Below are positions 1 through 64,000 of a stretch of DNA of 64,000 bases, one piece after another. The notes beneath the pieces are model-generated. The model was given only the letters and a program-made list of their open reading frames with translations. It was not told the origin of the DNA and made no database searches. Both the position numbers and the translations under genes were made by a program. The stretch is from NCBI RefSeq assembly GCF_030345095.1, contig NZ_CP128360.1, positions 1,550,001-1,614,000 on the forward strand, read 5' to 3'. The stretch comes from Solwaraspora sp. WMMA2056 (GTDB taxonomy: Bacteria > Actinomycetota > Actinomycetes > Mycobacteriales > Micromonosporaceae). How positions within the stretch are numbered: the first letter of the stretch is position 1; each line of letters begins with the position of its first letter.

Positions 1-641
1 TCGGCGCTCTGCGCGGCGGTGTAGGTGCCGCCGGTGGCACCGGCGATGCAGACCAGCTGCTGGCGGACCTTGTCGTCGGCGATCAGGCCGAGCGTGTCGA
101 CGATCAGCCGGGTGCCCTGGGCGGCGAGCTCCCGGGCGACGTCGCACGGGTCCGGTGGCGCGCAGGTGTCCTCGCCGTCGGTGATCAGTACGATCCGGCG
201 GGCGGTCTCGCCGGTGCCGAGGTCCTTGGCGGCCTCCCGCAGGGCGAGCCCGATCGGGGTGTACCCGGTCGGGCGCAGGCTGGCGATCGCCGCCTTGGCC
301 TGGTCGCGGTCGACCGGACCGACCGGCACGATCTGCTGGGTGTCGCGACAGCCGAGCGCCTGGTCGTCGCCGGGGTAGGTGGCACCCAGGACCCGGATGC
401 CGAGGTGGGTGCCGGCCGGCACCGCGTCGACGACCTCGTTGAACGCGCGCTGGGCGACGGCCATCCGGGTCTGCCCGTCGATGTCGGCTTCCCGCATCGA
501 GCCGCTGACGTCCAGGACCAGTTCCATCCGCAGGTTCTCGGTTGGTCTGGTCTCGTCGGCCCGGGCGGGCGGTATTCCTGGCAGGATGATGGCGGCTAGC
601 AGTCCGATCAGGACTGCTTGGGCCGTACGTCGGTTGATCAC
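1..641 (-). CDS. Secreted vWA-domain protein (3' end outside window)
   Basis: This minus-strand reading frame runs off the left edge of the window, so the C-terminus is missing. The GTG start at 641 opens a signal peptide (positive INRR stretch, then a hydrophobic run ending near PARA), so the protein is exported. A von Willebrand factor A domain follows at once: the MIDAS metal site DVSGS lies near residue 45 and the conserved TDGED near residue 125. Such domains bind partners through a divalent metal; the partner here is unknown. The gene begins 9 bp after the stop of the large glycosyltransferase gene, so the two are probably co-transcribed. The fold assignment is firm; no specific role can be given. 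Confidence 0.85.
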   Translation of the reverse strand, partial: MINRRTAQAVLIGLLAAIILPGIPPARADETRPTENLRMELVLDVSGSMREADIDGQTRMAVAQRAFNEVVDAVPAGTHLGIRVLGATYPGDDQALGCRDTQQIVPVGPVDRDQAKAAIASLRPTGYTPIGLALREAAKDLGTGETARRIVLITDGEDTCAPPDPCDVARELAAQGTRLIVDTLGLIADDKVRQQLVCIAGATGGTYTAAQSA

Positions 642-650
642 CGGGCGATC

Positions 651-3600
651 TTAATGATCATCCATAGTGCCATCCACAGTGGCGGTGCCCGGTCCGGTGC
701 CGACCGGTGCGGCGAACATCTCGGTCACCAGCGCGGCGTAGTCGCGGGCCATCTCGCCGTACCGGTAGGTGCCGGCGGCGGCCCGCGCGGCCAGCTCCAC
801 CTGCCGGCCCCGCAGCGCGGTCGCGGCCAGCAACGCCTCGGTCAGCCCGTCGGGGTCGGCCGGGTCGTACCCGACGGTGTACGCCGGATCCAGCAACGAC
901 CGCAGGGCACCCACCCGGGGTGCCACGACCGGCCGCCCGTACGACACCGCCAGGTGGAAACTGCCCGAGTTGAGCACCGACCGGTACGGCAGCACCACGG
1001 AGTCCGCCGCCTTGAAGTAGAACTGGATCTCCTCGTCGGCGACGGGGTCGAACACCGCGGTGATCCGTGGGTCGCCGGCGCACCGCTGCGGCAGGTCGTC
1101 GCGGGGGTCGAGCCGCTTGGCGGCACCGGCGACGACCAGCCGCAGCCGGGGATCGCGCGCGGCGGCCGCGTCGAACGCGTCCAGCAGTTCCCCGACCCCC
1201 TTGTACGGGCGGATCCCGCCGAAGAACAGCAGGACGTGATCGTCGGCGTCGAAGCCGAACCGGCGTCGGGCGGCGAGCCGGCTCACCGCGTCCGGGTACA
1301 CCCCGAGGTAGCTGCAGTGCCGGATCACCCGGGTCCGCTCGGACGGCAGCACGTAGTGCGGTGCGACCGCGGCGGCCGTCTCCGGGCAGAGCACGTGCAC
1401 CACGTCGGCCTCGGCGGCCAGGAACGCCGCCAGCTCCCGTTCCACTTCCGGGTACTTCCATTCATGGGGGAAGACGTTGTGGATCGTCCAGATCAGCCGC
1501 CCGCCCCGGCGACGCAGGTCGCGGATCCGCTCCCGGAAACCGGCCAGCCGGGCGGCCGCCTGCCCGGCGTCGGTCGCCGGATGCACGACCGGGTCGGTCC
1601 AGTGCACGTGCAGGATGTAGTTGTCCAACCGCCCGCCGGCCTGGTGTGGTGCTGGCGCGGCGTCGACGACGTCCGGGACCGGGTACCACCGCACCCCGGC
1701 GTCGCGCAGACCCGACATCAGTAGCGTCTGGTACGGGTTGTCCACGTAGTACGGGTACACGCCGACGAACCGGTCACGGGCCCGCCGGGGCCGCCGGTCG
1801 AGGTCGCCGATCAGCGCGTCGAGCTCCTCGGCCCGGCGGTCGTAGGAATGCCGTTCGTGGACCACGTCGGCCAGCCGCCGCGCCAGCGCCGTCGTGGCGG
1901 CCGGGTCGGCGGTCAACCGGCTCAGCGCCTCGCCCAGGCTCGTCGTGTCGTGGTAGGCCGGCAGCTCGTCGAGCCCGAGTTCGGCCAGGCCGACCCGGCT
2001 GTTCGTCACCGGCAGCGCGCCCGCCGCGAGGCTCTCCAGCAGCCGGGAGTTGACGTTGCCGTACGGGCGGGTGGTGTGGTTCAGGTCGTCGAGCACCAGC
2101 AGCGACCGCCGGTAGATCTCCGGCAGGTTGAAGTAGCTGGTGGGACCGGCTCCGTAGCGGGAGAACCAGGAGTCGAGGCCGCGCCGTTCACCGAAGATGA
2201 CGAACGGCAGGTCGAGGTCCAGCCCGCGCAGGCACTGGTACAGATGCCGTTGCCGGCCCCAGTTGTTCACCGTGGTCACCGCACCGACCCGGTTCCGGTC
2301 GTCGGCCGGCGGGGTGAACAGCTCGGTGTCCACCCCGAGCGGCAGCACGCCGGTCGGCCCGTCGTAACGGTCCCGTAGCCGGTGCAGCGACACCGATGAC
2401 GATGCGACGACCATGTCGAACAGTGCCAGGTGCGGGTGCTGCTGCCAGGTGTCGGTCTCGTTGCGGACCCAGGCGATGGTCCGGCAGTCGTCCGGTACGG
2501 CCAACGGATCGAACGTGGGGATCATCGCGACAGCGATGTCGGTGTCCGGTGGCAGATCGGTCCACCGGTCGGCCGGCAGGTACGCCACCTCGTAGCCGCG
2601 CCGTTGCAGGTGGCGGCCGATGCCGACCGCGACGTAGAGGTCGCCGCGACCGGAGTCCAGGTCGGTCGTGGAGACGCAGAGCGCCACCCGTACCGCCCCG
2701 GTGGTGTGGAACCGGTCCTGCCGGCAGGCCGTCTCGTACGCCTGGCGGACCGCCGGGTCGGCGGTCAGCGTCCGGAAGTGGTCGGGGACCGGCGTGACCG
2801 GTGCCCCGCGACCGTCGGCGCCGTCGGCGCTGGCACCGCCGCCGGCGGCGCGGCCGGCGGCCCGCCCCCGCCGCCGTTTGACGGCCCGCATGCCTTCGGC
2901 CGGCCGCAGGACGTAGCGGACCACCTTTCCGGCCCGGTACGTGTTGCTGGTGGTCAGCTGCTGCACCCGGGCCTGGAGCTTGTTGGCCTTGTCCTGCAGC
3001 GCCCGTGCCTTGTCCTGGGTCTCCTTGAGCCTGGCCTGGCTCTCCTTGAGCTTGGCCTGGAAGTCGAGGCGCTCCTGCTCGGCCCGGCGCTGCATCTCGC
3101 GGGCCTGCAGCGCGTCGAGCCGTTCCTGGGCGACGGTGTCCTGGGCTTTGCGCAGCTGGGCGTCCAGCTGCTGGTGCCGGTGCTGCAGTTGCTGCAGCTG
3201 GGTGGCCAGGCGCTGGTTGTCGGTCAGGACGTTCAGATGCGCCGAATGTTCGGCGGTGAGCCGCCGCTCGGCGAGGTTGATCCGTACCGCCTCGGTCGAG
3301 GGCCGGGCCCCGATGACGTACTGGTAGGTCTCGGCGTCCTCGCCGAGCTTCGCCACGACCTTGCGCAGCTCGGGGTCGATCTCGACGGCCCGCGCGCGCT
3401 GGGCGGTCTGTTCGGCGGTACGGACCGTCCGGTGCAGCTCGGTGACCAGGTAGCCGGTGGACTCCAGCAGGGTCTGCATGCTGGTCCGGGTGAAGAACCG
3501 TAGGTGGGTCGAGTCCAGCAGCCCGGTGCGGGTGTACTCGAAGTTGCCGGTCATCAGCTCGAGGATCACCGACTCGTGTGCCATGTTCGGGAAGCTGACG

Positions 3601-3983
3601 ACCAGGACGCCGTCCGCCGCGAGGATGCCCTCGGTGCGCAGGGCGCGCAGGACGAGTTCCGGTTCGACCAGGTGCTCCAGCACGTCGGCCAGGATCACCA
3701 CGTCGTAGTCGCGTCCGGTGAGCTGCCGCGTCCACCCGGGTTCCCGCAGGTCGACCAGGACGGTCTCGGTGACGCCGGCGGCGCGGGCCTCGGCGAGCGC
3801 CTCGGCGTCGACGTCGGCGCAGGTGACGGTGCGGCCGGCAGCTGTGGCGAGGGCGCCGGCGACGATGCCCGGGCCGGAACCGAGGTCGAGCACCCGCTGA
3901 CCGCCGGTCGACGCCAACCGGTAGACCGCGGCGGCGGTGTTGTTGGTGTCGTCGGGGTCGAAGCTGTACGAGTACCTGCTCAT
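651..3983 (-). CDS. Methyltransferase - coiled coil - double glycosyltransferase protein
   Basis: A 1110-residue multidomain protein. Residues about 1-230 form a class I SAM-dependent methyltransferase (motif I DLGSGPG; acidic motif ADVLEHL). Residues about 250-360 are a Gln/Glu/Lys/Arg-rich coiled coil, followed by a basic Ala/Gly linker. Residues about 410-720 resemble a family 1-type glycosyltransferase (SRLLESLAAGALPVTNS is the nucleotide-sugar site) and residues about 730-1090 a second, GT4-like one (FFGGIRPYKGVGELL and a donor-site Asp/Ser region). I place the start at 3983 because GGAGG lies 5 bp upstream; an in-frame start 30 bp earlier lacks such a site. The next gene upstream is a GT2 glycosyltransferase, so a role in making a surface polysaccharide or glycan cap is likely. 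The substrate is unknown. Confidence 0.88.
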   Translation of the reverse strand: MSRYSYSFDPDDTNNTAAAVYRLASTGGQRVLDLGSGPGIVAGALATAAGRTVTCADVDAEALAEARAAGVTETVLVDLREPGWTRQLTGRDYDVVILADVLEHLVEPELVLRALRTEGILAADGVLVVSFPNMAHESVILELMTGNFEYTRTGLLDSTHLRFFTRTSMQTLLESTGYLVTELHRTVRTAEQTAQRARAVEIDPELRKVVAKLGEDAETYQYVIGARPSTEAVRINLAERRLTAEHSAHLNVLTDNQRLATQLQQLQHRHQQLDAQLRKAQDTVAQERLDALQAREMQRRAEQERLDFQAKLKESQARLKETQDKARALQDKANKLQARVQQLTTSNTYRAGKVVRYVLRPAEGMRAVKRRRGRAAGRAAGGGASADGADGRGAPVTPVPDHFRTLTADPAVRQAYETACRQDRFHTTGAVRVALCVSTTDLDSGRGDLYVAVGIGRHLQRRGYEVAYLPADRWTDLPPDTDIAVAMIPTFDPLAVPDDCRTIAWVRNETDTWQQHPHLALFDMVVASSSVSLHRLRDRYDGPTGVLPLGVDTELFTPPADDRNRVGAVTTVNNWGRQRHLYQCLRGLDLDLPFVIFGERRGLDSWFSRYGAGPTSYFNLPEIYRRSLLVLDDLNHTTRPYGNVNSRLLESLAAGALPVTNSRVGLAELGLDELPAYHDTTSLGEALSRLTADPAATTALARRLADVVHERHSYDRRAEELDALIGDLDRRPRRARDRFVGVYPYYVDNPYQTLLMSGLRDAGVRWYPVPDVVDAAPAPHQAGGRLDNYILHVHWTDPVVHPATDAGQAAARLAGFRERIRDLRRRGGRLIWTIHNVFPHEWKYPEVERELAAFLAAEADVVHVLCPETAAAVAPHYVLPSERTRVIRHCSYLGVYPDAVSRLAARRRFGFDADDHVLLFFGGIRPYKGVGELLDAFDAAAARDPRLRLVVAGAAKRLDPRDDLPQRCAGDPRITAVFDPVADEEIQFYFKAADSVVLPYRSVLNSGSFHLAVSYGRPVVAPRVGALRSLLDPAYTVGYDPADPDGLTEALLAATALRGRQVELAARAAAGTYRYGEMARDYAALVTEMFAAPVGTGPGTATVDGTMDDH

Positions 3984-4096
3984 GTCCGCCTCCACAGGTG
4001 CGCTGGTGAACACGGGGCAGCCGGGGGGCCGCTCGCCCGGCTCCGGTCTGGTCCGACCGACGCCGGTCCGGTCCGACCAGGGTGACTTTGGTCCGA

Positions 4097-5032
4097 CTAG
4101 CTGGGCACGAGGTCGCTGATGTCGTCACGCCGGCCGAGGCGACCCTCCCGGCCGTCGGCGAGCGCGATCTCAATGATCTTCTCGTACGCGTCGACGAGCG
4201 CGGGCGCGTGGGTGGCGACCTGCTTGCGCCAGCCCGAGATGAACGGCGCCAACTCGGCCTCGATCTCCGCGATCGCGGCGGCGAAGAAGCGTCGGCTGAA
4301 GTGCACCCGGTTGCGGCACATGTAGTAGACGTAGTGCGGCGGCGGGGGTTTCCCGGCCGACCGCTTGTAGTGCCAGGTCCGGGCCCGGGGCGCGAGGACG
4401 GTACGCCATCCGGCCCGTTGGGCCCGCAGACAGTAGTCGGTCTCCTCGTAGTACAGGAAGTAGTCCTCGGACAGCGGGCCGACCTGGTGCAGAGTGTCCC
4501 GCCGGACCAGGAAGCACGCGCCGGTCACGTAGTCGACGTCCCGGACCGTGCTGTCGGGGACGGCCGGGTCGAACTCGCCGGCGTTGGCGTGGAACGTGGA
4601 CCCTTTGCCGGTGATGACCCCGCCGTTGAACAGGATCCGGGCCGGATGCCCGTCGTCGAGGATGCGGCAGCCGACGATGCCGGCGTCCGGCTCGTCCGCT
4701 GCCGTGGCCAGCAGCCGGCCCAGCGTCTCCTGACCGACCACCGCGTCCGGGTTGACCAGCCAGACGAAGTCGACGCCGGAGCGCAGTGCCGCCTGGATGC
4801 CGATGTTGCAGCCTGCGGCGAAGCCGACGTTGTCGCCGACGGTGATCACCTCGACGGCGGGGTCCAGCAGGTCGGCGAGGACCACGTCGGAATGCTCCGG
4901 CTCGGTGTTGTCGACCACGATGATCCGCTGATCGGCGTGCTCGCTGGCCTGCAACGACGTGAGGCACCGGACCGTGTCGTCGTCGTTGCGGTAGTTGACG
5001 ACGACGGTCGCTATCCGGGGCCCGATCCGCAC
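4097..5032 (-). CDS. Family 2 glycosyltransferase
   Basis: A 311-residue GT2 enzyme of the rhamnosyltransferase-like type, predicted to be cytoplasmic and to transfer a sugar from a nucleotide donor. Visible motifs are the N-terminal VVVNYRNDDD strand-loop, VDNTEPEHSD, the metal-binding WLVNPDAV, the acceptor motif TGACFLVRR and YYEETDYCLRAQRAG, where the catalytic base is expected. The start is chosen at GTG 5032 because GAGG lies 6 bp upstream; a TTG two codons earlier is the alternative. It precedes the methyltransferase-glycosyltransferase gene on the same strand with a gap of about 110 bp, which suggests both act in one glycan pathway. Confidence 0.9.
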   Translation of the reverse strand: MRIGPRIATVVVNYRNDDDTVRCLTSLQASEHADQRIIVVDNTEPEHSDVVLADLLDPAVEVITVGDNVGFAAGCNIGIQAALRSGVDFVWLVNPDAVVGQETLGRLLATAADEPDAGIVGCRILDDGHPARILFNGGVITGKGSTFHANAGEFDPAVPDSTVRDVDYVTGACFLVRRDTLHQVGPLSEDYFLYYEETDYCLRAQRAGWRTVLAPRARTWHYKRSAGKPPPPHYVYYMCRNRVHFSRRFFAAAIAEIEAELAPFISGWRKQVATHAPALVDAYEKIIEIALADGREGRLGRRDDISDLVPS

Positions 5033-5132
5033 AGACAACCTCTTCCGCTAGACGGGTGGACGCTGGCCAGGTCGTCGGCCCGTGCCCGAGGTTATCAGGG
5101 CAGACAATGGCCGAGGCGGTTCCGGCAGATCG

Positions 5133-6017
5133 TCACCCGAGGGCCTCCGAGGGCGGCCCGACCGCCGCGATCGCGCTGCTCACCGCGTCGCGGACCGCCG
5201 GGTCGGTGTCCGGCCGGGACAGCAGGATGAACGCCACCTCGCCCAGCGGCGGCAGCTCCGTCGCCGCCACCGGGGTCAGCCCGGCGGGCACCAGCCGGGC
5301 CGAGTGCGGCAGCAGTCCGAGCCCGGCGCGGGTGGCCGCCACCAGGCCGCCGAGGCTGCCGCTGGTGCAGGCGACCTGCCAGGGCTGGCCGGCGGCGGAC
5401 AGCGCGGCGAGGGCCTGCGCCCGGGAGATGCTCGGCGGCGGGTAGACCACCAGGGGTACGGGGTCGCCCGGCCGCCGCCGCCCCGCCGGCTGCCCGCCGG
5501 GCTCGGCCGTGCCGAGCCAGATCAGCCGGTCCCGCCAGATCACGCTGCCCCGGGTCTGGCCGGTCAACCGTTTGGCGAAGACCAGGTCGAGGCTGCGGGC
5601 GTCGAGCAGTTGGTGCAGGGTCCCGCTCAGCGCGACCGTCAACTCGACGTCGACCAGCGGGTTGCGCCGCCGCAACGTCTGCAGCACCGCCGGCAGGTAG
5701 GTGGAGATCAGGTCCTCGGAGACGCCGAGGCGCAGTTTGCCGCGTACCGTGCTGGCGCCGAAGTGGCGCTGGGCCCGGTCGTGGGCGTCGAGGATCTCGC
5801 GGGCGAACCCGATCATGGCCTCGCCGTCGACGGTCAGCTCGACGGTGTGGGTGTCGCGCAGCAGCAACGGCCGACCGACGGCCTCCTCCAGCCGGCGAAC
5901 GTGGGCGCTGACCGTCGACTGGCCGACGTCGAGGCGACCGGCGGCGCGGGTGAAGCTGAGCGACTGGGCGACCGCCAGGAAGCTGCGCAGGTGAGTGGGG
6001 TCGTACACCGTACCCAT
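5133..6017 (-). CDS. LysR-family transcriptional regulator
   Basis: A 294-residue LysR-type regulator. The winged helix-turn-helix is at residues about 4-62 (LRSFLAVAQSLSFTRAAGRL followed by GQSTVSAHVRRLEE). The rest is the usual two-lobed effector-binding domain (RGKLRLGVSEDL onwards). ATG at 6017 places the helix-turn-helix at the normal distance from the N-terminus; an earlier in-frame start at 6038 is possible. It is divergent from the SBF-like transporter beginning at 6123, the standard arrangement for a LysR protein and its target. The effector may therefore be the transported anion, but no operator could be defined by eye. Confidence 0.9.
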   Translation of the reverse strand: MGTVYDPTHLRSFLAVAQSLSFTRAAGRLDVGQSTVSAHVRRLEEAVGRPLLLRDTHTVELTVDGEAMIGFAREILDAHDRAQRHFGASTVRGKLRLGVSEDLISTYLPAVLQTLRRRNPLVDVELTVALSGTLHQLLDARSLDLVFAKRLTGQTRGSVIWRDRLIWLGTAEPGGQPAGRRRPGDPVPLVVYPPPSISRAQALAALSAAGQPWQVACTSGSLGGLVAATRAGLGLLPHSARLVPAGLTPVAATELPPLGEVAFILLSRPDTDPAVRDAVSSAIAAVGPPSEALG

Positions 6018-6122
6018 GTTATCGCGGAATCCGATCACAGTGAGCGTGGCGATCGGCTTTCCCGCTGATCCCGGATCGGCTCAGAATGGCGGTGCACCCA
6101 CCCCTGACCTGGAGCGACCCGG

Positions 6123-7172
6123 ATGCGCTGGCCCCGTTGGCTGATCATCGACCCGTTCATCGCGATGCTGCTCGGCGTCGTGACCCTGGCGGCCCTGCTA
6201 CCGGTACGCGGCACCGCCGCCTCGGTCGCCGGCGTCGTCGCCAGCATCGGCATCGCGCTGCTGTTCTTCCTGCACGGGGCCCGGATCGCCCCGGCGGCGG
6301 CGCTCGCCGGGGCCCGCCACTGGCGCCTGCACACGGTCGTGCTGAGCACCACGTTCGTGGTGTTCCCGCTGCTCGGCCTCGTCATCGGGCTGATCAGTCC
6401 GCAACTGCTGCCGGCCGACCTCTACCAGGGCGTGCTCTTCCTCTGCGTGGTGCCGTCGACCGTGCAGTCGTCGATTGCCTTCACCTCGCTCGCCCGCGGC
6501 AACGTCCCCGCCGCGGTGTTCAGCGCGTCCTTCTCCAACATCGCCGGGATCGCACTGACTCCGCTGCTCGCGGTGCTGCTGATGGCCGACACCGGGGATC
6601 TGCGCCTCACCGCCGGCTCGATCGGGTCGATCGTCGGCCAGCTGCTGCTGCCGTTCGTCGCCGGCCAGCTGTCACGCCGGTGGACCGCCGGGTGGATCAC
6701 CCGGCACAAGAGTCTCACCTCGATGGTCGACCGCGGCTCGATCCTGCTGGTGGTCTACACGGCGTTCAGCGCCGGCATCGTCGCCGGGATCTGGCAGCAG
6801 ATCTCCGTCGGGCAGCTGCTGATCCTGGCGGCCACCGTGAGCGCGCTGCTCGCCGTCGTCATGGGCCTGCTGTTCGGGGCGAGTCGACTGCTCGGTTTCG
6901 ATCACGCCGACCGGGTGGCCACGGTCTTCTGCGGGGCGAAGAAGAGCCTCGCCACCGGGCTGCCGATGGCCGCCGTACTGTTCAGCCCGCAACTGCTCGG
7001 CCTGCTGGTCCTCCCGCTGATGATCTTCCACCAGATCCAGTTGATCGTCTGCGCGGCGCTGGCCCGCTGGTGGTCGGGCCGGGCGACCGCCGCCGAGGCC
7101 GAGGTGGCCGCCGGTGCCGAGGTAGCCGCCGGTGCCGAGGTAGCCGCCGGTCGGCCGACCGCCGCCGGCTGA
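6123..7172 (+). CDS. Bile acid:sodium symporter-like (SBF-like) transporter
   Basis: A 349-residue membrane protein with about nine to ten hydrophobic helices, starting WLIIDPFIAMLLGVV. The segments VVPSTVQSSIAFTSLARGN and FCGAKKSLATGLPM match the discontinuous helices of the SBF-like (YfeH/PF13593-type) transporters. It probably moves an organic anion or metabolite with sodium; the substrate is unknown. GGAG lies 8 bp before the ATG. The C-terminus ends in three copies of AEVAAG, encoded by an 18-bp tandem repeat, after the last helix. It is divergent from the LysR gene. Its 3' half is overlapped on the other strand by the reading frame of the DUF916-like gene. Confidence 0.87.
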   Translation: MRWPRWLIIDPFIAMLLGVVTLAALLPVRGTAASVAGVVASIGIALLFFLHGARIAPAAALAGARHWRLHTVVLSTTFVVFPLLGLVIGLISPQLLPADLYQGVLFLCVVPSTVQSSIAFTSLARGNVPAAVFSASFSNIAGIALTPLLAVLLMADTGDLRLTAGSIGSIVGQLLLPFVAGQLSRRWTAGWITRHKSLTSMVDRGSILLVVYTAFSAGIVAGIWQQISVGQLLILAATVSALLAVVMGLLFGASRLLGFDHADRVATVFCGAKKSLATGLPMAAVLFSPQLLGLLVLPLMIFHQIQLIVCAALARWWSGRATAAEAEVAAGAEVAAGAEVAAGRPTAAG

Positions 7173-8084
7173 CCGGCGCGCCCGCCGGGGCCGGTCGAGC
7201 CCGGTCCCGCAGGCCCCGACGGGACAGGCGGACCTGACCCGCCGGGCGACCAGCCCGACCCCGGTCAGCAGCACCAGCCCGACCAGCAACGACGCGCCGA
7301 CGACCGTCGGGGTGGTCACCATCTGCGCGGCCAGCGTCGCCGGCGTGCCGGTTTCACCTGGTGCGGGGAAAGCAACCCGGCCGGTGGCGCTGTGCTCGAT
7401 CCGTCCACTGCGCAGCCGTACGGTGACCGTCCACGGCCCGGCCGGCAGATCCGCCGGCAGCTCGACCCGGACCTCGCCGGACTCCCCGGGTAGCAACGTG
7501 GTGGCGGTGGCGATGTCGAACGGCCCGGCCCGGACGCCGGCCGGGCCGTCGGCCATCTCGACCTCTCCGGTCAGGTCGACCGCCCGGCCGCCGGTGTTGC
7601 GTACCCCGACCGTGAGCGACGGTGTCCCGGTGTCGTCGCGGGCCGGCGTCAGGCCGTCGATCGAGAAGTCCGAGCGCGGCTCACCGCCCATCCCGACGTC
7701 CAGATAGACCCGGACACCGGTGCGGTGCACCTGGCGGATCTCGGCGGTATCGGTGCCGTCGACCGGTGCGCCGGTCGCGGCCCAGACCACCGCGTACCGC
7801 TCGCCCTCCGAGGCCTCCGCCGGTACGGCGATCGCGACCTCGACCTCGATCTGCCCGTACGGTGCCAGTTCCACCGTGGATTCGTCGACGGTGGTCCAGG
7901 AGGTCAGTTCGTTGCCGGTCCGGCCGGCCGCGAACCGGAACCGCCCCTGCTGGATGCCGATGCCGCCCTGCGCGGGCTGCTGGCCGGCGCCGGCCCGGGC
8001 GGTGAGGCCTGGACCGGCGACGAGGCACAGTGCGGCGACGCCGGCGACGGCGAGCCGGTGCCGGTAGCGGTCAGGCGACCGAAT
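6672..8084 (-). CDS. DUF916/WxL-associated membrane protein, probably decaying
   Basis: The frame encodes a signal peptide (RHRLAVAGVAALCLVAGPGL ending near ARAGA), an extracellular region with Ig-like beta-strand character (VELAPYGQIEVEV, ERYAVVWAA, GVRVYLDVG, LPAGPWTVTVRL) and a C-terminal helix (VVGASLLVGLVLLTGVGLVA) followed by basic residues. This is the layout of DUF916-type proteins that accompany WxL surface proteins. Several things are wrong. The only codon available to start the signal peptide is ATT at 8084, because an in-frame TGA lies just upstream; GTG 7874 would remove the signal. From family recall, the segment between the signal peptide and GRFRFAAGRT is about 40-50 residues too short. 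After the membrane helix the frame continues about 170 codons antisense to the transporter. The authentic part is probably about 7180-8084. Confidence 0.6.
   Translation of the reverse strand: MRSPDRYRHRLAVAGVAALCLVAGPGLTARAGAGQQPAQGGIGIQQGRFRFAAGRTGNELTSWTTVDESTVELAPYGQIEVEVAIAVPAEASEGERYAVVWAATGAPVDGTDTAEIRQVHRTGVRVYLDVGMGGEPRSDFSIDGLTPARDDTGTPSLTVGVRNTGGRAVDLTGEVEMADGPAGVRAGPFDIATATTLLPGESGEVRVELPADLPAGPWTVTVRLRSGRIEHSATGRVAFPAPGETGTPATLAAQMVTTPTVVGASLLVGLVLLTGVGLVARRVRSACPVGACGTGLDRPRRARRSAGGGRPTGGYLGTGGYLGTGGHLGLGGGRPARPPAGQRRADDQLDLVEDHQREDQQAEQLRAEQYGGHRQPGGEALLRPAEDRGHPVGVIETEQSTRPEQQAHDDGEQRAHGGRQDQQLPDGDLLPDPGDDAGAERRVDHQQDRAAVDHRGETLVPGDPPGGPPA
7098..7151 (+). repeat. 18-bp tandem repeat, 3 copies, in transporter 3' end
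   Basis: Three consecutive 18-bp units, differing at one base, encode AEVAAG three times at the end of the SBF-like transporter. The period is a multiple of three, so the frame is kept. Confidence 0.95.
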
Positions 8085-8625
8085 GGGTCACCGTCCCGGT
8101 GTAGGTGCCGGCGATGTTGGCGAGCGGCACGTTGACGTCCAGCGTCGGGTTCCAGGTGGCCGAGTTGTTGCCGGTGCCGCCGTCGTGGCTGAACGCGGTG
8201 ACCGGTGTGACGTCGCTCAACGCGACGGCATTCTCCGCTGCCTCCTAGCCGGGGTTGAACGTCCCGTTGCCGGTGGTCGCGGTCGCCGTACCGGACCAGT
8301 AGTCGATGCTGGTCACGTCGATGATCTCGCTCGGGTCCCCGCCGTCGTCGGTCTCGAAGTCGGTCGCCTCGACGGTGGCGTCCCAGGAGGCGTCCGCCGC
8401 CGCGCGGGTGTCGTCGACGGTGATCGCGCCGAGCTGCGCGGTGATGGTGGTACCGCCGTCGCCCGAGCCGAGGTCGGCGGTCGCGGGCACGGAGAGGTCC
8501 AGCGTTCCGGCGTCGACGTCGAACGTCGTCGTGGTGTTCTCCTGAGCGAGGGCCGGCATGGCGGTCAGCGTGAGCGTGGCGACCGCCGCCGTCGCGACAA
8601 TGCCTACCTTGTGGTGGTTACGCAC
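8071..8625 (-). pseudogene. WxL-like secreted surface protein interrupted by in-frame TAG
   Basis: Translation starts at GTG 8625, preceded by AGGA and a good signal peptide (VGIVATAAVATLTLTAMPALA). The mature part has the layered pattern of WxL-type actinobacterial surface proteins (LDLSVPATADLG, ITAQLGAITVDDTR, IDYWSGTATATTG). After codon 126 an amber TAG (8245-8247) interrupts the gene, yet the same frame continues for 57 codons with clear family sequence (FSHDGGTGNNSATWNPTLDV, then NIAGTYTGTVTHSVA) to TGA at 8071. A CAG (Gln) to TAG transition is the simplest origin. No usable start codon with a ribosome site follows the TAG, so the second half is not an independent gene. A real mutation, readthrough or a sequencing error are all possible. 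The downstream DUF916-like frame overlaps the end by 14 bp. Confidence 0.75.
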
Positions 8626-8701
8626 GATGTTTCCTGCCTCCTGATCAATCGGGTGCGGCGCCTGTCGCCGCACGGTGGTGGTGGTCCACGCCGGGACCAG
8701 T

Positions 8702-8735
8702 GCCCCCGGGCTCCGGTGGTCCGCTACCCGGGGGC
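8702..8735 (-). terminator. Hairpin terminator after the LCP gene
   Basis: A perfect 9-bp stem (GCCCCCGGG at 8702-8710 with CCCGGGGGC at 8727-8735) and a 16-nt loop lie just past the stop of the LCP gene at 8753. There is no U-tract, as is common in high-GC actinobacteria. Confidence 0.6.
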
Positions 8736-8752
8736 GCTCGCGGCGGGCCGGG

Positions 8753-10117
8753 TCAGCGCACGACGGTGTCGAGCTGGTCGGCGCCGTACCGGTCGATGTA
8801 GCTGTCGAGGTCGTCGTTGCGGACCGCGCTCCAGAAGTCCACGCCGCGTTCGGTGTCGAGCCACATCACCCACTGGTCGCCGACGAAGCCGGTGGAGGCG
8901 ACCGGAGCAGTGACGAACCGGACATCGTTGCGGATCTTGCGCAGGTCGAAGGTGAGCTGGCGGAGCTTGTCGTTGGTCAGCCCGTCGTCGACGGTGACCG
9001 TGCCGGTGATCGCGTCGAGCAGGGCGCTGAGCTGGTGCGGGCTGGTCAGGGTGTCCCGGTCCAGGGTCTCGGTGAGCAGCGCCCGCAGGTAGTTCTGGTG
9101 CCGGCGCATTCGGTCGAAGTCGCCCTCGGGCAGGCCGTGGCGCTGCCGCACGTACTGGACGGCCTGCTCGCCGGTGAGCCGCTGCGGGCCGGCCGGCCAA
9201 CTGGCGTTGAGGCTCAGCCCCGGCGTGCCGGCCGGGATGTCGACGGTGACTCCGCCGACCGCGTCGGTCAGGTCGCGCAGACCGGCGAGATCGATCACCG
9301 CGACGTGGTCGATCCGTAGGCCGGTCGCGTTCTCGACGGTCTGGACGGCCAGGCTGACCCCGCCGAGGGCGTACGCCGAATTGATCTTGAAATTGTCGTG
9401 GCCGGGGATCGGCACCCAGGCGTCGCGGGGGATCGACACGACGTACGCCTGCTCGTGGTCGGCGGTGATCCGGACGACCATCAGCGAGTCGGTGCGCCCG
9501 TACGGGGTGTCCGCAGCGTCCGCTCCGGTCGCGCCGGGTGCCTGGCTGTCGATCCCGGCGAACAGGAACGTCATGCCCTCCGGTGTCGGCGCGGGGCGCT
9601 GCTCGGCGGGGATGGCCGCGAACGGGTCGGGAATCCGCTCGATCTCACCGAGGTAGTGGTGGCCGACGAGGGTGACCGCGCCGGCCGCCGCGAGTGCGGT
9701 GACCACCAGGCCGGTGATGCCGAGCAGGGCGATCCGGCGCAGTCGTCGGCGGGGCCGACGGGTGGGCTCCGGGCGGCGGTGCGCGCCGCCGCCGGTCGGC
9801 GAGACGGTGACCACCGGCTCCGGCGCCGGGCCCGCCGGCGCCGGTGCGTCAGGTACGGCGTGCTCGCCCGACCACTGCGCATGGTCGCCCGACCACTGCG
9901 CCTGCTCACCTGACCACTGCGCCTGCTCACCTGACCACTGCGCCTGCTCACCTGACCACTGCGCATGGTCCGTCGACCACTGCGCCTGCTCGGCCGACCA
10001 GGAGGACTGGTCGGCCGTCCACTGGGTCTGGTCGGCCGGCCATGCCTGCTGCTGGGACTGGTCGGGTTCCTGCGGGTACTCCGGGAATTGGTCCCGGTCA
10101 TCCGGTCGTCCGGTCAT
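8753..10117 (-). CDS. LytR-CpsA-Psr (LCP) family cell-wall glycopolymer ligase
   Basis: A 454-residue type II membrane protein. The cytoplasmic N-terminus (residues about 28-85) holds eight heptad repeats of the form QAQWSGE, each with an invariant Trp. A basic stretch and one membrane helix (LLGITGLVVTALAAAGAVTL, about 130-150) follow. The extracellular LCP domain (about 175-350) contains TPYGRTDSLMVVRI, VVSIPRDAWVPIPG, INSAYALGG and the arginine-rich VQYVRQRHGLPEGDFDRMRR, the residues that hold the polyprenyl pyrophosphate. LCP enzymes transfer teichoic-acid-like polymers or arabinogalactan from lipid carriers to peptidoglycan. AGAGGTG lies 6-7 bp before the ATG. The LCP domain is clear; the repeated N-terminus is unusual and its role is unknown. 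Confidence 0.92.
   Translation of the reverse strand: MTGRPDDRDQFPEYPQEPDQSQQQAWPADQTQWTADQSSWSAEQAQWSTDHAQWSGEQAQWSGEQAQWSGEQAQWSGDHAQWSGEHAVPDAPAPAGPAPEPVVTVSPTGGGAHRRPEPTRRPRRRLRRIALLGITGLVVTALAAAGAVTLVGHHYLGEIERIPDPFAAIPAEQRPAPTPEGMTFLFAGIDSQAPGATGADAADTPYGRTDSLMVVRITADHEQAYVVSIPRDAWVPIPGHDNFKINSAYALGGVSLAVQTVENATGLRIDHVAVIDLAGLRDLTDAVGGVTVDIPAGTPGLSLNASWPAGPQRLTGEQAVQYVRQRHGLPEGDFDRMRRHQNYLRALLTETLDRDTLTSPHQLSALLDAITGTVTVDDGLTNDKLRQLTFDLRKIRNDVRFVTAPVASTGFVGDQWVMWLDTERGVDFWSAVRNDDLDSYIDRYGADQLDTVVR
9861..10028 (-). repeat. Eight 21-bp repeats encoding Trp heptads
   Basis: Eight consecutive 21-bp units within the 5' part of the LCP gene. The units at 9903-9923 and 9924-9944 are identical and the flanking ones are diverged. 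Each encodes a seven-residue motif with Trp at a fixed position. The near-identity in the middle suggests recent expansion by slippage or unequal exchange. Confidence 0.95.
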
Positions 10118-10265
10118 TTCGTCACCTCTGACCTCGGTCGATTCGAGATCAGACTAACCAGACATTAGGTGTCTATCAGGAGAACTAATCAATAGCTGGA
10201 ACGGATCTCGGGCTGTTCGGGTGGGCGGTTTCGGCGACTGGGGCCACTGGGGTGATCGGGACGGC

Positions 10266-10271
10266 TAGCGT
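10266..10271 (+). promoter_or_regulatory. Probable -10 element of a leaderless transcript
   Basis: TAGCGT is followed after exactly six bases by the ATG at 10278, and no ribosome-binding site is present. This fits transcription starting at the start codon, as is common in actinobacteria. The same spacing recurs before several other genes in this window. Confidence 0.45.
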
Positions 10272-10277
10272 CATGGT

Positions 10278-12239
10278 ATGTCAGCAATAGTCGGAATTGT
10301 CGGTGATGCTGGCGGTGACGGTGAGCTGGCCCGGCGCCTCGCTGCCGCCTGCACGCCGGCGGACCTGGCCGACGCCGGTTGGTACGGCGACGACTGGGCG
10401 ACCCTCGTTGCCCGCTCCTCGCCGTACGGCGGCGGCGGACCCGGACCGCGCTCCGCAACCGGTGCCGGGCGCGGACCCGACCCCGGTCGCGGGGCCGGGG
10501 ACGGCATCGTCGCGGTCGGCACCGCAGCCCACCCGGACCTGGCCGAGCGCTACCGCCGCCACGGCGACGACCTTGTCCGGCACCTCGTCGGCGGGTTCGC
10601 CGTCGCGGTCTGGGACAGCAGTCGACGTCGACTGCTGCTGGCCGGCGACCATACCGGCCAGCAGACGATCTACTGGCAGCTGCGCGGCGGTCGGCTCGTC
10701 TTCGCCTCCCAACTGCGCGCCCTGCTCGCCGATCCCCGTACCGGCCGCGACCTGGACCTCGTCGCGCTGCACCACTACCTGACCTACCGGTACGTCCCGG
10801 CCCCCTGGTCGATCGTGGCCGGGGTCCGCAAGCTGGCGCCGGGCAGCCGGCTGATCTGGCAGGACGGGCGGGTCGTCGTCGACCGCTACTGGAGCCCGGC
10901 CGCGCCGGCCCACGCCGACGCCGCGCCTGCCGCCGCGACCGGCGACCTGTCGACCGCCGTGACCGGCGCCACGGCGGCGACCGGCGACCCGTCGGCCGGC
11001 GCGACCGCCGACGTCGCCGGGCAGTTCCGGCAGCGACTCGTCGCCGCGGTCCGTTCCCAACTGCCTGCCGACGGGCCTGCGCAGGTGCTGCTCTCCGGCG
11101 GAATCGGCGCGTCCCTGGTCGCGGCGGCGGCGGCGACCTGCACCGGCCGGCCGATCCGGACCTGCACGGTGACCTTCGACGATCCGCGTCTGGACCAGCG
11201 GGCGACCGCCCGCCAGATCGCCGGGCATCTCGGCGCCGAGCACCAGGAGTACCCGGCGTCGGGGATCGACCCGGCCGTCGCGCAGGAGCTGGTCCGCTGG
11301 TGCGACGAACCGTTCGGCGATCCGGCGGCGTTCGGTTCCTTCCTGGTCGCCCGGTACGCGGCGGTGCGTTCCACCGACGTCCTCAGCGGACTCGGCGGCC
11401 CGGCCGTGTACGGCGGGTTCCCGCACCACCTGCTGCTGGGCTGGCTCAGCCGCTGGCCGGACCGGGCCGGCGGGCTGCCCCGGGTGCAACGGATCGGAGC
11501 CGCGCTGGTCGACCGCACCGCCCCCGGTACGCCGGTACGTCGACTGGGTCGGCTGCTGGAGGTGGCAGGCTGTGCCCCGCCGCAGCGCTACGCCCGGATC
11601 GTCGGGCAGTGCAGTGGTGAACAGAAGGACGACCTGTACACCGAGGCACTGCGTACCGAACTTGCCGATGTGGACAGTGGTCGGCTCGCCGAGGCCGCCT
11701 ATCTGGCCGGCGAGGGTGGCTCCACGCTGTCCCGGATGATCGACGCCGACCGGCGCGGCTACCTGCCCGGCGGCGTGCTCTACCGGTGGTCGGCGGTGAC
11801 GGCCGGGGCCGGGCTGCGGCTGCGGGCGCCGCTGCTGGACCACCGGTTGCTGGACTGGGCGGCCGGCCTGCCGGCGCGGTGCAAGGTGCCGGGCGGTCGG
11901 CGGCAGCTGGCCCGGCAGGCGGCGTCCGGCTGGCTGCCGGCGCGGCTGACCTGGCCGGCGCCGGTGTCCGACCGGTTGCCGCTGGCCGGCTGGCTGCGCG
12001 TCGAGCTGCGGGACCTGGCCCGCGACGTGCTGACCGACCAGACCTGCCGGGACCGTGGTCTGTGGCGGCCGGCGGCGGTACGCCGGCTGCTGGACGAGCA
12101 CGACGCGGGCCTGGACCACGCCTACACCCTGTTCACGCTGCTGCAACTGGAACTGTGGATCCGGCACTGGGCCGGGGTGGTGGCACCGGCGCCGACCGGG
12201 CACCGGGCCGGTGCGGCGGCTGCTCCACCGCTGCGGTAG
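10278..12239 (+). CDS. Asparagine synthetase-like protein lacking catalytic residues
   Basis: A 653-residue protein with the two-domain AsnB layout: an N-terminal Ntn-hydrolase glutaminase fold (about 1-200) and a C-terminal ATP-dependent synthetase fold (about 240-620). The nucleophile Cys2 of AsnB (MCGI...) is absent, as the protein begins MSAIVGIVG. The ATP pyrophosphatase P-loop SGGxDS reads SGGIGAS, losing the Asp. The second motif, normally LSGDGxDELFGGY, reads LSGLGGPAVYGGF, losing Asp and Glu. It therefore probably cannot hydrolyse glutamine or adenylate aspartate in the usual way. It may be a regulatory or binding paralogue, or a decaying gene, although the open frame is fully intact. 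No lasso-peptide or other natural-product genes are next to it. Confidence 0.85.
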   Translation: MSAIVGIVGDAGGDGELARRLAAACTPADLADAGWYGDDWATLVARSSPYGGGGPGPRSATGAGRGPDPGRGAGDGIVAVGTAAHPDLAERYRRHGDDLVRHLVGGFAVAVWDSSRRRLLLAGDHTGQQTIYWQLRGGRLVFASQLRALLADPRTGRDLDLVALHHYLTYRYVPAPWSIVAGVRKLAPGSRLIWQDGRVVVDRYWSPAAPAHADAAPAAATGDLSTAVTGATAATGDPSAGATADVAGQFRQRLVAAVRSQLPADGPAQVLLSGGIGASLVAAAAATCTGRPIRTCTVTFDDPRLDQRATARQIAGHLGAEHQEYPASGIDPAVAQELVRWCDEPFGDPAAFGSFLVARYAAVRSTDVLSGLGGPAVYGGFPHHLLLGWLSRWPDRAGGLPRVQRIGAALVDRTAPGTPVRRLGRLLEVAGCAPPQRYARIVGQCSGEQKDDLYTEALRTELADVDSGRLAEAAYLAGEGGSTLSRMIDADRRGYLPGGVLYRWSAVTAGAGLRLRAPLLDHRLLDWAAGLPARCKVPGGRRQLARQAASGWLPARLTWPAPVSDRLPLAGWLRVELRDLARDVLTDQTCRDRGLWRPAAVRRLLDEHDAGLDHAYTLFTLLQLELWIRHWAGVVAPAPTGHRAGAAAAPPLR

Positions 12240-12497
12240 GCGGTCGGGTCGGCGCGGTGAGTGGCGTCGCTCGTACGGTGGCCGCTCGGGCCGCCCGCCA
12301 GTCGCGCAGTGCCTGGTCGGACGAACATGACCTTGGAAGAATTCGGGTACCGGGGGAGCACGTGCCGCCCATGATCATGTTCACCATGTGCCGACCTTCA
12401 GTGATCGGGGCGAAACGGATAGTGTGGTGACCAGCCAGTGCGCCGGTGACCCACGCCAGCGGTGCCCGATGTGACAGTGGAGGTGGAGACCTACAAC

Positions 12498-13952
12498 ATG
12501 GCCGACCCGACCCCCACCAAGGCGTCCAAACCCGACAAGAACCCCACGCCGCCCGAGTCCCGCCGGCCGTTCCAGCTCTCCTCCTGGGCGGAGGCCAAGT
12601 TCATCGGCGACGTGCTGCGCACCGAGACCGTCGGCGGCGGGCTGTTGCTGCTCGGCGCGGTCATCGCGCTGATCTGGGCGAACTCGGCCTGGGGCGACAG
12701 CTACGAAAGTCTCGGGCAGTTCGTGCCCTGGCCCGGCGGGGAACCGCTGCACCTCGACGTCAACCTCGCCCACTGGGCGGCCGACGGACTGCTGGCGATC
12801 TTCTTCTTCGTGGTCGGTCTCGAACTCAAACGGGAATTCGTCGCCGGTGAACTGCGCAGCCCGCGCCGCGCCGCGCTGCCGGTGGTCGCCGCGATCGGCG
12901 GCATGGCGATCCCCGCGCTCATCTACGTGCTGATCAACCTGAACACCGGCGACAGCGCGCTGCGCGGCTGGGCGATCCCGACCGCCACCGACATCGCCTT
13001 CGCCCTGGCCGTCCTGGCCGTGATCGGCTCCCACCTGCCGCAGGGCCTGCGCGCATTCCTGCTCACCCTGGCCGTCGTCGACGACCTGCTGGCGATCACC
13101 ATCATCGCCTTCTTCTACACCGAGCAGGTCAACTTCCTCGCCCTCGGCGGCTCACTGCTGCCGCTGCTGATCTTCGCGCTGCTGCTGCGGGCCGGAAAGA
13201 CCTGGTGGTGGGCGCTCATCCCACTGGCCGCCGTCACCTGGACGCTGATGCATGCATCCGGGGTGCACGCCACCATCGCCGGGGTGCTGCTCGGCTTCAT
13301 GGTCCCGGTACTGCCCCGCAAGGGCGAGCAGCACGGCCTCGCCGAGCACTTCGAGCATCTGTGGCGACCGGTCTCGGCCGGCTTCGCCGTACCCGTCTTC
13401 GCGTTCTTCGCCGCCGGGGTGTCGCTGCGCGAGGGCGGCATCGGCTCGGTGCTGACCGACCCGGTGGCCATCGGCGTCATTGCCGGCCTGGTCCTGGGCA
13501 AGACCATCGGTATCCTCGGCGCCACCGCGCTGATGACCCGGTTCACCCGGGCCGACCTGGGCGGCCTGAAATGGGTCGACCTGCTCGGGGTGTCACTGCT
13601 GGCCGGCATCGGCTTCACCGTGTCGCTGCTGATCGGTGAGTTGGCGTTCGGCGCCGGCAGCGACCGCGACGCCCACGTCAAGGCGGCCGTACTCATCGGT
13701 TCGCTGACCGCCGCCCTGCTCGCCGCCGTCATCCTGATCCAGCGCAACAAGGTCTACCGGCGGATCTCCGCACAGGAACGGCACGACGCCGACGGCGACG
13801 GGATTCCCGACATCTACCAGCAGCAGGACCCGCCGGACGTCACCGAGGCGGCCGACGATCCGACAGCGTCCGCCGACCCGACAGCGTCCGGGCGACCTCC
13901 GGTGGGCGGACCCGCCGGTACGCCCACAGCGGCACCCGACGACAGCCGCTGA
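12498..13952 (+). CDS. nhaA: Na+/H+ antiporter NhaA
   Basis: A 484-residue inner-membrane antiporter that exchanges internal Na+ for external protons. Diagnostic segments are [10 protein letters not shown], the TD-containing [17 protein letters not shown], the ion-binding Asp pair in [19 protein letters not shown], and [17 protein letters not shown] near the end. About twelve helices can be counted. ATG 12498 is chosen because GGAG lies 9 bp upstream; an earlier GTG at 12462 has no ribosome site. The cytoplasmic tail carries a DADGDGIPD loop of the calcium-binding type and then an acidic Pro/Ala-rich stretch with two DPTAS repeats, both unusual for NhaA. The 258 bp before the gene contain no gene that I can recognise. 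Confidence 0.95.
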
Positions 13953-13987
13953 CCCGCGCGGCGGTGCCGGCGGCCCCGTAGTCCCAC

Positions 13988-15649
13988 TCAGTCCAGGGAC
14001 AGGTCCAGCAACGACTGGAACGCGGGGCCGCCGCCACCGCCGAGGGTGAGCCGGCGGGTCAGCCGGACCGACTCCAGCATCCGACGGTCGTGGGTCACCA
14101 GCAGCAGCGTGCCGGTGAACGACTCCAACGCCGACTCCAACTGCTCGATCGCCGGCAGGTCCAGATGGTTGGTCGGCTCGTCGAGCACCAGCAGGTTCAC
14201 CCCACGTGCCTGCAGCAACGCCAACGCCGCCCGGGTCCGCTCACCCGGTGACAGGGTGGCCGCCGGCCGCAGCACGTGCCCGGCCCGCAGGCCGAACTTC
14301 GCCAGCACCGTACGGGCCTGCGCCGGGGCCAGATCGGCCGCCGCCCGGAACGCCTCCAGCACCGGCTCGTCGCGCAGGAACAAGCCCCGGGCCTGGTCGA
14401 TCTCGCCGACCACCACCCCCGGGCCGAGCCACGACTCACCCGAGGCCAGCGGCAACCGGCCCAGCAGCGCGCCGAGCAGCGTCGACTTGCCCGAACCGTT
14501 CGGCCCGGTGATCGCCACCCGGTCCGCCCAGTCGATCTGCAGGTCCAGCGGACCGAGGGTGAACCCGCCACGGCGTACCACCGCTTGTCGCAGCACCGCG
14601 ACCACCGCGCCGGCCCGGGGCGCGGCGGCGATCTCCATCCGCAGCTCCCACTCCTTGCGTGGCTCCTCGACGACCTCCAGCCGTTCGATCAGCCGTTCGG
14701 TCTGCCGGGCCTTCGCCGCCTGCTTCTCCGACGTCTCACCGCGAAAATGCGGGATGAACTTGTCGTTGTCGGTGGCCTTGCGTCGGGCGTTGCGGACGCC
14801 CTTCTCCATCCAGGCCCGCTGGGTGCGCGCCCGCGCCTCCAACCCGGCCCGGGTGTCGGCGTACTCCTCGTACGCCTCGCGGGCGTGCCGGCGGGCCACC
14901 TCCCGCTCGGCCAGGTAGCCGGCGTACCCGCCGCCGTAGTGGTTGACCTGCTGCTGGGCCAGGTCCAGCTCGACGATCCGGTCGACCGTGCGGGTCAGGA
15001 ACTCGCGGTCGTGCGACACCAGTACGGTGCCGGCGCGCAGCCCGGTGACGAACTGCTCCAGCCGGGCCAGCCCGGCCAGGTCCAGATCGTTCGTCGGCTC
15101 GTCGAGCAGCACCACGTCGTAGCGGCTGAGCAGCAGCGACGCGAGCTGGGCGCGGGCCGCCTGGCCGCCGGAGAGCGCCGTCATCGGCTGGTCCAACGCC
15201 ACCGCCAGACCCAGGTCGGCCACCACCTGCTCGGCACGTTCGGTCAGGTCGGCGCCGCCGAGATCCAGCCAGCGTTCCAACGCCACCGCGTAGTCGTCGT
15301 CGGCACCGGCCCGACCGTCGGCCAACGCCTGCGTCGACGCGTCCAGGTCGCGCTGCGCTGCCGCCACCCCGGTCCGGCGGGCCAGAAAGTCGCGCACCGA
15401 CTCGCCCGGCCGGCGCTGCGGCTCCTGCGGCAGCAGCCCGACGGTGGCGGTCGGCGGGCTGAGGGTGACCGTGCCCGACTCGGGCGGCTCCACGCCGGCG
15501 AGGATCCGCAGCAGCGTCGACTTGCCGGCACCGTTCGCGCCGACCAGCCCGATCACGTCCCCCGGCGCGACGACGAGGTCCAGCCCGGCGAAGAGTTGCC
15601 GGTCACCGTGTCCGGCGGACAGGTCCCTGGCGATCAGTGTGGCGCTCAT
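13988..15649 (-). CDS. ABC-F family ATPase
   Basis: A 553-residue soluble protein with two ABC ATPase domains and no membrane helices. Walker A motifs are GANGAGKST (about residue 38) and GPNGSGKST; signature motifs are LSGGQ and LSPGERT; Walker B motifs are VVLLDEPTNDLDL and LLVLDEPTNHLDL. The linker (about 240-330) is long, charged and Arg/Glu-rich, as in ABC-F proteins that enter the ribosomal E site. Members act in translation quality control or give resistance to ribosome-targeting antibiotics. I cannot decide between housekeeping and resistance from sequence alone. ATG 15649 is the natural start, since the first domain begins a few residues later. It is divergent from the ROK gene at 15689, leaving only 39 bp between them. 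Confidence 0.93.
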   Translation of the reverse strand: MSATLIARDLSAGHGDRQLFAGLDLVVAPGDVIGLVGANGAGKSTLLRILAGVEPPESGTVTLSPPTATVGLLPQEPQRRPGESVRDFLARRTGVAAAQRDLDASTQALADGRAGADDDYAVALERWLDLGGADLTERAEQVVADLGLAVALDQPMTALSGGQAARAQLASLLLSRYDVVLLDEPTNDLDLAGLARLEQFVTGLRAGTVLVSHDREFLTRTVDRIVELDLAQQQVNHYGGGYAGYLAEREVARRHAREAYEEYADTRAGLEARARTQRAWMEKGVRNARRKATDNDKFIPHFRGETSEKQAAKARQTERLIERLEVVEEPRKEWELRMEIAAAPRAGAVVAVLRQAVVRRGGFTLGPLDLQIDWADRVAITGPNGSGKSTLLGALLGRLPLASGESWLGPGVVVGEIDQARGLFLRDEPVLEAFRAAADLAPAQARTVLAKFGLRAGHVLRPAATLSPGERTRAALALLQARGVNLLVLDEPTNHLDLPAIEQLESALESFTGTLLLVTHDRRMLESVRLTRRLTLGGGGGPAFQSLLDLSLD

Positions 15650-15688
15650 GGCCCGGCGATCGTAGCCGCCGACCGGCAAACTGTGCTG

Positions 15689-16441
15689 ATGATTTCCACG
15701 CTGGCGATCGACTGCGGCGGCGGCGGCATCAAGGCGTCCGTACTCGACGAGGCCGGCACCATGCGGGCCCGGCCGCTGCGGGTGCCGACGCCGTACCCGC
15801 TGCCGCCGGAACGTTTCGTCGAGACCCTGCGCGGCCTGGGTGACAAGCTGCCGGCCGCCGACCGGGTCACCGTCGGGATGCCCGGCATGATCCGCCACGG
15901 CGTCGTGGTCGCCACCCCGCACTACGTGACGAAGGCCGGGCCGCGGAGCAAGGTCGACCCGGCGCTGCTCGCCGCATGGTCCGGCTTCGACGCCCGTACG
16001 GCGTTGCAGGCCGCCTTCGACAAGCCGGCCCTGGTGCTCAACGATGCCGAGGTGCACGGTGCCGGCGTGGTCGCCGGGACCGGCTGCGAACTGGTCCTGA
16101 CTCTCGGCACCGGACTCGGCTGCGCGTTGTTCGACGGCGGCCTGCTCGCCCCGCACCTGGAGCTGTCCCAGGCGCCGGTGCGCTGGGGGCAGAGCTACGA
16201 CACCTACGTCGGCGAGCACGAACGCCGCCGGCTCGGCGACGCGTTCTGGTCCCGACGGGTACGTGGCATCGTCGACGGCCTGCGTCCGGTGTTCTGCTGG
16301 GACCGGCTCTACCTCGGCGGCGGCAATTCGCGGCTGATCCGCCCCGAACAGCTGGCCAGAATGGGTGACGACGTGGTGGTGGTGCCGAACACCGCCGGCA
16401 TCGTCGGCGGCGTCCGGGCCTGGACCCTGGTCGGGCCGTGA
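15689..16441 (+). CDS. ROK-family protein (polyphosphate glucokinase-like)
   Basis: A 250-residue protein of the ROK/hexokinase fold. The phosphate-1 loop is LAIDCGGGGIKASVLD at the N-terminus, the substrate and catalytic region is VLNDAEVHGAG (the Asp is the expected base) and the second phosphate loop is LTLGTGLGCALFDGG. Length and motifs resemble polyphosphate/ATP glucokinases, which phosphorylate glucose with polyphosphate or ATP. However, GMPGMIRHG and the following segment are only distantly similar, so the sugar is uncertain. ATG 15689 sits six bases after a CAAACT -10-like hexamer with no ribosome site, so the mRNA may be leaderless. It is divergent from the ABC-F gene. Confidence 0.8.
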   Translation: MISTLAIDCGGGGIKASVLDEAGTMRARPLRVPTPYPLPPERFVETLRGLGDKLPAADRVTVGMPGMIRHGVVVATPHYVTKAGPRSKVDPALLAAWSGFDARTALQAAFDKPALVLNDAEVHGAGVVAGTGCELVLTLGTGLGCALFDGGLLAPHLELSQAPVRWGQSYDTYVGEHERRRLGDAFWSRRVRGIVDGLRPVFCWDRLYLGGGNSRLIRPEQLARMGDDVVVVPNTAGIVGGVRAWTLVGP

Positions 16442-16575
16442 CCGGTTCGTGGCGGAAACCGACGAAGCTGACCGGGTGACCGGCGGATGTCCGGTACGGG
16501 AACAGTCGCATTCCGTCCGTGGTTGTGCCAGCGTCAGGGTTGTCGGTGATCGCGAACCTGAAAGGTGGGGCGGCC

Positions 16576-16947
16576 ATGGATCTGTTGGAGGAGTACCGCC
16601 GGGCGAACCTGTACTTCGACTCCGGTGACCCGTCCGGGGCGGCCCGGCTGCTGGAGCCGATCATCGCCGCCGAGCCCGACAACTCGGCCGTCCGCCAACT
16701 GCTGGCCCGCTCCTACTTCCAGTCCGCGCAGCTGGGCCGGGCCGAGGAGCAGCTGCGGGAGCTGATCGCCCGGGACCCGAGCGACCACTACGCCCACCAC
16801 GTGCTGGGCCGTACCCTGGAACGGCTCGGTCGGCCGGCGCAGGCGCTGCGGCACCTGCGGCTGGCCGCCGCCATGCGGTCCGAGCACTCGGACTACCTGG
16901 CCGCGCTGCACCGGGTCGAGGAGAAGGTCAACGGAAGGGCGTCGTGA
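16576..16947 (+). CDS. Tetratricopeptide-repeat protein
   Basis: A 123-residue, all-helical protein with about three TPR units: residues about 4-35 (EEYRRANLYFDSGDPSGAAR), 38-70 (AVRQLLARSYFQSAQLGRAE) and 72-106 (AHHVLGRTLERLGRPAQALR). TPR units form a groove for protein-protein contacts. AAGGTGG lies seven bases before ATG 16576. The stop overlaps the GTG start of the Smr gene by 4 bp (GTGA), so the two are translationally coupled and their products may act together. No signal peptide is visible. The partner is unknown. Confidence 0.85.
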   Translation: MDLLEEYRRANLYFDSGDPSGAARLLEPIIAAEPDNSAVRQLLARSYFQSAQLGRAEEQLRELIARDPSDHYAHHVLGRTLERLGRPAQALRHLRLAAAMRSEHSDYLAALHRVEEKVNGRAS

Positions 16948-17198
16948 AGCTCAAACTGGACCTGCACGACATCTTCAACCGTGGGCAGGACATCGACCGG
17001 GCGTTGAAGGGGATCATCGACGAGGCGGTGGCCAAGAAGGCCACCCTCGTCGAGATCATTCCCGGCAAGGGCTCCGGCCAGCTGAAGAAGCGGGTGCTGC
17101 GGTTTCTCGACCAGAAGGAGATCAAGCAGCTCTACCACCGGGTGGAGAAGGACTCGAAGAACTTCGGCCGGCTGTTCGTCCACTTCCGCTGGAAGTGA
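16944..17198 (+). CDS. Smr-domain protein
   Basis: An 84-residue protein that is essentially one Smr (small MutS-related) domain. It begins LKLDLHDIF, the LDLHG-like strand that carries a catalytic residue, and contains the glycine-rich loop IIPGKGSGQLKKRVLRFL near residue 40. Smr domains are nicking nucleases acting on DNA recombination intermediates or on RNA, for example in rescue of collided ribosomes. The GTG start overlaps the stop of the TPR gene, so expression is coupled. A stand-alone Smr domain paired with a TPR protein is a simple arrangement that may indicate a nuclease with its adaptor (inference). Confidence 0.82.
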   Translation: MKLKLDLHDIFNRGQDIDRALKGIIDEAVAKKATLVEIIPGKGSGQLKKRVLRFLDQKEIKQLYHRVEKDSKNFGRLFVHFRWK

Positions 17199-17231
17199 CT
17201 CCGCCAACGTCGTGGGAAGCGGCGCAACCAC

Positions 17232-17828
17232 TCATCGTGGGCTGAGCGTCGCCATCGCGCGGTCGACGTACGCGGCCAGTGGGTCGGCCGTCGTCGATGC
17301 CAGCCAGGCGTGCTGTGCCGCGATCAGGCAGCCGAAGGCGGCGGCGGTGAGGGCGCGCGGCGTCGGGTCGTCGACGGCGTACGGGGTGCCGGCCGCCTCG
17401 GCGCGTTCGTGCAGCACCGCGACGACGGCGTTCTGCATGCTCTGCAGTTTGCCCAGGTAGACGGCGAGCAGCGCCGGTGTCTCCAGGATCACCTGCTGGA
17501 CCGGCTTGGTGACCTGCTGGGCTGGCGACTCCACGATGTCGAACAGCCGACGCAGCGACGTCCAGACCGGTTCGTCGCCGGGTCGGGTCCGCAGGTTGTC
17601 GAGCATGCCGTCGGTGCCGAGGTCGAACTTGCCGACGACGATGTCCTCCTTCGTAGCGAAGTACCGGAAGACGCTGCGTTGGGACATGCCGACGGCCGCC
17701 GCGATGTCGTCGATGGTCGTGGCGTCGTAGCCGTGGGACACGAACAGCTGCAGCGCCGCTTCGGCGATGTCGCGCTGTACCGCTCGGCGGGTGCGCTCCC
17801 GCAGGCTGGTGGGTTGCTTGCCGCTCAT
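17232..17828 (-). CDS. TetR-family repressor
   Basis: A 198-residue TetR regulator. The DNA-binding helix-turn-helix is at residues about 20-65 (ALQLFVSHGYDATTIDDIAA then VGMSQRSVFRYFATKED). The C-terminal ligand domain is helical and Ala-rich. It is divergent from the SDR gene at 17916, and the 87 bp between them hold a perfect 15-bp palindrome that overlaps the SDR promoter. It therefore most likely represses that reductase and itself. The ligand is unknown. Confidence 0.92.
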   Translation of the reverse strand: MSGKQPTSLRERTRRAVQRDIAEAALQLFVSHGYDATTIDDIAAAVGMSQRSVFRYFATKEDIVVGKFDLGTDGMLDNLRTRPGDEPVWTSLRRLFDIVESPAQQVTKPVQQVILETPALLAVYLGKLQSMQNAVVAVLHERAEAAGTPYAVDDPTPRALTAAAFGCLIAAQHAWLASTTADPLAAYVDRAMATLSPR

Positions 17829-17879
17829 GATGCCGCCACGTTAGCACCCGCCGCCAAGTTGGTCACCCGCCGCCGAAGT

Positions 17880-17894
17880 TGTCAGTCACTGACA
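17880..17894. promoter_or_regulatory. TetR operator and SDR promoter
   Basis: TGTCAGTCACTGACA is a perfect inverted repeat (TGTCAGT-C-ACTGACA). It overlaps a -35 hexamer TTGTCA (17879-17884), with a -10 TATGCT at 17904-17909, spacer 19. The SDR start codon follows six bases later. The position suggests steric repression by the adjacent TetR protein. Confidence 0.7.
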
Positions 17895-17915
17895 TGTTCG
17901 GCGTATGCTGTCACC

Positions 17916-18740
17916 ATGACCAGGACGATCGTCATCACCGGCTCCAGCGACGGCATTGGCGCTGCGGCCGCCCGCCAACTCCACGACGACGGCCGCCGCG
18001 TCGTCATCGTCGGTCGATCCCCCGGCAAGACCGAGGCCGTCGCCCGCGCGATCGGCGCGGACCACTTCCTCGCCGACTTCACCCGCCTCGACGAGGTACG
18101 TAAACTCGCCGCCGAACTCGACGCCGCGTACCCGCGCATCGACGTGCTCGCCAACAACGCCGGCGGCGTCTTCGGCGATCCGACCAGGACAGTCGACGGC
18201 TTCGAACAGACCTTCCAGATCAACCACCTGGCCCCGTTCCTGCTGACCCGGCTGCTGATCGACAAGCTGACCGCCTCGCGGGCCACCGTCATCCAGACCT
18301 CCAGCGTCGGGGCGCGGCTGGCCGGCAAGCTCGACATCGACGACCTCAACCTCGACCGCAACTTTGACCCGGTCCGCGCCTACAGCGCCGCCAAACTGGA
18401 GAACATCCTGTTCACCACCGAACTGCACCGCCGATACCACACCGAGGGCATCGCCGCCGCCGCCTTCCACCCGGGCAACGTCGCGACCAGCTTCGGGACC
18501 AGGTCGGCAAGCCGGCTCATGCGGTTCATCACCACCAACCCGGTCACCCGGGCCATGCTGACCACCCCGGAAAAGGGCGCCGACCAGCTGGTCTGGCTGG
18601 CCACCAGCAAGCCCGACATCGACTGGGAGCCCGGCTTGTACTACGAGAGGCGCCGACCCGCCCGACGAGTCAACTCCCAGGCGTACGACCCTGATCTCGC
18701 CCGCCGGCTGTGGGAGCGCTCGGAGCAGTTGCTGGGCTGA
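17916..18740 (+). CDS. Short-chain dehydrogenase/reductase
   Basis: A 274-residue classical SDR. The Rossmann glycine motif is TGSSDGIGAAAARQL (residues 8-22), NNAGG is at about 85, the catalytic Ser lies in IQTSSVGAR, and the catalytic Tyr and Lys are in YSAAKLEN (YxxxK, about 155-159). It probably uses NAD(P)H to reduce or oxidise a small carbonyl or alcohol; the substrate is unknown. The long C-terminal segment resembles retinol-dehydrogenase-like SDRs. Its promoter places the transcription start at or next to the ATG, so the mRNA is probably leaderless. It is controlled by the divergent TetR gene. Its end overlaps the oppositely oriented membrane-protein gene by 71 bp. Confidence 0.92.
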   Translation: MTRTIVITGSSDGIGAAAARQLHDDGRRVVIVGRSPGKTEAVARAIGADHFLADFTRLDEVRKLAAELDAAYPRIDVLANNAGGVFGDPTRTVDGFEQTFQINHLAPFLLTRLLIDKLTASRATVIQTSSVGARLAGKLDIDDLNLDRNFDPVRAYSAAKLENILFTTELHRRYHTEGIAAAAFHPGNVATSFGTRSASRLMRFITTNPVTRAMLTTPEKGADQLVWLATSKPDIDWEPGLYYERRRPARRVNSQAYDPDLARRLWERSEQLLG

Positions 18741-19380
18741 CCGGCGACGGCCCGGGCCGGTCGGTCGCGGCCGGCCCGGTCGACCAGGCCGCCAGCGCGG
18801 ACGTCGGGTCGTCGGCGAAGAACCGGATCGTCCGTACGTGTGCGACACGGCCCAGCGGGCGGACCACCCGGACCGGTTCGGCCAGCTCGACCACCAGGTT
18901 CGTCTGCGCGATCGCCGACACGATCAGCGTGTCACCGTCGACGAGGATGGTGCCCTGCTCGTTGTAGTTGCGCACCATCCGTACCTCGGTGACCAGCCGG
19001 CGGGGCACCCGCACGTCCAGGAACGCGGCGGACCGGACCCGGATCTCGTCGGGCCCGATCACATGCGGTCGGGTCACGGTCGCGGCGATCACGGCCAGCG
19101 CGATCAGTACGCCGTACGCGTCGACGATCAGGATCCCGTGCCGCAGCGGGGCCGGCGCACCGATCGCTCGCAGCAGAATCTCCACCGCGACCAGCTCCAC
19201 GACCGACACCACCAGGAACATCACCATCGTCAACGCCACCGCCCCGGCGTAGGGCACCGCCGTCGCCGACTCCGGTACGCCGTGGCGGCGACGGCGTACC
19301 CACAGCCAGAGGCTGACCAGGCCGGCACCCTCGAAGCCGGCCAGCCGGCGCAGCGCCACCCCGACCCGACGCGCGGTCAC
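18670..19380 (-). CDS. Membrane protein with PH-like C-terminal region
   Basis: A 236-residue protein not assigned to a known family. Two strong membrane helices are visible (ALTMVMFLVVSVVELVAVEI, about 47-70, and a second at about 82-106). A hydrophilic beta-rich stretch follows (GPDEIRVRSAAFLDVRV, then VRNYNEQGTILVDGDTLIVS) resembling bacterial PH-like domains, and then a Pro/Ala-rich tail. The start codon overlaps the stop of the MerR gene by 4 bp (GTGA), so it is translated from the MerR transcript and is probably the target or partner of that regulator. It overlaps the SDR gene end by 71 bp, tail to tail. Confidence 0.7.
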   Translation of the reverse strand: MTARRVGVALRRLAGFEGAGLVSLWLWVRRRRHGVPESATAVPYAGAVALTMVMFLVVSVVELVAVEILLRAIGAPAPLRHGILIVDAYGVLIALAVIAATVTRPHVIGPDEIRVRSAAFLDVRVPRRLVTEVRMVRNYNEQGTILVDGDTLIVSAIAQTNLVVELAEPVRVVRPLGRVAHVRTIRFFADDPTSALAAWSTGPAATDRPGPSPVSPATAPSAPTAGGRDQGRTPGS

Positions 19381-20141
19381 CGGTGACCTCGCAACCGGGC
19401 GACCAGCAGCCGGAACACCTCGGCCTGGGCGGGGGAGAACTCACCGGCGATAGTGGTCAGCCACTGGACCCCTGTCGCGTCGTCGGCGTTCGCAGCGATC
19501 GCCTCGGTCATCTCGGTTGGCAGGAAGCCCTCCAGGTCGGCGGCGAGCGACGCCACCCGTACGTCGGCCGGGTCGGCGTCGGCGATCTCGTCGAGCCGGC
19601 GGTAGAACTCCTGCGTACGGGCCAGCATCGCCGGCTCGGTCAACGGCTGGAACAGCGCGCTGAACTCGCCCCGCTGCTCCGGTGCCACCCCGGTGTCCAG
19701 CAGCGCCAGCATCTCCCGGTCCAGGGCGGCGAACGCCGAGCCGTCGGTCGGCAGCTGGCGCAGCACCGCCGCCATCTCCTCGGAGACGGTGGCATCGGCG
19801 TCCAGCTCGTCGACCGACTCGCCGGCGGCCAGCAGTACGGCGAGCCGCTGCCGCCGCTGGGCGATCGCCGCCTGCTGGCGGGCCAGGTCGGCGTCCAGTT
19901 CGGTGAGCACCTCGCGCAGCTCCCGGCCCCGATCGTCGGCGAGTACGTCGCGGATCTCGTCGAGCGAGAGCCCCAGCTCGCTCAACCGGCGTACCCGGGC
20001 CAGCGCGACCGCGTCCCGCAGGAGGTACTCCCGGTAGCCGTTGGACAGCCGTTCGGGCTCGGGTAGCAGCCCCAGGTGGTGGTAGTGGCGCACGGTCCGG
20101 GTGGAGACCCCGACCAGCGCGGCAAGCTCGCCGATCCGCAT
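19377..20141 (-). CDS. MerR-family transcriptional regulator
   Basis: A 254-residue regulator. The winged helix-turn-helix is N-terminal (MRIGELAALVGVSTRTVRHY then HHLGLLPEPERLSNGYREY). A coiled-coil dimerisation helix follows (about 85-110), then a C-terminal helical effector domain of about 140 residues. No Cys-based metal site is visible, so the signal is more likely a small organic ligand or a protein. The promoter has the 19-bp spacer typical of MerR targets and starts transcription at or near the ATG. The next gene, a membrane protein, is translationally coupled, and both are probably self-regulated. Confidence 0.92.
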   Translation of the reverse strand: MRIGELAALVGVSTRTVRHYHHLGLLPEPERLSNGYREYLLRDAVALARVRRLSELGLSLDEIRDVLADDRGRELREVLTELDADLARQQAAIAQRRQRLAVLLAAGESVDELDADATVSEEMAAVLRQLPTDGSAFAALDREMLALLDTGVAPEQRGEFSALFQPLTEPAMLARTQEFYRRLDEIADADPADVRVASLAADLEGFLPTEMTEAIAANADDATGVQWLTTIAGEFSPAQAEVFRLLVARLRGHR

Positions 20142-20147
20142 GCCACC

Positions 20148-20184
20148 AGTAGAAACGTTGCCGCTACGACAAGGTCAAGCAACG
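20148..20184 (-). promoter_or_regulatory. MerR-type promoter with 19-bp spacer
   Basis: On the minus strand, -35 TTGACC (20173-20178) and -10 TCTACT (20148-20153) are separated by 19 bp, the elongated spacing that MerR proteins correct by DNA twisting. An inverted repeat CGTTGC/GCAACG (20156-20161 and 20179-20184) brackets the spacer. ATG 20141 follows six bases after the -10, so the transcript is probably leaderless. Confidence 0.65.
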
Positions 20185-20188
20185 ATCG

Positions 20189-20791
20189 TCAACGCGATGG
20201 GCCCGGTGCGGCGCTGTCGAGGGCGATGGTCACGACCTTGCGCACCGCCGGTGCGTCCGGCGGGTCGGTCTCCCGGTCAGCGAAGAGCAGATGTCCGGTC
20301 CCTACCAGCATCGGCGCGAGCGCGTCGATGTCGGCGTCGACCGCGATCCGACCGAGGTCGCGCTCGGCGGCCAGGTAGGACGCGATCATGGCCGTGGCGT
20401 CCGAGAGGATCGGCAGTCGCGGGTCCGGTCTGGCTTGCCGCAACCGTCCGCGCAGCTCGTCGCGGGAGACGATGAGACTGATCAGAGCCAAGGTCACCGA
20501 TCCGAACAGCTCGGTGAGCAGCCCGGTCAGATTGTCGGCGACGGTGCCGGTCCCGGCTGCCTGCTGCAGGACGGCGGCCTGGGTATCGATCCGAGCCATC
20601 CGGTCCAGCACGAACTCGGTGAGGAAGGTGTCGAAGTCGGCGAAGTAGCGGTGCAGGACGCCCTTGGCGACCCCCGCCTCGGTGGTGACCGCCCGGCTGG
20701 TCAGACCACTTGGCCCAGCTTGGAGCAGGACCCGTTCGGCGGCGTCGAACAACTGCTCGCGCGCGTCGCGGATGGCCACACCGGTCGGCAC
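20189..20791 (-). CDS. TetR-family repressor
   Basis: A 200-residue TetR regulator with a helix-turn-helix at residues about 10-50 (AERVLLQAGPSGLTSRAVTT then EAGVAKGVLHRYFADFDTFL). I start it at GTG 20791 because GGAGGAG lies six bases upstream; an ORF start at 20842 would overlap the operator. Its gene is divergent from the methyltransferase at 20855. The intergenic DNA holds two 16-bp palindromes, one of them covering the methyltransferase start codon, so it very probably represses that gene. Confidence 0.9.
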   Translation of the reverse strand: MPTGVAIRDAREQLFDAAERVLLQAGPSGLTSRAVTTEAGVAKGVLHRYFADFDTFLTEFVLDRMARIDTQAAVLQQAAGTGTVADNLTGLLTELFGSVTLALISLIVSRDELRGRLRQARPDPRLPILSDATAMIASYLAAERDLGRIAVDADIDALAPMLVGTGHLLFADRETDPPDAPAVRKVVTIALDSAAPGPSR

Positions 20792-20826
20792 TGTGGGCTC
20801 CTCCGCTCGCCTGTCGGGCCACCGGA

Positions 20827-20862
20827 GTGGGCGATTGCCCACTAGAGTGGGCGCATGCCCAC
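20827..20862. promoter_or_regulatory. Twin TetR operators over the methyltransferase start
   Basis: Two imperfectly identical palindromes, GTGGGCGATTGCCCAC (20827-20842) and GTGGGCGCATGCCCAC (20847-20862), have centres 20 bp apart, about two helical turns. Between them TAGAGT (20843-20848) is a plausible -10 element, six bases before ATG 20855. The ATG itself lies inside the second palindrome, so repression would block a leaderless transcript directly. Confidence 0.75.
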
Positions 20863-21697
20863 TTCATCGTCCGGTAGGCCACCGGATCCTCATCTTGCCA
20901 GGGGCGTCGCCGAATCGTTCGGCGTCGACGCACCGCGCTACGACCGGGCCAGACCTCGCTACCCCGATTCGCTGGTACGGCGGATCGTCGCCGCCAGTCC
21001 CGGTTCCGGGATGTTGAACGTCGGCTGCGGCACCGGCATCGAAGCCCGACAGTTCCAGCAGGCCGGCTGCACGGTGCTCGGGGTCGAACCCGACCTGCGA
21101 ATGGCGGACTTCGCGCGGCGCGCCGGCGTCGAGGTCGAGGTGGCGACATTCGAGAAGTGGCAGGCCGCCGGCCGGACCTTCGACGCTGTCATCGCCGGAA
21201 CGGCCTGGCACTGGGTCGACCCGGTCGCCGGGGCGACCAAAGCCGCCCGGGTCCTGCGCGCCGGTGGTCTGCTGGCACCGTTCTGGCACGTGTTCCAGCT
21301 CCCGCCGCTCGTGGCGGAAGCCTTCGCCGCCACCTACCAGCGGGTGGTGCCCGACTCGCCGGTCACCTTCGAGCCGGACAAGCAGGGTGTCGACGCGTAC
21401 CAGCCGCTGTTGACCAGAGCCGCCGACGGCATGCACGAGGTCGGCGGATTCAGCACCCCCGAGCAGCTGCGCTTCGACTGGACGCAGCCGTACACCCGCG
21501 ACGAGCTGTTCGATCTCATGCTGACCCAGGGCCTCCTCACCCGGCTCGCACCGGAGGAACAGGCAGCGGTGCTGGACAGTGTCGGACCCGCTGTCGACAA
21601 GGCCGGCGGCAGCGTGACGATGTCCGGTACGACCGTTGCCGTCGTCGCGGTATGGACCAGCGGCGCCGCCGCAACAGCGGCCACGTCGGCGGAGTGA
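20855..21697 (+). CDS. SAM-dependent methyltransferase
   Basis: A 280-residue class I methyltransferase. Motif I is LNVGCGTGIEARQF (about 53-66), with VLGVEPDLRM as the ribose-binding acidic strand and DAVIAGTAWHWVDP as motif II/III. The N-terminus (FGVDAPRYDRARPRYPDSLV) and the WHWVDP motif are typical of the Methyltransf_11 group that modifies small molecules. The substrate is unknown. Control by the divergent TetR protein suggests induction by a specific compound, possibly the one that is methylated. The start codon lies in an operator and lacks a ribosome site, so translation is probably leaderless. Confidence 0.88.
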   Translation: MPTSSSGRPPDPHLARGVAESFGVDAPRYDRARPRYPDSLVRRIVAASPGSGMLNVGCGTGIEARQFQQAGCTVLGVEPDLRMADFARRAGVEVEVATFEKWQAAGRTFDAVIAGTAWHWVDPVAGATKAARVLRAGGLLAPFWHVFQLPPLVAEAFAATYQRVVPDSPVTFEPDKQGVDAYQPLLTRAADGMHEVGGFSTPEQLRFDWTQPYTRDELFDLMLTQGLLTRLAPEEQAAVLDSVGPAVDKAGGSVTMSGTTVAVVAVWTSGAAATAATSAE

Positions 21698-21723
21698 GCC
21701 GGGCGAGTGGTCGTCCGTGACCG

Positions 21724-22164
21724 TCAGCGGCGGTAGACGTCCGGGAATGCGGCGAGGGCGGTCTGCAGGTCGGCCAGGGGTCCGCCGTCGATCGGCGTAC
21801 GGGCGGCCAGCAACGCGTCGGTGCCGCGCCAGACCGCCACCGCGTAGTCGGCCTCGGGCACCTGGCACAGCGGCCTGCCAGCGGGCGTGCTCAACCGCAG
21901 ACCATGACGGCGGGTACGGCGTACGGCGAAACTCCATCCGCTGGCGGCGCTGGTCAACACGTAGCTGGCGTCCGGGTGCGCCAACAGGGTCACGACACCG
22001 CTGAGCATGTCTGCGGCGACGAGATACACCATCGACAAACCGCGAGACCCGAGCTGGCGGGAACTGTGGGCCCCGCCGTCCCAGCACAGACTGACGTGCC
22101 CCAGCTCGAACCCGGTCACCTGCCCAGGCGCGTCGACGGGCGCGTCGAACTGCACGGCGATCAC
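21724..22164 (-). CDS. Hypothetical protein
   Basis: A 146-residue protein I do not recognise. It begins VIAVQFDAPVDAPGQVTGFE, is mixed alpha/beta by appearance, has no signal peptide or membrane helix, and contains GHVSLCWDGG and a basic patch AVRRTRRHGLRL. The frame is open to 22359, but the upstream part overlaps the SnoaL-like gene and lacks coding character, so GTG 22164 is chosen. It is convergent with the methyltransferase gene (26 bp between stops). Codon use is normal for the window. Confidence 0.6.
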   Translation of the reverse strand: MIAVQFDAPVDAPGQVTGFELGHVSLCWDGGAHSSRQLGSRGLSMVYLVAADMLSGVVTLLAHPDASYVLTSAASGWSFAVRRTRRHGLRLSTPAGRPLCQVPEADYAVAVWRGTDALLAARTPIDGGPLADLQTALAAFPDVYRR

Positions 22165-22300
22165 CCCAGCATGATCACAGATCTGGCCAACCGGCCCAGA
22201 GCTTCGCCGGCGTAGCGGTGGCACGTCGATGCCCAGACTCTCGGCGGTGCCGTCGCTGTCGAAGTAGCCTGGAAATCCACCTAGCCAAGGAGCCCACACC

Positions 22301-22669
22301 GTGCTCGACGTGCTGCTCGACCTCGAACACCAGGGGTGGGCGTCGCTCTGCGACAGCACCGGCGCGGACTTCTACGGACGGATCATGACGGACGACGGCG
22401 TCATGGTCCTGGCCAACGGTCAGGTCTTCGATCGACAGGCAGTCATCGACTCCCTGAACGAGGCACCGCCGTGGCGGGCCTACGACATCGCCGACGAACG
22501 GCTCATTGCCCTCGACGGCGATCAGGCGATCGTCCTCTACAGAGGCCGCGCCTACCGCGAGGAGCCTGAACCCGCGTTCGTCGCGCTGATGTCCAGCGTC
22601 TACACCCGGCAAGGGGGCGACTGGCGACTCGCCCTCTACCAGCAGACGCCCGTCCCGACCCAGACCTAG
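22301..22669 (+). CDS. SnoaL/NTF2-like fold protein
   Basis: A 122-residue protein with the pattern of the NTF2-like (DUF4440/SnoaL) superfamily: N-terminal helices (LLDLEHQGWASLCDSTGADF), then GRIMTDDGVMVLANGQVF and the terminal strands (VYTRQGGDWRLALYQQTPVP). Members are small enzymes or binding proteins acting on hydrophobic compounds; no specific function can be given. AAGGAG lies eight bases before the GTG start. It is divergent from the hypothetical gene at 21724-22164. The 244 bp that follow contain no gene I can support. Confidence 0.8.
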   Translation: MLDVLLDLEHQGWASLCDSTGADFYGRIMTDDGVMVLANGQVFDRQAVIDSLNEAPPWRAYDIADERLIALDGDQAIVLYRGRAYREEPEPAFVALMSSVYTRQGGDWRLALYQQTPVPTQT

Positions 22670-22913
22670 CTGGCCGATCACGGACAACGTCGACGGCTGG
22701 GCCGGAGATGACCCGTACGCCTCCGGCGCGGAGGTCGGCGATGGCGGTTGCCGGTCAGTCCGGCTGTCGTCGTTCATCGTCACAAGCTGCCGAGGAACCA
22801 TCCAGCTCGCGACTGTACGTAGGCTGTCGGAGACCGAAGGTACCGTCTGATGTGTTGGTGGGGTGTGACAAGCGCCTGGCCGGTGCCCGGACAGCTCTTG
22901 GGTGGTGACCTGA

Positions 22914-24068
22914 ATGGCCCGAATCATCGATCCGCGCTGGCCGTCGACCCTGCGTGCGCTTCGCCAGGGGGCCGGTCTGTCGCTGCGCGATCTTGCTGGG
23001 AAGGCTCACTACGCGAAGTCGTACTTGCATGATCTGGAAACCGGCCGCAAGACGGCAACTGTCGATGTGGCCGGTCGGCTCGATGAGGTGTTGGGCTCCG
23101 GCGGTGTTCTCACCGAGATGCTCACCGATGGAGGTGAGCATGATTCTGCCGAGCTCGCCCGTCGGGTCGCTGCCACCGACATCGGCAGTACCACGGTCAC
23201 CGGTCTTGAGGCGGCCGTTGATGAACTCGCCATGGCCTATCCGACTGCCTCCCCGCACGCGCTACTTCCGCGCGTCCGTCGGCACCTGACGTACATCACC
23301 ACCCTCGTCGGTTCTGGTCGCCGGATGACGCTCAATCAGCACCGACGGATTCTGGTAGCCGGAGGGTGGCTGTCGCTGCTCACCGCCACCGTTCTGATCG
23401 ACCTGCGTCGCAGTGACAGTGCGATCGCGCATCTGCGCACCGCCGAGGCGATGGGCGCGCACACGGAGCATGACGAGATCCGCGCCTGGTGCCTGGAAAC
23501 CCGGGCATGGAGTGAATTGATCGCTGGCAATCCAACTGCGGCCCTCGACCTGGCTCGTGGTGCTCGGGCTATGGCCCCAGCCGGCAGCAGCGCCTATCTG
23601 CAGTCGACGGCGCAGACCGGCCGGGCGCTGGCGCTGCTCGGCGACCGTAAGGCGACTGGAGACACACTGGTCCGGCTGGAGCGGATGGTGTCGCCGTTGA
23701 GCCAGCCCGACCGACCTGAGCACCACTACCGCTACGACCCGGGCAAAGCGCGAGCCTACGTGGCAACCACCCTGGCGTGGGTCGGCGACCCGGCAGCGGC
23801 CACCGAGTCCAGCGACGTCCTGGCCGGCCTTCTCACGCAGGGAAGCCGGCCACGGCGGATCGCCTCGGCCAGGCTGGATCTCGGCCAGTCCCTGCTGCCG
23901 GTGGACCCGCACGAAGCGGTAGCGCAGGTCGCTGCGGCGGTGGTGTCGGGGCGGGTCGCGGCGTCGAACTGGTGGCGGGTCGACCGCGTACGCCGAGGCT
24001 TGGCGCGGATTCGGGTGCCGGCACCCGAGCTGGATGAGCTGTGCGAGACACATCAGCCCCTTCCGTGA
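22914..24068 (+). CDS. XRE-family regulator with TPR-like C-terminus
   Basis: A 384-residue regulator. The helix-turn-helix occupies residues about 10-62 (LRALRQGAGLSLRDLAGKAH, then YAKSYLHDLETGRKTAT). The rest is an all-helical TPR-like array (RILVAGGWLSLLTATVLIDL; EIRAWCLETRAWSELIAGNP; STAQTGRALALLGDRKATGD). This layout is common in actinobacterial regulators that sense a peptide or small protein or act in development. A GGTGG stretch lies about nine bases before the ATG. G+C looks slightly lower than in the flanks. A second XRE-TPR regulator of the same design lies 0.7 kb downstream. Confidence 0.88.
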   Translation: MARIIDPRWPSTLRALRQGAGLSLRDLAGKAHYAKSYLHDLETGRKTATVDVAGRLDEVLGSGGVLTEMLTDGGEHDSAELARRVAATDIGSTTVTGLEAAVDELAMAYPTASPHALLPRVRRHLTYITTLVGSGRRMTLNQHRRILVAGGWLSLLTATVLIDLRRSDSAIAHLRTAEAMGAHTEHDEIRAWCLETRAWSELIAGNPTAALDLARGARAMAPAGSSAYLQSTAQTGRALALLGDRKATGDTLVRLERMVSPLSQPDRPEHHYRYDPGKARAYVATTLAWVGDPAAATESSDVLAGLLTQGSRPRRIASARLDLGQSLLPVDPHEAVAQVAAAVVSGRVAASNWWRVDRVRRGLARIRVPAPELDELCETHQPLP

Positions 24069-24306
24069 TGGCGGACAGCAGCCGGCGCTGGCGGACAGCA
24101 GCACTGTAGACCGCCGCTGGGTGTCGCGGGCAGGCTACAGGTAGGTCGCATTGCCGTTCGGTTCGCGATCTGCAAGCTGGGCCCGGCGTCGCATCCCGTG
24201 ATCGCCCTTTTCGCGCGTCGGGCCCGCCTACGGCGGCGGCTTCGGGGTTGTCGTGGAGAGCCACCTCGGGGTCGCCGCCCTTCCAACTCTCGCCGAGGGG
24301 GGCATC

Positions 24307-24480
24307 GTGTTCGGGAAGTGGTTTCAGCGTGCGGACGTGCCGGTGGATGTGGTGTATCCGGTGCCGGGCCGGCGGCGGTTCGCCGAGGTGAGCGCTTCGC
24401 CGCCGGATCGGCGGCCGGCGACGCGGTCGGATCGGGCGTCGCGGCGGGGTGGTAACGCCGGCCGGCACTTCCTGCCGTGA
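24307..24480 (+). CDS. Small basic protein upstream of XRE regulator
   Basis: A 57-residue protein starting at GTG 24307 (MFGKWFQRADVPVDVVYPVP), with GAGGGGG about five bases upstream. The C-terminal half is very basic (PDRRPATRSDRASRRGG). There is no signal peptide. Its TGA overlaps the GTG of the next gene by 4 bp, and that gene is coupled in the same way to the XRE regulator, giving a three-gene relay. I do not recognise a family. An antitoxin-like, signal or co-regulator role is possible but unproven. Confidence 0.6.
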   Translation: MFGKWFQRADVPVDVVYPVPGRRRFAEVSASPPDRRPATRSDRASRRGGNAGRHFLP

Positions 24481-24746
24481 GGACACCCGCAGCCGGTAGG
24501 GGGCCGGTGCATGAGCCGGTGCGGCCGTCGTGGTGGTGTGCGGTGTGTCCGGACGGTACGCCGTGGCCGTGTCCGCCGGGTCGGGTGCAGTTGGCGCAGG
24601 CCTACGTGGGTGAGCCGGTCGCGTTGTCGGTGGACGTCGGTGAACTGTTGCCGGTGGCGGCGCGGGAGGCCGGCATCACCGATGTGGTCGAGTTGTATGA
24701 ACGGTTCGTGGCGTGGACGTGGATCGACGCGGGAGGCCGCCGGTGA
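24477..24746 (+). CDS. Small Cys-containing protein coupled to XRE regulator
   Basis: An 89-residue protein with a cysteine cluster WWCAVCPDGTPWPC (CxxC plus a third Cys) near residues 20-33, followed by an acidic helical half (ALSVDVGELLPVAAREAGIT; VELYERFVAWTW). The Cys cluster could bind zinc. Start and stop overlap both neighbours by 4 bp (GTGA), so the protein is made in fixed proportion to the XRE regulator. No known family is recognised. Confidence 0.65.
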   Translation: MRTPAAGRGPVHEPVRPSWWCAVCPDGTPWPCPPGRVQLAQAYVGEPVALSVDVGELLPVAAREAGITDVVELYERFVAWTWIDAGGRR

Positions 24747-25942
24747 CCGTGACCGTGGGTGTGGGTCGTCGGGTCGCGCTGTGGCGGGTACGGCGTCAGA
24801 TGACGCAGCAGGTGTTCGCCGATCGGATCGGCCGGTCGAAGAGCTGGGTCGACAAGGTCGAACGCGGCGTCCGGTCGTTGGACAGGTTTTCGGTGATCCG
24901 GCAGGTCGCCGAGGTGCTGCGGGTCGACCCGGCGGAGTTGCTCGACGGCGGCGAGGGTCGGCCGCAGACCGGTGAGGCGACGGCCGGTGTCGACGCGGTC
25001 CGGGCAGCACTGGCCAGCTACGACGTATTCGGCACCGCCGGCAACGTGCCGCCGCAGCTGTCGGGGGAGACGGTGCGGCGGGTGGAGCACGGGTGGGCGA
25101 CGTACCGGCACGGCGACTATCCCCGACTGCTGCGGGCGGCACCCGAGTTGCTGGACACCGCCCGCCGGTTGCGTTCCGCCCGGCCGGAGCAGGGGGCGGA
25201 CCTGTTGGCGTCGGCGTACCGGGTCACCGCGCTGGTGCTGATCAAGGTCGGCGAGCCGGACCTGGCGTGGCTGGCCGCCGACCGGGCGCTCGCCGCAGCC
25301 GGTGGCGACGTGGTGTCGGCCGGGTCGGCGGTGGTGCCACTCGCCCAGGCCCTACGGGCCCTCGACCAGCCCCGACTCGCCATGGCGGCGACGATCACCG
25401 CCGCCGACCGGGTAGCCGCGTCGACCGAACAAGCCGCGTCGACCGGGCCCGAACGGCGGGCGGTGTACGGGACGCTGCTGCTGCAGGCGGCCCTTGCCGC
25501 TGCCAGTTGTGGCGACACCCACAGCGCCAGCGAACTCCTCACCCAAGCCGCCACCGTCGCCGGGCAGGTCGGTGACGGGCAGGACTACCGCACCTCCACG
25601 TTCGGCCCGGCGGCCGTCGAACTGGCGCACGTCGTGGCGGCCGTCGAGTCAGGCGACGCCCGACAGGCCGTACGCCGACACGACACCGCCACCAGCCGAC
25701 AACCCTGGCAAGGACTACCCGCCGAACACCGGGCCGCGTACCTGCTCGACGCCGCCCGCGCCCACCTCGACACCGGCGACACCGCCGGAGCGGCACGGTG
25801 GCTCGTCGACGCCGACCGCGTCGCACCGGCTGAAATCCGCGCCCGACCCTCCGCCCGTACCCTCGTCGCTGAGATCGCCCGCACCGGACCGCAATCGGCC
25901 GGCGTCGCCCGACTGGCCACGGCCCTCGGGCTCACCCGCTGA
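24743..25942 (+). CDS. XRE-family regulator with TPR-like C-terminus
   Basis: A 399-residue regulator. The helix-turn-helix is at residues about 8-62 (VALWRVRRQMTQQVFADRIG, then RSKSWVDKVERGVRSLDRFS). It is followed by a helical TPR-like domain (LLASAYRVTALVLIKVGEPD; LLLQAALAAASCGDTHSASE; AAYLLDAARAHLDTGDTAGA). GTG 24743 overlaps the stop of the small Cys protein and has GGGAGG upstream. TPR domains in such regulators often bind signalling peptides, and the two tiny proteins encoded just before it are candidate ligands (inference). Confidence 0.88.
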   Translation: MTVTVGVGRRVALWRVRRQMTQQVFADRIGRSKSWVDKVERGVRSLDRFSVIRQVAEVLRVDPAELLDGGEGRPQTGEATAGVDAVRAALASYDVFGTAGNVPPQLSGETVRRVEHGWATYRHGDYPRLLRAAPELLDTARRLRSARPEQGADLLASAYRVTALVLIKVGEPDLAWLAADRALAAAGGDVVSAGSAVVPLAQALRALDQPRLAMAATITAADRVAASTEQAASTGPERRAVYGTLLLQAALAAASCGDTHSASELLTQAATVAGQVGDGQDYRTSTFGPAAVELAHVVAAVESGDARQAVRRHDTATSRQPWQGLPAEHRAAYLLDAARAHLDTGDTAGAARWLVDADRVAPAEIRARPSARTLVAEIARTGPQSAGVARLATALGLTR

Positions 25943-25959
25943 CGCCGGACCGGGATGGC

Positions 25960-25965
25960 TACCAT
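25960..25965 (+). promoter_or_regulatory. Probable -10 of leaderless rsmI transcript
   Basis: TACCAT lies exactly six bases before the GTG start at 25972, and no ribosome-binding site is present. Confidence 0.45.
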
Positions 25966-25971
25966 CGCCGG

Positions 25972-26883
25972 GTGAGTGAGGGGCAGCGGGGGAGCGACCA
26001 CGGCGGGCAGCAGGGCGGCGACCAGGGCGAGCAGCGGCGCGGCACGCTGTCGGTGGTGCCGACGCCGATCGGCAACCCACGCGACATCACGCTGCGGGCG
26101 CTGGACGTGCTGCGGACCGCCGGGCTGGTCGCCGCCGAGGACACCCGGCGGGCCCGGCGGCTACTCGACGCGCACGACATCGACGTGCGGGTGGTCAGCT
26201 GCTACGACCACAACGAGCAGGCCCGGACCAAGGAGCTGGTCGCCGCGCTGAACGCTGGCACCGACGTCGCGTTGATCTCCGACGCCGGTACGCCGCTGGT
26301 CAACGATCCCGGCTACCTGGTGGTCGGGGCGGCGCTCGCCGACGGGCTACGGGTCGACCCGCTGCCGGGGGCGAGCGCTGCGGTGAGCGCGCTGGTCGGC
26401 TCCGGCCTGCCGGCCAACCGATTCCTGTACGTCGGGTTCCTGCCCCGCAAGTCGGCCGCCCGCCGGACCGCGTTGACCGAGGTCGCCCCGGTGGCCGCCA
26501 CGTTGATCTTCTTCGAGGCGCCGCACCGGGTGGTGGAGATGCTGGCCGACGTGCGCGAGGTGCTCGGCGACCGGTCGGTGGCGCTGGTGCGCAACCTGAC
26601 CAAGTCGTACGAGGAGTGGCTGCGCGGGCCGCTGTCCCAGGTGTACGCCGACCTGGCGGCCCGCGACGAGGTCAGGGGTGAGGTGACCGTGGTGGTGGAG
26701 GGTGCCCGGCGTCGCGAGTCGGCGACCGGCGGCGGTGCCGGTGCGCTCGACCCGGACCGGGTGATCGAGCTGTTGCTCGGCGCGGGCCTGGACACCCGTA
26801 CGGTCCGGTCGCTCGCGGGTGAGCTGACCGGTCTGCACCGCAACGAGGTCTACGACCGGGTATCGGCGCTGCGCCCCCGGTGA
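25972..26883 (+). CDS. rsmI: 16S rRNA (cytidine1402-2'-O)-methyltransferase
   Basis: A 303-residue RsmI of the tetrapyrrole-methylase fold. It methylates the ribose of C1402 in 16S rRNA, fine-tuning decoding at the P site. Characteristic segments are VPTPIGNPRDITLRALDVL, AAEDTRRARRLL, ALISDAGTPLVNDPGY, the SAM loop LPGASAAVSALVGSGLP, and LIFFEAPHRVVEML. The N-terminal 24 residues (Gly/Gln-rich) are an extension beyond the usual start near TLSVVPTPIGN. The gene starts with GTG six bases after a TACCAT -10-like element. It is separate from the regulator operon upstream. Confidence 0.95.
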   Translation: MSEGQRGSDHGGQQGGDQGEQRRGTLSVVPTPIGNPRDITLRALDVLRTAGLVAAEDTRRARRLLDAHDIDVRVVSCYDHNEQARTKELVAALNAGTDVALISDAGTPLVNDPGYLVVGAALADGLRVDPLPGASAAVSALVGSGLPANRFLYVGFLPRKSAARRTALTEVAPVAATLIFFEAPHRVVEMLADVREVLGDRSVALVRNLTKSYEEWLRGPLSQVYADLAARDEVRGEVTVVVEGARRRESATGGGAGALDPDRVIELLLGAGLDTRTVRSLAGELTGLHRNEVYDRVSALRPR

Positions 26884-26901
26884 AGGGGTCGAATAGATCT
26901 A

Positions 26902-26930
26902 TTGACATGCTCGAAACACGCTGCGAATAT
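26902..26930 (+). promoter_or_regulatory. Consensus promoter of the GH9 cellulase
   Basis: A perfect -35 TTGACA (26902-26907) and a -10-like GAATAT (26925-26930) are separated by 17 bp. The expected transcription start is near 26937, just before the CebR box. Confidence 0.7.
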
Positions 26931-26944
26931 TCGAGTACTGCGGG

Positions 26945-26958
26945 TGGGAGCGCTCCCA
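26945..26958. promoter_or_regulatory. CebR operator
   Basis: TGGGAGCGCTCCCA is a perfect 14-bp palindrome identical to the CebR box known from Streptomyces cellulase and cellobiose-uptake genes. CebR (LacI family) leaves this site when cello-oligosaccharides are present. Its location just downstream of the expected transcription start supports repression of the GH9 gene in the absence of cellulose. Confidence 0.88.
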
Positions 26959-27037
26959 TCCGCTGCTTTCGATGCACGACCGCTGACGCGGCGTCCGGCC
27001 CCACGGCGGCGCCGCACGACCATCGAAAGGACCCGGC

Positions 27038-29302
27038 GTGTCGATACTCTCCCGGCGGCGGACCGTTCCGCTCGCCGTTACCGCGGTGACGGCGCTGACC
27101 GCCACCGCCCTCACCGCCGCCGTTCCCGCCCACGCGCAGGACGAGGCACCCGAACAGATCGTCAACGGCACCTTCGACGACGGCCACGAACCCTGGTGGG
27201 GCACTCCCAACATCACCCTCGACTCCAGCAGCCAGCAGCTCTGTGCCGACATCCCCGGTGGCACCGTCAACCCGTGGGACGTCATCATCGGCCAGGACAA
27301 CGTCCCGCTGGTCGCCGGTGAGACGTACGAGTACAAGTTCTTCGCCACCGCCACCCCGAACAAGGTGATCCGGGCGTTGATCCAGCTGCCGGTCGACCCG
27401 TGGACCCAGTTCATGGCGGCCAACCCCGAGGTCAGCGTCTCCGGCAACAACTACACGTACACCTTCACCGCCCCGGTGGACCTGCCCAACGCGCAGGTCG
27501 CCTTCCAGGTCGGCGGCAGCACCGACCCGTGGCGGCTCTGCCTCGACAACGTCTCGCTGCGCGGCGGGGCGGAACCGGAGGAGTACGTGCCGGACACCGG
27601 ACCCCGGGTACGGGTCAACCAGGTCGGCTACCTTCCGAAGGGGCCGAAGAACGCCACCCTCGTCGCCGACGCCACCGACCCGCTGCCCTGGAAGCTGTAC
27701 GACTCAGGCGGCAAGGTCGTCGTCAACGGCAAGACGAAGCCGCACGGGCTGGACGAATCCTCCGGCCAGAATGTCCACTCGATCACGTTCAGCCGCTTCG
27801 TCCGGCCCGGCACCGGCTACACCCTGGTCGCCGACGGCGAGACCAGCTACCCGTTCGAGATCGGCACCACCTTCTACACCCAGCTGCGCGCCGACGCGCT
27901 GAAGTTCTACTACACCCAGCGCAGCGGCATCGAGATTCGCGACGAGCTGCGGCCCGGCTACGGCCGCCCGGCCGGGCACGTCGGCGTCGCCCCCAACCAG
28001 GGTGACCTGGAGGTGCCCTGCCAGCCCGGCGTCTGTGACTACACCCTGGACGTCTCCGGTGGCTGGTACGACGCCGGTGACCACGGCAAGTACGTCGTCA
28101 ACGGCGGCATCTCCGTCTACCAGCTGATGAACGAGTACGAGCGGAGTCTGCGGGTCGGCCAGGGCAACTCGTGGCTGCAGCGCGACGGCGTGCTGGACCT
28201 GCCGGAGAGCGGCAACAACCTGCCGGACATCCTCGACGAGGTTCGCTGGCAGCAGGAGTTCCTGCTGAAGATGCAGGTCCCGGCCGGGCAGCCGCTGGCC
28301 GGCATGGCCCACCACAAGATCCACGACGCCGCGTGGACCGGTCTGCCGCTGCTGCCGCACCTGGACGCCCAGCTGCGGGAGCTGCACCCGCCGTCGACCG
28401 CAGCCACCCTCAACCTGGCGGCGACCGCCGCCCAGGCGGCGCGGGTCTTCACGCCGTACGATCCGGCCTTCGCCGAGCGCAACCTGCGCGCGGCCCGGAC
28501 CGCGTGGGCGGCGGCCAAGGCCAACCCCGAGATGTACGCCGACCCGGCCGACGCCATCGGCGGCGGTCCCTACGACGACGTCGACGTCACCGACGAGTTC
28601 TACTGGGCGGCGGCCGAGCTGTACCTGACCACCGGTGAGCGGGAGTTCCGCGACTTCGTGCTCGCCTCGCCGCACCACACCGGTGACATCTTCAAGGAGG
28701 GTGCGTTCGGCTGGCAGTGGACCGCGCCGCTGGGCCGGATGGCGCTGGCCACGGTGCCGAACAGCCTGCCGGGCTGGTGGCAGGTACGGGCGTCGGTGAT
28801 CGAGGCGGCGGACCGCTACCTGGCCACGCTCAAGGCCCACCCGTACGGCATCCCGTACACCCCGGTCGGCAACATCTACGACTGGGGTTCGAACAGTGTC
28901 ATCGTCAACAACGCGATCGTGATCGCCACCGCGTACGACCTGACCGGCAAGGAGAAGTACCGCGACGGGGTGCTGCAGTCGATGGACTACATCTTCGGCC
29001 GCAACGCGCTCAACATCTCCTACGTCACCGGCTACGGAACGGTGTCGTCGCAGAACCAGCACTCCCGCTGGTACGCCCGGCAGCTCAACCCTGAGCTGCC
29101 GAACCCGCCGCGTGGCACGCTCGCCGGCGGCCCGAACTCGTCGATCCAGGACCCGGTGGCGCAGCGCCTGCTGGCCGGTTGCGCGCCGCAGTTCTGCTAC
29201 GTCGACGACATCGAGTCCTGGTCCACCAACGAGTTGACCATCAACTGGAACGCGCCGTTGGCCTGGATCGCGGCCTTCATCGTCGACCAGGGTCGCGGCT
29301 GA
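27038..29302 (+). CDS. Secreted GH9 cellulase with N-terminal CBM and Ig-like domain
   Basis: A 754-residue endoglucanase or exoglucanase. Residues 1-33 form a signal peptide ([20 protein letters not shown], cleavage near AHA). Residues about 36-180 are a CBM4/9-type carbohydrate-binding module, about 188-280 an Ig-like CelD_N domain ([20 protein letters not shown]), and about 285-750 the GH9 (alpha/alpha)6 barrel. Catalytic features are [18 protein letters not shown] (the Asp pair that activates water, about 340-350), [17 protein letters not shown] with LAGGPN, and the general acid Glu in [18 protein letters not shown] 27038 has GAAAGGA six bases upstream. It hydrolyses beta-1,4-glucan by inversion. 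It has its own strong promoter and a CebR box. A 64-bp palindromic element follows the stop. Confidence 0.95.
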
Positions 29303-29344
29303 TCCACCGTCCGCTGCCCCTTCCCGCCCCTCCCCTCCCATGAT

Positions 29345-29412
29345 CGCGACGATCTTGCGCTTATCGTTGGACGAAACGGACAAAAGTTCTCGATAAGTGC
29401 AAGATCGTCGCG
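29345..29412. repeat. Dispersed palindromic element, copy 1
   Basis: A long hairpin with a 14-bp outer arm, CGCGACGATCTTGC (29345-29358) pairing with GCAAGATCGTCGCG (29399-29412), an inner stem CTTATCG/CGATAAG, and a loop of about 24 nt containing GGACGAAACGGAC. A second copy of the same 64-bp core, in reverse orientation, lies at 46636-46699. Here it sits between the convergent GH9 and M28 genes and could act as a bidirectional terminator. Confidence 0.85.
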
Positions 29413-29437
29413 TCGCGTCGCGGGGCAAGATCGTCGC

Positions 29438-29459
29438 GGGGCGGGGCGGGGCGGGGCGG
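29438..29459 (+). repeat. (GGGGC)n tract
   Basis: Four consecutive GGGGC units and a further GG lie between the convergent GH9 and M28 genes. The sequence can form a G-quadruplex. It is preceded at 29424-29437 by a partial duplicate of the right arm of the palindromic element. Confidence 0.85.
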
Positions 29460-29471
29460 AGTGGGTGGGGG

Positions 29472-31880
29472 TCAGAACGGGTAGGTGCGGGCGACGGTGA
29501 CCAGCTCACTGGTGTGCGAGCCGGCGATCCCCACCCCGAGGGGGCGGGGCGTGAAACCGGGCAGGTCCTGGAGGCCGTCGCTGCCGTCGGTGACCCGGAT
29601 CCGCACCGAACCGTCGCCGGAGCCGGCCTGCAGTACCAGGGCGATCTCCAGCCCTTGCGGCGGCGGGGCGTGGAACACCGTACCGAAGCTCCACAGCCCA
29701 GCCTGGTAAGTGCCAGCGGCGGTACCCACCGGCAGGTCCTTCCCGGCGACCCGCGCCGACACCACCGTCGTCGACCCGGCCGCGACGTGCAACGTCACCA
29801 GCCGTACCGGGCGCTGCGGCAGCAGCCGCAGCCGCACCGTGCGCTGCCCGTCGGCGTCGACGCCGGTGTCGTCGAGCAGGTCCAGTGCCGGGGCCGGCAG
29901 GTCCGCCGCCGGGGCCGGCCCGGCACGCAGCGACTCGCCGCCCAGCAGCGGGAACTCGGCGTCCACCGTGGTGGTCGTGGCGACGTACCCGGCGGTCCAG
30001 GGCTGCGGCCGGGTCTCCTCGGTCAACCATCTGGCCTGCCCGGTGTCGGTGTCCAACGCGTACATCAGATGGGTCGGCACCGGATGGTCGGCGTCGAACC
30101 GGTCCACCGCCAGGCCGACCCCGACCAGCACCAGCGCCGCCAGCGCGGTGGCGACCGCGGGCACTGGCCCGGCGCGACGGGCCCGGACCGCCGCCAGCCC
30201 CCGCTGACCGCCGGCCTGTGGCAGGGCCAGATCCAGCACCGGCAGCGCCGCGAACGCCAGCAGCACCGCGACGAACGCGGCGACCCCGCCCAACCCCAGG
30301 CCCAGCGCCGGGAAGAGCAGCACCACCGTGGGCAGCAGGATCAGTACGCCGACCGACGCCCCGGCGGTCACCGCGACCACCGGCCACGCCCCGGTGGGCC
30401 GCACCGACAGCGCCACCAGACACCCGGCGGCACCCGCCAACGCCGGCAGCACCGCCAGGTACGACCCGCCGGGGGCGAACCCGGCGAGCAGCAGACCGAG
30501 CAACGCCAGCCAGGCCAGGCCGCCGACGGCGAGCGCCGCCGGGCCGACCCGCCGGCGCAGCAGGGCGTACCAGGTGAAGACCACGGCCGCGGTCAGCGCC
30601 AGCACCGCCAGCCGGTACGGCACCGGCCGGTACGGGTCGAGCAGGTCGGCGTACTGCGGCCGGAGCCCGACCACGACGGCCCAGAGCGCCTGCCCGGCGG
30701 CCGGCGCGGCGACCAGCGGTACGCCGGCCAGCCCGACGCCGGCGGCCAGCTGCGGCCAGCTGGCCCGACCCCGGCGGCGGGTCAGCCAGGCCAGCGCCCC
30801 GACGGCCACGGCGGCCAGCACCGCCAACGGCCAGGTCAGCGTGCCCGAGTAGTGCACCAGCCCGGCCGGGGTGGGGAAATAGGTGGCGTCGGTGTCGGCG
30901 GCCGGTGCCGACAGGTCGACCGCGCCGAACCCGCGCGCCAGGCCGAGGGTGTTGTCGCCGTGGTGCTGCAGGCTGGCCAGACTCATCGACGCCGCGGTGT
31001 CCTGCGGGGTGTGGTAGACCGCCGAGCCGTCGATGTACGCCGAGTTCAGCCCGGCGAATCCGGCGTCGAGGAACGGCGTGAAGTCGGTGTCGTTGGGCAG
31101 CGCCCGGTACACCTCGACCGCGAACGACGTACCGACCGGGTGCGGCGCGGCGCGGCCGAAGACGTCGATCAGCGCGGCGTTGCCCCGGGAGGTCTCGAAG
31201 GTGACCACCGGGCCGCTGCTGCCCCGCGCCTCCAGGTTGAGCACCACGGCGTCGCGGTCCACGGCGAGCGCGTGCCCGGCGACGAACGCCGACGCGCCGC
31301 ACAGGCAGGCTTCCTCGGCGTCGGTGAACAGCAGTACGACGTCGTTGCGTGGCCGGTCGCCCTCGATCAGCGCGCGGGCCACCTCGAGCAGCGTGCCGAC
31401 GCCTGCCCCGTCGTCGTTGCCGCCGGGACTGACCTGCGCCGAGTCGTAGTGGGTGACCAGCAGGACCTGGCCGGTGGGATCGGTACCGGGGATCTGGGCG
31501 ATCACGTTGCGGACCCGGGCCAGGGTGGCTCCGGCGGCGGCCCCGCTGAGCTGCCCGGCCTCGCCGCCGATGGTCTCCTGCACCTCCGGCACCAGACCCA
31601 GCCCGGTCAACGTGTCGACGAGGTGGTCGCGGACGGCGTCGTTGGCGGGGCTGCCGACCGGGTGCGGCTGCCGCGCGACCTGTTCGACGTGCCGGTACGC
31701 GCGGGCCGCGCTGAACGCGGTGGCCGGCGCGTCGGCGCCGAGGGGCGTGGGTGGACGCAGGTCGACCAGGGCGCCGGCAGCGACCAGCCCGAGCGCGGCG
31801 AACGCGGCGAGCATGGCGGCCGGGCGGCGGCGGGGCCGGGTGAACGCCCGGTACGCGGCGGCGGCGAGGGGTGCGCCCAT
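29472..31880 (-). CDS. M28-family membrane-anchored peptidase
   Basis: An 802-residue protein similar in layout to vacuolar-type M28 membrane proteases. One N-terminal helix (LAAFAALGLVAAGALVDL, about 24-42) is followed by a zinc aminopeptidase domain (about 55-320). Its metal ligands are visible as VTHYDSAQ (His), GGNDDGAG (bridging Asp), DAEEACL (catalytic and metal Glu), VLNLEARG (Glu) and AVYHTPQD (His). About eight to nine helices follow (about 345-600), and a final extracellular beta-rich domain (about 610-800). The enzyme probably trims peptides outside the membrane. AGGAG lies six bases before the ATG. The long open frames on the opposite strand are composition artefacts. Confidence 0.9.
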   Translation of the reverse strand: MGAPLAAAAYRAFTRPRRRPAAMLAAFAALGLVAAGALVDLRPPTPLGADAPATAFSAARAYRHVEQVARQPHPVGSPANDAVRDHLVDTLTGLGLVPEVQETIGGEAGQLSGAAAGATLARVRNVIAQIPGTDPTGQVLLVTHYDSAQVSPGGNDDGAGVGTLLEVARALIEGDRPRNDVVLLFTDAEEACLCGASAFVAGHALAVDRDAVVLNLEARGSSGPVVTFETSRGNAALIDVFGRAAPHPVGTSFAVEVYRALPNDTDFTPFLDAGFAGLNSAYIDGSAVYHTPQDTAASMSLASLQHHGDNTLGLARGFGAVDLSAPAADTDATYFPTPAGLVHYSGTLTWPLAVLAAVAVGALAWLTRRRGRASWPQLAAGVGLAGVPLVAAPAAGQALWAVVVGLRPQYADLLDPYRPVPYRLAVLALTAAVVFTWYALLRRRVGPAALAVGGLAWLALLGLLLAGFAPGGSYLAVLPALAGAAGCLVALSVRPTGAWPVVAVTAGASVGVLILLPTVVLLFPALGLGLGGVAAFVAVLLAFAALPVLDLALPQAGGQRGLAAVRARRAGPVPAVATALAALVLVGVGLAVDRFDADHPVPTHLMYALDTDTGQARWLTEETRPQPWTAGYVATTTTVDAEFPLLGGESLRAGPAPAADLPAPALDLLDDTGVDADGQRTVRLRLLPQRPVRLVTLHVAAGSTTVVSARVAGKDLPVGTAAGTYQAGLWSFGTVFHAPPPQGLEIALVLQAGSGDGSVRIRVTDGSDGLQDLPGFTPRPLGVGIAGSHTSELVTVARTYPF

Positions 31881-32138
31881 GTGGCTCTCCTGCTGGAGCG
31901 GGGTCGGGTGGACCCATCCTGCCGGACCTGGGCCGGCCGGGTCACCGGCCGACGGTCCGGTGGCCTAGTTTGTGAACATGCCCGCCCTCGCATCCGACGG
32001 TCCGACCGACCGCGCCACCAACACGGTGGCTGCGGTTGTGTGTCGGGTCAGGGTGGGAGACGATCGGCGGGTCACTTTCAAGGAGCCGGCCATCGACATT
32101 CACCGACCGCGACGCCGGTGCCTGCATGGCGGGCCGGC

Positions 32139-33373
32139 ATGACCGGTTCGTCGGTGGTGCCGCCCCGCTCCCAGCCCTGTGCGCAGACCGGTGAGTCGAC
32201 CGACGGGCTGACGCCCCTGCCGCCGACGCGGCGGCTGCGGGTGCTGCTGGTCGAGGACGACGAAGGCGACGCCTTCCTCGTCGGCGAGCTGCTGGCCGAG
32301 GCGCAGGCGGCGGTCGATCTGGTGGTGGCGAACAGCCTCAACCAGGCGCGGGAACGTATCGCCGGGGTCGACTGCGTACTGCTCGATCTGGGGCTGCCGG
32401 ACGCGCAGGGGCTGGACGGCCTGCGTCGGGTGCTGGGCGTGGCCGGTCGGGCGGCGGTCTGCGTCCTGACCGGCCGTCAGGACGAGCACCTCGGGGTGGA
32501 CGCCGTCGCCGAAGGCGCCCAGGACTACCTGGTCAAGGGCCAGGTCGACGGGGTGCTGCTGAGCCGGGCACTGCGGTACGCGGTGGAACGCAAGCGGGCC
32601 GACGAGAACGCCCGCCGGCTGCGGGAGGTGGAGCTGCGGCAGGCCGAGTCGGCCCGGCTGGAGCGGGGTCTGCTGCCGCAGCCGCTGATGGAGACCGACG
32701 AGATCTCGGTGCACACGTTCTACCGGCCGGGCCGGCACGCGGCACTGATCGGCGGCGATTTCTTCGACGTGGTGCAGACCTCGCCGGAGCGGGTCGACCT
32801 GATCGTCGGTGACGTCTGCGGGCACGGCGCCGACGAGGCGGCGCTCGGCGTCGAGCTGCGGGTCGCCTGGCGGGCGCTGGTGCTGGCCGGGGTGGCCGAC
32901 GACGCCGTACTGCCGGCGTTGGAGCAGGTGCTGATGAGCGAACGCCGGCTCCGGGAGATCTTCGCCACGGTGGCTGCGGTCCGGCTGGATCTGCAGGCGA
33001 ACCGGGCCACGGTACGGTTGGCGGGACATCCACCTCCGCTGCTGTTCAGCGGCGGCCAGGTCCGGCCGGTGCCCGCGCCGGGGGGCCTGCTGCTCGGTGT
33101 CCGACCCCGCCCACCCCGCGCTTTCGATGTGGAGTTCGACACCGATGAGTGGTCCCTGTTGATGTACACCGACGGTCTGATCGAGGGGCGCCTCGGCGAC
33201 TCCAACGAGCGCCTCGACGTCGCCGGTCTGCAGCGGCTGGTGGCCGAGCCGGCGGCCCGCGCGGTGCCGTTGCCGGCGTTGCCGGGCTGGCTGGTCGGCC
33301 GGGCCGAGGAGATCAACGGTGGTCCGCTCGCCGACGACGTCGCGATGCTGCTGGTCAGCCGGGGCGGCGGCCG

Positions 33374-33377
<4 letters not shown>
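32139..33377 (+). CDS. Response regulator - PP2C (SpoIIE-type) phosphatase
   Basis: A 412-residue protein. Residues about 33-155 are a receiver domain (LLVEDDEGDAFL acidic pocket, phosphoacceptor Asp in CVLLDLGLPDAQG, conserved Lys in YLVKGQ). A short coiled coil (about 160-195, RRLREVELRQAESARLERGL) leads into a PPM/SpoIIE phosphatase domain (about 200-410: IGGDFFDVV, DVCGHGADEA, LLMYTDGLIEGR, DDVAMLLV). Such RsbU-like enzymes dephosphorylate anti-sigma antagonists in partner-switching stress pathways. The stop overlaps the histidine kinase start (ATGA), so the phosphatase is probably activated by that kinase. The start is uncertain: GTG 32119 is an in-frame alternative, and neither has a clear ribosome site. 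Confidence 0.9.
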
Positions 33378-34984
<1,607 letters not shown>

Positions 34985-34998
34985 TGATGGAGGCGGCA

Positions 34999-35448
34999 AT
35001 GACCGAACCGGACGGCAAGAGCCCGATCGAGGTGCTGCTCGTCGAGGACGACCCGGGCGACGTGTTGATGACCCAGGAGGCGTTCGAGGAGCACAAGGTC
35101 CGTAACCGGCTCAACGTCGTGTCCGACGGAGCCGAGGCCCTGGCGTACCTGCGCCGGGAAGGTAAGTACGCCGACGCGGTGGTGCCCGACCTGATCCTGC
35201 TCGACCTGAACCTGCCCCGCCGGGACGGCCGGGAGGTGCTGGAGGAGATCAAGAAGGACGACGAGCTGGGCCGGATCCCGGTGGTGGTGCTGACCACGTC
35301 GCAGGCCGACGAGGACATTCTGCGCTCCTACCAGCTGCACGCCAACGCGTACGTGACCAAGCCGGTGGACTTCGAGCGGTTCATCGCGGTGATCCGCCAG
35401 ATCGACGAGTTCTTCGTCAGCGTGGTGAAGCTGCCACCGCGTGGCTGA
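34999..35448 (+). CDS. Rcp1-like single-domain response regulator
   Basis: A 149-residue receiver with no output domain. It contains [18 protein letters not shown], the phosphoacceptor Asp in [26 protein letters not shown] and the conserved Lys in [12 protein letters not shown]. These are the hallmarks of the Rcp1 group that receives phosphate from kinases like the one encoded just upstream. GGAGG lies five bases before ATG 34999; earlier in-frame ATGs at 34984 and 34987 overlap the kinase stop. It probably relays or drains phosphate in the cascade. Confidence 0.92.
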
Positions 35449-35451
35449 CGC

Positions 35452-36252
35452 ATGATCGACGAGGTAGGGAAGCTGCTGCGGGACGCGGCGGAGCAGGCGG
35501 TGCTGCCCTGGTTCCGCCGGTTGTCCGCGGAGCACATCGACGAGAAGGGCCCCGGTGACCTGGTGACCGTCGCCGACCGGCGGTCCGAGGAGATCATCAC
35601 CGCCGGGCTGCTGCGGCTGGCCCCGGATTCGGTCGTGGTCGGCGAGGAAGCGGTCTCGGCCGACGCCGACCTGCTGCACCGGCTGCGCGACGCCGGCCGG
35701 GTCTGGCTGGTGGACCCGATCGACGGTACGGCGAACTTCGCCGCCGGCCGTCGACCGTTCGTGATGATGGTGGCGCTGCTCGACGCCGGCCAGCCGGTGG
35801 CGAGCTGGATCTACGATCCGGTCGCCGACTCGTTGGCGGTGGCGCGCCGGGGTGCCGGCAGCGCGGTGGACGGCGTACCGCTGGGTGTCGGGGGAAACGG
35901 CGCGGCACCGCCGCTGCGGACCTTGCGTGGCGCGGTGCCGTTGAAGTATCTGCCGGACCGGGTCCGGGTCACCGTGCAGGCCGGCGGGGGCCAGGTGGGT
36001 GCGGTGCTGCCGGGGCAGCACTGCGCGGGTCGGGAGCACTGGGACATCGCCGCCGGTACGCAGGACTTCGCCCTGTTCTGGCGGACCTTGCCGTGGGACC
36101 ACGTGCCGGGGACGCTGCTGGTCGAGGAGTCGGGTGGGGTGGCGCGGCGCCTCGACGGCGGACCGTACGACTTCACCGACGACCGGGCCGGTCTGTTGGT
36201 GGCCCGGTCGGAGGCGGCCTGGCAGGAGCTGCAGCGGGCGCTGCTGGGCTGA
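35452..36252 (+). CDS. Inositol monophosphatase-family phosphatase
   Basis: A 266-residue Mg2+-dependent phosphatase of the IMPase/FBPase/CysQ superfamily. The metal sites are GEEA (about 63-67), WLVDPIDGTANFAAG (about 83-97) and WDHVPGTLLVEESGGVARR (about 215). The conserved AD in VTVADRRSEE is also present. It removes phosphate from a small substrate such as inositol-1-phosphate, histidinol phosphate or a nucleotide; the exact one cannot be decided. The start is 3 bp after the response-regulator stop, so it belongs to the same transcript. A mechanistic link to the signalling genes is not obvious. Confidence 0.9.
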   Translation: MIDEVGKLLRDAAEQAVLPWFRRLSAEHIDEKGPGDLVTVADRRSEEIITAGLLRLAPDSVVVGEEAVSADADLLHRLRDAGRVWLVDPIDGTANFAAGRRPFVMMVALLDAGQPVASWIYDPVADSLAVARRGAGSAVDGVPLGVGGNGAAPPLRTLRGAVPLKYLPDRVRVTVQAGGGQVGAVLPGQHCAGREHWDIAAGTQDFALFWRTLPWDHVPGTLLVEESGGVARRLDGGPYDFTDDRAGLLVARSEAAWQELQRALLG

Positions 36253-36268
36253 CGCCGGCACTGCGCCG

Positions 36269-36979
36269 TCAGCGCGGGCTGGTGCCGGCGTGGGCGAGGG
36301 CGCTGGCCGAGCGCCGTCCGACGATCGCCGGTGCCTCGTGTACGAGGGAGTCGTCGGTCAGCGCCGCCACCATGAACAGGGCGAAGTCGGTCCGCCGGGT
36401 CAGGTTGCTGGCGAGGACCGGGTCACCGACGTGCCGGCTCCACACGGGTAGCCCCTGGCTTTCGCCCTCTTCGAGGTCGCTGCCGCGCACGACCGTCCAC
36501 CGGCGGTCGCTGGCGAAGATCCGCCGGCACGCCTCCACCTGGTCGTCGACCTCGACGGCCCGGATCGCGCGGGCCAGCCAGGTGACGAGCCGTACGGTGG
36601 CCCGGAACCGCCACGAGTAGCGGTCCTGCCCGTCGCGGCTGACGTGCCAGCCGCACGAGAAGACCAGCCGGGCGTCGGGTTCGCTGTGATCGAGTACGGC
36701 CTGCGCGGTGCCGGACGAGTACTGCTGCACACCCCAGGGGGCGAGCACGGTCAGGACCGCGTCGCAGCCGGCGACCGCCGTACGGATCGCGGCCCGGTCG
36801 TTGGTGGGTGCCGGCACGATGGTGATCCGGTCCGCGACGGCGGCGAGTTTCGGGACGCTGCGTTCGCGGCACACGCCGACGACCTCGTAGCCGCGGTCCA
36901 GGCAGTGCTGCACCAGGTACTGGCCGAGTTTGCCCGAGGCACCGACGACGCAGACGCGCCGGATCCGTTTGTTGCTCAT
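36269..36979 (-). CDS. NAD(P)-binding NmrA-like oxidoreductase
   Basis: A 236-residue protein with an N-terminal Rossmann motif (VCVVGASGKLGQYLVQHCLD, about 9-28), the form used by NmrA/NAD(P)H-binding atypical SDRs. Later segments (CDAVLTVLAPWGVQQYSSGT, RWTVVRGSDLEEGESQGLPV) fit this family. No YxxxK triad is evident, so it may be a redox sensor or a flavin-reductase-like enzyme. GAAGG lies six bases before ATG 36979. Its promoter overlaps one of two palindromes shared with the divergent TetR gene, so it is almost certainly controlled by that repressor. Confidence 0.88.
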   Translation of the reverse strand: MSNKRIRRVCVVGASGKLGQYLVQHCLDRGYEVVGVCRERSVPKLAAVADRITIVPAPTNDRAAIRTAVAGCDAVLTVLAPWGVQQYSSGTAQAVLDHSEPDARLVFSCGWHVSRDGQDRYSWRFRATVRLVTWLARAIRAVEVDDQVEACRRIFASDRRWTVVRGSDLEEGESQGLPVWSRHVGDPVLASNLTRRTDFALFMVAALTDDSLVHEAPAIVGRRSASALAHAGTSPR

Positions 36980-37009
36980 GATCAGCCTTCCGGTTCGTGT
37001 CGGGGTTAA

Positions 37010-37047
37010 CCTTACGCTGTAAGGCAGCGTAGGCTTACGACGTAAGG
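37010..37047. promoter_or_regulatory. Twin TetR operators in NmrA-like/TetR intergenic region
   Basis: Two inverted repeats of the same consensus occur: CCTTACGCTGTAAGG (37010-37024) and CTTACGACGTAAG (37034-37046), with centres about 23 bp apart. The second lies inside the 17-bp spacer of a minus-strand promoter (-35 TTGACT at 37049-37054, -10 TACGCT at 37026-37031) that reads into the NmrA-like gene, so binding would block it. Confidence 0.75.
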
Positions 37048-37076
37048 CAGTCAAGGGTGGTGGGAGGTGACCGGCG

Positions 37077-37781
37077 GTGACGGAGCGGTCCGGTGTCCGG
37101 CGTGCCCGGGCCGAACGGGCGTCGCTGACCCGCGACCGGGTGATCGCGGCCGCAGTGGCGCTGGCCGACGAGAAGGGCGCGGCCGGGGTCACCATGCGGG
37201 CGGTCGCCGCCCGGCTCGGCGTCGAGGCCATGTCGCTCTACCACCACGTGTCCGGCCGGGACGGCATCCTCGACGGCATGGTCGACGCGGTGTTCGCCGA
37301 GATCGGTACTCCGCCGACGGCGGTGCCCTGGCGGGCAGCCCTGCGGGACCGGGCGGTGGCGGTGCGTGCGGCGCTGTGGCGGCACCCGTGGGCGGTCGGC
37401 CTGCTGGACTCCCGTGCCGCACCCGGCCCGGCGACCCTGCGCCACCACGACGCGGTTCTCGGCTGCCTGCGGACCGGTGGCTTCTCCGTCCAGATGGCGG
37501 TGCACGCCATGTCGGTGCTCGACAGCTACCTGTACGGCTTCGTGCTCCAGGAGCGGAGCCTGCCCTTCGCTGACGCCGCCGACGCCGGTGTGGTCGCCGG
37601 CGGGATCCTGCAGGGCCTGCCGGCGGGCAGCCACCCGTACCTCGCCGAGGTGGTGGCGGAGCAGCTTCGTGTCGCCGGCTACGACCACACCGCCGAGTTC
37701 GAGTTCGGCCTCGACCTCATCCTCGACGCGCTGGGTCCGGACGAGCAGGAAACCGGTGGTCGGGTAGGCGGGGCGGTCTAG
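37077..37781 (+). CDS. TetR-family repressor (TetR/AcrR C-terminal type 1)
   Basis: A 234-residue regulator. The helix-turn-helix is at residues about 18-62 (RVIAAAVALADEKGAAGVTM then AARLGVEAMSLYHHVSGRDG). The long C-terminal ligand domain (HPWAVGLLDSRAAPGPATLR; VLDSYLYGFVLQERSLPF) is of the TetR_C_1 kind seen in drug-responsive repressors. GGGAGGT precedes the GTG start by eight bases. It is divergent from the NmrA-like gene, with twin operators between them. Its TAG stop overlaps the TAG of the convergent DUF2218 gene in a shared CTAG. Confidence 0.92.
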   Translation: MTERSGVRRARAERASLTRDRVIAAAVALADEKGAAGVTMRAVAARLGVEAMSLYHHVSGRDGILDGMVDAVFAEIGTPPTAVPWRAALRDRAVAVRAALWRHPWAVGLLDSRAAPGPATLRHHDAVLGCLRTGGFSVQMAVHAMSVLDSYLYGFVLQERSLPFADAADAGVVAGGILQGLPAGSHPYLAEVVAEQLRVAGYDHTAEFEFGLDLILDALGPDEQETGGRVGGAV

Positions 37782-38179
37782 GGCTGGTCCAGCGCCTTCT
37801 CCCGGTCGGCGACGGTGCCGGACCCGGCGACGTCCGCCGCCGGCGGGGCGCCGTTGGTGTCGTCGGCCGCCGGCGGGGCGCCGTTGGTGTCGTCCGCCGC
37901 CGGCTGCCAGTCGACGGTCAGACCGTCCCGGGCACCGAGGCGCTCCAGATGGTCCCCGACCAGGTATTCGACGCGGGCAAGGCTGATGGTGTCGACCGCG
38001 TCGGCGGTCAGCGCCAGGCTGTCGTCGACGACCGTCAGCCGACAGGTGCCGAAGGTGAAGTCGATTTCCGCGGTATCGGCCGATTCCGTCACCGGGATCG
38101 CGACGGCGAAGTGTGCGCAGAGCTGCGTCAGGTGGTTGCGTGCCGCAAGGCTCCGCACGTGGGCCTCGGATCGTGGCAC
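37778..38179 (-). CDS. DUF2218 protein, iron-regulated
   Basis: A 133-residue DUF2218 protein: EAHVRSLAARNHLTQLCAHF, IDFTFGTCRLTVVDDSLALT, YLVGDHLERLGARDGLTVDW. The family has no proven function but is often next to siderophore or haem genes. I choose GTG 38179 because AGGA lies eight bases upstream; GTG 38194 is the alternative. A clear DtxR/IdeR iron box lies 25 bp upstream, so expression is expected in iron starvation. The C-terminal tail contains PAADDTNGAP twice, from a 30-bp tandem repeat. Confidence 0.82.
   Translation of the reverse strand: MPRSEAHVRSLAARNHLTQLCAHFAVAIPVTESADTAEIDFTFGTCRLTVVDDSLALTADAVDTISLARVEYLVGDHLERLGARDGLTVDWQPAADDTNGAPPAADDTNGAPPAADVAGSGTVADREKALDQP
37831..37904 (-). 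repeat. 30-bp tandem repeat, 2.5 copies, in DUF2218 tail
   Basis: Two full 30-bp units (37831-37860 and 37861-37890, one base different) and a 14-bp partial unit encode the decapeptide PAADDTNGAP in tandem in the C-terminal tail of the DUF2218 protein. Confidence 0.93.
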
Positions 38180-38203
38180 CGGGTCGTTCCTCACCGTTGA
38201 TAA

Positions 38204-38222
38204 TAAGGTTAGGCTATCTTAA
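38204..38222. promoter_or_regulatory. DtxR/IdeR iron box
   Basis: TAAGGTTAGGCTATCTTAA matches the 19-bp DtxR/IdeR consensus (TTAGGTTAGGCTAACCTAA) at 16 positions. It lies just upstream of the DUF2218 gene on the minus strand. An iron-loaded DtxR-type repressor would silence the gene when iron is plentiful. Confidence 0.82.
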
Positions 38223-38487
38223 ATAGCGGCCAGAAAAGGCGAGACGTCGGGACGGACGGTGTCCATTCGACTACGACACTGCGACGCGACGCGCCGAGAG
38301 ACCCGGTGTCACAATTTTCTGTGACTGGTTCACTGCGGCACGTAATTGTGCGGAGTTTGCTGCGCGCCATCTGCACGATGTGGTAATGCGCGAGCGCCCC
38401 GCGTGCACCGGACCCGGCGGCGAAATCCGGTAAGCTACGCGCGGTTTCGATATGCCCCACCGGCGAGTGACCCAGGAGGACCGGACT
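38223..38487. other. Intergenic region between DUF2218 and wall hydrolase
   Basis: No gene is seen. Besides the iron box to its left, it holds a palindrome GTCACA-N6-TGTGAC (38308-38325) and a wider inverted repeat CACAATT/AATTGTG (38310-38316 and 38344-38350). This could be a regulator site for the wall-hydrolase gene that follows. I find no riboswitch fold that I can name. Confidence 0.4.
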
Positions 38488-39513
38488 GTGGTCGGCACGA
38501 CTACAGCACAACGGCGCCGCAGCGCGTTGGCATCGATCGTCACGCTGATCACCGCATTCGCACTCCTGTTCGGTGCGTCGGCGGCGAACGCCGCGCCCAA
38601 CGCGCCGGACGAAGGTGACGACAAGAGCCTGCGGGAAGTCCTGGAGGCCGCCTCCAAAGGCCACATCGAGGCCAAGGCCAAGCTCGACAACTCGAAGAAG
38701 CGTCAGGGCGAGCTGGCCGCCCAGTACGACGCCCTCCAGCAGCAACTAGTCGCCCTCACCGACGAGGTGGGGACGATGGCTGCCGAGTCGTACCGGCTGG
38801 GCCGATTGACCTCGGTCACCATGCTGCTCAACAGCGCCTCCCCGGAGAACATGCTGGAGCGTGCGGCCGGCCTCGAAGTGATGGCCCAACGCGAAGGCCG
38901 CAACCTGCGGGCCCTCAACGAAGCCCACGAACAGGCCGCCCGAGCCAAGGCCGCCATCGACAACGAGGTCCGCGAGCAGGAGAAACAAGTCGCCATCATG
39001 GCGCGCAAGAAACAGGACGCCCAGCGCGCCCTGGCTGCTGTCGGCAGCCAGGCAAGCGGCGGTTTCATCAGCACCACCTCGGCCGCCGCGCAGCCGGCCC
39101 CCCGAAACTCCAACGGCTCCTGGCCCTCGGAGTCCTGCAACGTCGACGACCCGACCACCTCCGGGTGCATCACCCCGCGCACCCTGCACGCCATGAACCA
39201 GGCAAAGGCGGCCGGCTTCACCCGCTACGTCTCCTGCTTCCGCAGCGGTGGCAGCGGCGAGCACCCGAAGGGTCGGGCCTGCGACTTCTCCGCCGAAGCC
39301 GGCGGCTTCAAGGACCGGGACGCGACCGGCGACAACCGTACGTACGGCAACAACCTCGCCGCGTACTACGTCAACAACGCCGATCGGCTCGGCGTGCTGT
39401 ACGTCATCTGGTACCGGCAGATCTGGATGCCCGGCAACGGGTGGAGCTCGTACAACGGCGGTGGCAGCCCGGCCGGCGACCATACCAACCACGTGCATCT
39501 GTCGATGCTCTGA
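38488..39513 (+). CDS. Secreted coiled-coil protein with peptidoglycan-hydrolase-like domain
   Basis: A 341-residue exported protein. The signal peptide spans residues about 1-37 (LASIVTLITAFALLFGASAA). Residues about 45-185 are a long coiled coil (KLDNSKKRQGELAAQYDALQ; EHEQAARAKAAIDNEVREQE-like pattern). Residues about 215-341 are an ARB_07466/VanY-like domain with GSGEHPKGRACDFSA (His and Asp metal ligands) and GDHTNHVHLS at the C-terminus. Rpf- and NlpC-type wall hydrolases of actinobacteria share this coiled-coil plus catalytic layout. AGGAGG lies eight bases before GTG 38488. The last eight codons and the stop form the first unit of a 31-bp tandem array. Confidence 0.85.
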   Translation: MVGTTTAQRRRSALASIVTLITAFALLFGASAANAAPNAPDEGDDKSLREVLEAASKGHIEAKAKLDNSKKRQGELAAQYDALQQQLVALTDEVGTMAAESYRLGRLTSVTMLLNSASPENMLERAAGLEVMAQREGRNLRALNEAHEQAARAKAAIDNEVREQEKQVAIMARKKQDAQRALAAVGSQASGGFISTTSAAAQPAPRNSNGSWPSESCNVDDPTTSGCITPRTLHAMNQAKAAGFTRYVSCFRSGGSGEHPKGRACDFSAEAGGFKDRDATGDNRTYGNNLAAYYVNNADRLGVLYVIWYRQIWMPGNGWSSYNGGGSPAGDHTNHVHLSML

Positions 39514-39667
39514 ACCAATCCACGTGCATCTGTCGATGCTCTGAACCAATCCACGTGCATCTGTCGATGCTCTGAACCAATCCACGTGCATCTGTCGATG
39601 CTCTGAACCAATCCACGTGCATCTGTCGATGCTCTGAACCAAATCCCCGTGCATCTGTCGATGCTCC
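39489..39667 (+). repeat. 31-bp hairpin-bearing tandem array
   Basis: Five units (31, 31, 31, 31 and 32 bp) and a partial sixth, nearly identical. The first unit contains the end of the wall-hydrolase gene, including its TGA. Each unit has a small hairpin GCATC-TGTC-GATGC followed by TCTGAACCAATC. The period is not a multiple of three, so the downstream units are not read in one frame. There are no spacers, so it is not a CRISPR. The array ends 67 bp before the membrane-spermidine synthase gene. Confidence 0.95.
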
Positions 39668-39733
39668 GACGCGCTGACTGGTGACTGCTGACCGCCGGCC
39701 CGGCGGGTCGGGACCTGCGTACGATCGCAGGTG

Positions 39734-41314
39734 ATGGAATCGCCACCGCCGCAGCGCGCCGACGCGCCGCCACCGCCATTACGCCCCGGACTCGCCGCCG
39801 CACTGGTCTTCGTCTCCAGCGGAGCCGTGCTCGTGCTGGAGATCGTCGCGTTGCGGCTGGTCGGCCCGTACGTCGGGGTCACCCTGCAGACCAACAGTGC
39901 GGTCATCGGCGTCGCGCTGGCCGCGATCGCGTACGGCACCTGGGCCGGCGGCCGCATCGCCGACCGCCGCGACCCGCGACCGCTGCTGCCGGCCGCACTC
40001 GTCCTGGCGGCGATCACCACCGCGGTCACCCTGCCGCTGGTGCGCTACGCCGGCGAACTGCTGCGGGGCAGCGCGATCGTCGGCATCCTGCTGCTCACCA
40101 TGGTCGCCGTGGTGCTGCCTGCGGCGCTGCTGTCGGCGGTCACCCCGCTGGTGATCAAGCTGCAGCTGGGTGACCTGAGCCGCACCGGCGAGGTCGTCGG
40201 CAAACTGTCCAGCATCGGTACGCTCGGTGCGATCACCGCCACCCTCGGCACCGGCTTCTTCCTCGTCGCGACCCTGCCCAGCAGTGTGATCATGATCGGG
40301 TTGGCGGTGCTGCTCGGTGTCGGCGGCGTGGCCCTCGGCGTACACCTGCATCGGAGCCGGCCGCCCGCGACGGGCGGTGACCTGCCGGCGGGCGACGCGC
40401 CACCGGCCGCCGGCGGTCCGCTGTCCGCCTCGACCCGGGCGACGCTCGCCGTGATCGGGCTCACCGTCGCCGGCCTGGCCGTCGTCGCGCCGGACCCGTG
40501 CGACGTGGAGACCGAGTACCACTGCGCGACCGTGCAGGCCGACCCGGACCGCGACGGCGGCCGGCTGCTGCTGCTCAACTCGGCCCGGCACTCGTACGTG
40601 GACCTTGACGACCCCACCCACCTGGAGTTCGCCTACACCAAGTGGATCGGAGCGGTCACCGACGTCGTCGCGCCGCCCGGCGAGCCGCTCGACGCCCTGC
40701 ACATCGGCGGCGGCGGGTTCACCATGCCCCGCTACCTCACCGCCACCCGGCCGGGCACCCGCAACACCGTGTACGAGATCGACGGTGGTCTGGTCGACCT
40801 GGGTGTCCGGGAGCTCGACGTGCGGCCCGGCCCGGACCTGACCGTCGCGGTCGGAGACGCCCGGGTGCTGGTCACCGACCTGCCCGGCGACAGCGTCGAC
40901 CTGGTGGTCGGCGACGCGTTCGGGCACCTGGTGGTGCCGTGGCACCTGGCCACCCGGGAGATGGCGGCGCAGGTCCGTCGGGTGCTGCGCCCGGACGGCA
41001 TCTACGCGCAGAACGTGATCGACTATCCGCCGCTGCGGTTCATCCAGGCCGAGGTGGCGACTGTGGCCGCCGAGTTCCCCGAGGTGGCGCTGGTCACCCG
41101 GCCGGACGGGTTGACGCTGCCGACCGGGAGCAACTTCGTGATCCTCGCGGCGGACCGGCCGTTGCCGCTGGACGAGATCGAGGCCAGGCTGACCGCTACG
41201 GTGGGAACTGAGTATTTGCTCCTGACCGGTGACGATCTGACTGGTTTCGTGGGCGATGCCCTGCCGTTGACCGACGACTACGCCCCGGTCGATCAACTGC
41301 TGGTTGCCCCCTGA
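39734..41314 (+). CDS. Membrane protein fused to spermidine synthase-like domain
   Basis: A 526-residue protein of the fused MFS/spermidine synthase type. About seven helices (LVFVSSGAVLVLEIVALRLV onwards, about 18-215) include EIVALRLVGPYVG, the segment typical of this family. The C-terminal half (about 255-510) has the Rossmann-like aminopropyltransferase fold: DALHIGGGGFTMPRYL, VYEIDGGLVDLGVRELDV, VAVGDARVLV, DLVVGDAFGHLVVPWHL. The glycine loop reads GGGGF rather than the catalytic GGGDG, and the second catalytic Asp is in VVGDAF. A true polyamine activity is therefore doubtful. The N-terminal Pro-rich stretch is cytoplasmic. A 31-bp repeat array lies in its leader. Confidence 0.87.
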   Translation: MESPPPQRADAPPPPLRPGLAAALVFVSSGAVLVLEIVALRLVGPYVGVTLQTNSAVIGVALAAIAYGTWAGGRIADRRDPRPLLPAALVLAAITTAVTLPLVRYAGELLRGSAIVGILLLTMVAVVLPAALLSAVTPLVIKLQLGDLSRTGEVVGKLSSIGTLGAITATLGTGFFLVATLPSSVIMIGLAVLLGVGGVALGVHLHRSRPPATGGDLPAGDAPPAAGGPLSASTRATLAVIGLTVAGLAVVAPDPCDVETEYHCATVQADPDRDGGRLLLLNSARHSYVDLDDPTHLEFAYTKWIGAVTDVVAPPGEPLDALHIGGGGFTMPRYLTATRPGTRNTVYEIDGGLVDLGVRELDVRPGPDLTVAVGDARVLVTDLPGDSVDLVVGDAFGHLVVPWHLATREMAAQVRRVLRPDGIYAQNVIDYPPLRFIQAEVATVAAEFPEVALVTRPDGLTLPTGSNFVILAADRPLPLDEIEARLTATVGTEYLLLTGDDLTGFVGDALPLTDDYAPVDQLLVAP

Positions 41315-41353
41315 CCAGGTGTAGGCCGGCGCAGATCGGGCATCTTGCGAACC

Positions 41354-43150
41354 ATGGGTGGGGTGGCGAACGATCGCGGGCAACTGCTCGGCGACCGGTA
41401 CCGGCTGATCGAACGGCTCGGCGCCGGCGGCACGTCGGTGGTGTGGCGCGGTTACGACGAGATTCTCGACCGCCAGGTGGCGGTCAAGGTACTGGCTCCC
41501 CAGTATGCCCCTGATCAGGCATTCCGCACCCGGATCCGGGTCGAGGCCCAGGCCGCCGCCCGGCTGTGCCACCCGCACATCACCAACGTCTACGACTACG
41601 GTGAGGCGCGGCGCGACGACGCCACCCTGCCGTACGTCGTGATGGAACTCGTCGACGGCGAGTCGCTGGCCGACCGGCTGCGCCGCGACCACGTCCTGCC
41701 CTGGCGGGTGGCGGTGGCCGTCTGCGCCGAGGTCGCGTCGGCGCTGGCCGCCGCGCACGCCACCGGCGTGGTGCACCGCGACGTCACCCCGGCGAACGTG
41801 ATGCTGACCAGCACCGGAGCGAAAGTCGTCGACTTCGGCATCTCCGCGTTGACCGGGGAGAGCGACGTCGGCCCGGACGGCAACCTGCTCGGCACCCCGG
41901 CGTACCTGGCTCCGGAGCGGCTCAACGGCGGGCAGGTCTCGCCGGCCACCGACGTGTACGCGGTCGGGCTGCTGCTCTACCGGTCGCTCACCGGCCGGCT
42001 GCCCTGGCCGGCGGCGAACGTCACCGAGATGCTGCGGGCGCACCTGCACACCGCGCCGGATCCGATGCCGCCGGTCGCCGGGCTGCCGGCGGAGGTGATC
42101 GGGCTGACCGTACGGTGCCTGGCGAAACGCCCGGCGGACCGGCCCACCAGCGAGGAGGTGGCGAAGACCCTGGCCGCCGCCGTCGGGGTGGCGGCAGGCC
42201 GGTCGTCGTCGACCATGGCGCTGCCGGTCCAGGCGCCGGGTGTCGACGCAGCCGACGCCGATGCCGGCCCTGGTGCCGGCCCCGATGCCGGGACCGACGG
42301 GCTCCCGCCGCTGGTCGACGTCACCTGCGGACTGGAGGTCACCGGTCTCGACCTGTCGGCGACCGACGCCTACCTGTCGACGACCGGTGCCGACCCGGCA
42401 AGGACCGACGGCGACCTGGTGGTGACCGGAGCAGTCGGCCGCGCGGCGTCGGGCCCGGTCGCCCTTTCGGCATCGGGCCCGGTCGCCGCCGCAGGACCCG
42501 CCCCGGCACCCGCCCCGGGATCCGCTGCCGCCACCGGGCCGGCGGGCGGCGCCGGCCGGCGCCGCAGACTACGTACCTCCTGGGTTCAGCGCCGGGCCGA
42601 AGCCGTCGTGATCGGCATCGGGCTGATGATGGTGAGCGCCCTGGTCTGGGCCGGTGCCGGCGCGACGCCCGCCACCGACCGGGCCAGGGAGGCCCTCGCC
42701 GCGCCACCCCGGTTGGGGCTCGCCGCCCAGACTCCGACACTGGCCGCCCAGTCGCCGGCGCCCTGCCAGGTCGACTACGCGGTGCACGCCGACGACGGTC
42801 GGCGCTTCGTCGCCGTCGCGACCGTCACCAACACCGGGTCGGCGGCCCTGACCGACTGGTCGGTGCGGTTCGCCTTCCCCGGCACCCAGCGGCTCACCGC
42901 CGTGGCCTCGGCCCAGTGGCACCAGCAGGGTCCGGACGTCGTGCTGCGACCGGTCAGCGACGGCGCGCCGCTGGCTGCCGGGGCGTCGACGGCGGTACGG
43001 CTGACCGGCGACTACCACGGCGTCAACACGCTGCCGTTGGAGTTCCACCTCGACGAACAGCACTGCGGCGTGACGGTCGCCGCGATCGCCGGGCAGTCGG
43101 CAGGTGCGCCCGATCTGCTGCACGCCGCCGTCGACACCCCGACCGACTGA
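41354..43150 (+). CDS. Ser/Thr protein kinase with extracellular CBM2-like domain
   Basis: A 598-residue transmembrane kinase. The kinase domain (about 15-275) has the glycine loop LGAGGTSVVWRG, VAVKVLA, the catalytic loop VVHRDVTPANVML and VVDFGIS. The usual HRDLKP Lys is Thr here, a change seen in some actinobacterial kinases. A Pro/Ala/Gly-rich juxtamembrane region follows, then a helix (VVIGIGLMMVSALVWAGAG, about 415-433). Outside the cell there is a CBM2-type cellulose-binding fold (about 470-575: CQVDYAVHADDG, TNTGSAALTDWSVRFAFPG, TGDYHGVNTLPLEFHL). Two of the three surface Trp of typical CBM2 are not evident. It may sense cell-wall or plant polysaccharide. The start is uncertain (41345-41363). 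Confidence 0.88.
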   Translation: MGGVANDRGQLLGDRYRLIERLGAGGTSVVWRGYDEILDRQVAVKVLAPQYAPDQAFRTRIRVEAQAAARLCHPHITNVYDYGEARRDDATLPYVVMELVDGESLADRLRRDHVLPWRVAVAVCAEVASALAAAHATGVVHRDVTPANVMLTSTGAKVVDFGISALTGESDVGPDGNLLGTPAYLAPERLNGGQVSPATDVYAVGLLLYRSLTGRLPWPAANVTEMLRAHLHTAPDPMPPVAGLPAEVIGLTVRCLAKRPADRPTSEEVAKTLAAAVGVAAGRSSSTMALPVQAPGVDAADADAGPGAGPDAGTDGLPPLVDVTCGLEVTGLDLSATDAYLSTTGADPARTDGDLVVTGAVGRAASGPVALSASGPVAAAGPAPAPAPGSAAATGPAGGAGRRRRLRTSWVQRRAEAVVIGIGLMMVSALVWAGAGATPATDRAREALAAPPRLGLAAQTPTLAAQSPAPCQVDYAVHADDGRRFVAVATVTNTGSAALTDWSVRFAFPGTQRLTAVASAQWHQQGPDVVLRPVSDGAPLAAGASTAVRLTGDYHGVNTLPLEFHLDEQHCGVTVAAIAGQSAGAPDLLHAAVDTPTD

Positions 43151-43180
43151 ATCCCGACCGCCTGACTCCCGCGCGGCGGC

Positions 43181-43225
43181 TCAGGTGGCGGCGGCTCAGG
43201 TGGCGGCGGCTCAGGTGGCGGCGGC
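43181..43225 (-). repeat. 15-bp tandem repeat carrying the trkA stop codon
   Basis: Three 15-bp units each carry the minus-strand codons GCC GCC GCC ACC TGA in frame. The stop codon of the downstream TrkA-like gene is therefore present three times in the same frame (43211, 43196 and 43181). Confidence 0.95.
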
Positions 43226-43885
43226 GAAACGCTGCACCTGTTCGGTGGTGCCGGAAACGATGAGCAGCGCACCTTCGCGCAACTCCGTCTCCCCGTCGGC
43301 GTAGCTGAACCGTTCGCCGGGCATCTTGACCCCGATCACGGTCACCCCGTACCGGGAACGGATGCCGGCGTCGGCGAGACGGCGACCCACCGTGTCGGTC
43401 GGCAGCCGGGTCTCGGCGATCGAGAATCCGTCGTCGAACTCGATGAAGTCGAGCATCTTGCTGGTGATCAGGTGCGCGACCCGGTCGCCCATGGCGGCCT
43501 CCGGATAGATCACCTGACTGGCGCCGACCGACCGCAGGATCTTGCCATGCTTGCCGGAGACCGCCTTGGCCCACACGTCGGTGACGCCGATCTCGGCGAG
43601 GCTGAGCACGGTCAGCACGCTCGCTTCGACGTCCGAACCGATGCCGACCACCACCCGTTGGAAGTCGCGCAGCCCGAGTTGCCGCAGCGTCTCGGTGTCG
43701 GTCGAGTCGGCCTGGACCACGTACGTCAACCGGTCCGCCCACCGTTGCACGATGGACTGGTTGGTGTCCACGCCGAGCACCTCGAAGCCCAACCGGAGCA
43801 TCGAATCGGCGACCTGGCCGCCGAACCGGCCGAGCCCGATGATGACGACGGTCCTGGCGGACCTGGTTGCGGTGCGGTCAGCCAA
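43211..43885 (-). CDS. TrkA/KtrA-type K+ uptake regulatory protein
   Basis: A 224-residue RCK protein. It has an N-terminal NAD-binding Rossmann domain (VVIIGLGRFGGQVADSMLRL, with the acidic EVLGVD end) and a C-terminal RCK_C domain (YGVTVIGVKMPGERFSYADG; ALLIVSGTTEQVQRFAA). It forms a ring on the cytoplasmic face of the K+ channel-like subunit and gates it with nucleotides. The gene overlaps the end of the TrkH/KtrB gene by 8 bp, so the two subunits are co-translated. The 3' end is a tandem repeat with three successive in-frame stops. Confidence 0.92.
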   Translation of the reverse strand: MADRTATRSARTVVIIGLGRFGGQVADSMLRLGFEVLGVDTNQSIVQRWADRLTYVVQADSTDTETLRQLGLRDFQRVVVGIGSDVEASVLTVLSLAEIGVTDVWAKAVSGKHGKILRSVGASQVIYPEAAMGDRVAHLITSKMLDFIEFDDGFSIAETRLPTDTVGRRLADAGIRSRYGVTVIGVKMPGERFSYADGETELREGALLIVSGTTEQVQRFAAAT

Positions 43886-45224
43886 CGATGGGTCGCTCCT
43901 CTGGATAGTGGAATCGTTTCCGTCTGGTGTTCAACGCGATCGCCGAACCCAACGTGACGCTGCCGATCCGGCCGACGAACATCAGTACGGCGAGCAGCAC
44001 CTGGGCGGTCGCCGGCAGCTCACCGGTGATCCCGGTGGACAGGCCGGCGGTGCCGAACGCCGAGGTCACCTCGTACAGTGCCTGGTCGGCGCCGACGCCG
44101 TCGGTCAGGCCGATCAGCGCCAGGGTGCCGGCACCGACCAGGGCGACGCCGATCAGCGCCACGGTGAGGGCCTGCCGCTGGCTCGCCGACGCGATCCGGC
44201 GCTGCCCGATCACCACGTCGTGTTCACCGCGCAGCTCGGACCAGATCACGAATGCGAGCAGGAAGAACGTGGTCACCTTGATGCCGCCGGCGGTGCTGGC
44301 GCTACCGCCGCCGATGAACATCATGCCGATGGAGACCAGGGTCGTCTCCTGGTTGAGCGCGCCGACGTCGACGGTGTTGAAGCCGCCGGAGCGGGTCATC
44401 ACGTCCTGGAAGAGCGCGGCCAGCACCTTGCCGGGCAGGTCCAACGGCCCCAGGGTGCGCGGGTTGGCCCATTCGAACGTCAACATCGCGACGAAGCCGA
44501 CGCCGATCAGTGACAGGGTGCCCCAGACGGTCAGCCGGGTGTGCACCGACCAGCGTCGGGGCCGGCGGCGTTCCCGGACCAGCTCGAACAGGGCGGGGAA
44601 GCCGAGGCCACCGATCACCACGGCGACGATCAGCGGTACGCAGATCCACCAGTCGCTGACGAACTGGACCAGCCCGTCGGAGTAGAGCGCGAACCCGCCG
44701 TTGTTGAACGCCTGGACCGCGTGGAACAGCCCGTACCAGAGGGCACGGCCGGGCGGGTAGTCGTAGTGCAGCCACAGCCGGGCCGCCAGGAGCACGGTGA
44801 CGGTCGCCTCGACCGCCAGCATGGTGAGCGCGATCCGCAGCAGCACCTGCCGGACGTCGGACAGGCCGAGGCTGCTCGTCTCCGCCTGCGCGGTGAGCCG
44901 GCTGCGCAGCCCGAGCCGCCGGGAGACCAGCAGGCCGAGCAGGGTGGCCATCGACATGATGCCGAAGCCCCCGGCCTGGGTGAGCACGGTGATCAGGACC
45001 AGGCCGAACGGAGTCCAGTAGGTCGAGGTGTCGGTGACCGCCAGCCCGGTCACACAGACCGCCGAGGTGGCGGTGAACAGGGCCGTGACGAACGGTGCCG
45101 GATCGGGTCCCTGCCGGCTGGCCGGCAGCATCATCAGTACGGTGCCGACGACTATCGCCCCGAGGAACGCGATCGGCACGATCCGGGCGGGGTTTCGCAG
45201 CGGCCGGCGCATCAGAGTTGTCAT
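43878..45224 (-). CDS. TrkH/KtrB-type K+ transporter subunit
   Basis: A 448-residue membrane protein with four pseudo-repeats of helix-pore-helix. The selectivity glycines are visible in TATSAVCVTGLAV, FNNGGFAL, MTRSGGFNT and TSAFGTAGLS. It carries K+ (with Na+ or H+) into the cell when assembled with the RCK subunit encoded next. Length and sequence are closer to KtrB than to the longer TrkH. ATG 45224 gives the full N-terminal helix. An ATG four codons later is an alternative. The gene pair is divergent from the GDPD gene and shares 247 bp with it. Confidence 0.93.
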   Translation of the reverse strand: MTTLMRRPLRNPARIVPIAFLGAIVVGTVLMMLPASRQGPDPAPFVTALFTATSAVCVTGLAVTDTSTYWTPFGLVLITVLTQAGGFGIMSMATLLGLLVSRRLGLRSRLTAQAETSSLGLSDVRQVLLRIALTMLAVEATVTVLLAARLWLHYDYPPGRALWYGLFHAVQAFNNGGFALYSDGLVQFVSDWWICVPLIVAVVIGGLGFPALFELVRERRRPRRWSVHTRLTVWGTLSLIGVGFVAMLTFEWANPRTLGPLDLPGKVLAALFQDVMTRSGGFNTVDVGALNQETTLVSIGMMFIGGGSASTAGGIKVTTFFLLAFVIWSELRGEHDVVIGQRRIASASQRQALTVALIGVALVGAGTLALIGLTDGVGADQALYEVTSAFGTAGLSTGITGELPATAQVLLAVLMFVGRIGSVTLGSAIALNTRRKRFHYPEERPIVG

Positions 45225-45339
45225 ACCACCGCGAACCTGGATCTTTCAGTCAGTTGCCCCGCATTCATCCGCCGGCCAGCCCACGCTCCGCCGGCCGTCG
45301 CGTTCCGGACGCCCGAGCGTCGCCCGCCCCGGCTTCACT

Positions 45340-45447
45340 GATCCCGACCGATGTCCCGTTGGGACTGATCCCGACTGATGTCCCGTCGGGACCGATCCCG
45401 ACTGATGCCCCTGCGGGACTGATCCCGACTGATGCCCTGACGGACTC
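45340..45447 (+). repeat. 27-bp hairpin-bearing tandem array
   Basis: Four 27-bp units start at 45340, 45367, 45394 and 45421. The first three contain a hairpin (GTCCC-GTT-GGGAC, GTCCC-GTC-GGGAC and a variant with GCCCC/GGGAC), followed by TGATCCCGAC. The fourth is degenerate. The array ends 24 bp before the GDPD start and is also readable as a nonapeptide repeat (IPTDVPSGP-like) in a short ORF that stops at 45463. Confidence 0.93.
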
Positions 45448-45471
45448 CATCCCGCTCATCTGAAGGAGACG

Positions 45472-46623
45472 GTGTTGTCGCGTACCCTGCCGGTCATGAT
45501 GCTCGCCGGCACCCTGCTGGCCGCCATGGCGATCCCGTCCGCTGTAAGTGCCACCGGCACCACCGGCATGACCGCAGCCACCGACGCCGCTGGTGCCGCG
45601 TCGCGCCACGGGTCGAAAGCCGAGCCGAAGCCGCTGGTCATCGCCCACCGGGGGGCCAGCGGCTATCGCCCCGAGCACACCCTGGAGGCGTACCGGCTGG
45701 CCATCCGCCAGGGCGCCGACTACATCGAACCCGACCTGGTGCCGACCGCCGACGGCGTGCTGGTCGCCCGGCACGAGAACGAGATCTCCGGCACCACCGA
45801 CGTGGCGACCCGGCCCGAGTTCGCCGACCGGCGGACCACCAAGACCATCGACGGGGTTAGCGTCACCGGCTGGTTCACCGAGGACTTCACCCTCGCCGAG
45901 CTGCGTACCCTGCGGGCCGTCGAACGACTGCCGCAGGTCCGGCCGACCAACACGGCCTTCGACGGCCAGTTCCTGGTGCCGACCCTGCAGGAGGTCATCG
46001 ACCTGGCCCGCAGCGAGAGCCGGCGACTGGGTCGGACCATCGGCATCTATCCGGAGACCAAGCACCCGACCTACTTCCGGTCGATCGGGCTGCCGCTGGA
46101 GGAGCCGCTGGTCGCCACCCTGCGACGCAACAAGTTGACCAGCCGGTCCGACGCCGTGTTCATCCAGTCGTTCGAGACGGCCAACCTGCGGGCACTCGAC
46201 ACGATGATCGACGTACGGCTGGTGCAGCTGCTCAACTCGACCGGCCGCCCGTACGACTTCACCGTCGCCGGTGACCGACGTACCTACGCCGACCTGGCCA
46301 CCCCGGAAGGGCTGCGCTGGATCGCCGGCTACGCCGACGGGATCGGCCCCAACAAGGACCTGATCGTCCCGCGGGACGCCACCGGTGCGCTGCGCCCGCC
46401 GTCCACGCTGATCCGCGACGCCCACCGGGTACGGCTGGTCGTGCACGCCTGGACGTTCCGGGCCGAGAACCAGTTCCTGGCGGCCGACCACCGCATCGGC
46501 ACCGACCCGGCCGCGCGCGGCGACATCACCAGCGAGTACGAACTCTTCTTCGGCCTCGGGCTGGACGGGCTCTTCGCCGACCACCCGGACACCGCCGTGG
46601 CCGCCCGTACCGCCATGCCATGA
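45472..46623 (+). CDS. glpQ: Secreted glycerophosphodiester phosphodiesterase
   Basis: A 383-residue exported GDPD. The signal peptide is at residues about 1-27 (LPVMMLAGTLLAAMAIPSAV). The TIM-barrel active site shows the His in VIAHRGASGYRPEHT, metal-binding YIEPDLVPTADGVLV (Glu and Asp) and the second His in ARHENEISG; PETKHP carries another metal Glu. It hydrolyses glycerophosphodiesters to sn-glycerol-3-phosphate and alcohol outside the cell. The size, and the inserted segment after DRRTTKTIDGV, fit the periplasmic GlpQ class. AAGGAG lies just before the start; GTG 45472 and TTG 45475 are both possible. A 27-bp array precedes it and a palindromic element follows. Confidence 0.93.
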   Translation: MLSRTLPVMMLAGTLLAAMAIPSAVSATGTTGMTAATDAAGAASRHGSKAEPKPLVIAHRGASGYRPEHTLEAYRLAIRQGADYIEPDLVPTADGVLVARHENEISGTTDVATRPEFADRRTTKTIDGVSVTGWFTEDFTLAELRTLRAVERLPQVRPTNTAFDGQFLVPTLQEVIDLARSESRRLGRTIGIYPETKHPTYFRSIGLPLEEPLVATLRRNKLTSRSDAVFIQSFETANLRALDTMIDVRLVQLLNSTGRPYDFTVAGDRRTYADLATPEGLRWIAGYADGIGPNKDLIVPRDATGALRPPSTLIRDAHRVRLVVHAWTFRAENQFLAADHRIGTDPAARGDITSEYELFFGLGLDGLFADHPDTAVAARTAMP

Positions 46624-46635
46624 CCCGGCTGGTCC

Positions 46636-46699
46636 CGACGATCTTGCGGTTATCGCGAAGATTTGTCCGACTCGTCCAACGATAACTGCAAGATCGTCG
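46636..46699. repeat. Dispersed palindromic element, copy 2
   Basis: The same 64-bp element as at 29347-29410, in inverted orientation and exactly the same length. The outer arm CGACGATCTTGC pairs with GCAAGATCGTCG and the inner stem is GTTATCG/CGATAAC. One base pair of the inner stem is swapped relative to copy 1 (C-G there, G-C here), which keeps pairing. It lies between the GDPD stop and the RecQ start. Confidence 0.85.
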
Positions 46700-46741
46700 T
46701 GATCATGGGCGGCGTGGGCGGGCGGGACCGGCGGGCCTTGC

Positions 46742-46747
46742 TACCGT
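46742..46747 (+). promoter_or_regulatory. Probable -10 of leaderless recQ transcript
   Basis: TACCGT lies seven bases before ATG 46755, and no ribosome-binding site is seen. Confidence 0.35.
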
Positions 46748-46754
46748 CGGCGGC

Positions 46755-49073
46755 ATGAGCGTCACCGTGGACCGGGAAGCGTTGCGTGAGCGTGCCGAAC
46801 AGGTGCTGCAGCGCCTCGCCGGGCCGGGCGCGCGGCTGCGCGACGACCAGTGGCGGGCGATCGAAGCGCTGGTCGTCGACCGGCGGCGGGTGCTCTGTGT
46901 GCAGCGCACCGGCTGGGGAAAGTCGGCGGTCTACTTCGTCGCCACCGCCCTGCTGCGCACGGGTGCCGCAGGCACCGCCAGCCCGGCCGCCGACGACCCG
47001 GCCCCGGCCGGGTCGTCGGCGGCCGGGGCCGGTCCGACGGTGATCGTCTCGCCGCTGCTGGCGTTGATGCGCAACCAGGTGGCGGCGGCTGAGCGGGCCG
47101 GGATCCAGGCGCGCACGATCAACTCCGCGAACCTGGAGGAGTGGGACACGATCAGCGCGGAGATCCGTGACAGCGCCGTCGACGTGCTGCTGATCAGCCC
47201 GGAACGGCTGAACAACCCGGACTTCCGGGACAACGTCCTGCCCAGCCTGGCCGCCACCACCGGGCTGCTGGTCATCGACGAGGCGCACTGCGTGTCGGAC
47301 TGGGGGCACGACTTCCGCCCCGACTACCGGCGGATCCGTACCTTCCTGCACGACCTGCGCCCCGGTACGCCGGTGCTGGCCACCACGGCCACCGCCAACA
47401 CCCGGGTCACCGACGACGTCGCCGAGCAACTCGACGCCACCAGCAGCGCCACCAGCGCCACCAACAATGCCGCCACCAGCAATGCCACCGCAGGCAGCGA
47501 CGGCGGTGATGGCGGGGCCGGGACGCTCGCGGACACGCTGGTGCTGCGCGGCCCGCTGGACCGCCAGTCGCTGCGGCTGGCCGTGCTGGACCTGCCCGGT
47601 GCCGCGCACCGGCTCGGCTGGCTCGCCGAGCACCTCGACACGCTGCCCGGCTCCGGCATCGTTTACACCCTCACCGTGGCGGCCGCCGCCGAGACCGCCG
47701 AGTTCCTGCGCTCGCGTGGTTACGCCGTCGCCGCGTACAGCGGTCAGTCCGACGACGCGCAGCGCCGCGCCGCCGAGCAGGACCTGCTGGACAACAAGAT
47801 CAAGGCGTTGGTGGCGACCTCCGCGCTCGGTATGGGCTTCGACAAGCCGGACCTCGGCTTCGTGGTGCACCTGGGCGCTCCGCCGTCGCCGATCGCCTAC
47901 TACCAGCAGGTGGGCCGGGCCGGCCGGGCGCTCGACGGCGACCGGTACGCCGACGTGGTGCTGCTGCCCGGTCCCGAGGACCAGGCGATCTGGCGGTACT
48001 TCGCCTCCCTCGCCTTTCCCCGTGAGGAGCAGGTGCGGTCGGTGCTGGCCGCTCTGGAGCAGGCCGGCCGACCGCTGTCCACCCAGGCCCTGGAGCCGCT
48101 GGTCGACCTGCGGCGGACCCGGCTGGAGCTGATGCTCAAGGTGCTCGACGTCGACGGCGCGGTCCGCCGGGTCCGCGGCGGCTGGGTCGCCACCGGGCAG
48201 CCATGGCACTACGACGCCGCCCGGCTGGAGCGGGTCGCGCAGGCGCGCGCCGCCGAGCAGCAGATCATGCGCCAGTACGCCGTACCGGCCGCCGAGACCG
48301 TGGCCGGCCGGCCGGACTGCCGGATGGAGTTCCTCCGGCACTGCCTCGACGACCCGCAGGCGCAGCCGTGCGGGCGCTGTGACCGCTGCGCCGGTGGGTG
48401 GCTACCGACCGAGGTGAGCCCGGAGGCGTTGCGTGCCGCCGAGACGTTCCTCGGCCGGGCCGGGGTCGAGATCGCCCCGAAGAAGCTCTGGCCGACCGGG
48501 CTGGAGGCGGTCGGCGTACCGCTGCGGGGCCGGATCGGCCCCGACGAGCAGGCACTGCCTGGCCGGGCCGTGGGCCGGCTGTCCGACCTGGGCTGGGGTT
48601 CCCGGCTGCGGGACCTGCTCGGGCCGGGCCGGCCGGACGCGGCGCTGCCGCCGGACGTCGCCGCCGGGGTGATCGACGTGTTGCGGGACTGGGCGCGGGG
48701 CAGCCAGCCGTGGCCGGCCCGGCCGGTGGGGATCGTGGCGGTGGCGTCGCGGACCCGCCCGCAGTTGGTGGCCAGCACCGCCGGGCGGATCGCCGAGGTG
48801 GGCCGGTTGCCGCTGCTCGGCGCGGTCGAACCGGGCTGGGCGCAGCCGCCGTCGGCTGCCGGCCGGGGCAACAGTGCGCAGCGGGTCCGTACCCTGCATG
48901 ACGCCTTCACCGCGCCGCCGGAGCTGGCCGCGGCGCTGTCCGGGCTGACCGGCCCGGTGCTGTTGGTGGACGACCTGGTCGATTCCGGGTGGACGATGAC
49001 GGTGGTGGCGCGGCTGCTGCGGCAGGCCGGCGCCCCGGCGGTGCTGCCGCTGGCGCTGGCGACGACCAACTGA
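46755..49073 (+). CDS. RecQ-family helicase fused to phosphoribosyltransferase-like domain
   Basis: A 772-residue protein. The SF2 helicase core (about 20-400) has CVQRTGWGKSAVYF (Walker A), VSPLLALMRNQV, LLVIDEAHCVSDWGHDF, LATTATAN, GIVYTLTV and YYQQVGRAGRALDG (motif VI). A zinc-binding module (about 500-545) has Cys at CRMEFLRHC, PCGRCDRC. The C-terminal quarter (about 620-770) is not the usual HRDC. It ends in VLLVDDLVDSGWTMTVVARL, the PRPP-binding motif of phosphoribosyltransferases. A Ser/Thr/Asn-rich insert (about 225-255) interrupts the helicase core. It probably unwinds recombination or repair intermediates; the added domain may bind nucleotides. The mRNA is probably leaderless. Confidence 0.9.
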   Translation: MSVTVDREALRERAEQVLQRLAGPGARLRDDQWRAIEALVVDRRRVLCVQRTGWGKSAVYFVATALLRTGAAGTASPAADDPAPAGSSAAGAGPTVIVSPLLALMRNQVAAAERAGIQARTINSANLEEWDTISAEIRDSAVDVLLISPERLNNPDFRDNVLPSLAATTGLLVIDEAHCVSDWGHDFRPDYRRIRTFLHDLRPGTPVLATTATANTRVTDDVAEQLDATSSATSATNNAATSNATAGSDGGDGGAGTLADTLVLRGPLDRQSLRLAVLDLPGAAHRLGWLAEHLDTLPGSGIVYTLTVAAAAETAEFLRSRGYAVAAYSGQSDDAQRRAAEQDLLDNKIKALVATSALGMGFDKPDLGFVVHLGAPPSPIAYYQQVGRAGRALDGDRYADVVLLPGPEDQAIWRYFASLAFPREEQVRSVLAALEQAGRPLSTQALEPLVDLRRTRLELMLKVLDVDGAVRRVRGGWVATGQPWHYDAARLERVAQARAAEQQIMRQYAVPAAETVAGRPDCRMEFLRHCLDDPQAQPCGRCDRCAGGWLPTEVSPEALRAAETFLGRAGVEIAPKKLWPTGLEAVGVPLRGRIGPDEQALPGRAVGRLSDLGWGSRLRDLLGPGRPDAALPPDVAAGVIDVLRDWARGSQPWPARPVGIVAVASRTRPQLVASTAGRIAEVGRLPLLGAVEPGWAQPPSAAGRGNSAQRVRTLHDAFTAPPELAAALSGLTGPVLLVDDLVDSGWTMTVVARLLRQAGAPAVLPLALATTN

Positions 49074-49100
49074 CCCGGCCGGGGACCGGCCACCACGAAC

Positions 49101-49132
49101 CGACCCCGCCGGGCGATCACCCGGCGGGGTCG
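49101..49132. terminator. Bidirectional hairpin terminator
   Basis: A perfect 13-bp stem (CGACCCCGCCGGG at 49101-49113 with CCCGGCGGGGTCG at 49120-49132) and a 6-nt loop lie between the convergent recQ-like and NlpC/P60 genes. The strength and position fit termination of both. Confidence 0.85.
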
Positions 49133-49152
49133 GTGTGCGGCGGTGTGGTCGG

Positions 49153-50136
49153 TCAGCCGGGCCGGCCGTAGCCCCGGATCGGCATGTAGTCGATCCGGTC
49201 GACCCGGACGACCTCGCCGTGCCGAGGCGAGTGGATCATCTGCCCGGCACCGATGTAGATCCCGACGTGCTGGATGTTGCTGTAGAAGAAGACCAGGTCG
49301 CCGGGGCGGAGCTGGTCGCGGCCGACCCGGGGGATCGCGCCGAACTGGCGGCGGGCGTTGTGCGGCAACCGTACCCCGGCCTTCGCCCAGGCAGCCGAGG
49401 TCAACCCGGAGCAGTCGTACGAGTTCGGCCCGGCCGACCCCCACCGGTACGGCTTGCCGAGCTGGGCGTGCGCGAACGCCACCGCCGCCGCTGCCGCCCC
49501 GGTGGCGGCGGCGGGCAGCCGGGTGTGCGCCGGGCTGCGGCTGGCCGCTGACGCGCCCGAGCGGTTGAGCAGGGCCTGCTGGCGGTTGCGCAGCTCGGTG
49601 AGGTGCCGGATGTCGTTCTCGATCTGCTGGCGTTTCGCCGCCAGCTGCTGCTCCTGCAGTTGCTGCTGCTCGACCAGGGTGGTCGCGGCGCGGCGGGCCG
49701 ATTCGCTGCGGTCGCGCACGTCGCGCAGGCCGGCGATGCTCCGCTCGTGGTCACGGTTGATCACGTCGGCCATCAGCAGCTGGTCGACGAAGTGTTCCGC
49801 CGAGGCGGTGGAGAGCAACGTGACGACCGGCCGGCTGCCGTTGACCCGGTAGGTGCTGGCGAGCAGCTGGCCGACCTGGTCGTGGCGGTCCGCGAGTTGC
49901 TGGTCCAGTTCGACGATGGTGGCACGGAGCCGGTCGAGCCGCTCCTGGTTGGCGTGCAGCACCACCCTGGTTTCGTTGTACTGCTCGACCACCGTCTCCA
50001 ACTGGTGGGCCGCCTGGTCGATCCGCCGGTCCAGTTCGGCAAGCGAAGCCTGCGCCTGCGCCTGGGCCGGCAGCAGCGTGGCGGTTACAGCGGTGACGAG
50101 GGCGGCTGCCCTTACTGCCAAGCTATTAACGGTCAC
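49153..50136 (-). CDS. Secreted NlpC/P60 peptidoglycan hydrolase
   Basis: A 327-residue exported endopeptidase. The signal peptide covers residues about 1-30 (RAAALVTAVTATLLPAQAQA). A long coiled coil follows (about 32-185), as in RipA-type hydrolases, where it blocks the active site or binds FtsX. The catalytic domain (about 215-327) has the nucleophile Cys in NSYDCSGLTSAAW, a His in NIQHVGIYIG and a third His in MIHSPRHGEVV. It cleaves the D-Glu-mDAP bond in stem peptides, usually at cell separation. The GTG start at 50136 has no strong ribosome site. It is divergent from the His-rich protein gene. Confidence 0.94.
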   Translation of the reverse strand: MTVNSLAVRAAALVTAVTATLLPAQAQAQASLAELDRRIDQAAHQLETVVEQYNETRVVLHANQERLDRLRATIVELDQQLADRHDQVGQLLASTYRVNGSRPVVTLLSTASAEHFVDQLLMADVINRDHERSIAGLRDVRDRSESARRAATTLVEQQQLQEQQLAAKRQQIENDIRHLTELRNRQQALLNRSGASAASRSPAHTRLPAAATGAAAAAVAFAHAQLGKPYRWGSAGPNSYDCSGLTSAAWAKAGVRLPHNARRQFGAIPRVGRDQLRPGDLVFFYSNIQHVGIYIGAGQMIHSPRHGEVVRVDRIDYMPIRGYGRPG

Positions 50137-50266
50137 AGGGGGTACAACGACCGAACGTTACGAAAGCCACGGTCATCCACCCGGCTGGTGTCCGGCGGCC
50201 GCTGAACGGCTACCGTCAGACGGGCCGGGCGCGACCTGCGACGGTGAATGTGAAGGGGCGGGCACC

Positions 50267-51187
50267 GTGACGGAGACACCGACGATGCGCCTGGCCGCGA
50301 TGGTCGGCGGCGTCGTGTTGACGCTGTTCGCCGGGTACGCGCTGGGTCGTGCCGTCGACGCCCCGACCAGCCTCGGTACGCAGGTCGCCGCCGGCTCCGC
50401 GGACCACACCCACCCGGCCGGCACCGCGCCGCACGTGCATGGCTCCGACACCGGTACGGGCACCGGCTCCGGTGCCGACGGCCAGGTCTCCGGGCTGTCG
50501 GTGAGCCTCGCCGGCTACACGCTGGTGCCGGAGCAGACCCAGCTGCCCGTCGGCGACGAGGTCGATCTGCGGTTCCGGATCGTCGGCCCGGATCAGCGAG
50601 CGGTGACCGACTTCGCGGTGGTGCACGACAAGCCGATGCACCTGATCGTGGCCCGCCGGGACCTGACCGGCTTCCAGCATCTGCATCCGGAGCTGGCGTC
50701 GGACGGCACCTGGAGCATTCCGCTGCGGCTGACCGCGCCGGGCGTCTGGCGGATGTACGGCGACTTCACCGTCACCGACCCGGCCGGTACGCCGGTGGCG
50801 TTGACGCTCGGCGTCGACCTGGTCGCGGCCGGGGACTACCAGCCGGTCGCGTTGCCGGCGGCGTCGGACACCGCCCAGGCCGGTGAGTTCACCGTACGGA
50901 TGCAGGGTGTCCCGCAGCGCGGGGTCGTCGCGCCGCTGCTGTTCCAGGTGAGCGCCGCCGACGGCGCGGCGCCGACGCTGGAGCCCTACCTGGGTGCGTA
51001 CGGGCACCTGGTGGCGTTGCGCGCCGGTGACCTCGGCTATCTGCACGTGCACCCGGAGGCCGAGCTGGTCGACGGGGCGGTGAAGTTCTGGCTGACCGCG
51101 CCGAGCGCCGGCGACTACCGGCTGTTCCTGGATTTCCAGGTGGCCGGGGTGGTGCACACCGCCGAGTTCACCGTGACGGTCAGCTGA
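50267..51187 (+). CDS. Secreted or anchored His-rich protein, possible metal binding
   Basis: A 306-residue protein with an N-terminal helix (LAAMVGGVVLTLFAGYALGR, about 8-27) acting as anchor or signal. A His-rich stretch follows (ADHTHPAGTAPHVHG), then two beta-sandwich-like segments, each with clustered His: VVHDKPMHLIVARRD with FQHLHPEL, and YGHLVALRAGDLGYLHVHPE. This pattern suggests binding of copper or another soft metal, in the manner of CopC- or cupredoxin-like proteins (inference). AAGGGG lies eight bases before GTG 50267. No metal transporter is next to it. No named family is recognised with certainty. Confidence 0.75.
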   Translation: MTETPTMRLAAMVGGVVLTLFAGYALGRAVDAPTSLGTQVAAGSADHTHPAGTAPHVHGSDTGTGTGSGADGQVSGLSVSLAGYTLVPEQTQLPVGDEVDLRFRIVGPDQRAVTDFAVVHDKPMHLIVARRDLTGFQHLHPELASDGTWSIPLRLTAPGVWRMYGDFTVTDPAGTPVALTLGVDLVAAGDYQPVALPAASDTAQAGEFTVRMQGVPQRGVVAPLLFQVSAADGAAPTLEPYLGAYGHLVALRAGDLGYLHVHPEAELVDGAVKFWLTAPSAGDYRLFLDFQVAGVVHTAEFTVTVS

Positions 51188-51203
51188 CCGCTGTCGCCGG
51201 AGG

Positions 51204-52379
51204 TCATGCGTCGCCGGAGGTCGTGCCGGCGGCGAGCAGGGTCTGCAGCCGGGGCGTCACGTTCCACTGGTCGACCAGTTCGGCGTAGGCCCGCTGGTGG
51301 GCCGGGGAGTCCGGTACGCCGCCCCGGCGGGCCCGCAGCAGCAGGTTGCGCGGGGTGTGCTGGGAGTCGATGAACTCGACGACGTCGACCCGGTAGCCGG
51401 CGGCCCGGAGCAGGGTGGCGCGCAGCGTGTCGGTGAGCACGTCGGCGAAGCGTTCGCGCAGGATGCCGGCGGAGACCAGCGGCCCGTACGGGTGGGGTGC
51501 CGGTTGGCGGCGCAGCTGTGCGGCGATGTCGTGGTGGCAGCACGGGGCAGCCAGGACCCAGCGGGCCTGCCAGGCGACGGCGCGGGCGAGCGCGTCGTCG
51601 GTGGCGGTGTCGCAGGCGTGCAGGGCGAGCACCAGGTCCGGTGGCGGGTCGACGACGGCCTGTTCGATCGTGCCGGCGACGAAGGTGACCTGGTCGGCGT
51701 AGCCGAGTTCGGCGGCGAGCGCGGTGTTGCGGCGGCGCTGGTCGGTGCGGACGTCGACGCCGGTGACGACCGGTTCGGCGCCGGCGTCGACGAGGTACCG
51801 GTAGGCGGCGAAGGTCAGGTACGCGTTGCCGCAGCCCAGGTCGACGACGCGCAGCGGCCCGGTGGGCAGCGGGTCGGGCAGGGTGGCGGCGAGGGCCCGC
51901 AGGAAGGCGTCGACCTGGCGGCGTTTCGCCGCGCTGGCCCCGATCGCGGTGAACAGCGGGTCGTCGGGGTCGAGCAGGTACTGCTTGGCCCGGTCGTGTC
52001 CGGCGGGTGCGGTGGCGGCCCGGTCCGCCGTCGACCGGTGCAGCTGGGCGGCGCCCTTCTTGGTGACCCGCAGCTGCACGGTGCTGTCGGTGGTCTCGAC
52101 GTGCCAGTTGCCGAACGGTTCGGCGAGCAGTTCGTCGACGGCGGCTTCGGCTGGTGGGCCGGGTGCGACGTTGCGGGTCAGCGGCCGGGTGCCGTCGGTG
52201 GTGACGATCTGCAGGTGGGTGCCGGCGCGCAGGGTGACCGGCCGGAGTTGGGCGCGGGTCACCGACGGGGTCCGGCCGCGTTGCCGGCCGGCGGCGACGG
52301 CCCGGGTCAGCTGCGGGCTGAGCAGCAGTGCCCGGATGTCGGCGAGTGCGTCGGTGAGGGACTGCGACATGGTTGTCAT
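51204..52379 (-). CDS. SAM-dependent methyltransferase (GSTCD/PF13679-like)
   Basis: A 391-residue protein. The C-terminal two-thirds form a class I methyltransferase: LRVVDLGCGNAYLTFAAYRY (motif I, about 190), VVTGVDVRTDQRRRN, LVLALHACDTATDDALARAV and VLAAPCCHHDIAAQLRR. The LHACD and APCCHHD motifs are typical of the family that includes human GSTCD and RRNAD1. The N-terminal 150 residues are less conserved and include a basic RVTKKGAAQLHR segment that might bind RNA. Substrate unknown. It ends 16 bp from the convergent His-rich gene and follows rhlE on the same strand (56 bp), so the two may form an operon. Confidence 0.85.
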   Translation of the reverse strand: MTTMSQSLTDALADIRALLLSPQLTRAVAAGRQRGRTPSVTRAQLRPVTLRAGTHLQIVTTDGTRPLTRNVAPGPPAEAAVDELLAEPFGNWHVETTDSTVQLRVTKKGAAQLHRSTADRAATAPAGHDRAKQYLLDPDDPLFTAIGASAAKRRQVDAFLRALAATLPDPLPTGPLRVVDLGCGNAYLTFAAYRYLVDAGAEPVVTGVDVRTDQRRRNTALAAELGYADQVTFVAGTIEQAVVDPPPDLVLALHACDTATDDALARAVAWQARWVLAAPCCHHDIAAQLRRQPAPHPYGPLVSAGILRERFADVLTDTLRATLLRAAGYRVDVVEFIDSQHTPRNLLLRARRGGVPDSPAHQRAYAELVDQWNVTPRLQTLLAAGTTSGDA

Positions 52380-52435
52380 GATCCGGGGTCCGTCCCGGCG
52401 GGCGTCGCCCGGCCCGGTCGGACCCCGGAAACTGG

Positions 52436-54232
52436 TCAGTTCTCGCTGCCGCCGCTGTCCTGGCTGGCGCTGCCGCCGCCGGCCTGGGCGCTGCCGCTGC
52501 GGGTACGCCGGCGACGTCGGCGCGGCGCGGCGCCGCCGGTGTCGGCCGCGCCGGTGAGGTGTTGGTCGGCCGTGACCTGGGTGTCGGTGGCGGTACGGGC
52601 GGCCGGGACGGCTGCGGCGGTGCTGCCGGCGGTGTCGGTGCCACCGTCGACGAGCTGACCGGCGCGGCGACGGCGGCGGGGCCGCCGCGCGCGGGTGCCG
52701 CCGGCGTCCTCGCTGGCGTCGGTCGGCGTACCGGCGGTCAGGTCGGTGTCGCCGTCGGCTGCGCCGGTGCGTGACCGGCCACCGGCCCGGGACCGGTCAC
52801 CGGAACGGTCGCTGGAGCGGGACCGGTCGCCGGAGCCGCGCCGGGAGCGGCCTTCGCCGCGCGGGCCCCGGTCGGACCGGGCGCTGGAGTCGCCGCGTCG
52901 CCGGCCACCGGGAGAGCGGCCGCCGAGGTCCTCTTCGACTTCGGCACCGAGCCCCGCGCGGGTCCGTTCGGCGCTGGGCAGCGTGCCGGAGACCTCCCGG
53001 GAGATGTCGAGGTCGGCGTAGAGGTGGTCGGAGGTGTGGTACGTCTCCGGCGGTTCGGGCATGTCCAGCCCGAGGGTCTTGTCGATGATCCGCCAGCGGG
53101 TGGTGTCCTCCCAGTCGACGAAGGTGACCGCCACTCCGGTGGCGCCGGCGCGGCCGGTCCGCCCGATCCGGTGGGTGTAGGTGTCCTGGTCTTCCGGGCA
53201 GTCGTAGTTGATCACGTGGGTGACGCCGGAGACGTCCAGGCCGCGGGCGGCGACGTCGGTCGCCACCAGGATGTCGATCTTGCCGGTACGGAAGGCGCGC
53301 AGCGCCCGTTCCCGGGCTCCCTGGCCGAGGTCACCGTGTACGGCGGCGACCGCGAAGCCACGGAAGTCGAGGTCCTCGCTGACCCGGTCGGCGGCCCGCT
53401 TGGTCCGGGTGAAGATCATCGTCAGGCCACGCTCCTCGGCCTGCAGGATCCGGGCGACGATCTCGATCTTGTTCATCGGGTGGGTGCGGTAGACCACCTG
53501 GCGGGTCAGCGGTGCCGTACCGGCGATCGTGGCGTGCCCGGCGTGGATCGTCACCGGCTGGCGCAGGAAGCGCCGGGACAGCGCGACGATCGGGTCCGGC
53601 ATGGTGGCCGAGAAGAGCATCGTCTGCCGGTCCTCGGGCAGCATCGCCAGGATCCGCTCGACGTCGTCGAGGAAGCCCAGGTCGAGCATCCGGTCGGCCT
53701 CGTCGAGCACCAGGGCCCGGATCCGGTCCAGCCGCAGCTTCTTCTGCTTGGCCAGGTCCATCAGCCGGCCCGGGGTGCCGACGAGGATCTCGACGCCGGC
53801 CTTGAGCGTCTCGATCTGCGTCTCGTAGGCGACGCCGCCGTAGATCGGCAGGACCCGGACGCCGCGCGTACTGCCGGCGGCGGCGAGGTCCTTGGCGACC
53901 TGCAGGCCGAGTTCGCGGGTGGGGACGACGACCAGGGCCTGCGGTACGCCGTCGGCGCCCTCGCCGGGGGCGAAGACCCGGTCGACAAGCGGTACGCCGA
54001 AGCCGAGGGTCTTGCCGGTGCCGGTGGGTGCCTGCCCGATCAGGTCGGTGCCGCGCAGCGCGATCGGCAGCGCGTACTCCTGGATCGCGAAGGTGTGCAC
54101 GATCCCGACCTCGGCCAGCGCGGCGACCGTTTCCGGCCGCGCGCCCAGCTGGGCGAAGGTGGGGCTGTCCGGGCGGACCGGAGGACGTTTCGCCGGCTCG
54201 TCGTCGGTGGGGATATCGGTGAAGTCAGTCAT
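52436..54232 (-). CDS. rhlE: DEAD-box RNA helicase RhlE-like
   Basis: A 598-residue RNA helicase. It has a Q motif (FAQLGARPETVAALAEVGIV), Walker A APTGTGKT, PTRELGLQVA, TPGRL, VLDEADRMLDLGF (DEAD), FSATMP, the second RecA domain with IFTRTKRAADR, ATDVAARGLDVSGV and HRIGRTGRAGATG. Residues about 395-598 are a low-complexity tail rich in Arg, Ser, Gly and Asp (GDRSRSSDRSGDRSRAGGRS) that probably binds RNA and may promote condensates. ATG 54232 is chosen from the Q-motif distance, although the ribosome site is weak. It unwinds short RNA duplexes in ribosome assembly or decay. A 27-bp hairpin array lies in its leader. Confidence 0.93.
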   Translation of the reverse strand: MTDFTDIPTDDEPAKRPPVRPDSPTFAQLGARPETVAALAEVGIVHTFAIQEYALPIALRGTDLIGQAPTGTGKTLGFGVPLVDRVFAPGEGADGVPQALVVVPTRELGLQVAKDLAAAGSTRGVRVLPIYGGVAYETQIETLKAGVEILVGTPGRLMDLAKQKKLRLDRIRALVLDEADRMLDLGFLDDVERILAMLPEDRQTMLFSATMPDPIVALSRRFLRQPVTIHAGHATIAGTAPLTRQVVYRTHPMNKIEIVARILQAEERGLTMIFTRTKRAADRVSEDLDFRGFAVAAVHGDLGQGARERALRAFRTGKIDILVATDVAARGLDVSGVTHVINYDCPEDQDTYTHRIGRTGRAGATGVAVTFVDWEDTTRWRIIDKTLGLDMPEPPETYHTSDHLYADLDISREVSGTLPSAERTRAGLGAEVEEDLGGRSPGGRRRGDSSARSDRGPRGEGRSRRGSGDRSRSSDRSGDRSRAGGRSRTGAADGDTDLTAGTPTDASEDAGGTRARRPRRRRRAGQLVDGGTDTAGSTAAAVPAARTATDTQVTADQHLTGAADTGGAAPRRRRRRTRSGSAQAGGGSASQDSGGSEN

Positions 54233-54324
54233 CTGGTGTCGGGGGTGCCCTCTCGTGGTGCGCCCCGCATGCGTCGTGAGGGCGCGAATCGGATGTCGGC
54301 GCCGCCAGGGCGCCGCTGGTGTCC

Positions 54325-54425
54325 AGTGCCGGTACGGCACCGTTTGGGTTCAGTGCCGGTACGGCACCGTTTGGGTTCAGTGCCGGTACGGCACCGTCGT
54401 GGTTCAGTGCCGGTACGGCACCGGC
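54325..54425 (-). repeat. 27-bp hairpin-bearing tandem array
   Basis: Nearly four 27-bp units start at 54325, 54352, 54379 and 54406. On the rhlE sense strand each holds a hairpin GTGCCG-TAC-CGGCAC followed by TGAACCCAAACG (or a close variant). The array is about 93 bp upstream of the rhlE start and in the same orientation as the gene. Confidence 0.95.
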
Positions 54426-54840
54426 GAGTAGCGGTGCCGGGTCGGCGCGGATGGTCCGGGTGACGTCGACGCGGCCGGGTGTGTGGATGCGGCGGTGCGT
54501 CAACTGACGGCGCTGGCCACACGCGATCGACAGGTCGCGGGCCGCACGCGCGCCGCGAACCCCGCGCGAGCAATCTCGACGGCCGCAGCATTTGCTGACC
54601 ATCGTAGCCCACCGCCAGCGTCGACGTGGAAAAACCTCGGCGGCTGACCGGGTGACCGGAGCGCGATGGTGTGATTCGAGTCACCGGGAGTGGTGGCAGC
54701 AGGCGGGTCCATCGTGATGGACGACACATGCCTGCGTGTCGCCGGATGCTGCCGACAGCGTACGGCGGATGCGCGGCCACGCATCCGCCGACGGTGTCGG
54801 CACCCGCTGACGAGCAGCCGCTCAGCGGGTCACGGCGACG
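54426..54840. other. Gap between rhlE leader array and DUF3107 gene
   Basis: About 400 bp without a gene that I can support. Short open frames on both strands look like composition shadows. The minus-strand frame 54602-54225 reads through the array as a GAVPALNPN repeat and stops across the rhlE start, so a leader peptide is possible but unproven. No tRNA, terminator or known riboswitch was recognised. Confidence 0.4.
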
Positions 54841-55065
54841 TCAACGTACGGTGAAGCCGACCGATCGGGGTGCGGCCTCGGCGATCTCGACGTAGGCGAT
54901 CTTGGCCACCGGAACGATGACCCGTCGGCCACGCTCGTCGGTCAGTGACAGAGTCCCCTCGGTCGCGATTGCCTGGGTCACGATCTGCTCGATCTCCGCC
55001 GGAGACTGGGAACTCTCCAGAACGAGCTCACGCGGCGCGTACTGCACGCCGATCTTGACCTCCAC
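54841..55065 (-). CDS. DUF3107 protein
   Basis: A 74-residue protein of the actinobacterial DUF3107 family (TB9.4/Rv3208A-like): VKIGVQYAPRELVLESSQSP, VTQAIATEGTLSLTDERGRR, VIVPVAKIAYVEIAEAAPRS. It has a small alpha/beta shape and no signal peptide. Function is unknown, but the gene is conserved beside a TetR gene and near rhlE and moeZ in actinobacteria, as here. AAGGAGG lies four bases before GTG 55065. Confidence 0.93.
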   Translation of the reverse strand: MEVKIGVQYAPRELVLESSQSPAEIEQIVTQAIATEGTLSLTDERGRRVIVPVAKIAYVEIAEAAPRSVGFTVR

Positions 55066-55131
55066 GGGTCCTCCTTGAGGTGGGCGAAAACAGCGCCATC
55101 GCGAAGGTTAGCCGATGCGCGCGCACTGCGT

Positions 55132-55770
55132 TCAGGATGCCTCGCCCTGTAGTGGAAATCCGGCGATCCCACGCCAGGACAGCGCGGCGAGCAACGACTC
55201 CGCCTCGCCCTTGGGTACCTGCCGGCCACCGGCGAGCCAGAACTGGGCGGCGGTCTCCGCCGCCCCGACCAGTCCGGAGGCGAGCAGCTCGGCGCGGGAC
55301 CGGCTCACCCCGGTGTCGGAGATGATGGTGTCGGTGATGGCGGCGATGCACTCCCGCTCGACCCGTTCGACCCGGGCCCGTACGGCCGGCTCGTTGCGCA
55401 GGTCGGAATCGAAGACCAGCCGGAACGCGCCGCTCTCCTCGTCGACGAAGTCGAAGTACGCCTGGACCGCGCCGCTGACCCGTTCCTTGTTGTCACTGGT
55501 GGCGGCCATCGCCGCCGCGACTTTGGCGATGATCGAGTCGCAGTGCGTGTCGAGAAGCGCCAGATACAACTCCAATTTGCCCGGAAAATGTTGGTACAGC
55601 ACTGGCTTGGACACCCCGGCACGCTCCGCGATGTCATCCATCGCCGCCGCGTGGTAACCCTGTGCTACAAACACCTCCTGTGCGGCGGCGAGCAGTTGCT
55701 TACGGCGTGCGGAGCGCGGCATCCTCGCCGGCCGGCCGGCCGTCTGTGCGCCGCTCGACGCAGCGGTCAT
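55132..55770 (-). CDS. TetR-family regulator (Rv3208/FasR-like position)
   Basis: A 212-residue TetR regulator. The helix-turn-helix is at residues about 25-70 (LLAAAQEVFVAQGYHAAAMD, then DIAERAGVSKPVLYQHFPGK). The ligand domain is helical (AYFDFVDEESGAFRLVFDSD). It precedes the DUF3107 gene by 66 bp, as Rv3208 precedes Rv3208A in Mycobacterium. Related proteins at this locus act as activators or repressors of fatty-acid genes, but that is family knowledge and not shown here. It is divergent from the large disordered protein gene. Confidence 0.92.
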   Translation of the reverse strand: MTAASSGAQTAGRPARMPRSARRKQLLAAAQEVFVAQGYHAAAMDDIAERAGVSKPVLYQHFPGKLELYLALLDTHCDSIIAKVAAAMAATSDNKERVSGAVQAYFDFVDEESGAFRLVFDSDLRNEPAVRARVERVERECIAAITDTIISDTGVSRSRAELLASGLVGAAETAAQFWLAGGRQVPKGEAESLLAALSWRGIAGFPLQGEAS

Positions 55771-55922
55771 GTCGAACCTCCGAGTCCGGGTGGAACGATC
55801 TGGTCGGCGTATGAACGAAACGATCAGTGCATATCACCTGGCCGGTCAATTAGCCCGACGTTGCAACTTATCGCCACTGTCAGCACACGGTAGCCTCAGC
55901 GGGGGCGACCGAGGAGCGCACG

Positions 55923-58769
55923 GTGGACGAATCAGGTGAACCCCGCGGGGCCGCACCGGGACCAGACGATGGCGGAGCGGACTCGCGAGGCCGTCGTGAC
56001 CAGGGAATGGGCAGTTGGGCGGGGTCGCCGACGAGGTGGTCGGACGGGTCCGGCATCGAGCCGGAAGGAGAGCGGTCCGGGACCGGCTGGACGTCGTCCG
56101 GTGCCCCGGGCAGCGCGGCCAACTGGGCCGATCCGCCGTCGCGGTACGCCGAGGTGCTGCCGTTCACCCGTACCCCGCGCAGCGGATCCACCCGGGGCCG
56201 GCTGGGCGCCGACACGGGGCGGGTGCTGTCCGAGCCGGTGAGCGCCAGCCCGTACCCGACGGGCCAGGGTGCCGCCCGCGAGCAGGCCGTGGTGCCGACC
56301 CCGCGTCCGGCGCCGGCCGGCGAGACGGTCGACGGGTCCGTCCAGCGCACCGACGGCTACCGTCCGGAGCGCGCCGACGGCCAGCGGCCGGACCGCGCCG
56401 ACGGCCACCGTCCGGACCGCGCCGACGGCCACCGTCCGGACCGTCCCGGCTCCGACGACGACCGGACCGCGCCGAGCGCCAGCCGGGACACCGGTGGCGA
56501 CGCCCCGCGTCGCCCGGCCGAACCCGCCCGACCGGTGCCGACCCCGGTGAACTCGCCGCCCCGGTGGCAGGAGACCGCCCGCGTGGTGCCGTCGACGCCG
56601 CTGCGGCCCGTGCCGGTCGCCTCGGCGACGCCGGTGTCGCCGGCCGCGCCGCGCCCGGTCCGCCCCGGCACACCACCCGGTTTCCAGGGCCCGACGGGGG
56701 CCGGCCCGGCAATCGAGGACGACCGGTCGCCCCGACGGCCGGGCGGCGGCGACAGCCGTCGCGCCGACGGTGCCCCGATGCGCCAGGAAACCACCGCGTC
56801 GGCCGACGACCGTCAGTCCGGCCCCGACCCGGCCGACTACGGTGCGGCGCGGGCCGACCGGTCCACCGACCGGGTGACCCGACCCGACCCGGGTGGGCCC
56901 GGCACCGGCCAGCCCGGCACCGCCGGACCCACGTCCGCGCCACCGGTCAGCGGGGCCCCGGCCTGGGCGCGGCCGTCGACCAGCGTCGGCGCGATCCGCC
57001 AGCCCACCGGCGAATGGCCCCGGCAGAGCAGCACCGGTGCCTGGCCGCAACAACCGACCGGGGACTGGGACCGGCGCGGCGACGCCGGCGACTGGCCCGG
57101 CCGGTCCGGTGCCGACGACTGGGACCATCCGCGTGCCGGCGACGCCGACCAGCCGCAGGCCGGGTCGCCGCAGGTCGGATCCGAGCCGTACGGCGGTGGC
57201 GCGCCCACCTCCGGCGGGCCGACCGGCGACGTCGGACCGGACTGGTCGTACGGGCAGAGCTGGGCGCCGACACAGCCGGAGTGGGCCGGCCCGGACGCCG
57301 ATCAACAGTGGACATCTCAGGAGTCGGCCGGGCCGCGGCCCTGGTCCGACGGCCCGGCACCCGACTGGTCCGGTCCGACGTCGCAGACCGCTCCAGCGTC
57401 GCCGCACGGTCCGACGCCACAGCATGGTCCGACGTCACCGACCGGCCCATCGTCACCGCACGGGCCGACCGCGCAGCACGGTCCGTCGGCGCAGCACTGG
57501 TCCGACGACGCCGACCGTGGCTGGTCGCCGCCGGAACAGCCGCGCTGGCAGTCGAGCGGACCCACCGCCGAGTCCCCGCCCTGGCCGCCGGCCGAGTCCG
57601 GGACCGACCGGCCCTGGCCGTCGGCCACCGACTTCGGACCGGCCGGGCCCGGCGGCTTCGGACCCGACGATTCGGCACCACCGCCCGCACCCGACGCCGA
57701 CCTGTCCACCCCGATCGCCGCTGCCGCGCTGGACTCGCTGCCGCAGCGGGTCCCAGCCGACCCGGACGTGCCAACTGTGCCGCAACCTCCCGCGGTGGAA
57801 CCCTCGGCGGAAACGCCGGAACTTGCCCGGATCGCCTCCCACCTGCGTCGGGGCGACTCCGCCGGGCAGCCGCAGGAGCGGCCGGAAGGCTTCGACGTCA
57901 ACGCCATCCTGGCCGCCGTACGGGGCGTCGGCGGGGTGCGGGACGCCTCCTTGCGGACCACCGAGGCCGGTGCGCACAGCCTGCGCCTGGACCTGTCCGA
58001 AGGTGCCGACCCGGCCGAGGTGAGCCGGATGGTGGCGCGGCTGCTGCAGGAACGCATGGGGCTGGCGGCGGCACCACAGAACCTGCCCGGTGCCGATCTC
58101 GGCGGCGGGTTGCCCGCGTTGCCGACCCGGGGCCGGGCGTCCGCTCCGCTGCCACCGGCGCCGCCGCCGGCCGCCGCGCCGGGCTGGTCGCACCCGGAGC
58201 CGGCGGACGTGCCGCGCCGGCGCCGCCCCGGTCAGCGACCCCAACCGGAGTACGGCGACCCGCCGCCGACCGCACCGGCGGAGCCGGCGGCAGTGAGCTG
58301 CCCGGACACCTCCACCGCACCGGCGAGCGGGCCGCCGCGCCCGCTGAACCCCGGTGGCCGCCCAGGTCCCCGGGTGGTGCTGGACCACGTGCAGGTCTCC
58401 ACGTTCGGCGTGGACGCCACCGTCGAGGTACGGCTGACCGCCGGGCCGCGTACCACCTCCGGTGTCGCGACCGGGCCGGCGGTCGACGGCTACGTGCTGC
58501 GGCTGTGTGCGGTCGCCGCCGCGTCCGCGATCGAGGAGCTGCTCACCGGCCCGGCCGGGGCGTTCGACCGGGGGCGGTGCTTCGTGGAGCACGCGGCCGT
58601 GGTGCCGATGGGCGGCTGCGAGGTGGCGGTCGTCGTCGTACTGCTGGCCTGTGGTGGCTGGGTGGAGCAGCTCGCCGGTTCGGCGGTGGTCTCCGGTGAC
58701 CCCCGGCAGGCTGTGGTGCGCGCCACGTTGGCGGCGGTCAACCGCAGGTTGGACGCCCTGCTGGCCTGA
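55923..58769 (+). CDS. Large disordered protein with conserved C-terminal domains, unknown function
   Basis: A 948-residue protein. The first 620 residues are disordered: Pro, Gly, Asp, Arg, Ser and Trp-rich, with short tandem repeats (RADGHRPD; HGPTSP-like; PTGEWPRQ/TGAWPQQ/AGDWPGR). Two ordered segments follow: about 650-715 (FDVNAILAAVRGVGGVRDAS; GADPAEVSRMVARLLQERMG) and about 820-948 (VVLDHVQVSTFGVDATVEVR; GPAVDGYVLRLCAVAAASAI; RCFVEHAAVVPMGGCEVAVV). I do not recognise these as a named family. GAGGAG lies before the GTG start. No signal peptide or membrane helix is present. The arrangement suggests a scaffold or condensate-forming protein (inference). Confidence 0.78.
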   Translation: MDESGEPRGAAPGPDDGGADSRGRRDQGMGSWAGSPTRWSDGSGIEPEGERSGTGWTSSGAPGSAANWADPPSRYAEVLPFTRTPRSGSTRGRLGADTGRVLSEPVSASPYPTGQGAAREQAVVPTPRPAPAGETVDGSVQRTDGYRPERADGQRPDRADGHRPDRADGHRPDRPGSDDDRTAPSASRDTGGDAPRRPAEPARPVPTPVNSPPRWQETARVVPSTPLRPVPVASATPVSPAAPRPVRPGTPPGFQGPTGAGPAIEDDRSPRRPGGGDSRRADGAPMRQETTASADDRQSGPDPADYGAARADRSTDRVTRPDPGGPGTGQPGTAGPTSAPPVSGAPAWARPSTSVGAIRQPTGEWPRQSSTGAWPQQPTGDWDRRGDAGDWPGRSGADDWDHPRAGDADQPQAGSPQVGSEPYGGGAPTSGGPTGDVGPDWSYGQSWAPTQPEWAGPDADQQWTSQESAGPRPWSDGPAPDWSGPTSQTAPASPHGPTPQHGPTSPTGPSSPHGPTAQHGPSAQHWSDDADRGWSPPEQPRWQSSGPTAESPPWPPAESGTDRPWPSATDFGPAGPGGFGPDDSAPPPAPDADLSTPIAAAALDSLPQRVPADPDVPTVPQPPAVEPSAETPELARIASHLRRGDSAGQPQERPEGFDVNAILAAVRGVGGVRDASLRTTEAGAHSLRLDLSEGADPAEVSRMVARLLQERMGLAAAPQNLPGADLGGGLPALPTRGRASAPLPPAPPPAAAPGWSHPEPADVPRRRRPGQRPQPEYGDPPPTAPAEPAAVSCPDTSTAPASGPPRPLNPGGRPGPRVVLDHVQVSTFGVDATVEVRLTAGPRTTSGVATGPAVDGYVLRLCAVAAASAIEELLTGPAGAFDRGRCFVEHAAVVPMGGCEVAVVVVLLACGGWVEQLAGSAVVSGDPRQAVVRATLAAVNRRLDALLA
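56346..56441 (+). repeat. 24-bp tandem repeat, 4 copies
   Basis: Four 24-bp units encode an octapeptide of the form RADGHRPD in the disordered region of the large protein. Units 3 and 4 are identical. Confidence 0.93.
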
Positions 58770-58814
58770 TCCGACACGCCGTACCGGGTGTGGGTTGTGG
58801 CAAGGTGGACGGCG

Positions 58815-59765
58815 ATGTCCGCCAGTGATGCCCGTCGCGCCCGTCGTCCCGGCCACCGCCGGGCCGCGCGCTTCCAGCCCGCGCGGTCGCGGGCTGCGCG
58901 CTCCCGGACCGGCCGGCCCCGGTCGCGGTGGCAGCGGCTGCGCTGGCCGGTGCTGACGGCGGCGCTGGTCGCCGCGATCGGGTTGGGCGTGATCGGGGTC
59001 GCGCTGCCCCGGGTCGGCGGCTGGGACGTGCTGGCCGCACCGGTGGGTGTCGGGCGGTCGACCGCCGTACCGCCGGGGTCGCAGTCGCCGACCCCGGCGC
59101 CGAGTGCCGCACCGACGAGCGCCGCCCCGCCGCCGACGACGGCGCCCCCGCCGCCGGTGTTGCAGGTGCCGGGTGCGGTGCCGTCGGTCGGCACCGGCGA
59201 CTTCGCCTTCGGTGCCACCCAGGGCGACATCGCCGGCCGGTCCGGCACGCTGCGTCGCTACCGGGTGGCGGTGGAGGTCGGCGCGGACGAGGACGTCGAG
59301 GCGTTCGGCGAGATCGTCGACCGGACGTTGGCCGACCCGGGCAGCTGGACCGGCGGCGGCCAGTGGCGGTTGCAGCGGGTCCCGGACCGGGCCGGGCACG
59401 ACTTCACCGTCTACCTGGCGACGGCGCAGACGGCGTACCGGATGTGCCAGGCGGGCTGGGTGGACATCCGCATCGACGGGGTGCCGTACACGTCCTGCCG
59501 CGCGCAGGGCAAGGTGATCATCAATCTGGACCGGTGGCGGCGGTCGGTCGACCACTACGTGCAGGCGCAGGTACCGCTGGACGTCTACCGGACGTACGTG
59601 CTCAACCACGAGGTCGGGCACGAGCTCGGGCACGGTCACGAGCGCTGCCCGGGTGACGGCGAGCCGGCACCGGTGATGATGCAGCAGACGCTGTTCCTCA
59701 ACGGATGTGTGGCCAACCCGTGGCCGTTCCTGGCCGGGGAGCGGTACGCCGGTCCGCCGCTTTAG
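58815..59765 (+). CDS. DUF3152 zincin-like membrane-anchored protein
   Basis: A 316-residue protein of the DUF3152 family (Rv3207c-like). A basic cytoplasmic N-terminus leads to one helix (VLTAALVAAIGLGVIGVAL, about 44-63) and a Pro/Ala-rich linker. The extracellular domain (about 120-316) contains NHEVGHELGHGHERCPG, an HExxH zinc motif with a third His, and conserved Cys residues (YRMCQAG, YTSCRAQG, LNGCVANPWPF). It is probably a metalloprotease outside the cell, though activity is unproven for the family. AAGGTGG lies five bases before the ATG. A paralogue lies directly downstream. Confidence 0.9.
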   Translation: MSASDARRARRPGHRRAARFQPARSRAARSRTGRPRSRWQRLRWPVLTAALVAAIGLGVIGVALPRVGGWDVLAAPVGVGRSTAVPPGSQSPTPAPSAAPTSAAPPPTTAPPPPVLQVPGAVPSVGTGDFAFGATQGDIAGRSGTLRRYRVAVEVGADEDVEAFGEIVDRTLADPGSWTGGGQWRLQRVPDRAGHDFTVYLATAQTAYRMCQAGWVDIRIDGVPYTSCRAQGKVIINLDRWRRSVDHYVQAQVPLDVYRTYVLNHEVGHELGHGHERCPGDGEPAPVMMQQTLFLNGCVANPWPFLAGERYAGPPL

Positions 59766-59915
59766 ACCCTGCCCGACTGACGAAACGTCGGAGGATACGG
59801 GGCATTTGGTCAGATTGACCTGCTAAGTCGGTGACGCCCGCGCGTCGCCACGGTCAGGTGCATATGTCATGACAATCTGTGCGCATCAGGCGAGCTGTCA
59901 GGAGGGGCGGTCACC

Positions 59916-60908
59916 GTGCGCAAGATCCAGTCAACTGCGAACATCCGGACGTCGGCCTCCGCCAGCGGTCGACGGTCGGTCCGCGACGATGGTCGACGGT
60001 CGGCCCCCGACCCGGCGCGTCGCCGTGAGCTGCACGGCCGCCGCCGACGGGTCGGCGTACTCGCGTTGGTCACGGTCGCGGCGACGCTGATCGGGGTCGA
60101 CCTGCTGCACGCCGGTGCCGACGCCGAGGGCCGACTACCGGCCGCCGTCCGCGAGCCCGGCCCCGGCGGCGCTGCCGACGCCGACGCCCCGGACAGCGGC
60201 AGCCCCGACGGCGCCGCCGCGCTGCCACCGGTGATCGCACCCGCCCCGAACGGCACCCCCGACCCCGACGCAACCGGCGGCGCCGACGCGCCCGACGCGC
60301 CCGACGCGCGCGGCGGGCCGCAGGCACCGCCGGCCAGCTACCCACAGGCCGGGACCGGCACCTTCGGCTACCTCACCGGCTCCGGGCCGGTGCTGGGCTG
60401 GGCCGGTGAACTGCGCCGGTTCCGCATCGCCGTCGAGGACGGCATCGGCCAGCGGGCCGACGAGTTCGCCGGGATCGTCGACGCCACCCTCGGCGACCAG
60501 CGCAGCTGGGTCGCCTCCCGGCAGTTCCGGCTGCAGCGGGTCTCCCGCGCCGACGCCGCCGAGTTCACCATCTACCTCGCCTCGCCGGCCACCTCCGAGC
60601 AGATGTGCGCACTCGGCGGCCTGTCGACCGAGCAGTACACCTCCTGCCGACTCCCCGGCCAGGTGATCATCAACGTGGCCCGGTGGCTGGAGGCCGTACC
60701 GCACTTCGACGCCCCGCTCGCCGAGTACCGGGCCTACGCGATCAACCACGAGGTCGGGCACCAGTTCGGCATGTTCCACGAGGTCTGCCCGGCACCCGGG
60801 CGGCCCGCCCCGGTCATGCAGCAGCAGACGTACGGGATGCAGGGCTGCGTCGCCAACGGCTGGCCGTACCTCGACGGCAAGCGGTACACCGGGCCACCGA
60901 TGGTCTGA
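59916..60908 (+). CDS. DUF3152 zincin-like membrane-anchored protein, second copy
   Basis: A 330-residue paralogue of the preceding gene. It has a basic N-terminus, a helix (VGVLALVTVAATLIGVDLLH, about 46-65), a longer acidic Pro/Asp/Ala linker (about 70-145) and the same catalytic pattern NHEVGHQFGMFHEVCP with Cys residues in EQMCALGG, YTSCRLPG and MQGCVANGWPYL. The HExxH motif is intact. AGGAGG lies ten bases before the GTG start. The two copies differ throughout the linker and by the HELGH to HQFGM change, so the duplication is old. Both lie in the conserved rhlE-moeZ neighbourhood. Confidence 0.9.
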   Translation: MRKIQSTANIRTSASASGRRSVRDDGRRSAPDPARRRELHGRRRRVGVLALVTVAATLIGVDLLHAGADAEGRLPAAVREPGPGGAADADAPDSGSPDGAAALPPVIAPAPNGTPDPDATGGADAPDAPDARGGPQAPPASYPQAGTGTFGYLTGSGPVLGWAGELRRFRIAVEDGIGQRADEFAGIVDATLGDQRSWVASRQFRLQRVSRADAAEFTIYLASPATSEQMCALGGLSTEQYTSCRLPGQVIINVARWLEAVPHFDAPLAEYRAYAINHEVGHQFGMFHEVCPAPGRPAPVMQQQTYGMQGCVANGWPYLDGKRYTGPPMV

Positions 60909-61041
60909 GACAGCTGATCGCAGCGGGGCAGCCCGGTATTCCCGGATCCCGGATGGCGGGCGGTGTCGCTGCTCATGGCCGGCCGGCCGCGAAGCGAGCA
61001 ACAATAGCGCAGCCACCATTGCCGATCCCGGGGAGTTCACC

Positions 61042-62202
61042 GTGTCGTTGCCCCCGCTCGTCGAACCCGCCGCCGAGCTGACCGTCGATGAGATCCGCCG
61101 CTACTCGCGGCACCTCATCATCCCGGACGTCGGCGTCGACGGCCAGAAACGCCTCAAGAACGCCAAGGTCCTCTGCGTCGGCGCGGGTGGCCTCGGCTCG
61201 CCGGCGCTGATGTACCTGGCCGCCGCCGGCGTCGGCACGCTGGGCATCATCGACTTCGACACCGTCGACGAGTCGAACCTGCAGCGTCAGGTCATCCACG
61301 GCCAGTCCGACATCGGCCGGCCCAAGGCCGAGTCCGCCGCCGCGTCGGTCCGGGAGATCAACCCGTACGTCGACGTACGGATCCACAACGTGACCCTGGA
61401 CAACGACAACGTCTTCGACATCTTCGGCCAGTACGACCTGATCCTCGACGGCACCGACAACTTCGCCACCCGTTACCTGGTCAACGACGCCTGCGTGCTG
61501 CTCGGCAAGCCGTACGTGTGGGGCTCGATCTACCGGTTCGACGGCCAGGTCAGTGTCTTCTGGGACCAGCACGGCCCGAACTACCGGGACCTCTACCCGG
61601 AGCCGCCGCCGCCCGGCATGGTGCCGTCCTGCGCCGAAGGTGGCGTGCTCGGCGTGCTCTGCGCCTCGATCGGGTCGGTCATGGTGACCGAGGCGATCAA
61701 GCTGATCACCGGCATCGGCGAGCCGCTGCTCGGCCGGCTGATGGTCTACGACGCCCTGGAGATGTCCTACCGGGTCATCAAGATCCGCAAGGACCCGAAC
61801 GGCGAGCCGATCACCGGCCTGATCGACTACGACGACTTCTGCGGCGCGGTCTCCGCCGAGGCCGAGGAGGCGGCCGTCGACTCGACGATCACCCCCCGCG
61901 AGCTGAAGGAGTGGCAGGACGCCGGCAAGGACTTCTTCCTGGTCGACGTCCGGGAGCCCGCCGAGTACGAGATCGTGAAGATCCCCGGCTCGACGCTGAT
62001 CCCCAAGGGTGAGTTCCTCACCGGGGAGGCCCTGGCGAAGCTGCCGCAGGGCCGGCAGATCGTGCTGCACTGCAAGTCCGGCGTACGGTCGGCCGAAGCC
62101 CTCGCCGCGGTCAAGGCCGCCGGGTTCGCCGACGCCGTCCACCTGCAGGGCGGCGTGGTCTCCTGGGTCAAGCAGATCGACCCGTCGTTGCCCAGCTACT
62201 GA
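61042..62202 (+). CDS. moeZ: Adenylyltransferase/sulfurtransferase MoeZ
   Basis: A 386-residue two-domain enzyme. The N-terminal ThiF/MoeB adenylyltransferase (about 15-270) has the nucleotide loop KVLCVGAGGLGSPALMYL, IDFDTVDESNLQRQV and DGTDNFATRYLVND. The C-terminal rhodanese domain (about 290-386) carries the persulfide Cys in IVLHCKSGVRSAEAL. MoeZ activates the C-terminal glycine of ubiquitin-like sulfur carriers (MoaD, ThiS, CysO) and loads sulfur on it, for molybdopterin, thiamine and cysteine synthesis. The CxxC zinc motifs of E. coli MoeB are absent, as is usual in actinobacterial MoeZ. The start is GTG with GGGGAG upstream. A 20-bp duplication of the end follows the stop. Confidence 0.96.
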   Translation: MSLPPLVEPAAELTVDEIRRYSRHLIIPDVGVDGQKRLKNAKVLCVGAGGLGSPALMYLAAAGVGTLGIIDFDTVDESNLQRQVIHGQSDIGRPKAESAAASVREINPYVDVRIHNVTLDNDNVFDIFGQYDLILDGTDNFATRYLVNDACVLLGKPYVWGSIYRFDGQVSVFWDQHGPNYRDLYPEPPPPGMVPSCAEGGVLGVLCASIGSVMVTEAIKLITGIGEPLLGRLMVYDALEMSYRVIKIRKDPNGEPITGLIDYDDFCGAVSAEAEEAAVDSTITPRELKEWQDAGKDFFLVDVREPAEYEIVKIPGSTLIPKGEFLTGEALAKLPQGRQIVLHCKSGVRSAEALAAVKAAGFADAVHLQGGVVSWVKQIDPSLPSY

Positions 62203-62227
62203 CGCCGCTGCCCAGCTACTGACACCG
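62188..62227 (+). repeat. 20-bp duplication including the moeZ stop
   Basis: The last codons and stop of moeZ (TGCCCAGCTACTGAC at 62189-62203) recur at 62209-62223, giving a 20-bp tandem repeat. Confidence 0.93.
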
Positions 62228-62346
62228 CCAGGCCACTGACCGGACGACGCCCCCGGGGATCTGGTTCATCCAGGTCCCTGGCCGGCTAGTTGACCTTGAC
62301 TGACTTACCGAGGCAGGAATCCGGACCCGCCGGTAGCCTGTCGTCC

Positions 62347-63129
62347 GTGGTCGATATGGATGCCGCCATCGGGTTCGTCGTGGCGCACGGGGACACCGTC
62401 GATCGGGCCCGGCTGTCGTGGCTGCGTACCGGTGCCGCCCCGCAGCCGGATGTGCTCACCAGCGCCGAGATCGGGCAGGCCTCAGACGGGGGCTGGCCCG
62501 CCTTCTGGGCCGGTGACGTCGCCTCGGTCGACGCCACCTGCTTCCGCCTCGCCGAGCTGGACGACCTCGGCGCGCTGCACCGGCCACCGGCCCGCAAGGC
62601 CCTCGACTGGCTGGTCAGCCGGCAACGCGACGACGGCAGCTGGGAAGAGGACGAGTCACTGGCCGCCGAGGCACCCGAATGGGCCCGCCCCGGCGACCCG
62701 GAAGCCACCTACTACCTGACCGCCAACGCCGGCTACTGGCTCAGCGTCGCCGACGACCCCGCCTATCGGGACGCCGCGCAGCGCGCCGCCGGCTACCTGG
62801 CCGCCCAGATGCGCCCGGACGGCACCTGGCCGTCGTACCTGCTGGCCGGCTGGCTGGCCGCCGCCACCCTCTACCGGCAGACCATGTTCTACGAGTCGGC
62901 CCGGATGCAGGTGGTGCTCAACGACCGGCTCGCCACCATGACCCCCGGCGACGTCGCCCAGCTCGCCGCCGCCCTGCGCCGCGCCGGCCTCGCCGACGAC
63001 GACTGGCTGCTGGTCAACGCCCGCCGCCGGCTGGCGGCCACCCAACGCAGCGACGGCGGCTGGGACAGCGACTCCGGCGACGCCTTCGAGGTGCACGCCG
63101 CCCTGGCCGCCATCCGCGCCTGCCGCTGA
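62347..63129 (+). CDS. Prenyltransferase/squalene-oxidase-repeat protein
   Basis: A 260-residue alpha/alpha-barrel protein with the QW-like repeats of the terpene cyclase and prenyltransferase superfamily: ALDWLVSRQRDDGSWEEDES, AAGYLAAQMRPDGTWPSYLL, ARRRLAATQRSDGGWDSDSG. The DxDD or zinc ligands of true cyclases and prenyltransferases are not seen, so it may be non-enzymatic. The gene follows moeZ by 144 bp. GTG 62347 lies seven bases after TAGCCT, a leaderless arrangement; the longer frame from TTG 62290 is less likely. Function unknown. Confidence 0.82.
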   Translation: MVDMDAAIGFVVAHGDTVDRARLSWLRTGAAPQPDVLTSAEIGQASDGGWPAFWAGDVASVDATCFRLAELDDLGALHRPPARKALDWLVSRQRDDGSWEEDESLAAEAPEWARPGDPEATYYLTANAGYWLSVADDPAYRDAAQRAAGYLAAQMRPDGTWPSYLLAGWLAAATLYRQTMFYESARMQVVLNDRLATMTPGDVAQLAAALRRAGLADDDWLLVNARRRLAATQRSDGGWDSDSGDAFEVHAALAAIRACR

Positions 63130-63195
63130 GCACCCACCTCTGTGTGAGCCCTGTCACCGTCGCAGGGGTCTTCTTCGGGTACGCACTCAGATCGG

Positions 63196-63777
63196 TCAGC
63201 GGCGCACCCGATAGCGCAGGTGAAGCACCCGGTTGCCCTGAACAACTACGTCTGGGCCTTCCAGCAGGTGCTGCGCGTCGACGGAGCCGAAGTAACGCTT
63301 ACCGGACCCAAGCACCACGGGTGCGACGTCCATGCGTACCTCGTCGACCCAACCTGCGGCGAGCGCCTGGCCGCCGACGTCGCCGGCAGCGAACTCGACA
63401 GTGCGGTCACCCGCAAGCTCCCGCGCCCTGGCTACGGCCGCCTCGATGCCGTCGACAAAATGGAACGGCGCCTGGAGGTCCCAGCCCTCGGGCGCACCAC
63501 GGTGACTCACCACGACCACATGGTCGATCCCACTCGGAGGCGTCCCATCCCAGCCGTCGGTGATGTCGAAGGAGCGACGACCGGCGATGGTCACCCCGAC
63601 CTCGTCCCAGTACGGCCGGACGTAGTCGAACGAAGCCTGCGACACCTTCAGAACGCCACCGTCGTCCAACGGCACGTCACCGCTGACCAGCCACTCGAAG
63701 ATCGGACCGGGATCGTCGTTCTCAGCCGCGATGAAACCATCGACCGAAACCGACGCGTTCATGACCACTTTCCCCAT
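63196..63777 (-). CDS. Dihydrofolate reductase-fold (RibD C-terminal-like) protein
   Basis: A 193-residue protein of the DHFR/RibD-C family: VVMNASVSVDGFIAAENDDP, GVTIAGRRSFDITDGWDGTP, VVVVSHRGAPEGWD, VDEVRMDVAPVVLGSGKRYF. It binds NADPH and reduces an unknown substrate; it is not the housekeeping folA. ATG 63777 has GAGGAGGAA three bases upstream, so the earlier in-frame start is rejected. It is convergent with the prenyltransferase-fold gene. Confidence 0.92.
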   Translation of the reverse strand: MGKVVMNASVSVDGFIAAENDDPGPIFEWLVSGDVPLDDGGVLKVSQASFDYVRPYWDEVGVTIAGRRSFDITDGWDGTPPSGIDHVVVVSHRGAPEGWDLQAPFHFVDGIEAAVARARELAGDRTVEFAAGDVGGQALAAGWVDEVRMDVAPVVLGSGKRYFGSVDAQHLLEGPDVVVQGNRVLHLRYRVRR

Positions 63778-63840
63778 GGATTCCTCCTCTGTTCGGAGTC
63801 CCAAGTCTTGCGCGGCGTGACCTGTCGCCCTTGTACGAAA

Positions 63841-64000
63841 TCAATCGGCCGGGAGCGGCCAGCCGGCCAGGACGTGGTCGGGATGATCGCGCAGGAATCG
63901 CCGCCGGACTTCGGCGTACCGGGTCGGCGTGAGCCCGGTGAACTCCCGGAACTCGCGCACGAAGTGGGCCTGGTCGAAGTAGCCCGCGCCAGCGGCAACG
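63841..64000 (-). CDS. AraC-family regulator, C-terminal fragment (5' end outside window)
   Basis: The frame enters from the right edge and ends at TGA 63841. The visible 52 residues are the second helix-turn-helix of an AraC/XylS domain ([20 protein letters not shown], then [15 protein letters not shown]). It could control the DHFR-like gene next to it on the same strand, 63 bp downstream. The sensor domain is outside the window. Confidence 0.85.

Follow-up and report, generated by a model that had tools for sequence, protein, structure and literature searches.

A structured leader RNA of rhlE, conserved in much of the Micromonosporaceae, with a genus-specific ladder of hairpins

The DNA analysed here (the window, 64 000 nucleotides) consists of bases 1550001–1614000 of a 7.01 Mb genome, labelled G000. 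Six further species of the same genus were found (G001–G006) and the gene order was the same in all of them, as assayed by tblastn with 12 window genes against fetched stretches. Three tandem arrays of short units lie in the window (Table 1). A first-pass annotation had reported them, and the tandem-repeat listing confirmed all three at the places claimed; the listing gives array 3 as 54324–54423, 27 bp × 3.7. The reported hairpin in each unit was also confirmed, and it is perfect. Likewise, every array lies 5′ of a gene on the same strand, at a distance of ∼64 bp (array 1), 24–37 bp (array 2, depending on the array end chosen) and ∼91 bp (array 3, measured to the rhlE ATG).

Table 1. Genes, arrays and leader elements in the window.
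Feature	Position	Strand	Remarks
Gene upstream of array 1	38452..39513	+	ORF; orthologues in 7/7 genus genomes
Array 1	39484..39666	+	31 bp × 5.9; tandem duplication of coding 3′ end
Spermidine-synthase gene	start 39731	+	Downstream of array 1
Array 2	45337..45447 (repeat listing ends 45434)	+	27 bp × 3.6; between trkH (-) and GDPD (+)
GDPD gene	start 45472	+	Downstream of array 2
rhlE, DEAD-box RNA helicase	52436..54232, ATG at 54232	-	ORF and orthologue search
Probable Shine–Dalgarno sequence GAGAGGG	54248..54254	-	GAGAG invariant in 37 aligned leaders, last two G nearly so
P3 hairpin GCGCCC...GGGCGC, leader 3′ domain	54260..54285	-	Model half-hit 54243–54319
Array 3, ladder of 5 hairpins at 27 nt spacing	54297..54423	-	Between the two leader domains; ends derived from hairpin offsets
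5′ domain of leader, P0 + P1 + P2	54509..54589	-	Model half-hit 54477–54559
TACGAT, putative -10 of rhlE leader promoter	54601..54606	-	Inference
Crp-like palindrome GGTGACTCGAATCACA	54670..54685	-	Coordinates by eye

The leader of rhlE was compared in 70 regions (30 search loci and 40 fetched stretches; seven from the genus and 63 from outside it). The 30 leaders compared first all carry the same blocks 5′ of rhlE. The consensus of the contiguous RNA found outside the genus (see below) reads GCGCGCGUGCGGCCCG, a variable tip, CGUGUGGCCCGCGCC, a short linker, GCGCCC..GGGGCGC and ACCACGAGAGGGCACCC, followed at once by the rhlE start. Further upstream, a putative -10 element resembling TAnnnT was seen by eye in most leaders, and a Crp-like palindrome scoring at least 8 of 10 is present in 32 of 56 leaders versus four of 56 shuffled ones. 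The DUF3107 gene, a neighbour of the leader, was found in all 121 family genomes searched, and the 70 regions were taken from these genomes.

A covariance model (R1) was built from 37 leaders. It matched one contiguous RNA of 92–131 nt with E < 1e-3 in 57 of the 63 leaders from outside the genus. Among the first 43 of these, 39 reached E < 1e-3, including the 37 from which the model was built; the match was weak in L103 and L110 and none was found in L107 and L108. For 20 leaders outside the model, 18 had E < 1e-3 and the remaining two had E values of 0.04 and 0.26. R1 was also run on named loci, the best 80 of a length-limited list, which included Micromonospora, Salinispora, Plantactinospora, Dactylosporangium, Phytohabitans, Asanoa and Actinoplanes. 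Of these 80, 67 reached E ≤ 0.1, with 65 below 1e-3, and the 13 misses were seven Streptomyces, two loci without rhlE in reach, two Hamadaea and two Actinocatenispora. In each of the 67 matches among the best 80 named loci rhlE adjoins on the same strand, at a projected distance of -32 to 98 nt, which is the constant position 5′ of one gene expected of a structured cis-regulatory leader. The model leaders, the further leaders and the named loci share genera or genomes and are therefore not independent.

Whole-genome searches with R1 in 39 family genomes of 38 genera gave exactly one match in 23 genomes; by eye, 22 of these matches share the strand of the DUF3107 gene and lie at most 1.1 kb from it. 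No match at the threshold was obtained in the other 16 of the 39, including G000 and G002, in which the model fails because it is split by the ladder. A scan of the phylum, with 15 candidates scored per genome, returned a match in one of 246 genomes, a figure that cannot show absence elsewhere. By eye, the rhlE leaders of other families look different in a set of 30 loci, which includes two Micromonosporaceae and two that are paralogue-like or mismatched (L129 and L131). Judged from these searches, the leader is widespread in Micromonosporaceae and perhaps not universal.

The predicted secondary structure was examined in three alignments. In A1, which was prepared with MAFFT and without the model, 98.4% of the cells are paired and the covariation is 0.193, compared with 0.067 in shuffled alignments and at most 0.065 in slid ones. 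This covariation is confined to three pairs of P2, and the three pairs in which both sides have changed are no more than the shuffles give. Alignments A2 and A4, made by fitting to the model, are biased towards it. They gave covariation of 0.176 versus 0.069 (A2; 21 rows, of which one is a chance match on the reverse strand and two are weak) and 0.173 versus 0.068 (A4) for shuffled alignments, with eight versus 2.2 and five versus 3.1 pairs changed on both sides, respectively. Shuffling leaves the relatedness of the leaders in place. Compensatory exchanges occur at the tip of P1/P2 (GC/CG, UA/GC and AU/CG). By inspection, P0 covaries in many leaders (GCCGTGGG/CCCACGGC, GCCGCAGG/CCTGCGGC, GCCGCTGG/CCAGCGGC and GTCGTGGG/CCCACGAC); a parse was obtained for 48 of 70 leaders, several of these parses being wrong, and the best helix is of just 4 bp in L074–L077. 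Very little variation is seen in P3 and at the GAGAGG(G) site, so that P3 receives almost no support from covariation. The leader combines the conserved structure and the compensatory changes, mainly in P2 and P0, that mark a structured leader RNA.

Two ideas on how the leader might work were tried and rejected. A conserved anti-Shine–Dalgarno switch, pairing the 5′ strand of P3 with GAGAGGG, was dropped because L104, L105 and L109 do not maintain it on inspection by eye. Mimicry of 23S rRNA by primary sequence was assessed against the 23S locus of the genome and gave no clear resemblance: the best of five leader pieces was reached by four of 100 shuffles.

In all seven genus genomes R1 splits into two half-hits that flank the ladder (E of 2e-6 to 1e-3 in a 213 kb search); those of the window are on the minus strand (Table 1). 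The linker between the two domains measures 115–222 nt and holds the ladder in the six of seven species that were parsed (G002 was left out because the search pattern did not fit), compared with ∼8–15 nt in most genera. Outside the genus the R1 matches are contiguous, so that no ladder is present within them. Hairpins are spaced at 27 nt in G000 (five hairpins) and G006 (three hairpins). In G001, G005 and G004 a spacing of about 27 nt is found only in the last units, the upstream hairpins being irregular, and in G003 the spacing is irregular. The distance from a conserved block to the ATG is 330 in G002 versus 357 in G000; the 27 nt difference is one unit. A search with array 3 in 151 genomes (five candidates per genome) returned G000 and G002 and, in two other genomes of the family (G079 and G011), short matches of 32 and 21 bases.

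The stems of the ladder differ between species (GGUGCCG/CGGCACU, GGCGCCG/CGGCGCC and GGCGCGCA/UGCGCGCC) and are mostly, not always, kept between the species of the genus; unit 1 is imperfect in G005, G001 and G004. The six parsed linkers have MFE z-scores of -2.7 to -7.7 and contain 2–7 hairpins of at least 6 bp, numbers reached by 0–18 of 500 shuffles. An alignment of 17 units picked by eye (one, from G003, of uncertain register, and with the longer stem of G005 unit 2 lying outside the common register) has 85% of its cells paired and 15% unpaired. Its covariation of 0.195 versus 0.108 was reached by one of 500 shuffles, with slid values of at most 0.095. The count of three pairs with both sides changed was reached by 54 of 500 shuffles, and that of six pair types by 49 of 500. 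In the global MFE structure of the window's leader the ladder units pair with each other and not as single hairpins.

The possibility that the ladder encodes a leader peptide was rejected. No frame is open in 7/7 genus genomes, and the block-to-ATG distances modulo 3 are 0, 0, 2, 2, 2, 2 and 1. One frame, which overlaps the rhlE start or ends there, stays open in five of the seven genus members, but the conserved block falls in two different frames within it.

Taken together, comparison of the genomes establishes a predicted RNA structure, conserved and covarying, that is tied to rhlE and has a lineage-specific ladder inside it. We infer that the leader controls the expression of rhlE in cis, and that RhlE or its partners act on the leader, with the ladder modulating this action. 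In the reading that we favour as probable, array 3 is a genus-specific ladder within the conserved rhlE leader, the control in cis is most likely feedback and the number of ladder hairpins changes through slippage. The leader is predicted to fold into a closing helix P0 (in many members, not all), a long helix P1/P2 whose tip covaries, a linker, hairpin P3 and the ribosome-binding region GAGAGG(G). The helicase, or the RNA-decay machinery working with it, would remodel or bind this structure, and the remodelled or bound leader would alter the translation or the mRNA stability of rhlE. The ladder would add extra hairpins to the leader, with slippage changing their copy number. The earlier proposal, that slippage multiplies a structured leader element, finds support for array 3 alone and none for arrays 1 and 2.

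The same structure could belong to a regulatory leader with an input other than the helicase, such as an RNA thermometer or a site for a ribosomal, cold-shock or other RNA-binding protein, with the ladder as a neutral passenger. This is a real possibility, if a rather unlikely one. It is consistent with a conservation of structure that extends beyond the ladder and with the ladder-free leaders outside the genus, and the data name no ligand. No observation weighs decisively against it, the linkage to rhlE in 67/67 matches among the best 80 named loci suiting autoregulation and other inputs equally.

A further explanation, in which the ladder is a neutral GC-rich slippage product and the leader is conserved for promoter or DNA-binding sites, is improbable. 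The modest statistics for pairing in the ladder would agree with it, as would the abundance of tandem arrays in the genome. In a 544 kb sample 21 are listed, and crude gene calls put the coding share of 12 of them at 52% or less; arrays 1–3 are among these 12, as is one at 56346, in an ORF that is conserved in relatives and was probably miscalled. The compensatory changes and partner-specific pairing are not predicted by DNA-binding sites, and the ladder region is present in all seven genus genomes with its stems changed; both points argue against a neutral ladder in a leader conserved as DNA.

In the same 544 kb sample, again with crude gene calls, three further arrays (L145, L149 and L153) overlap the 3′ end of the upstream gene.

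Array 1 reflects recurrent tandem duplication of the end of a gene and is no leader element. It starts within the upstream gene, and its first unit encodes ...NHVHLSML followed by the TGA stop. As this unit is the end of the gene, the motif CTGAACC in it combines a Leu codon's end with the stop and ACC. Past the stop, G000 carries five units (four clean and one variant), G005 two and a degenerate one, G001 one and a degenerate one, G004 a degenerate one only, G002 one degenerate unit, and G006 and G003 none. Units measure 31 bp in G000, against 30 bp in G001 and G005. In the copy that belongs to the coding sequence, the stem GCATC/GATGC is one pair short in G002, G006 and G003 (GCATC to GCACC).

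Array 2 is restricted to two of the seven genus genomes, namely G000 (four units) and its closest relative G002 (three units), the trkH–GDPD spacer of the other five species being different and free of the array. Searching 151 genomes with it (five candidates per genome) gave G000, G002 and a weak match in G104, from another family of the order. The longest stem in its unit is a different, overlapping one, GTCGGGA-CTGA-TCCCGAC, in which CTGA forms the loop.

The first-pass annotation had taken the three arrays for one family sharing a hairpin followed by CTGAWCC. This common design is not borne out, since the sharing of the motif is not significant in controls with random units and with a genome sample. 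When three hairpin-bearing units are drawn at random from this genome, they have some 7-mer with one twofold position in common in 156 of 600 trials, and a random 27-mer contains a 5 bp hairpin with a chance of 13% and a 6 bp hairpin with a chance of 4%. In the 544 kb sample a hairpin precedes CTGAWCC at 14 of 221 sites, eight of the 14 being inside arrays 1 and 3. Outside these arrays six of ∼210 sites are preceded by a hairpin, the same rate as for permuted motifs (131/4618). A family of this kind would further keep the unit in relatives and show it often in the genome; neither was observed. The stem exchange between arrays 2 and 3 had been read as covariation, which is invalid as the two arrays are not homologous. 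No second locus for any array was found in G000 in a search with each array; for arrays 2 and 3 five candidates per genome were scored, so that diverged copies could escape.

Dispersed bacterial repeats of the REP/MIRU type consist of short hairpin-bearing units. The units here are likewise short and bear hairpins, but each array was found only once in G000 (with five candidates scored for arrays 2 and 3), and this class, defined by many copies, was rejected. A single family of protein-binding hairpin leaders comprising all three arrays is hardly credible and, as far as sequence allows, already refuted: the hairpins, the same-strand gene on the 3′ side and CTGAWCC do occur in all three, but array 1 duplicates a coding end, array 2 is missing from 5/7 genus members, the shared motif is not significant and no second locus was found in the genome. 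Arrays 1 and 2 are unrelated local duplications.

A broader view of the favoured reading, as feedback on rhlE through its leader, may be ventured with considerable doubt. Actinomycete rhlE genes might be under translational control by leaders that read helicase activity, with P0–P3 serving this purpose in Micromonosporaceae and the 27 nt ladder acting as an adjustable substrate, the number of hairpins tuning the helicase. Slippage would then multiply and renew the ladder units while most of the stems are kept.

To our knowledge, the control of bacterial DEAD-box helicases has been worked out in few cases. The RNA described here is structured and tied to one helicase gene. It is found across much of the family to which Micromonospora, Salinispora and Actinoplanes belong, and it may help the cell to set the amount of helicase made. 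The natural series of ladder variants, with their different hairpin numbers and sequences, makes helicase feedback testable in laboratory strains that pose no hazard.

Rfam release 15 would hold a described leader of this kind, and no match at the gathering score was obtained in the window; the rhlE leader thus has no match at a curated score. At E ≤ 5 the best match near the leader was the sub-threshold naRNA4 (E of 0.0089, 28.3 of 59.5 bits), outside the leader itself. The ladder gave a sub-threshold microRNA model on the opposite strand (E of 0.044), and the loci of three other leaders gave one match (E of 0.076), outside the leader. No description of the rhlE leader was found in Rfam or in the open-licence literature, which was searched for helicase leaders, actinobacterial structured RNAs and Micromonospora tandem repeats. 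It appears to be a new, previously undescribed structured leader RNA with an unusual ladder variant.

Two known systems offer parallels, and membership of the rhlE leader in either is not claimed. The crhR gene of Synechocystis encodes a DEAD-box helicase whose expression is reported to be autoregulated (PMC3485376). Like rhlE in the present reading, it codes for a DEAD-box helicase and is under control that involves this product; it belongs to a different phylum, and the likeness drawn here is one of regulation, which for the rhlE leader is proposed. In Escherichia coli, PMC10989929 and PMC5874925 describe feedback by RNase E on rne through the 5′ UTR. Here rne encodes a nuclease and rhlE a helicase, and no homology is claimed; the likeness to the reading favoured here is that a gene of RNA decay is controlled in cis through its 5′ leader.

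The rhlE loci L114–L141, of other actinomycete families, were examined for start codons accompanied by a Shine–Dalgarno-like site within 70 codons upstream. From the 30 loci available, 26 were counted, leaving out two of Micromonosporaceae and two that were paralogue-like. With the permissive pattern used for the Shine–Dalgarno-like sites, CTG alone (no ATG, GTG or TTG) was so placed in 19 of the 26 loci, a canonical start in three and neither in the remaining four. No in-frame ATG, GTG or TTG was present back to the preceding stop in 4/26 loci (L117, L136, L139 and L141). CTG seems to be the rhlE start codon in many actinomycete families. The term 'CUG start codon' occurred in no paper among the matches listed from the open-licence literature.

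Structured rhlE leaders may exist in other families too, because the four leaders of L115–L118, from another family, have a conserved block of their own, recognized by eye (GCGAGCGGGTTCAGCGTAG...CACCGCTCAGAG), before the rhlE start. A Crp-like palindrome was located 5' of the rhlE leader in the window. The best score against the pattern TGTGAN6TCACA was at least 8 of 10 in 32 of 56 rhlE leaders (those among the compared loci L061–L110 and L162–L181) versus 4 of 56 shuffled sequences.

Coordinates of the palindrome and of the tandem repeats
Feature	Locus	Position	Gene calls
Crp-like palindrome	Window	54670-54685	
15-bp perfect repeat	Window	43173-43225	
Array starting in upstream gene 3' end	Window	39484-39666	
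Array starting in upstream gene 3' end	L145	2180-2348	Crude
Array starting in upstream gene 3' end	L149	2847-2914	Crude
Array starting in upstream gene 3' end	L153	4017-4113	Crude

The 15-bp repeat (3.5 copies) overlaps the 3' end of trkA. Going by crude gene calls, several tandem arrays, including those at three loci from the genome sample (L145, L149 and L153), start within the 3'-terminal part of the gene that precedes them; from their positions it looks as though the ends of genes readily undergo duplication.
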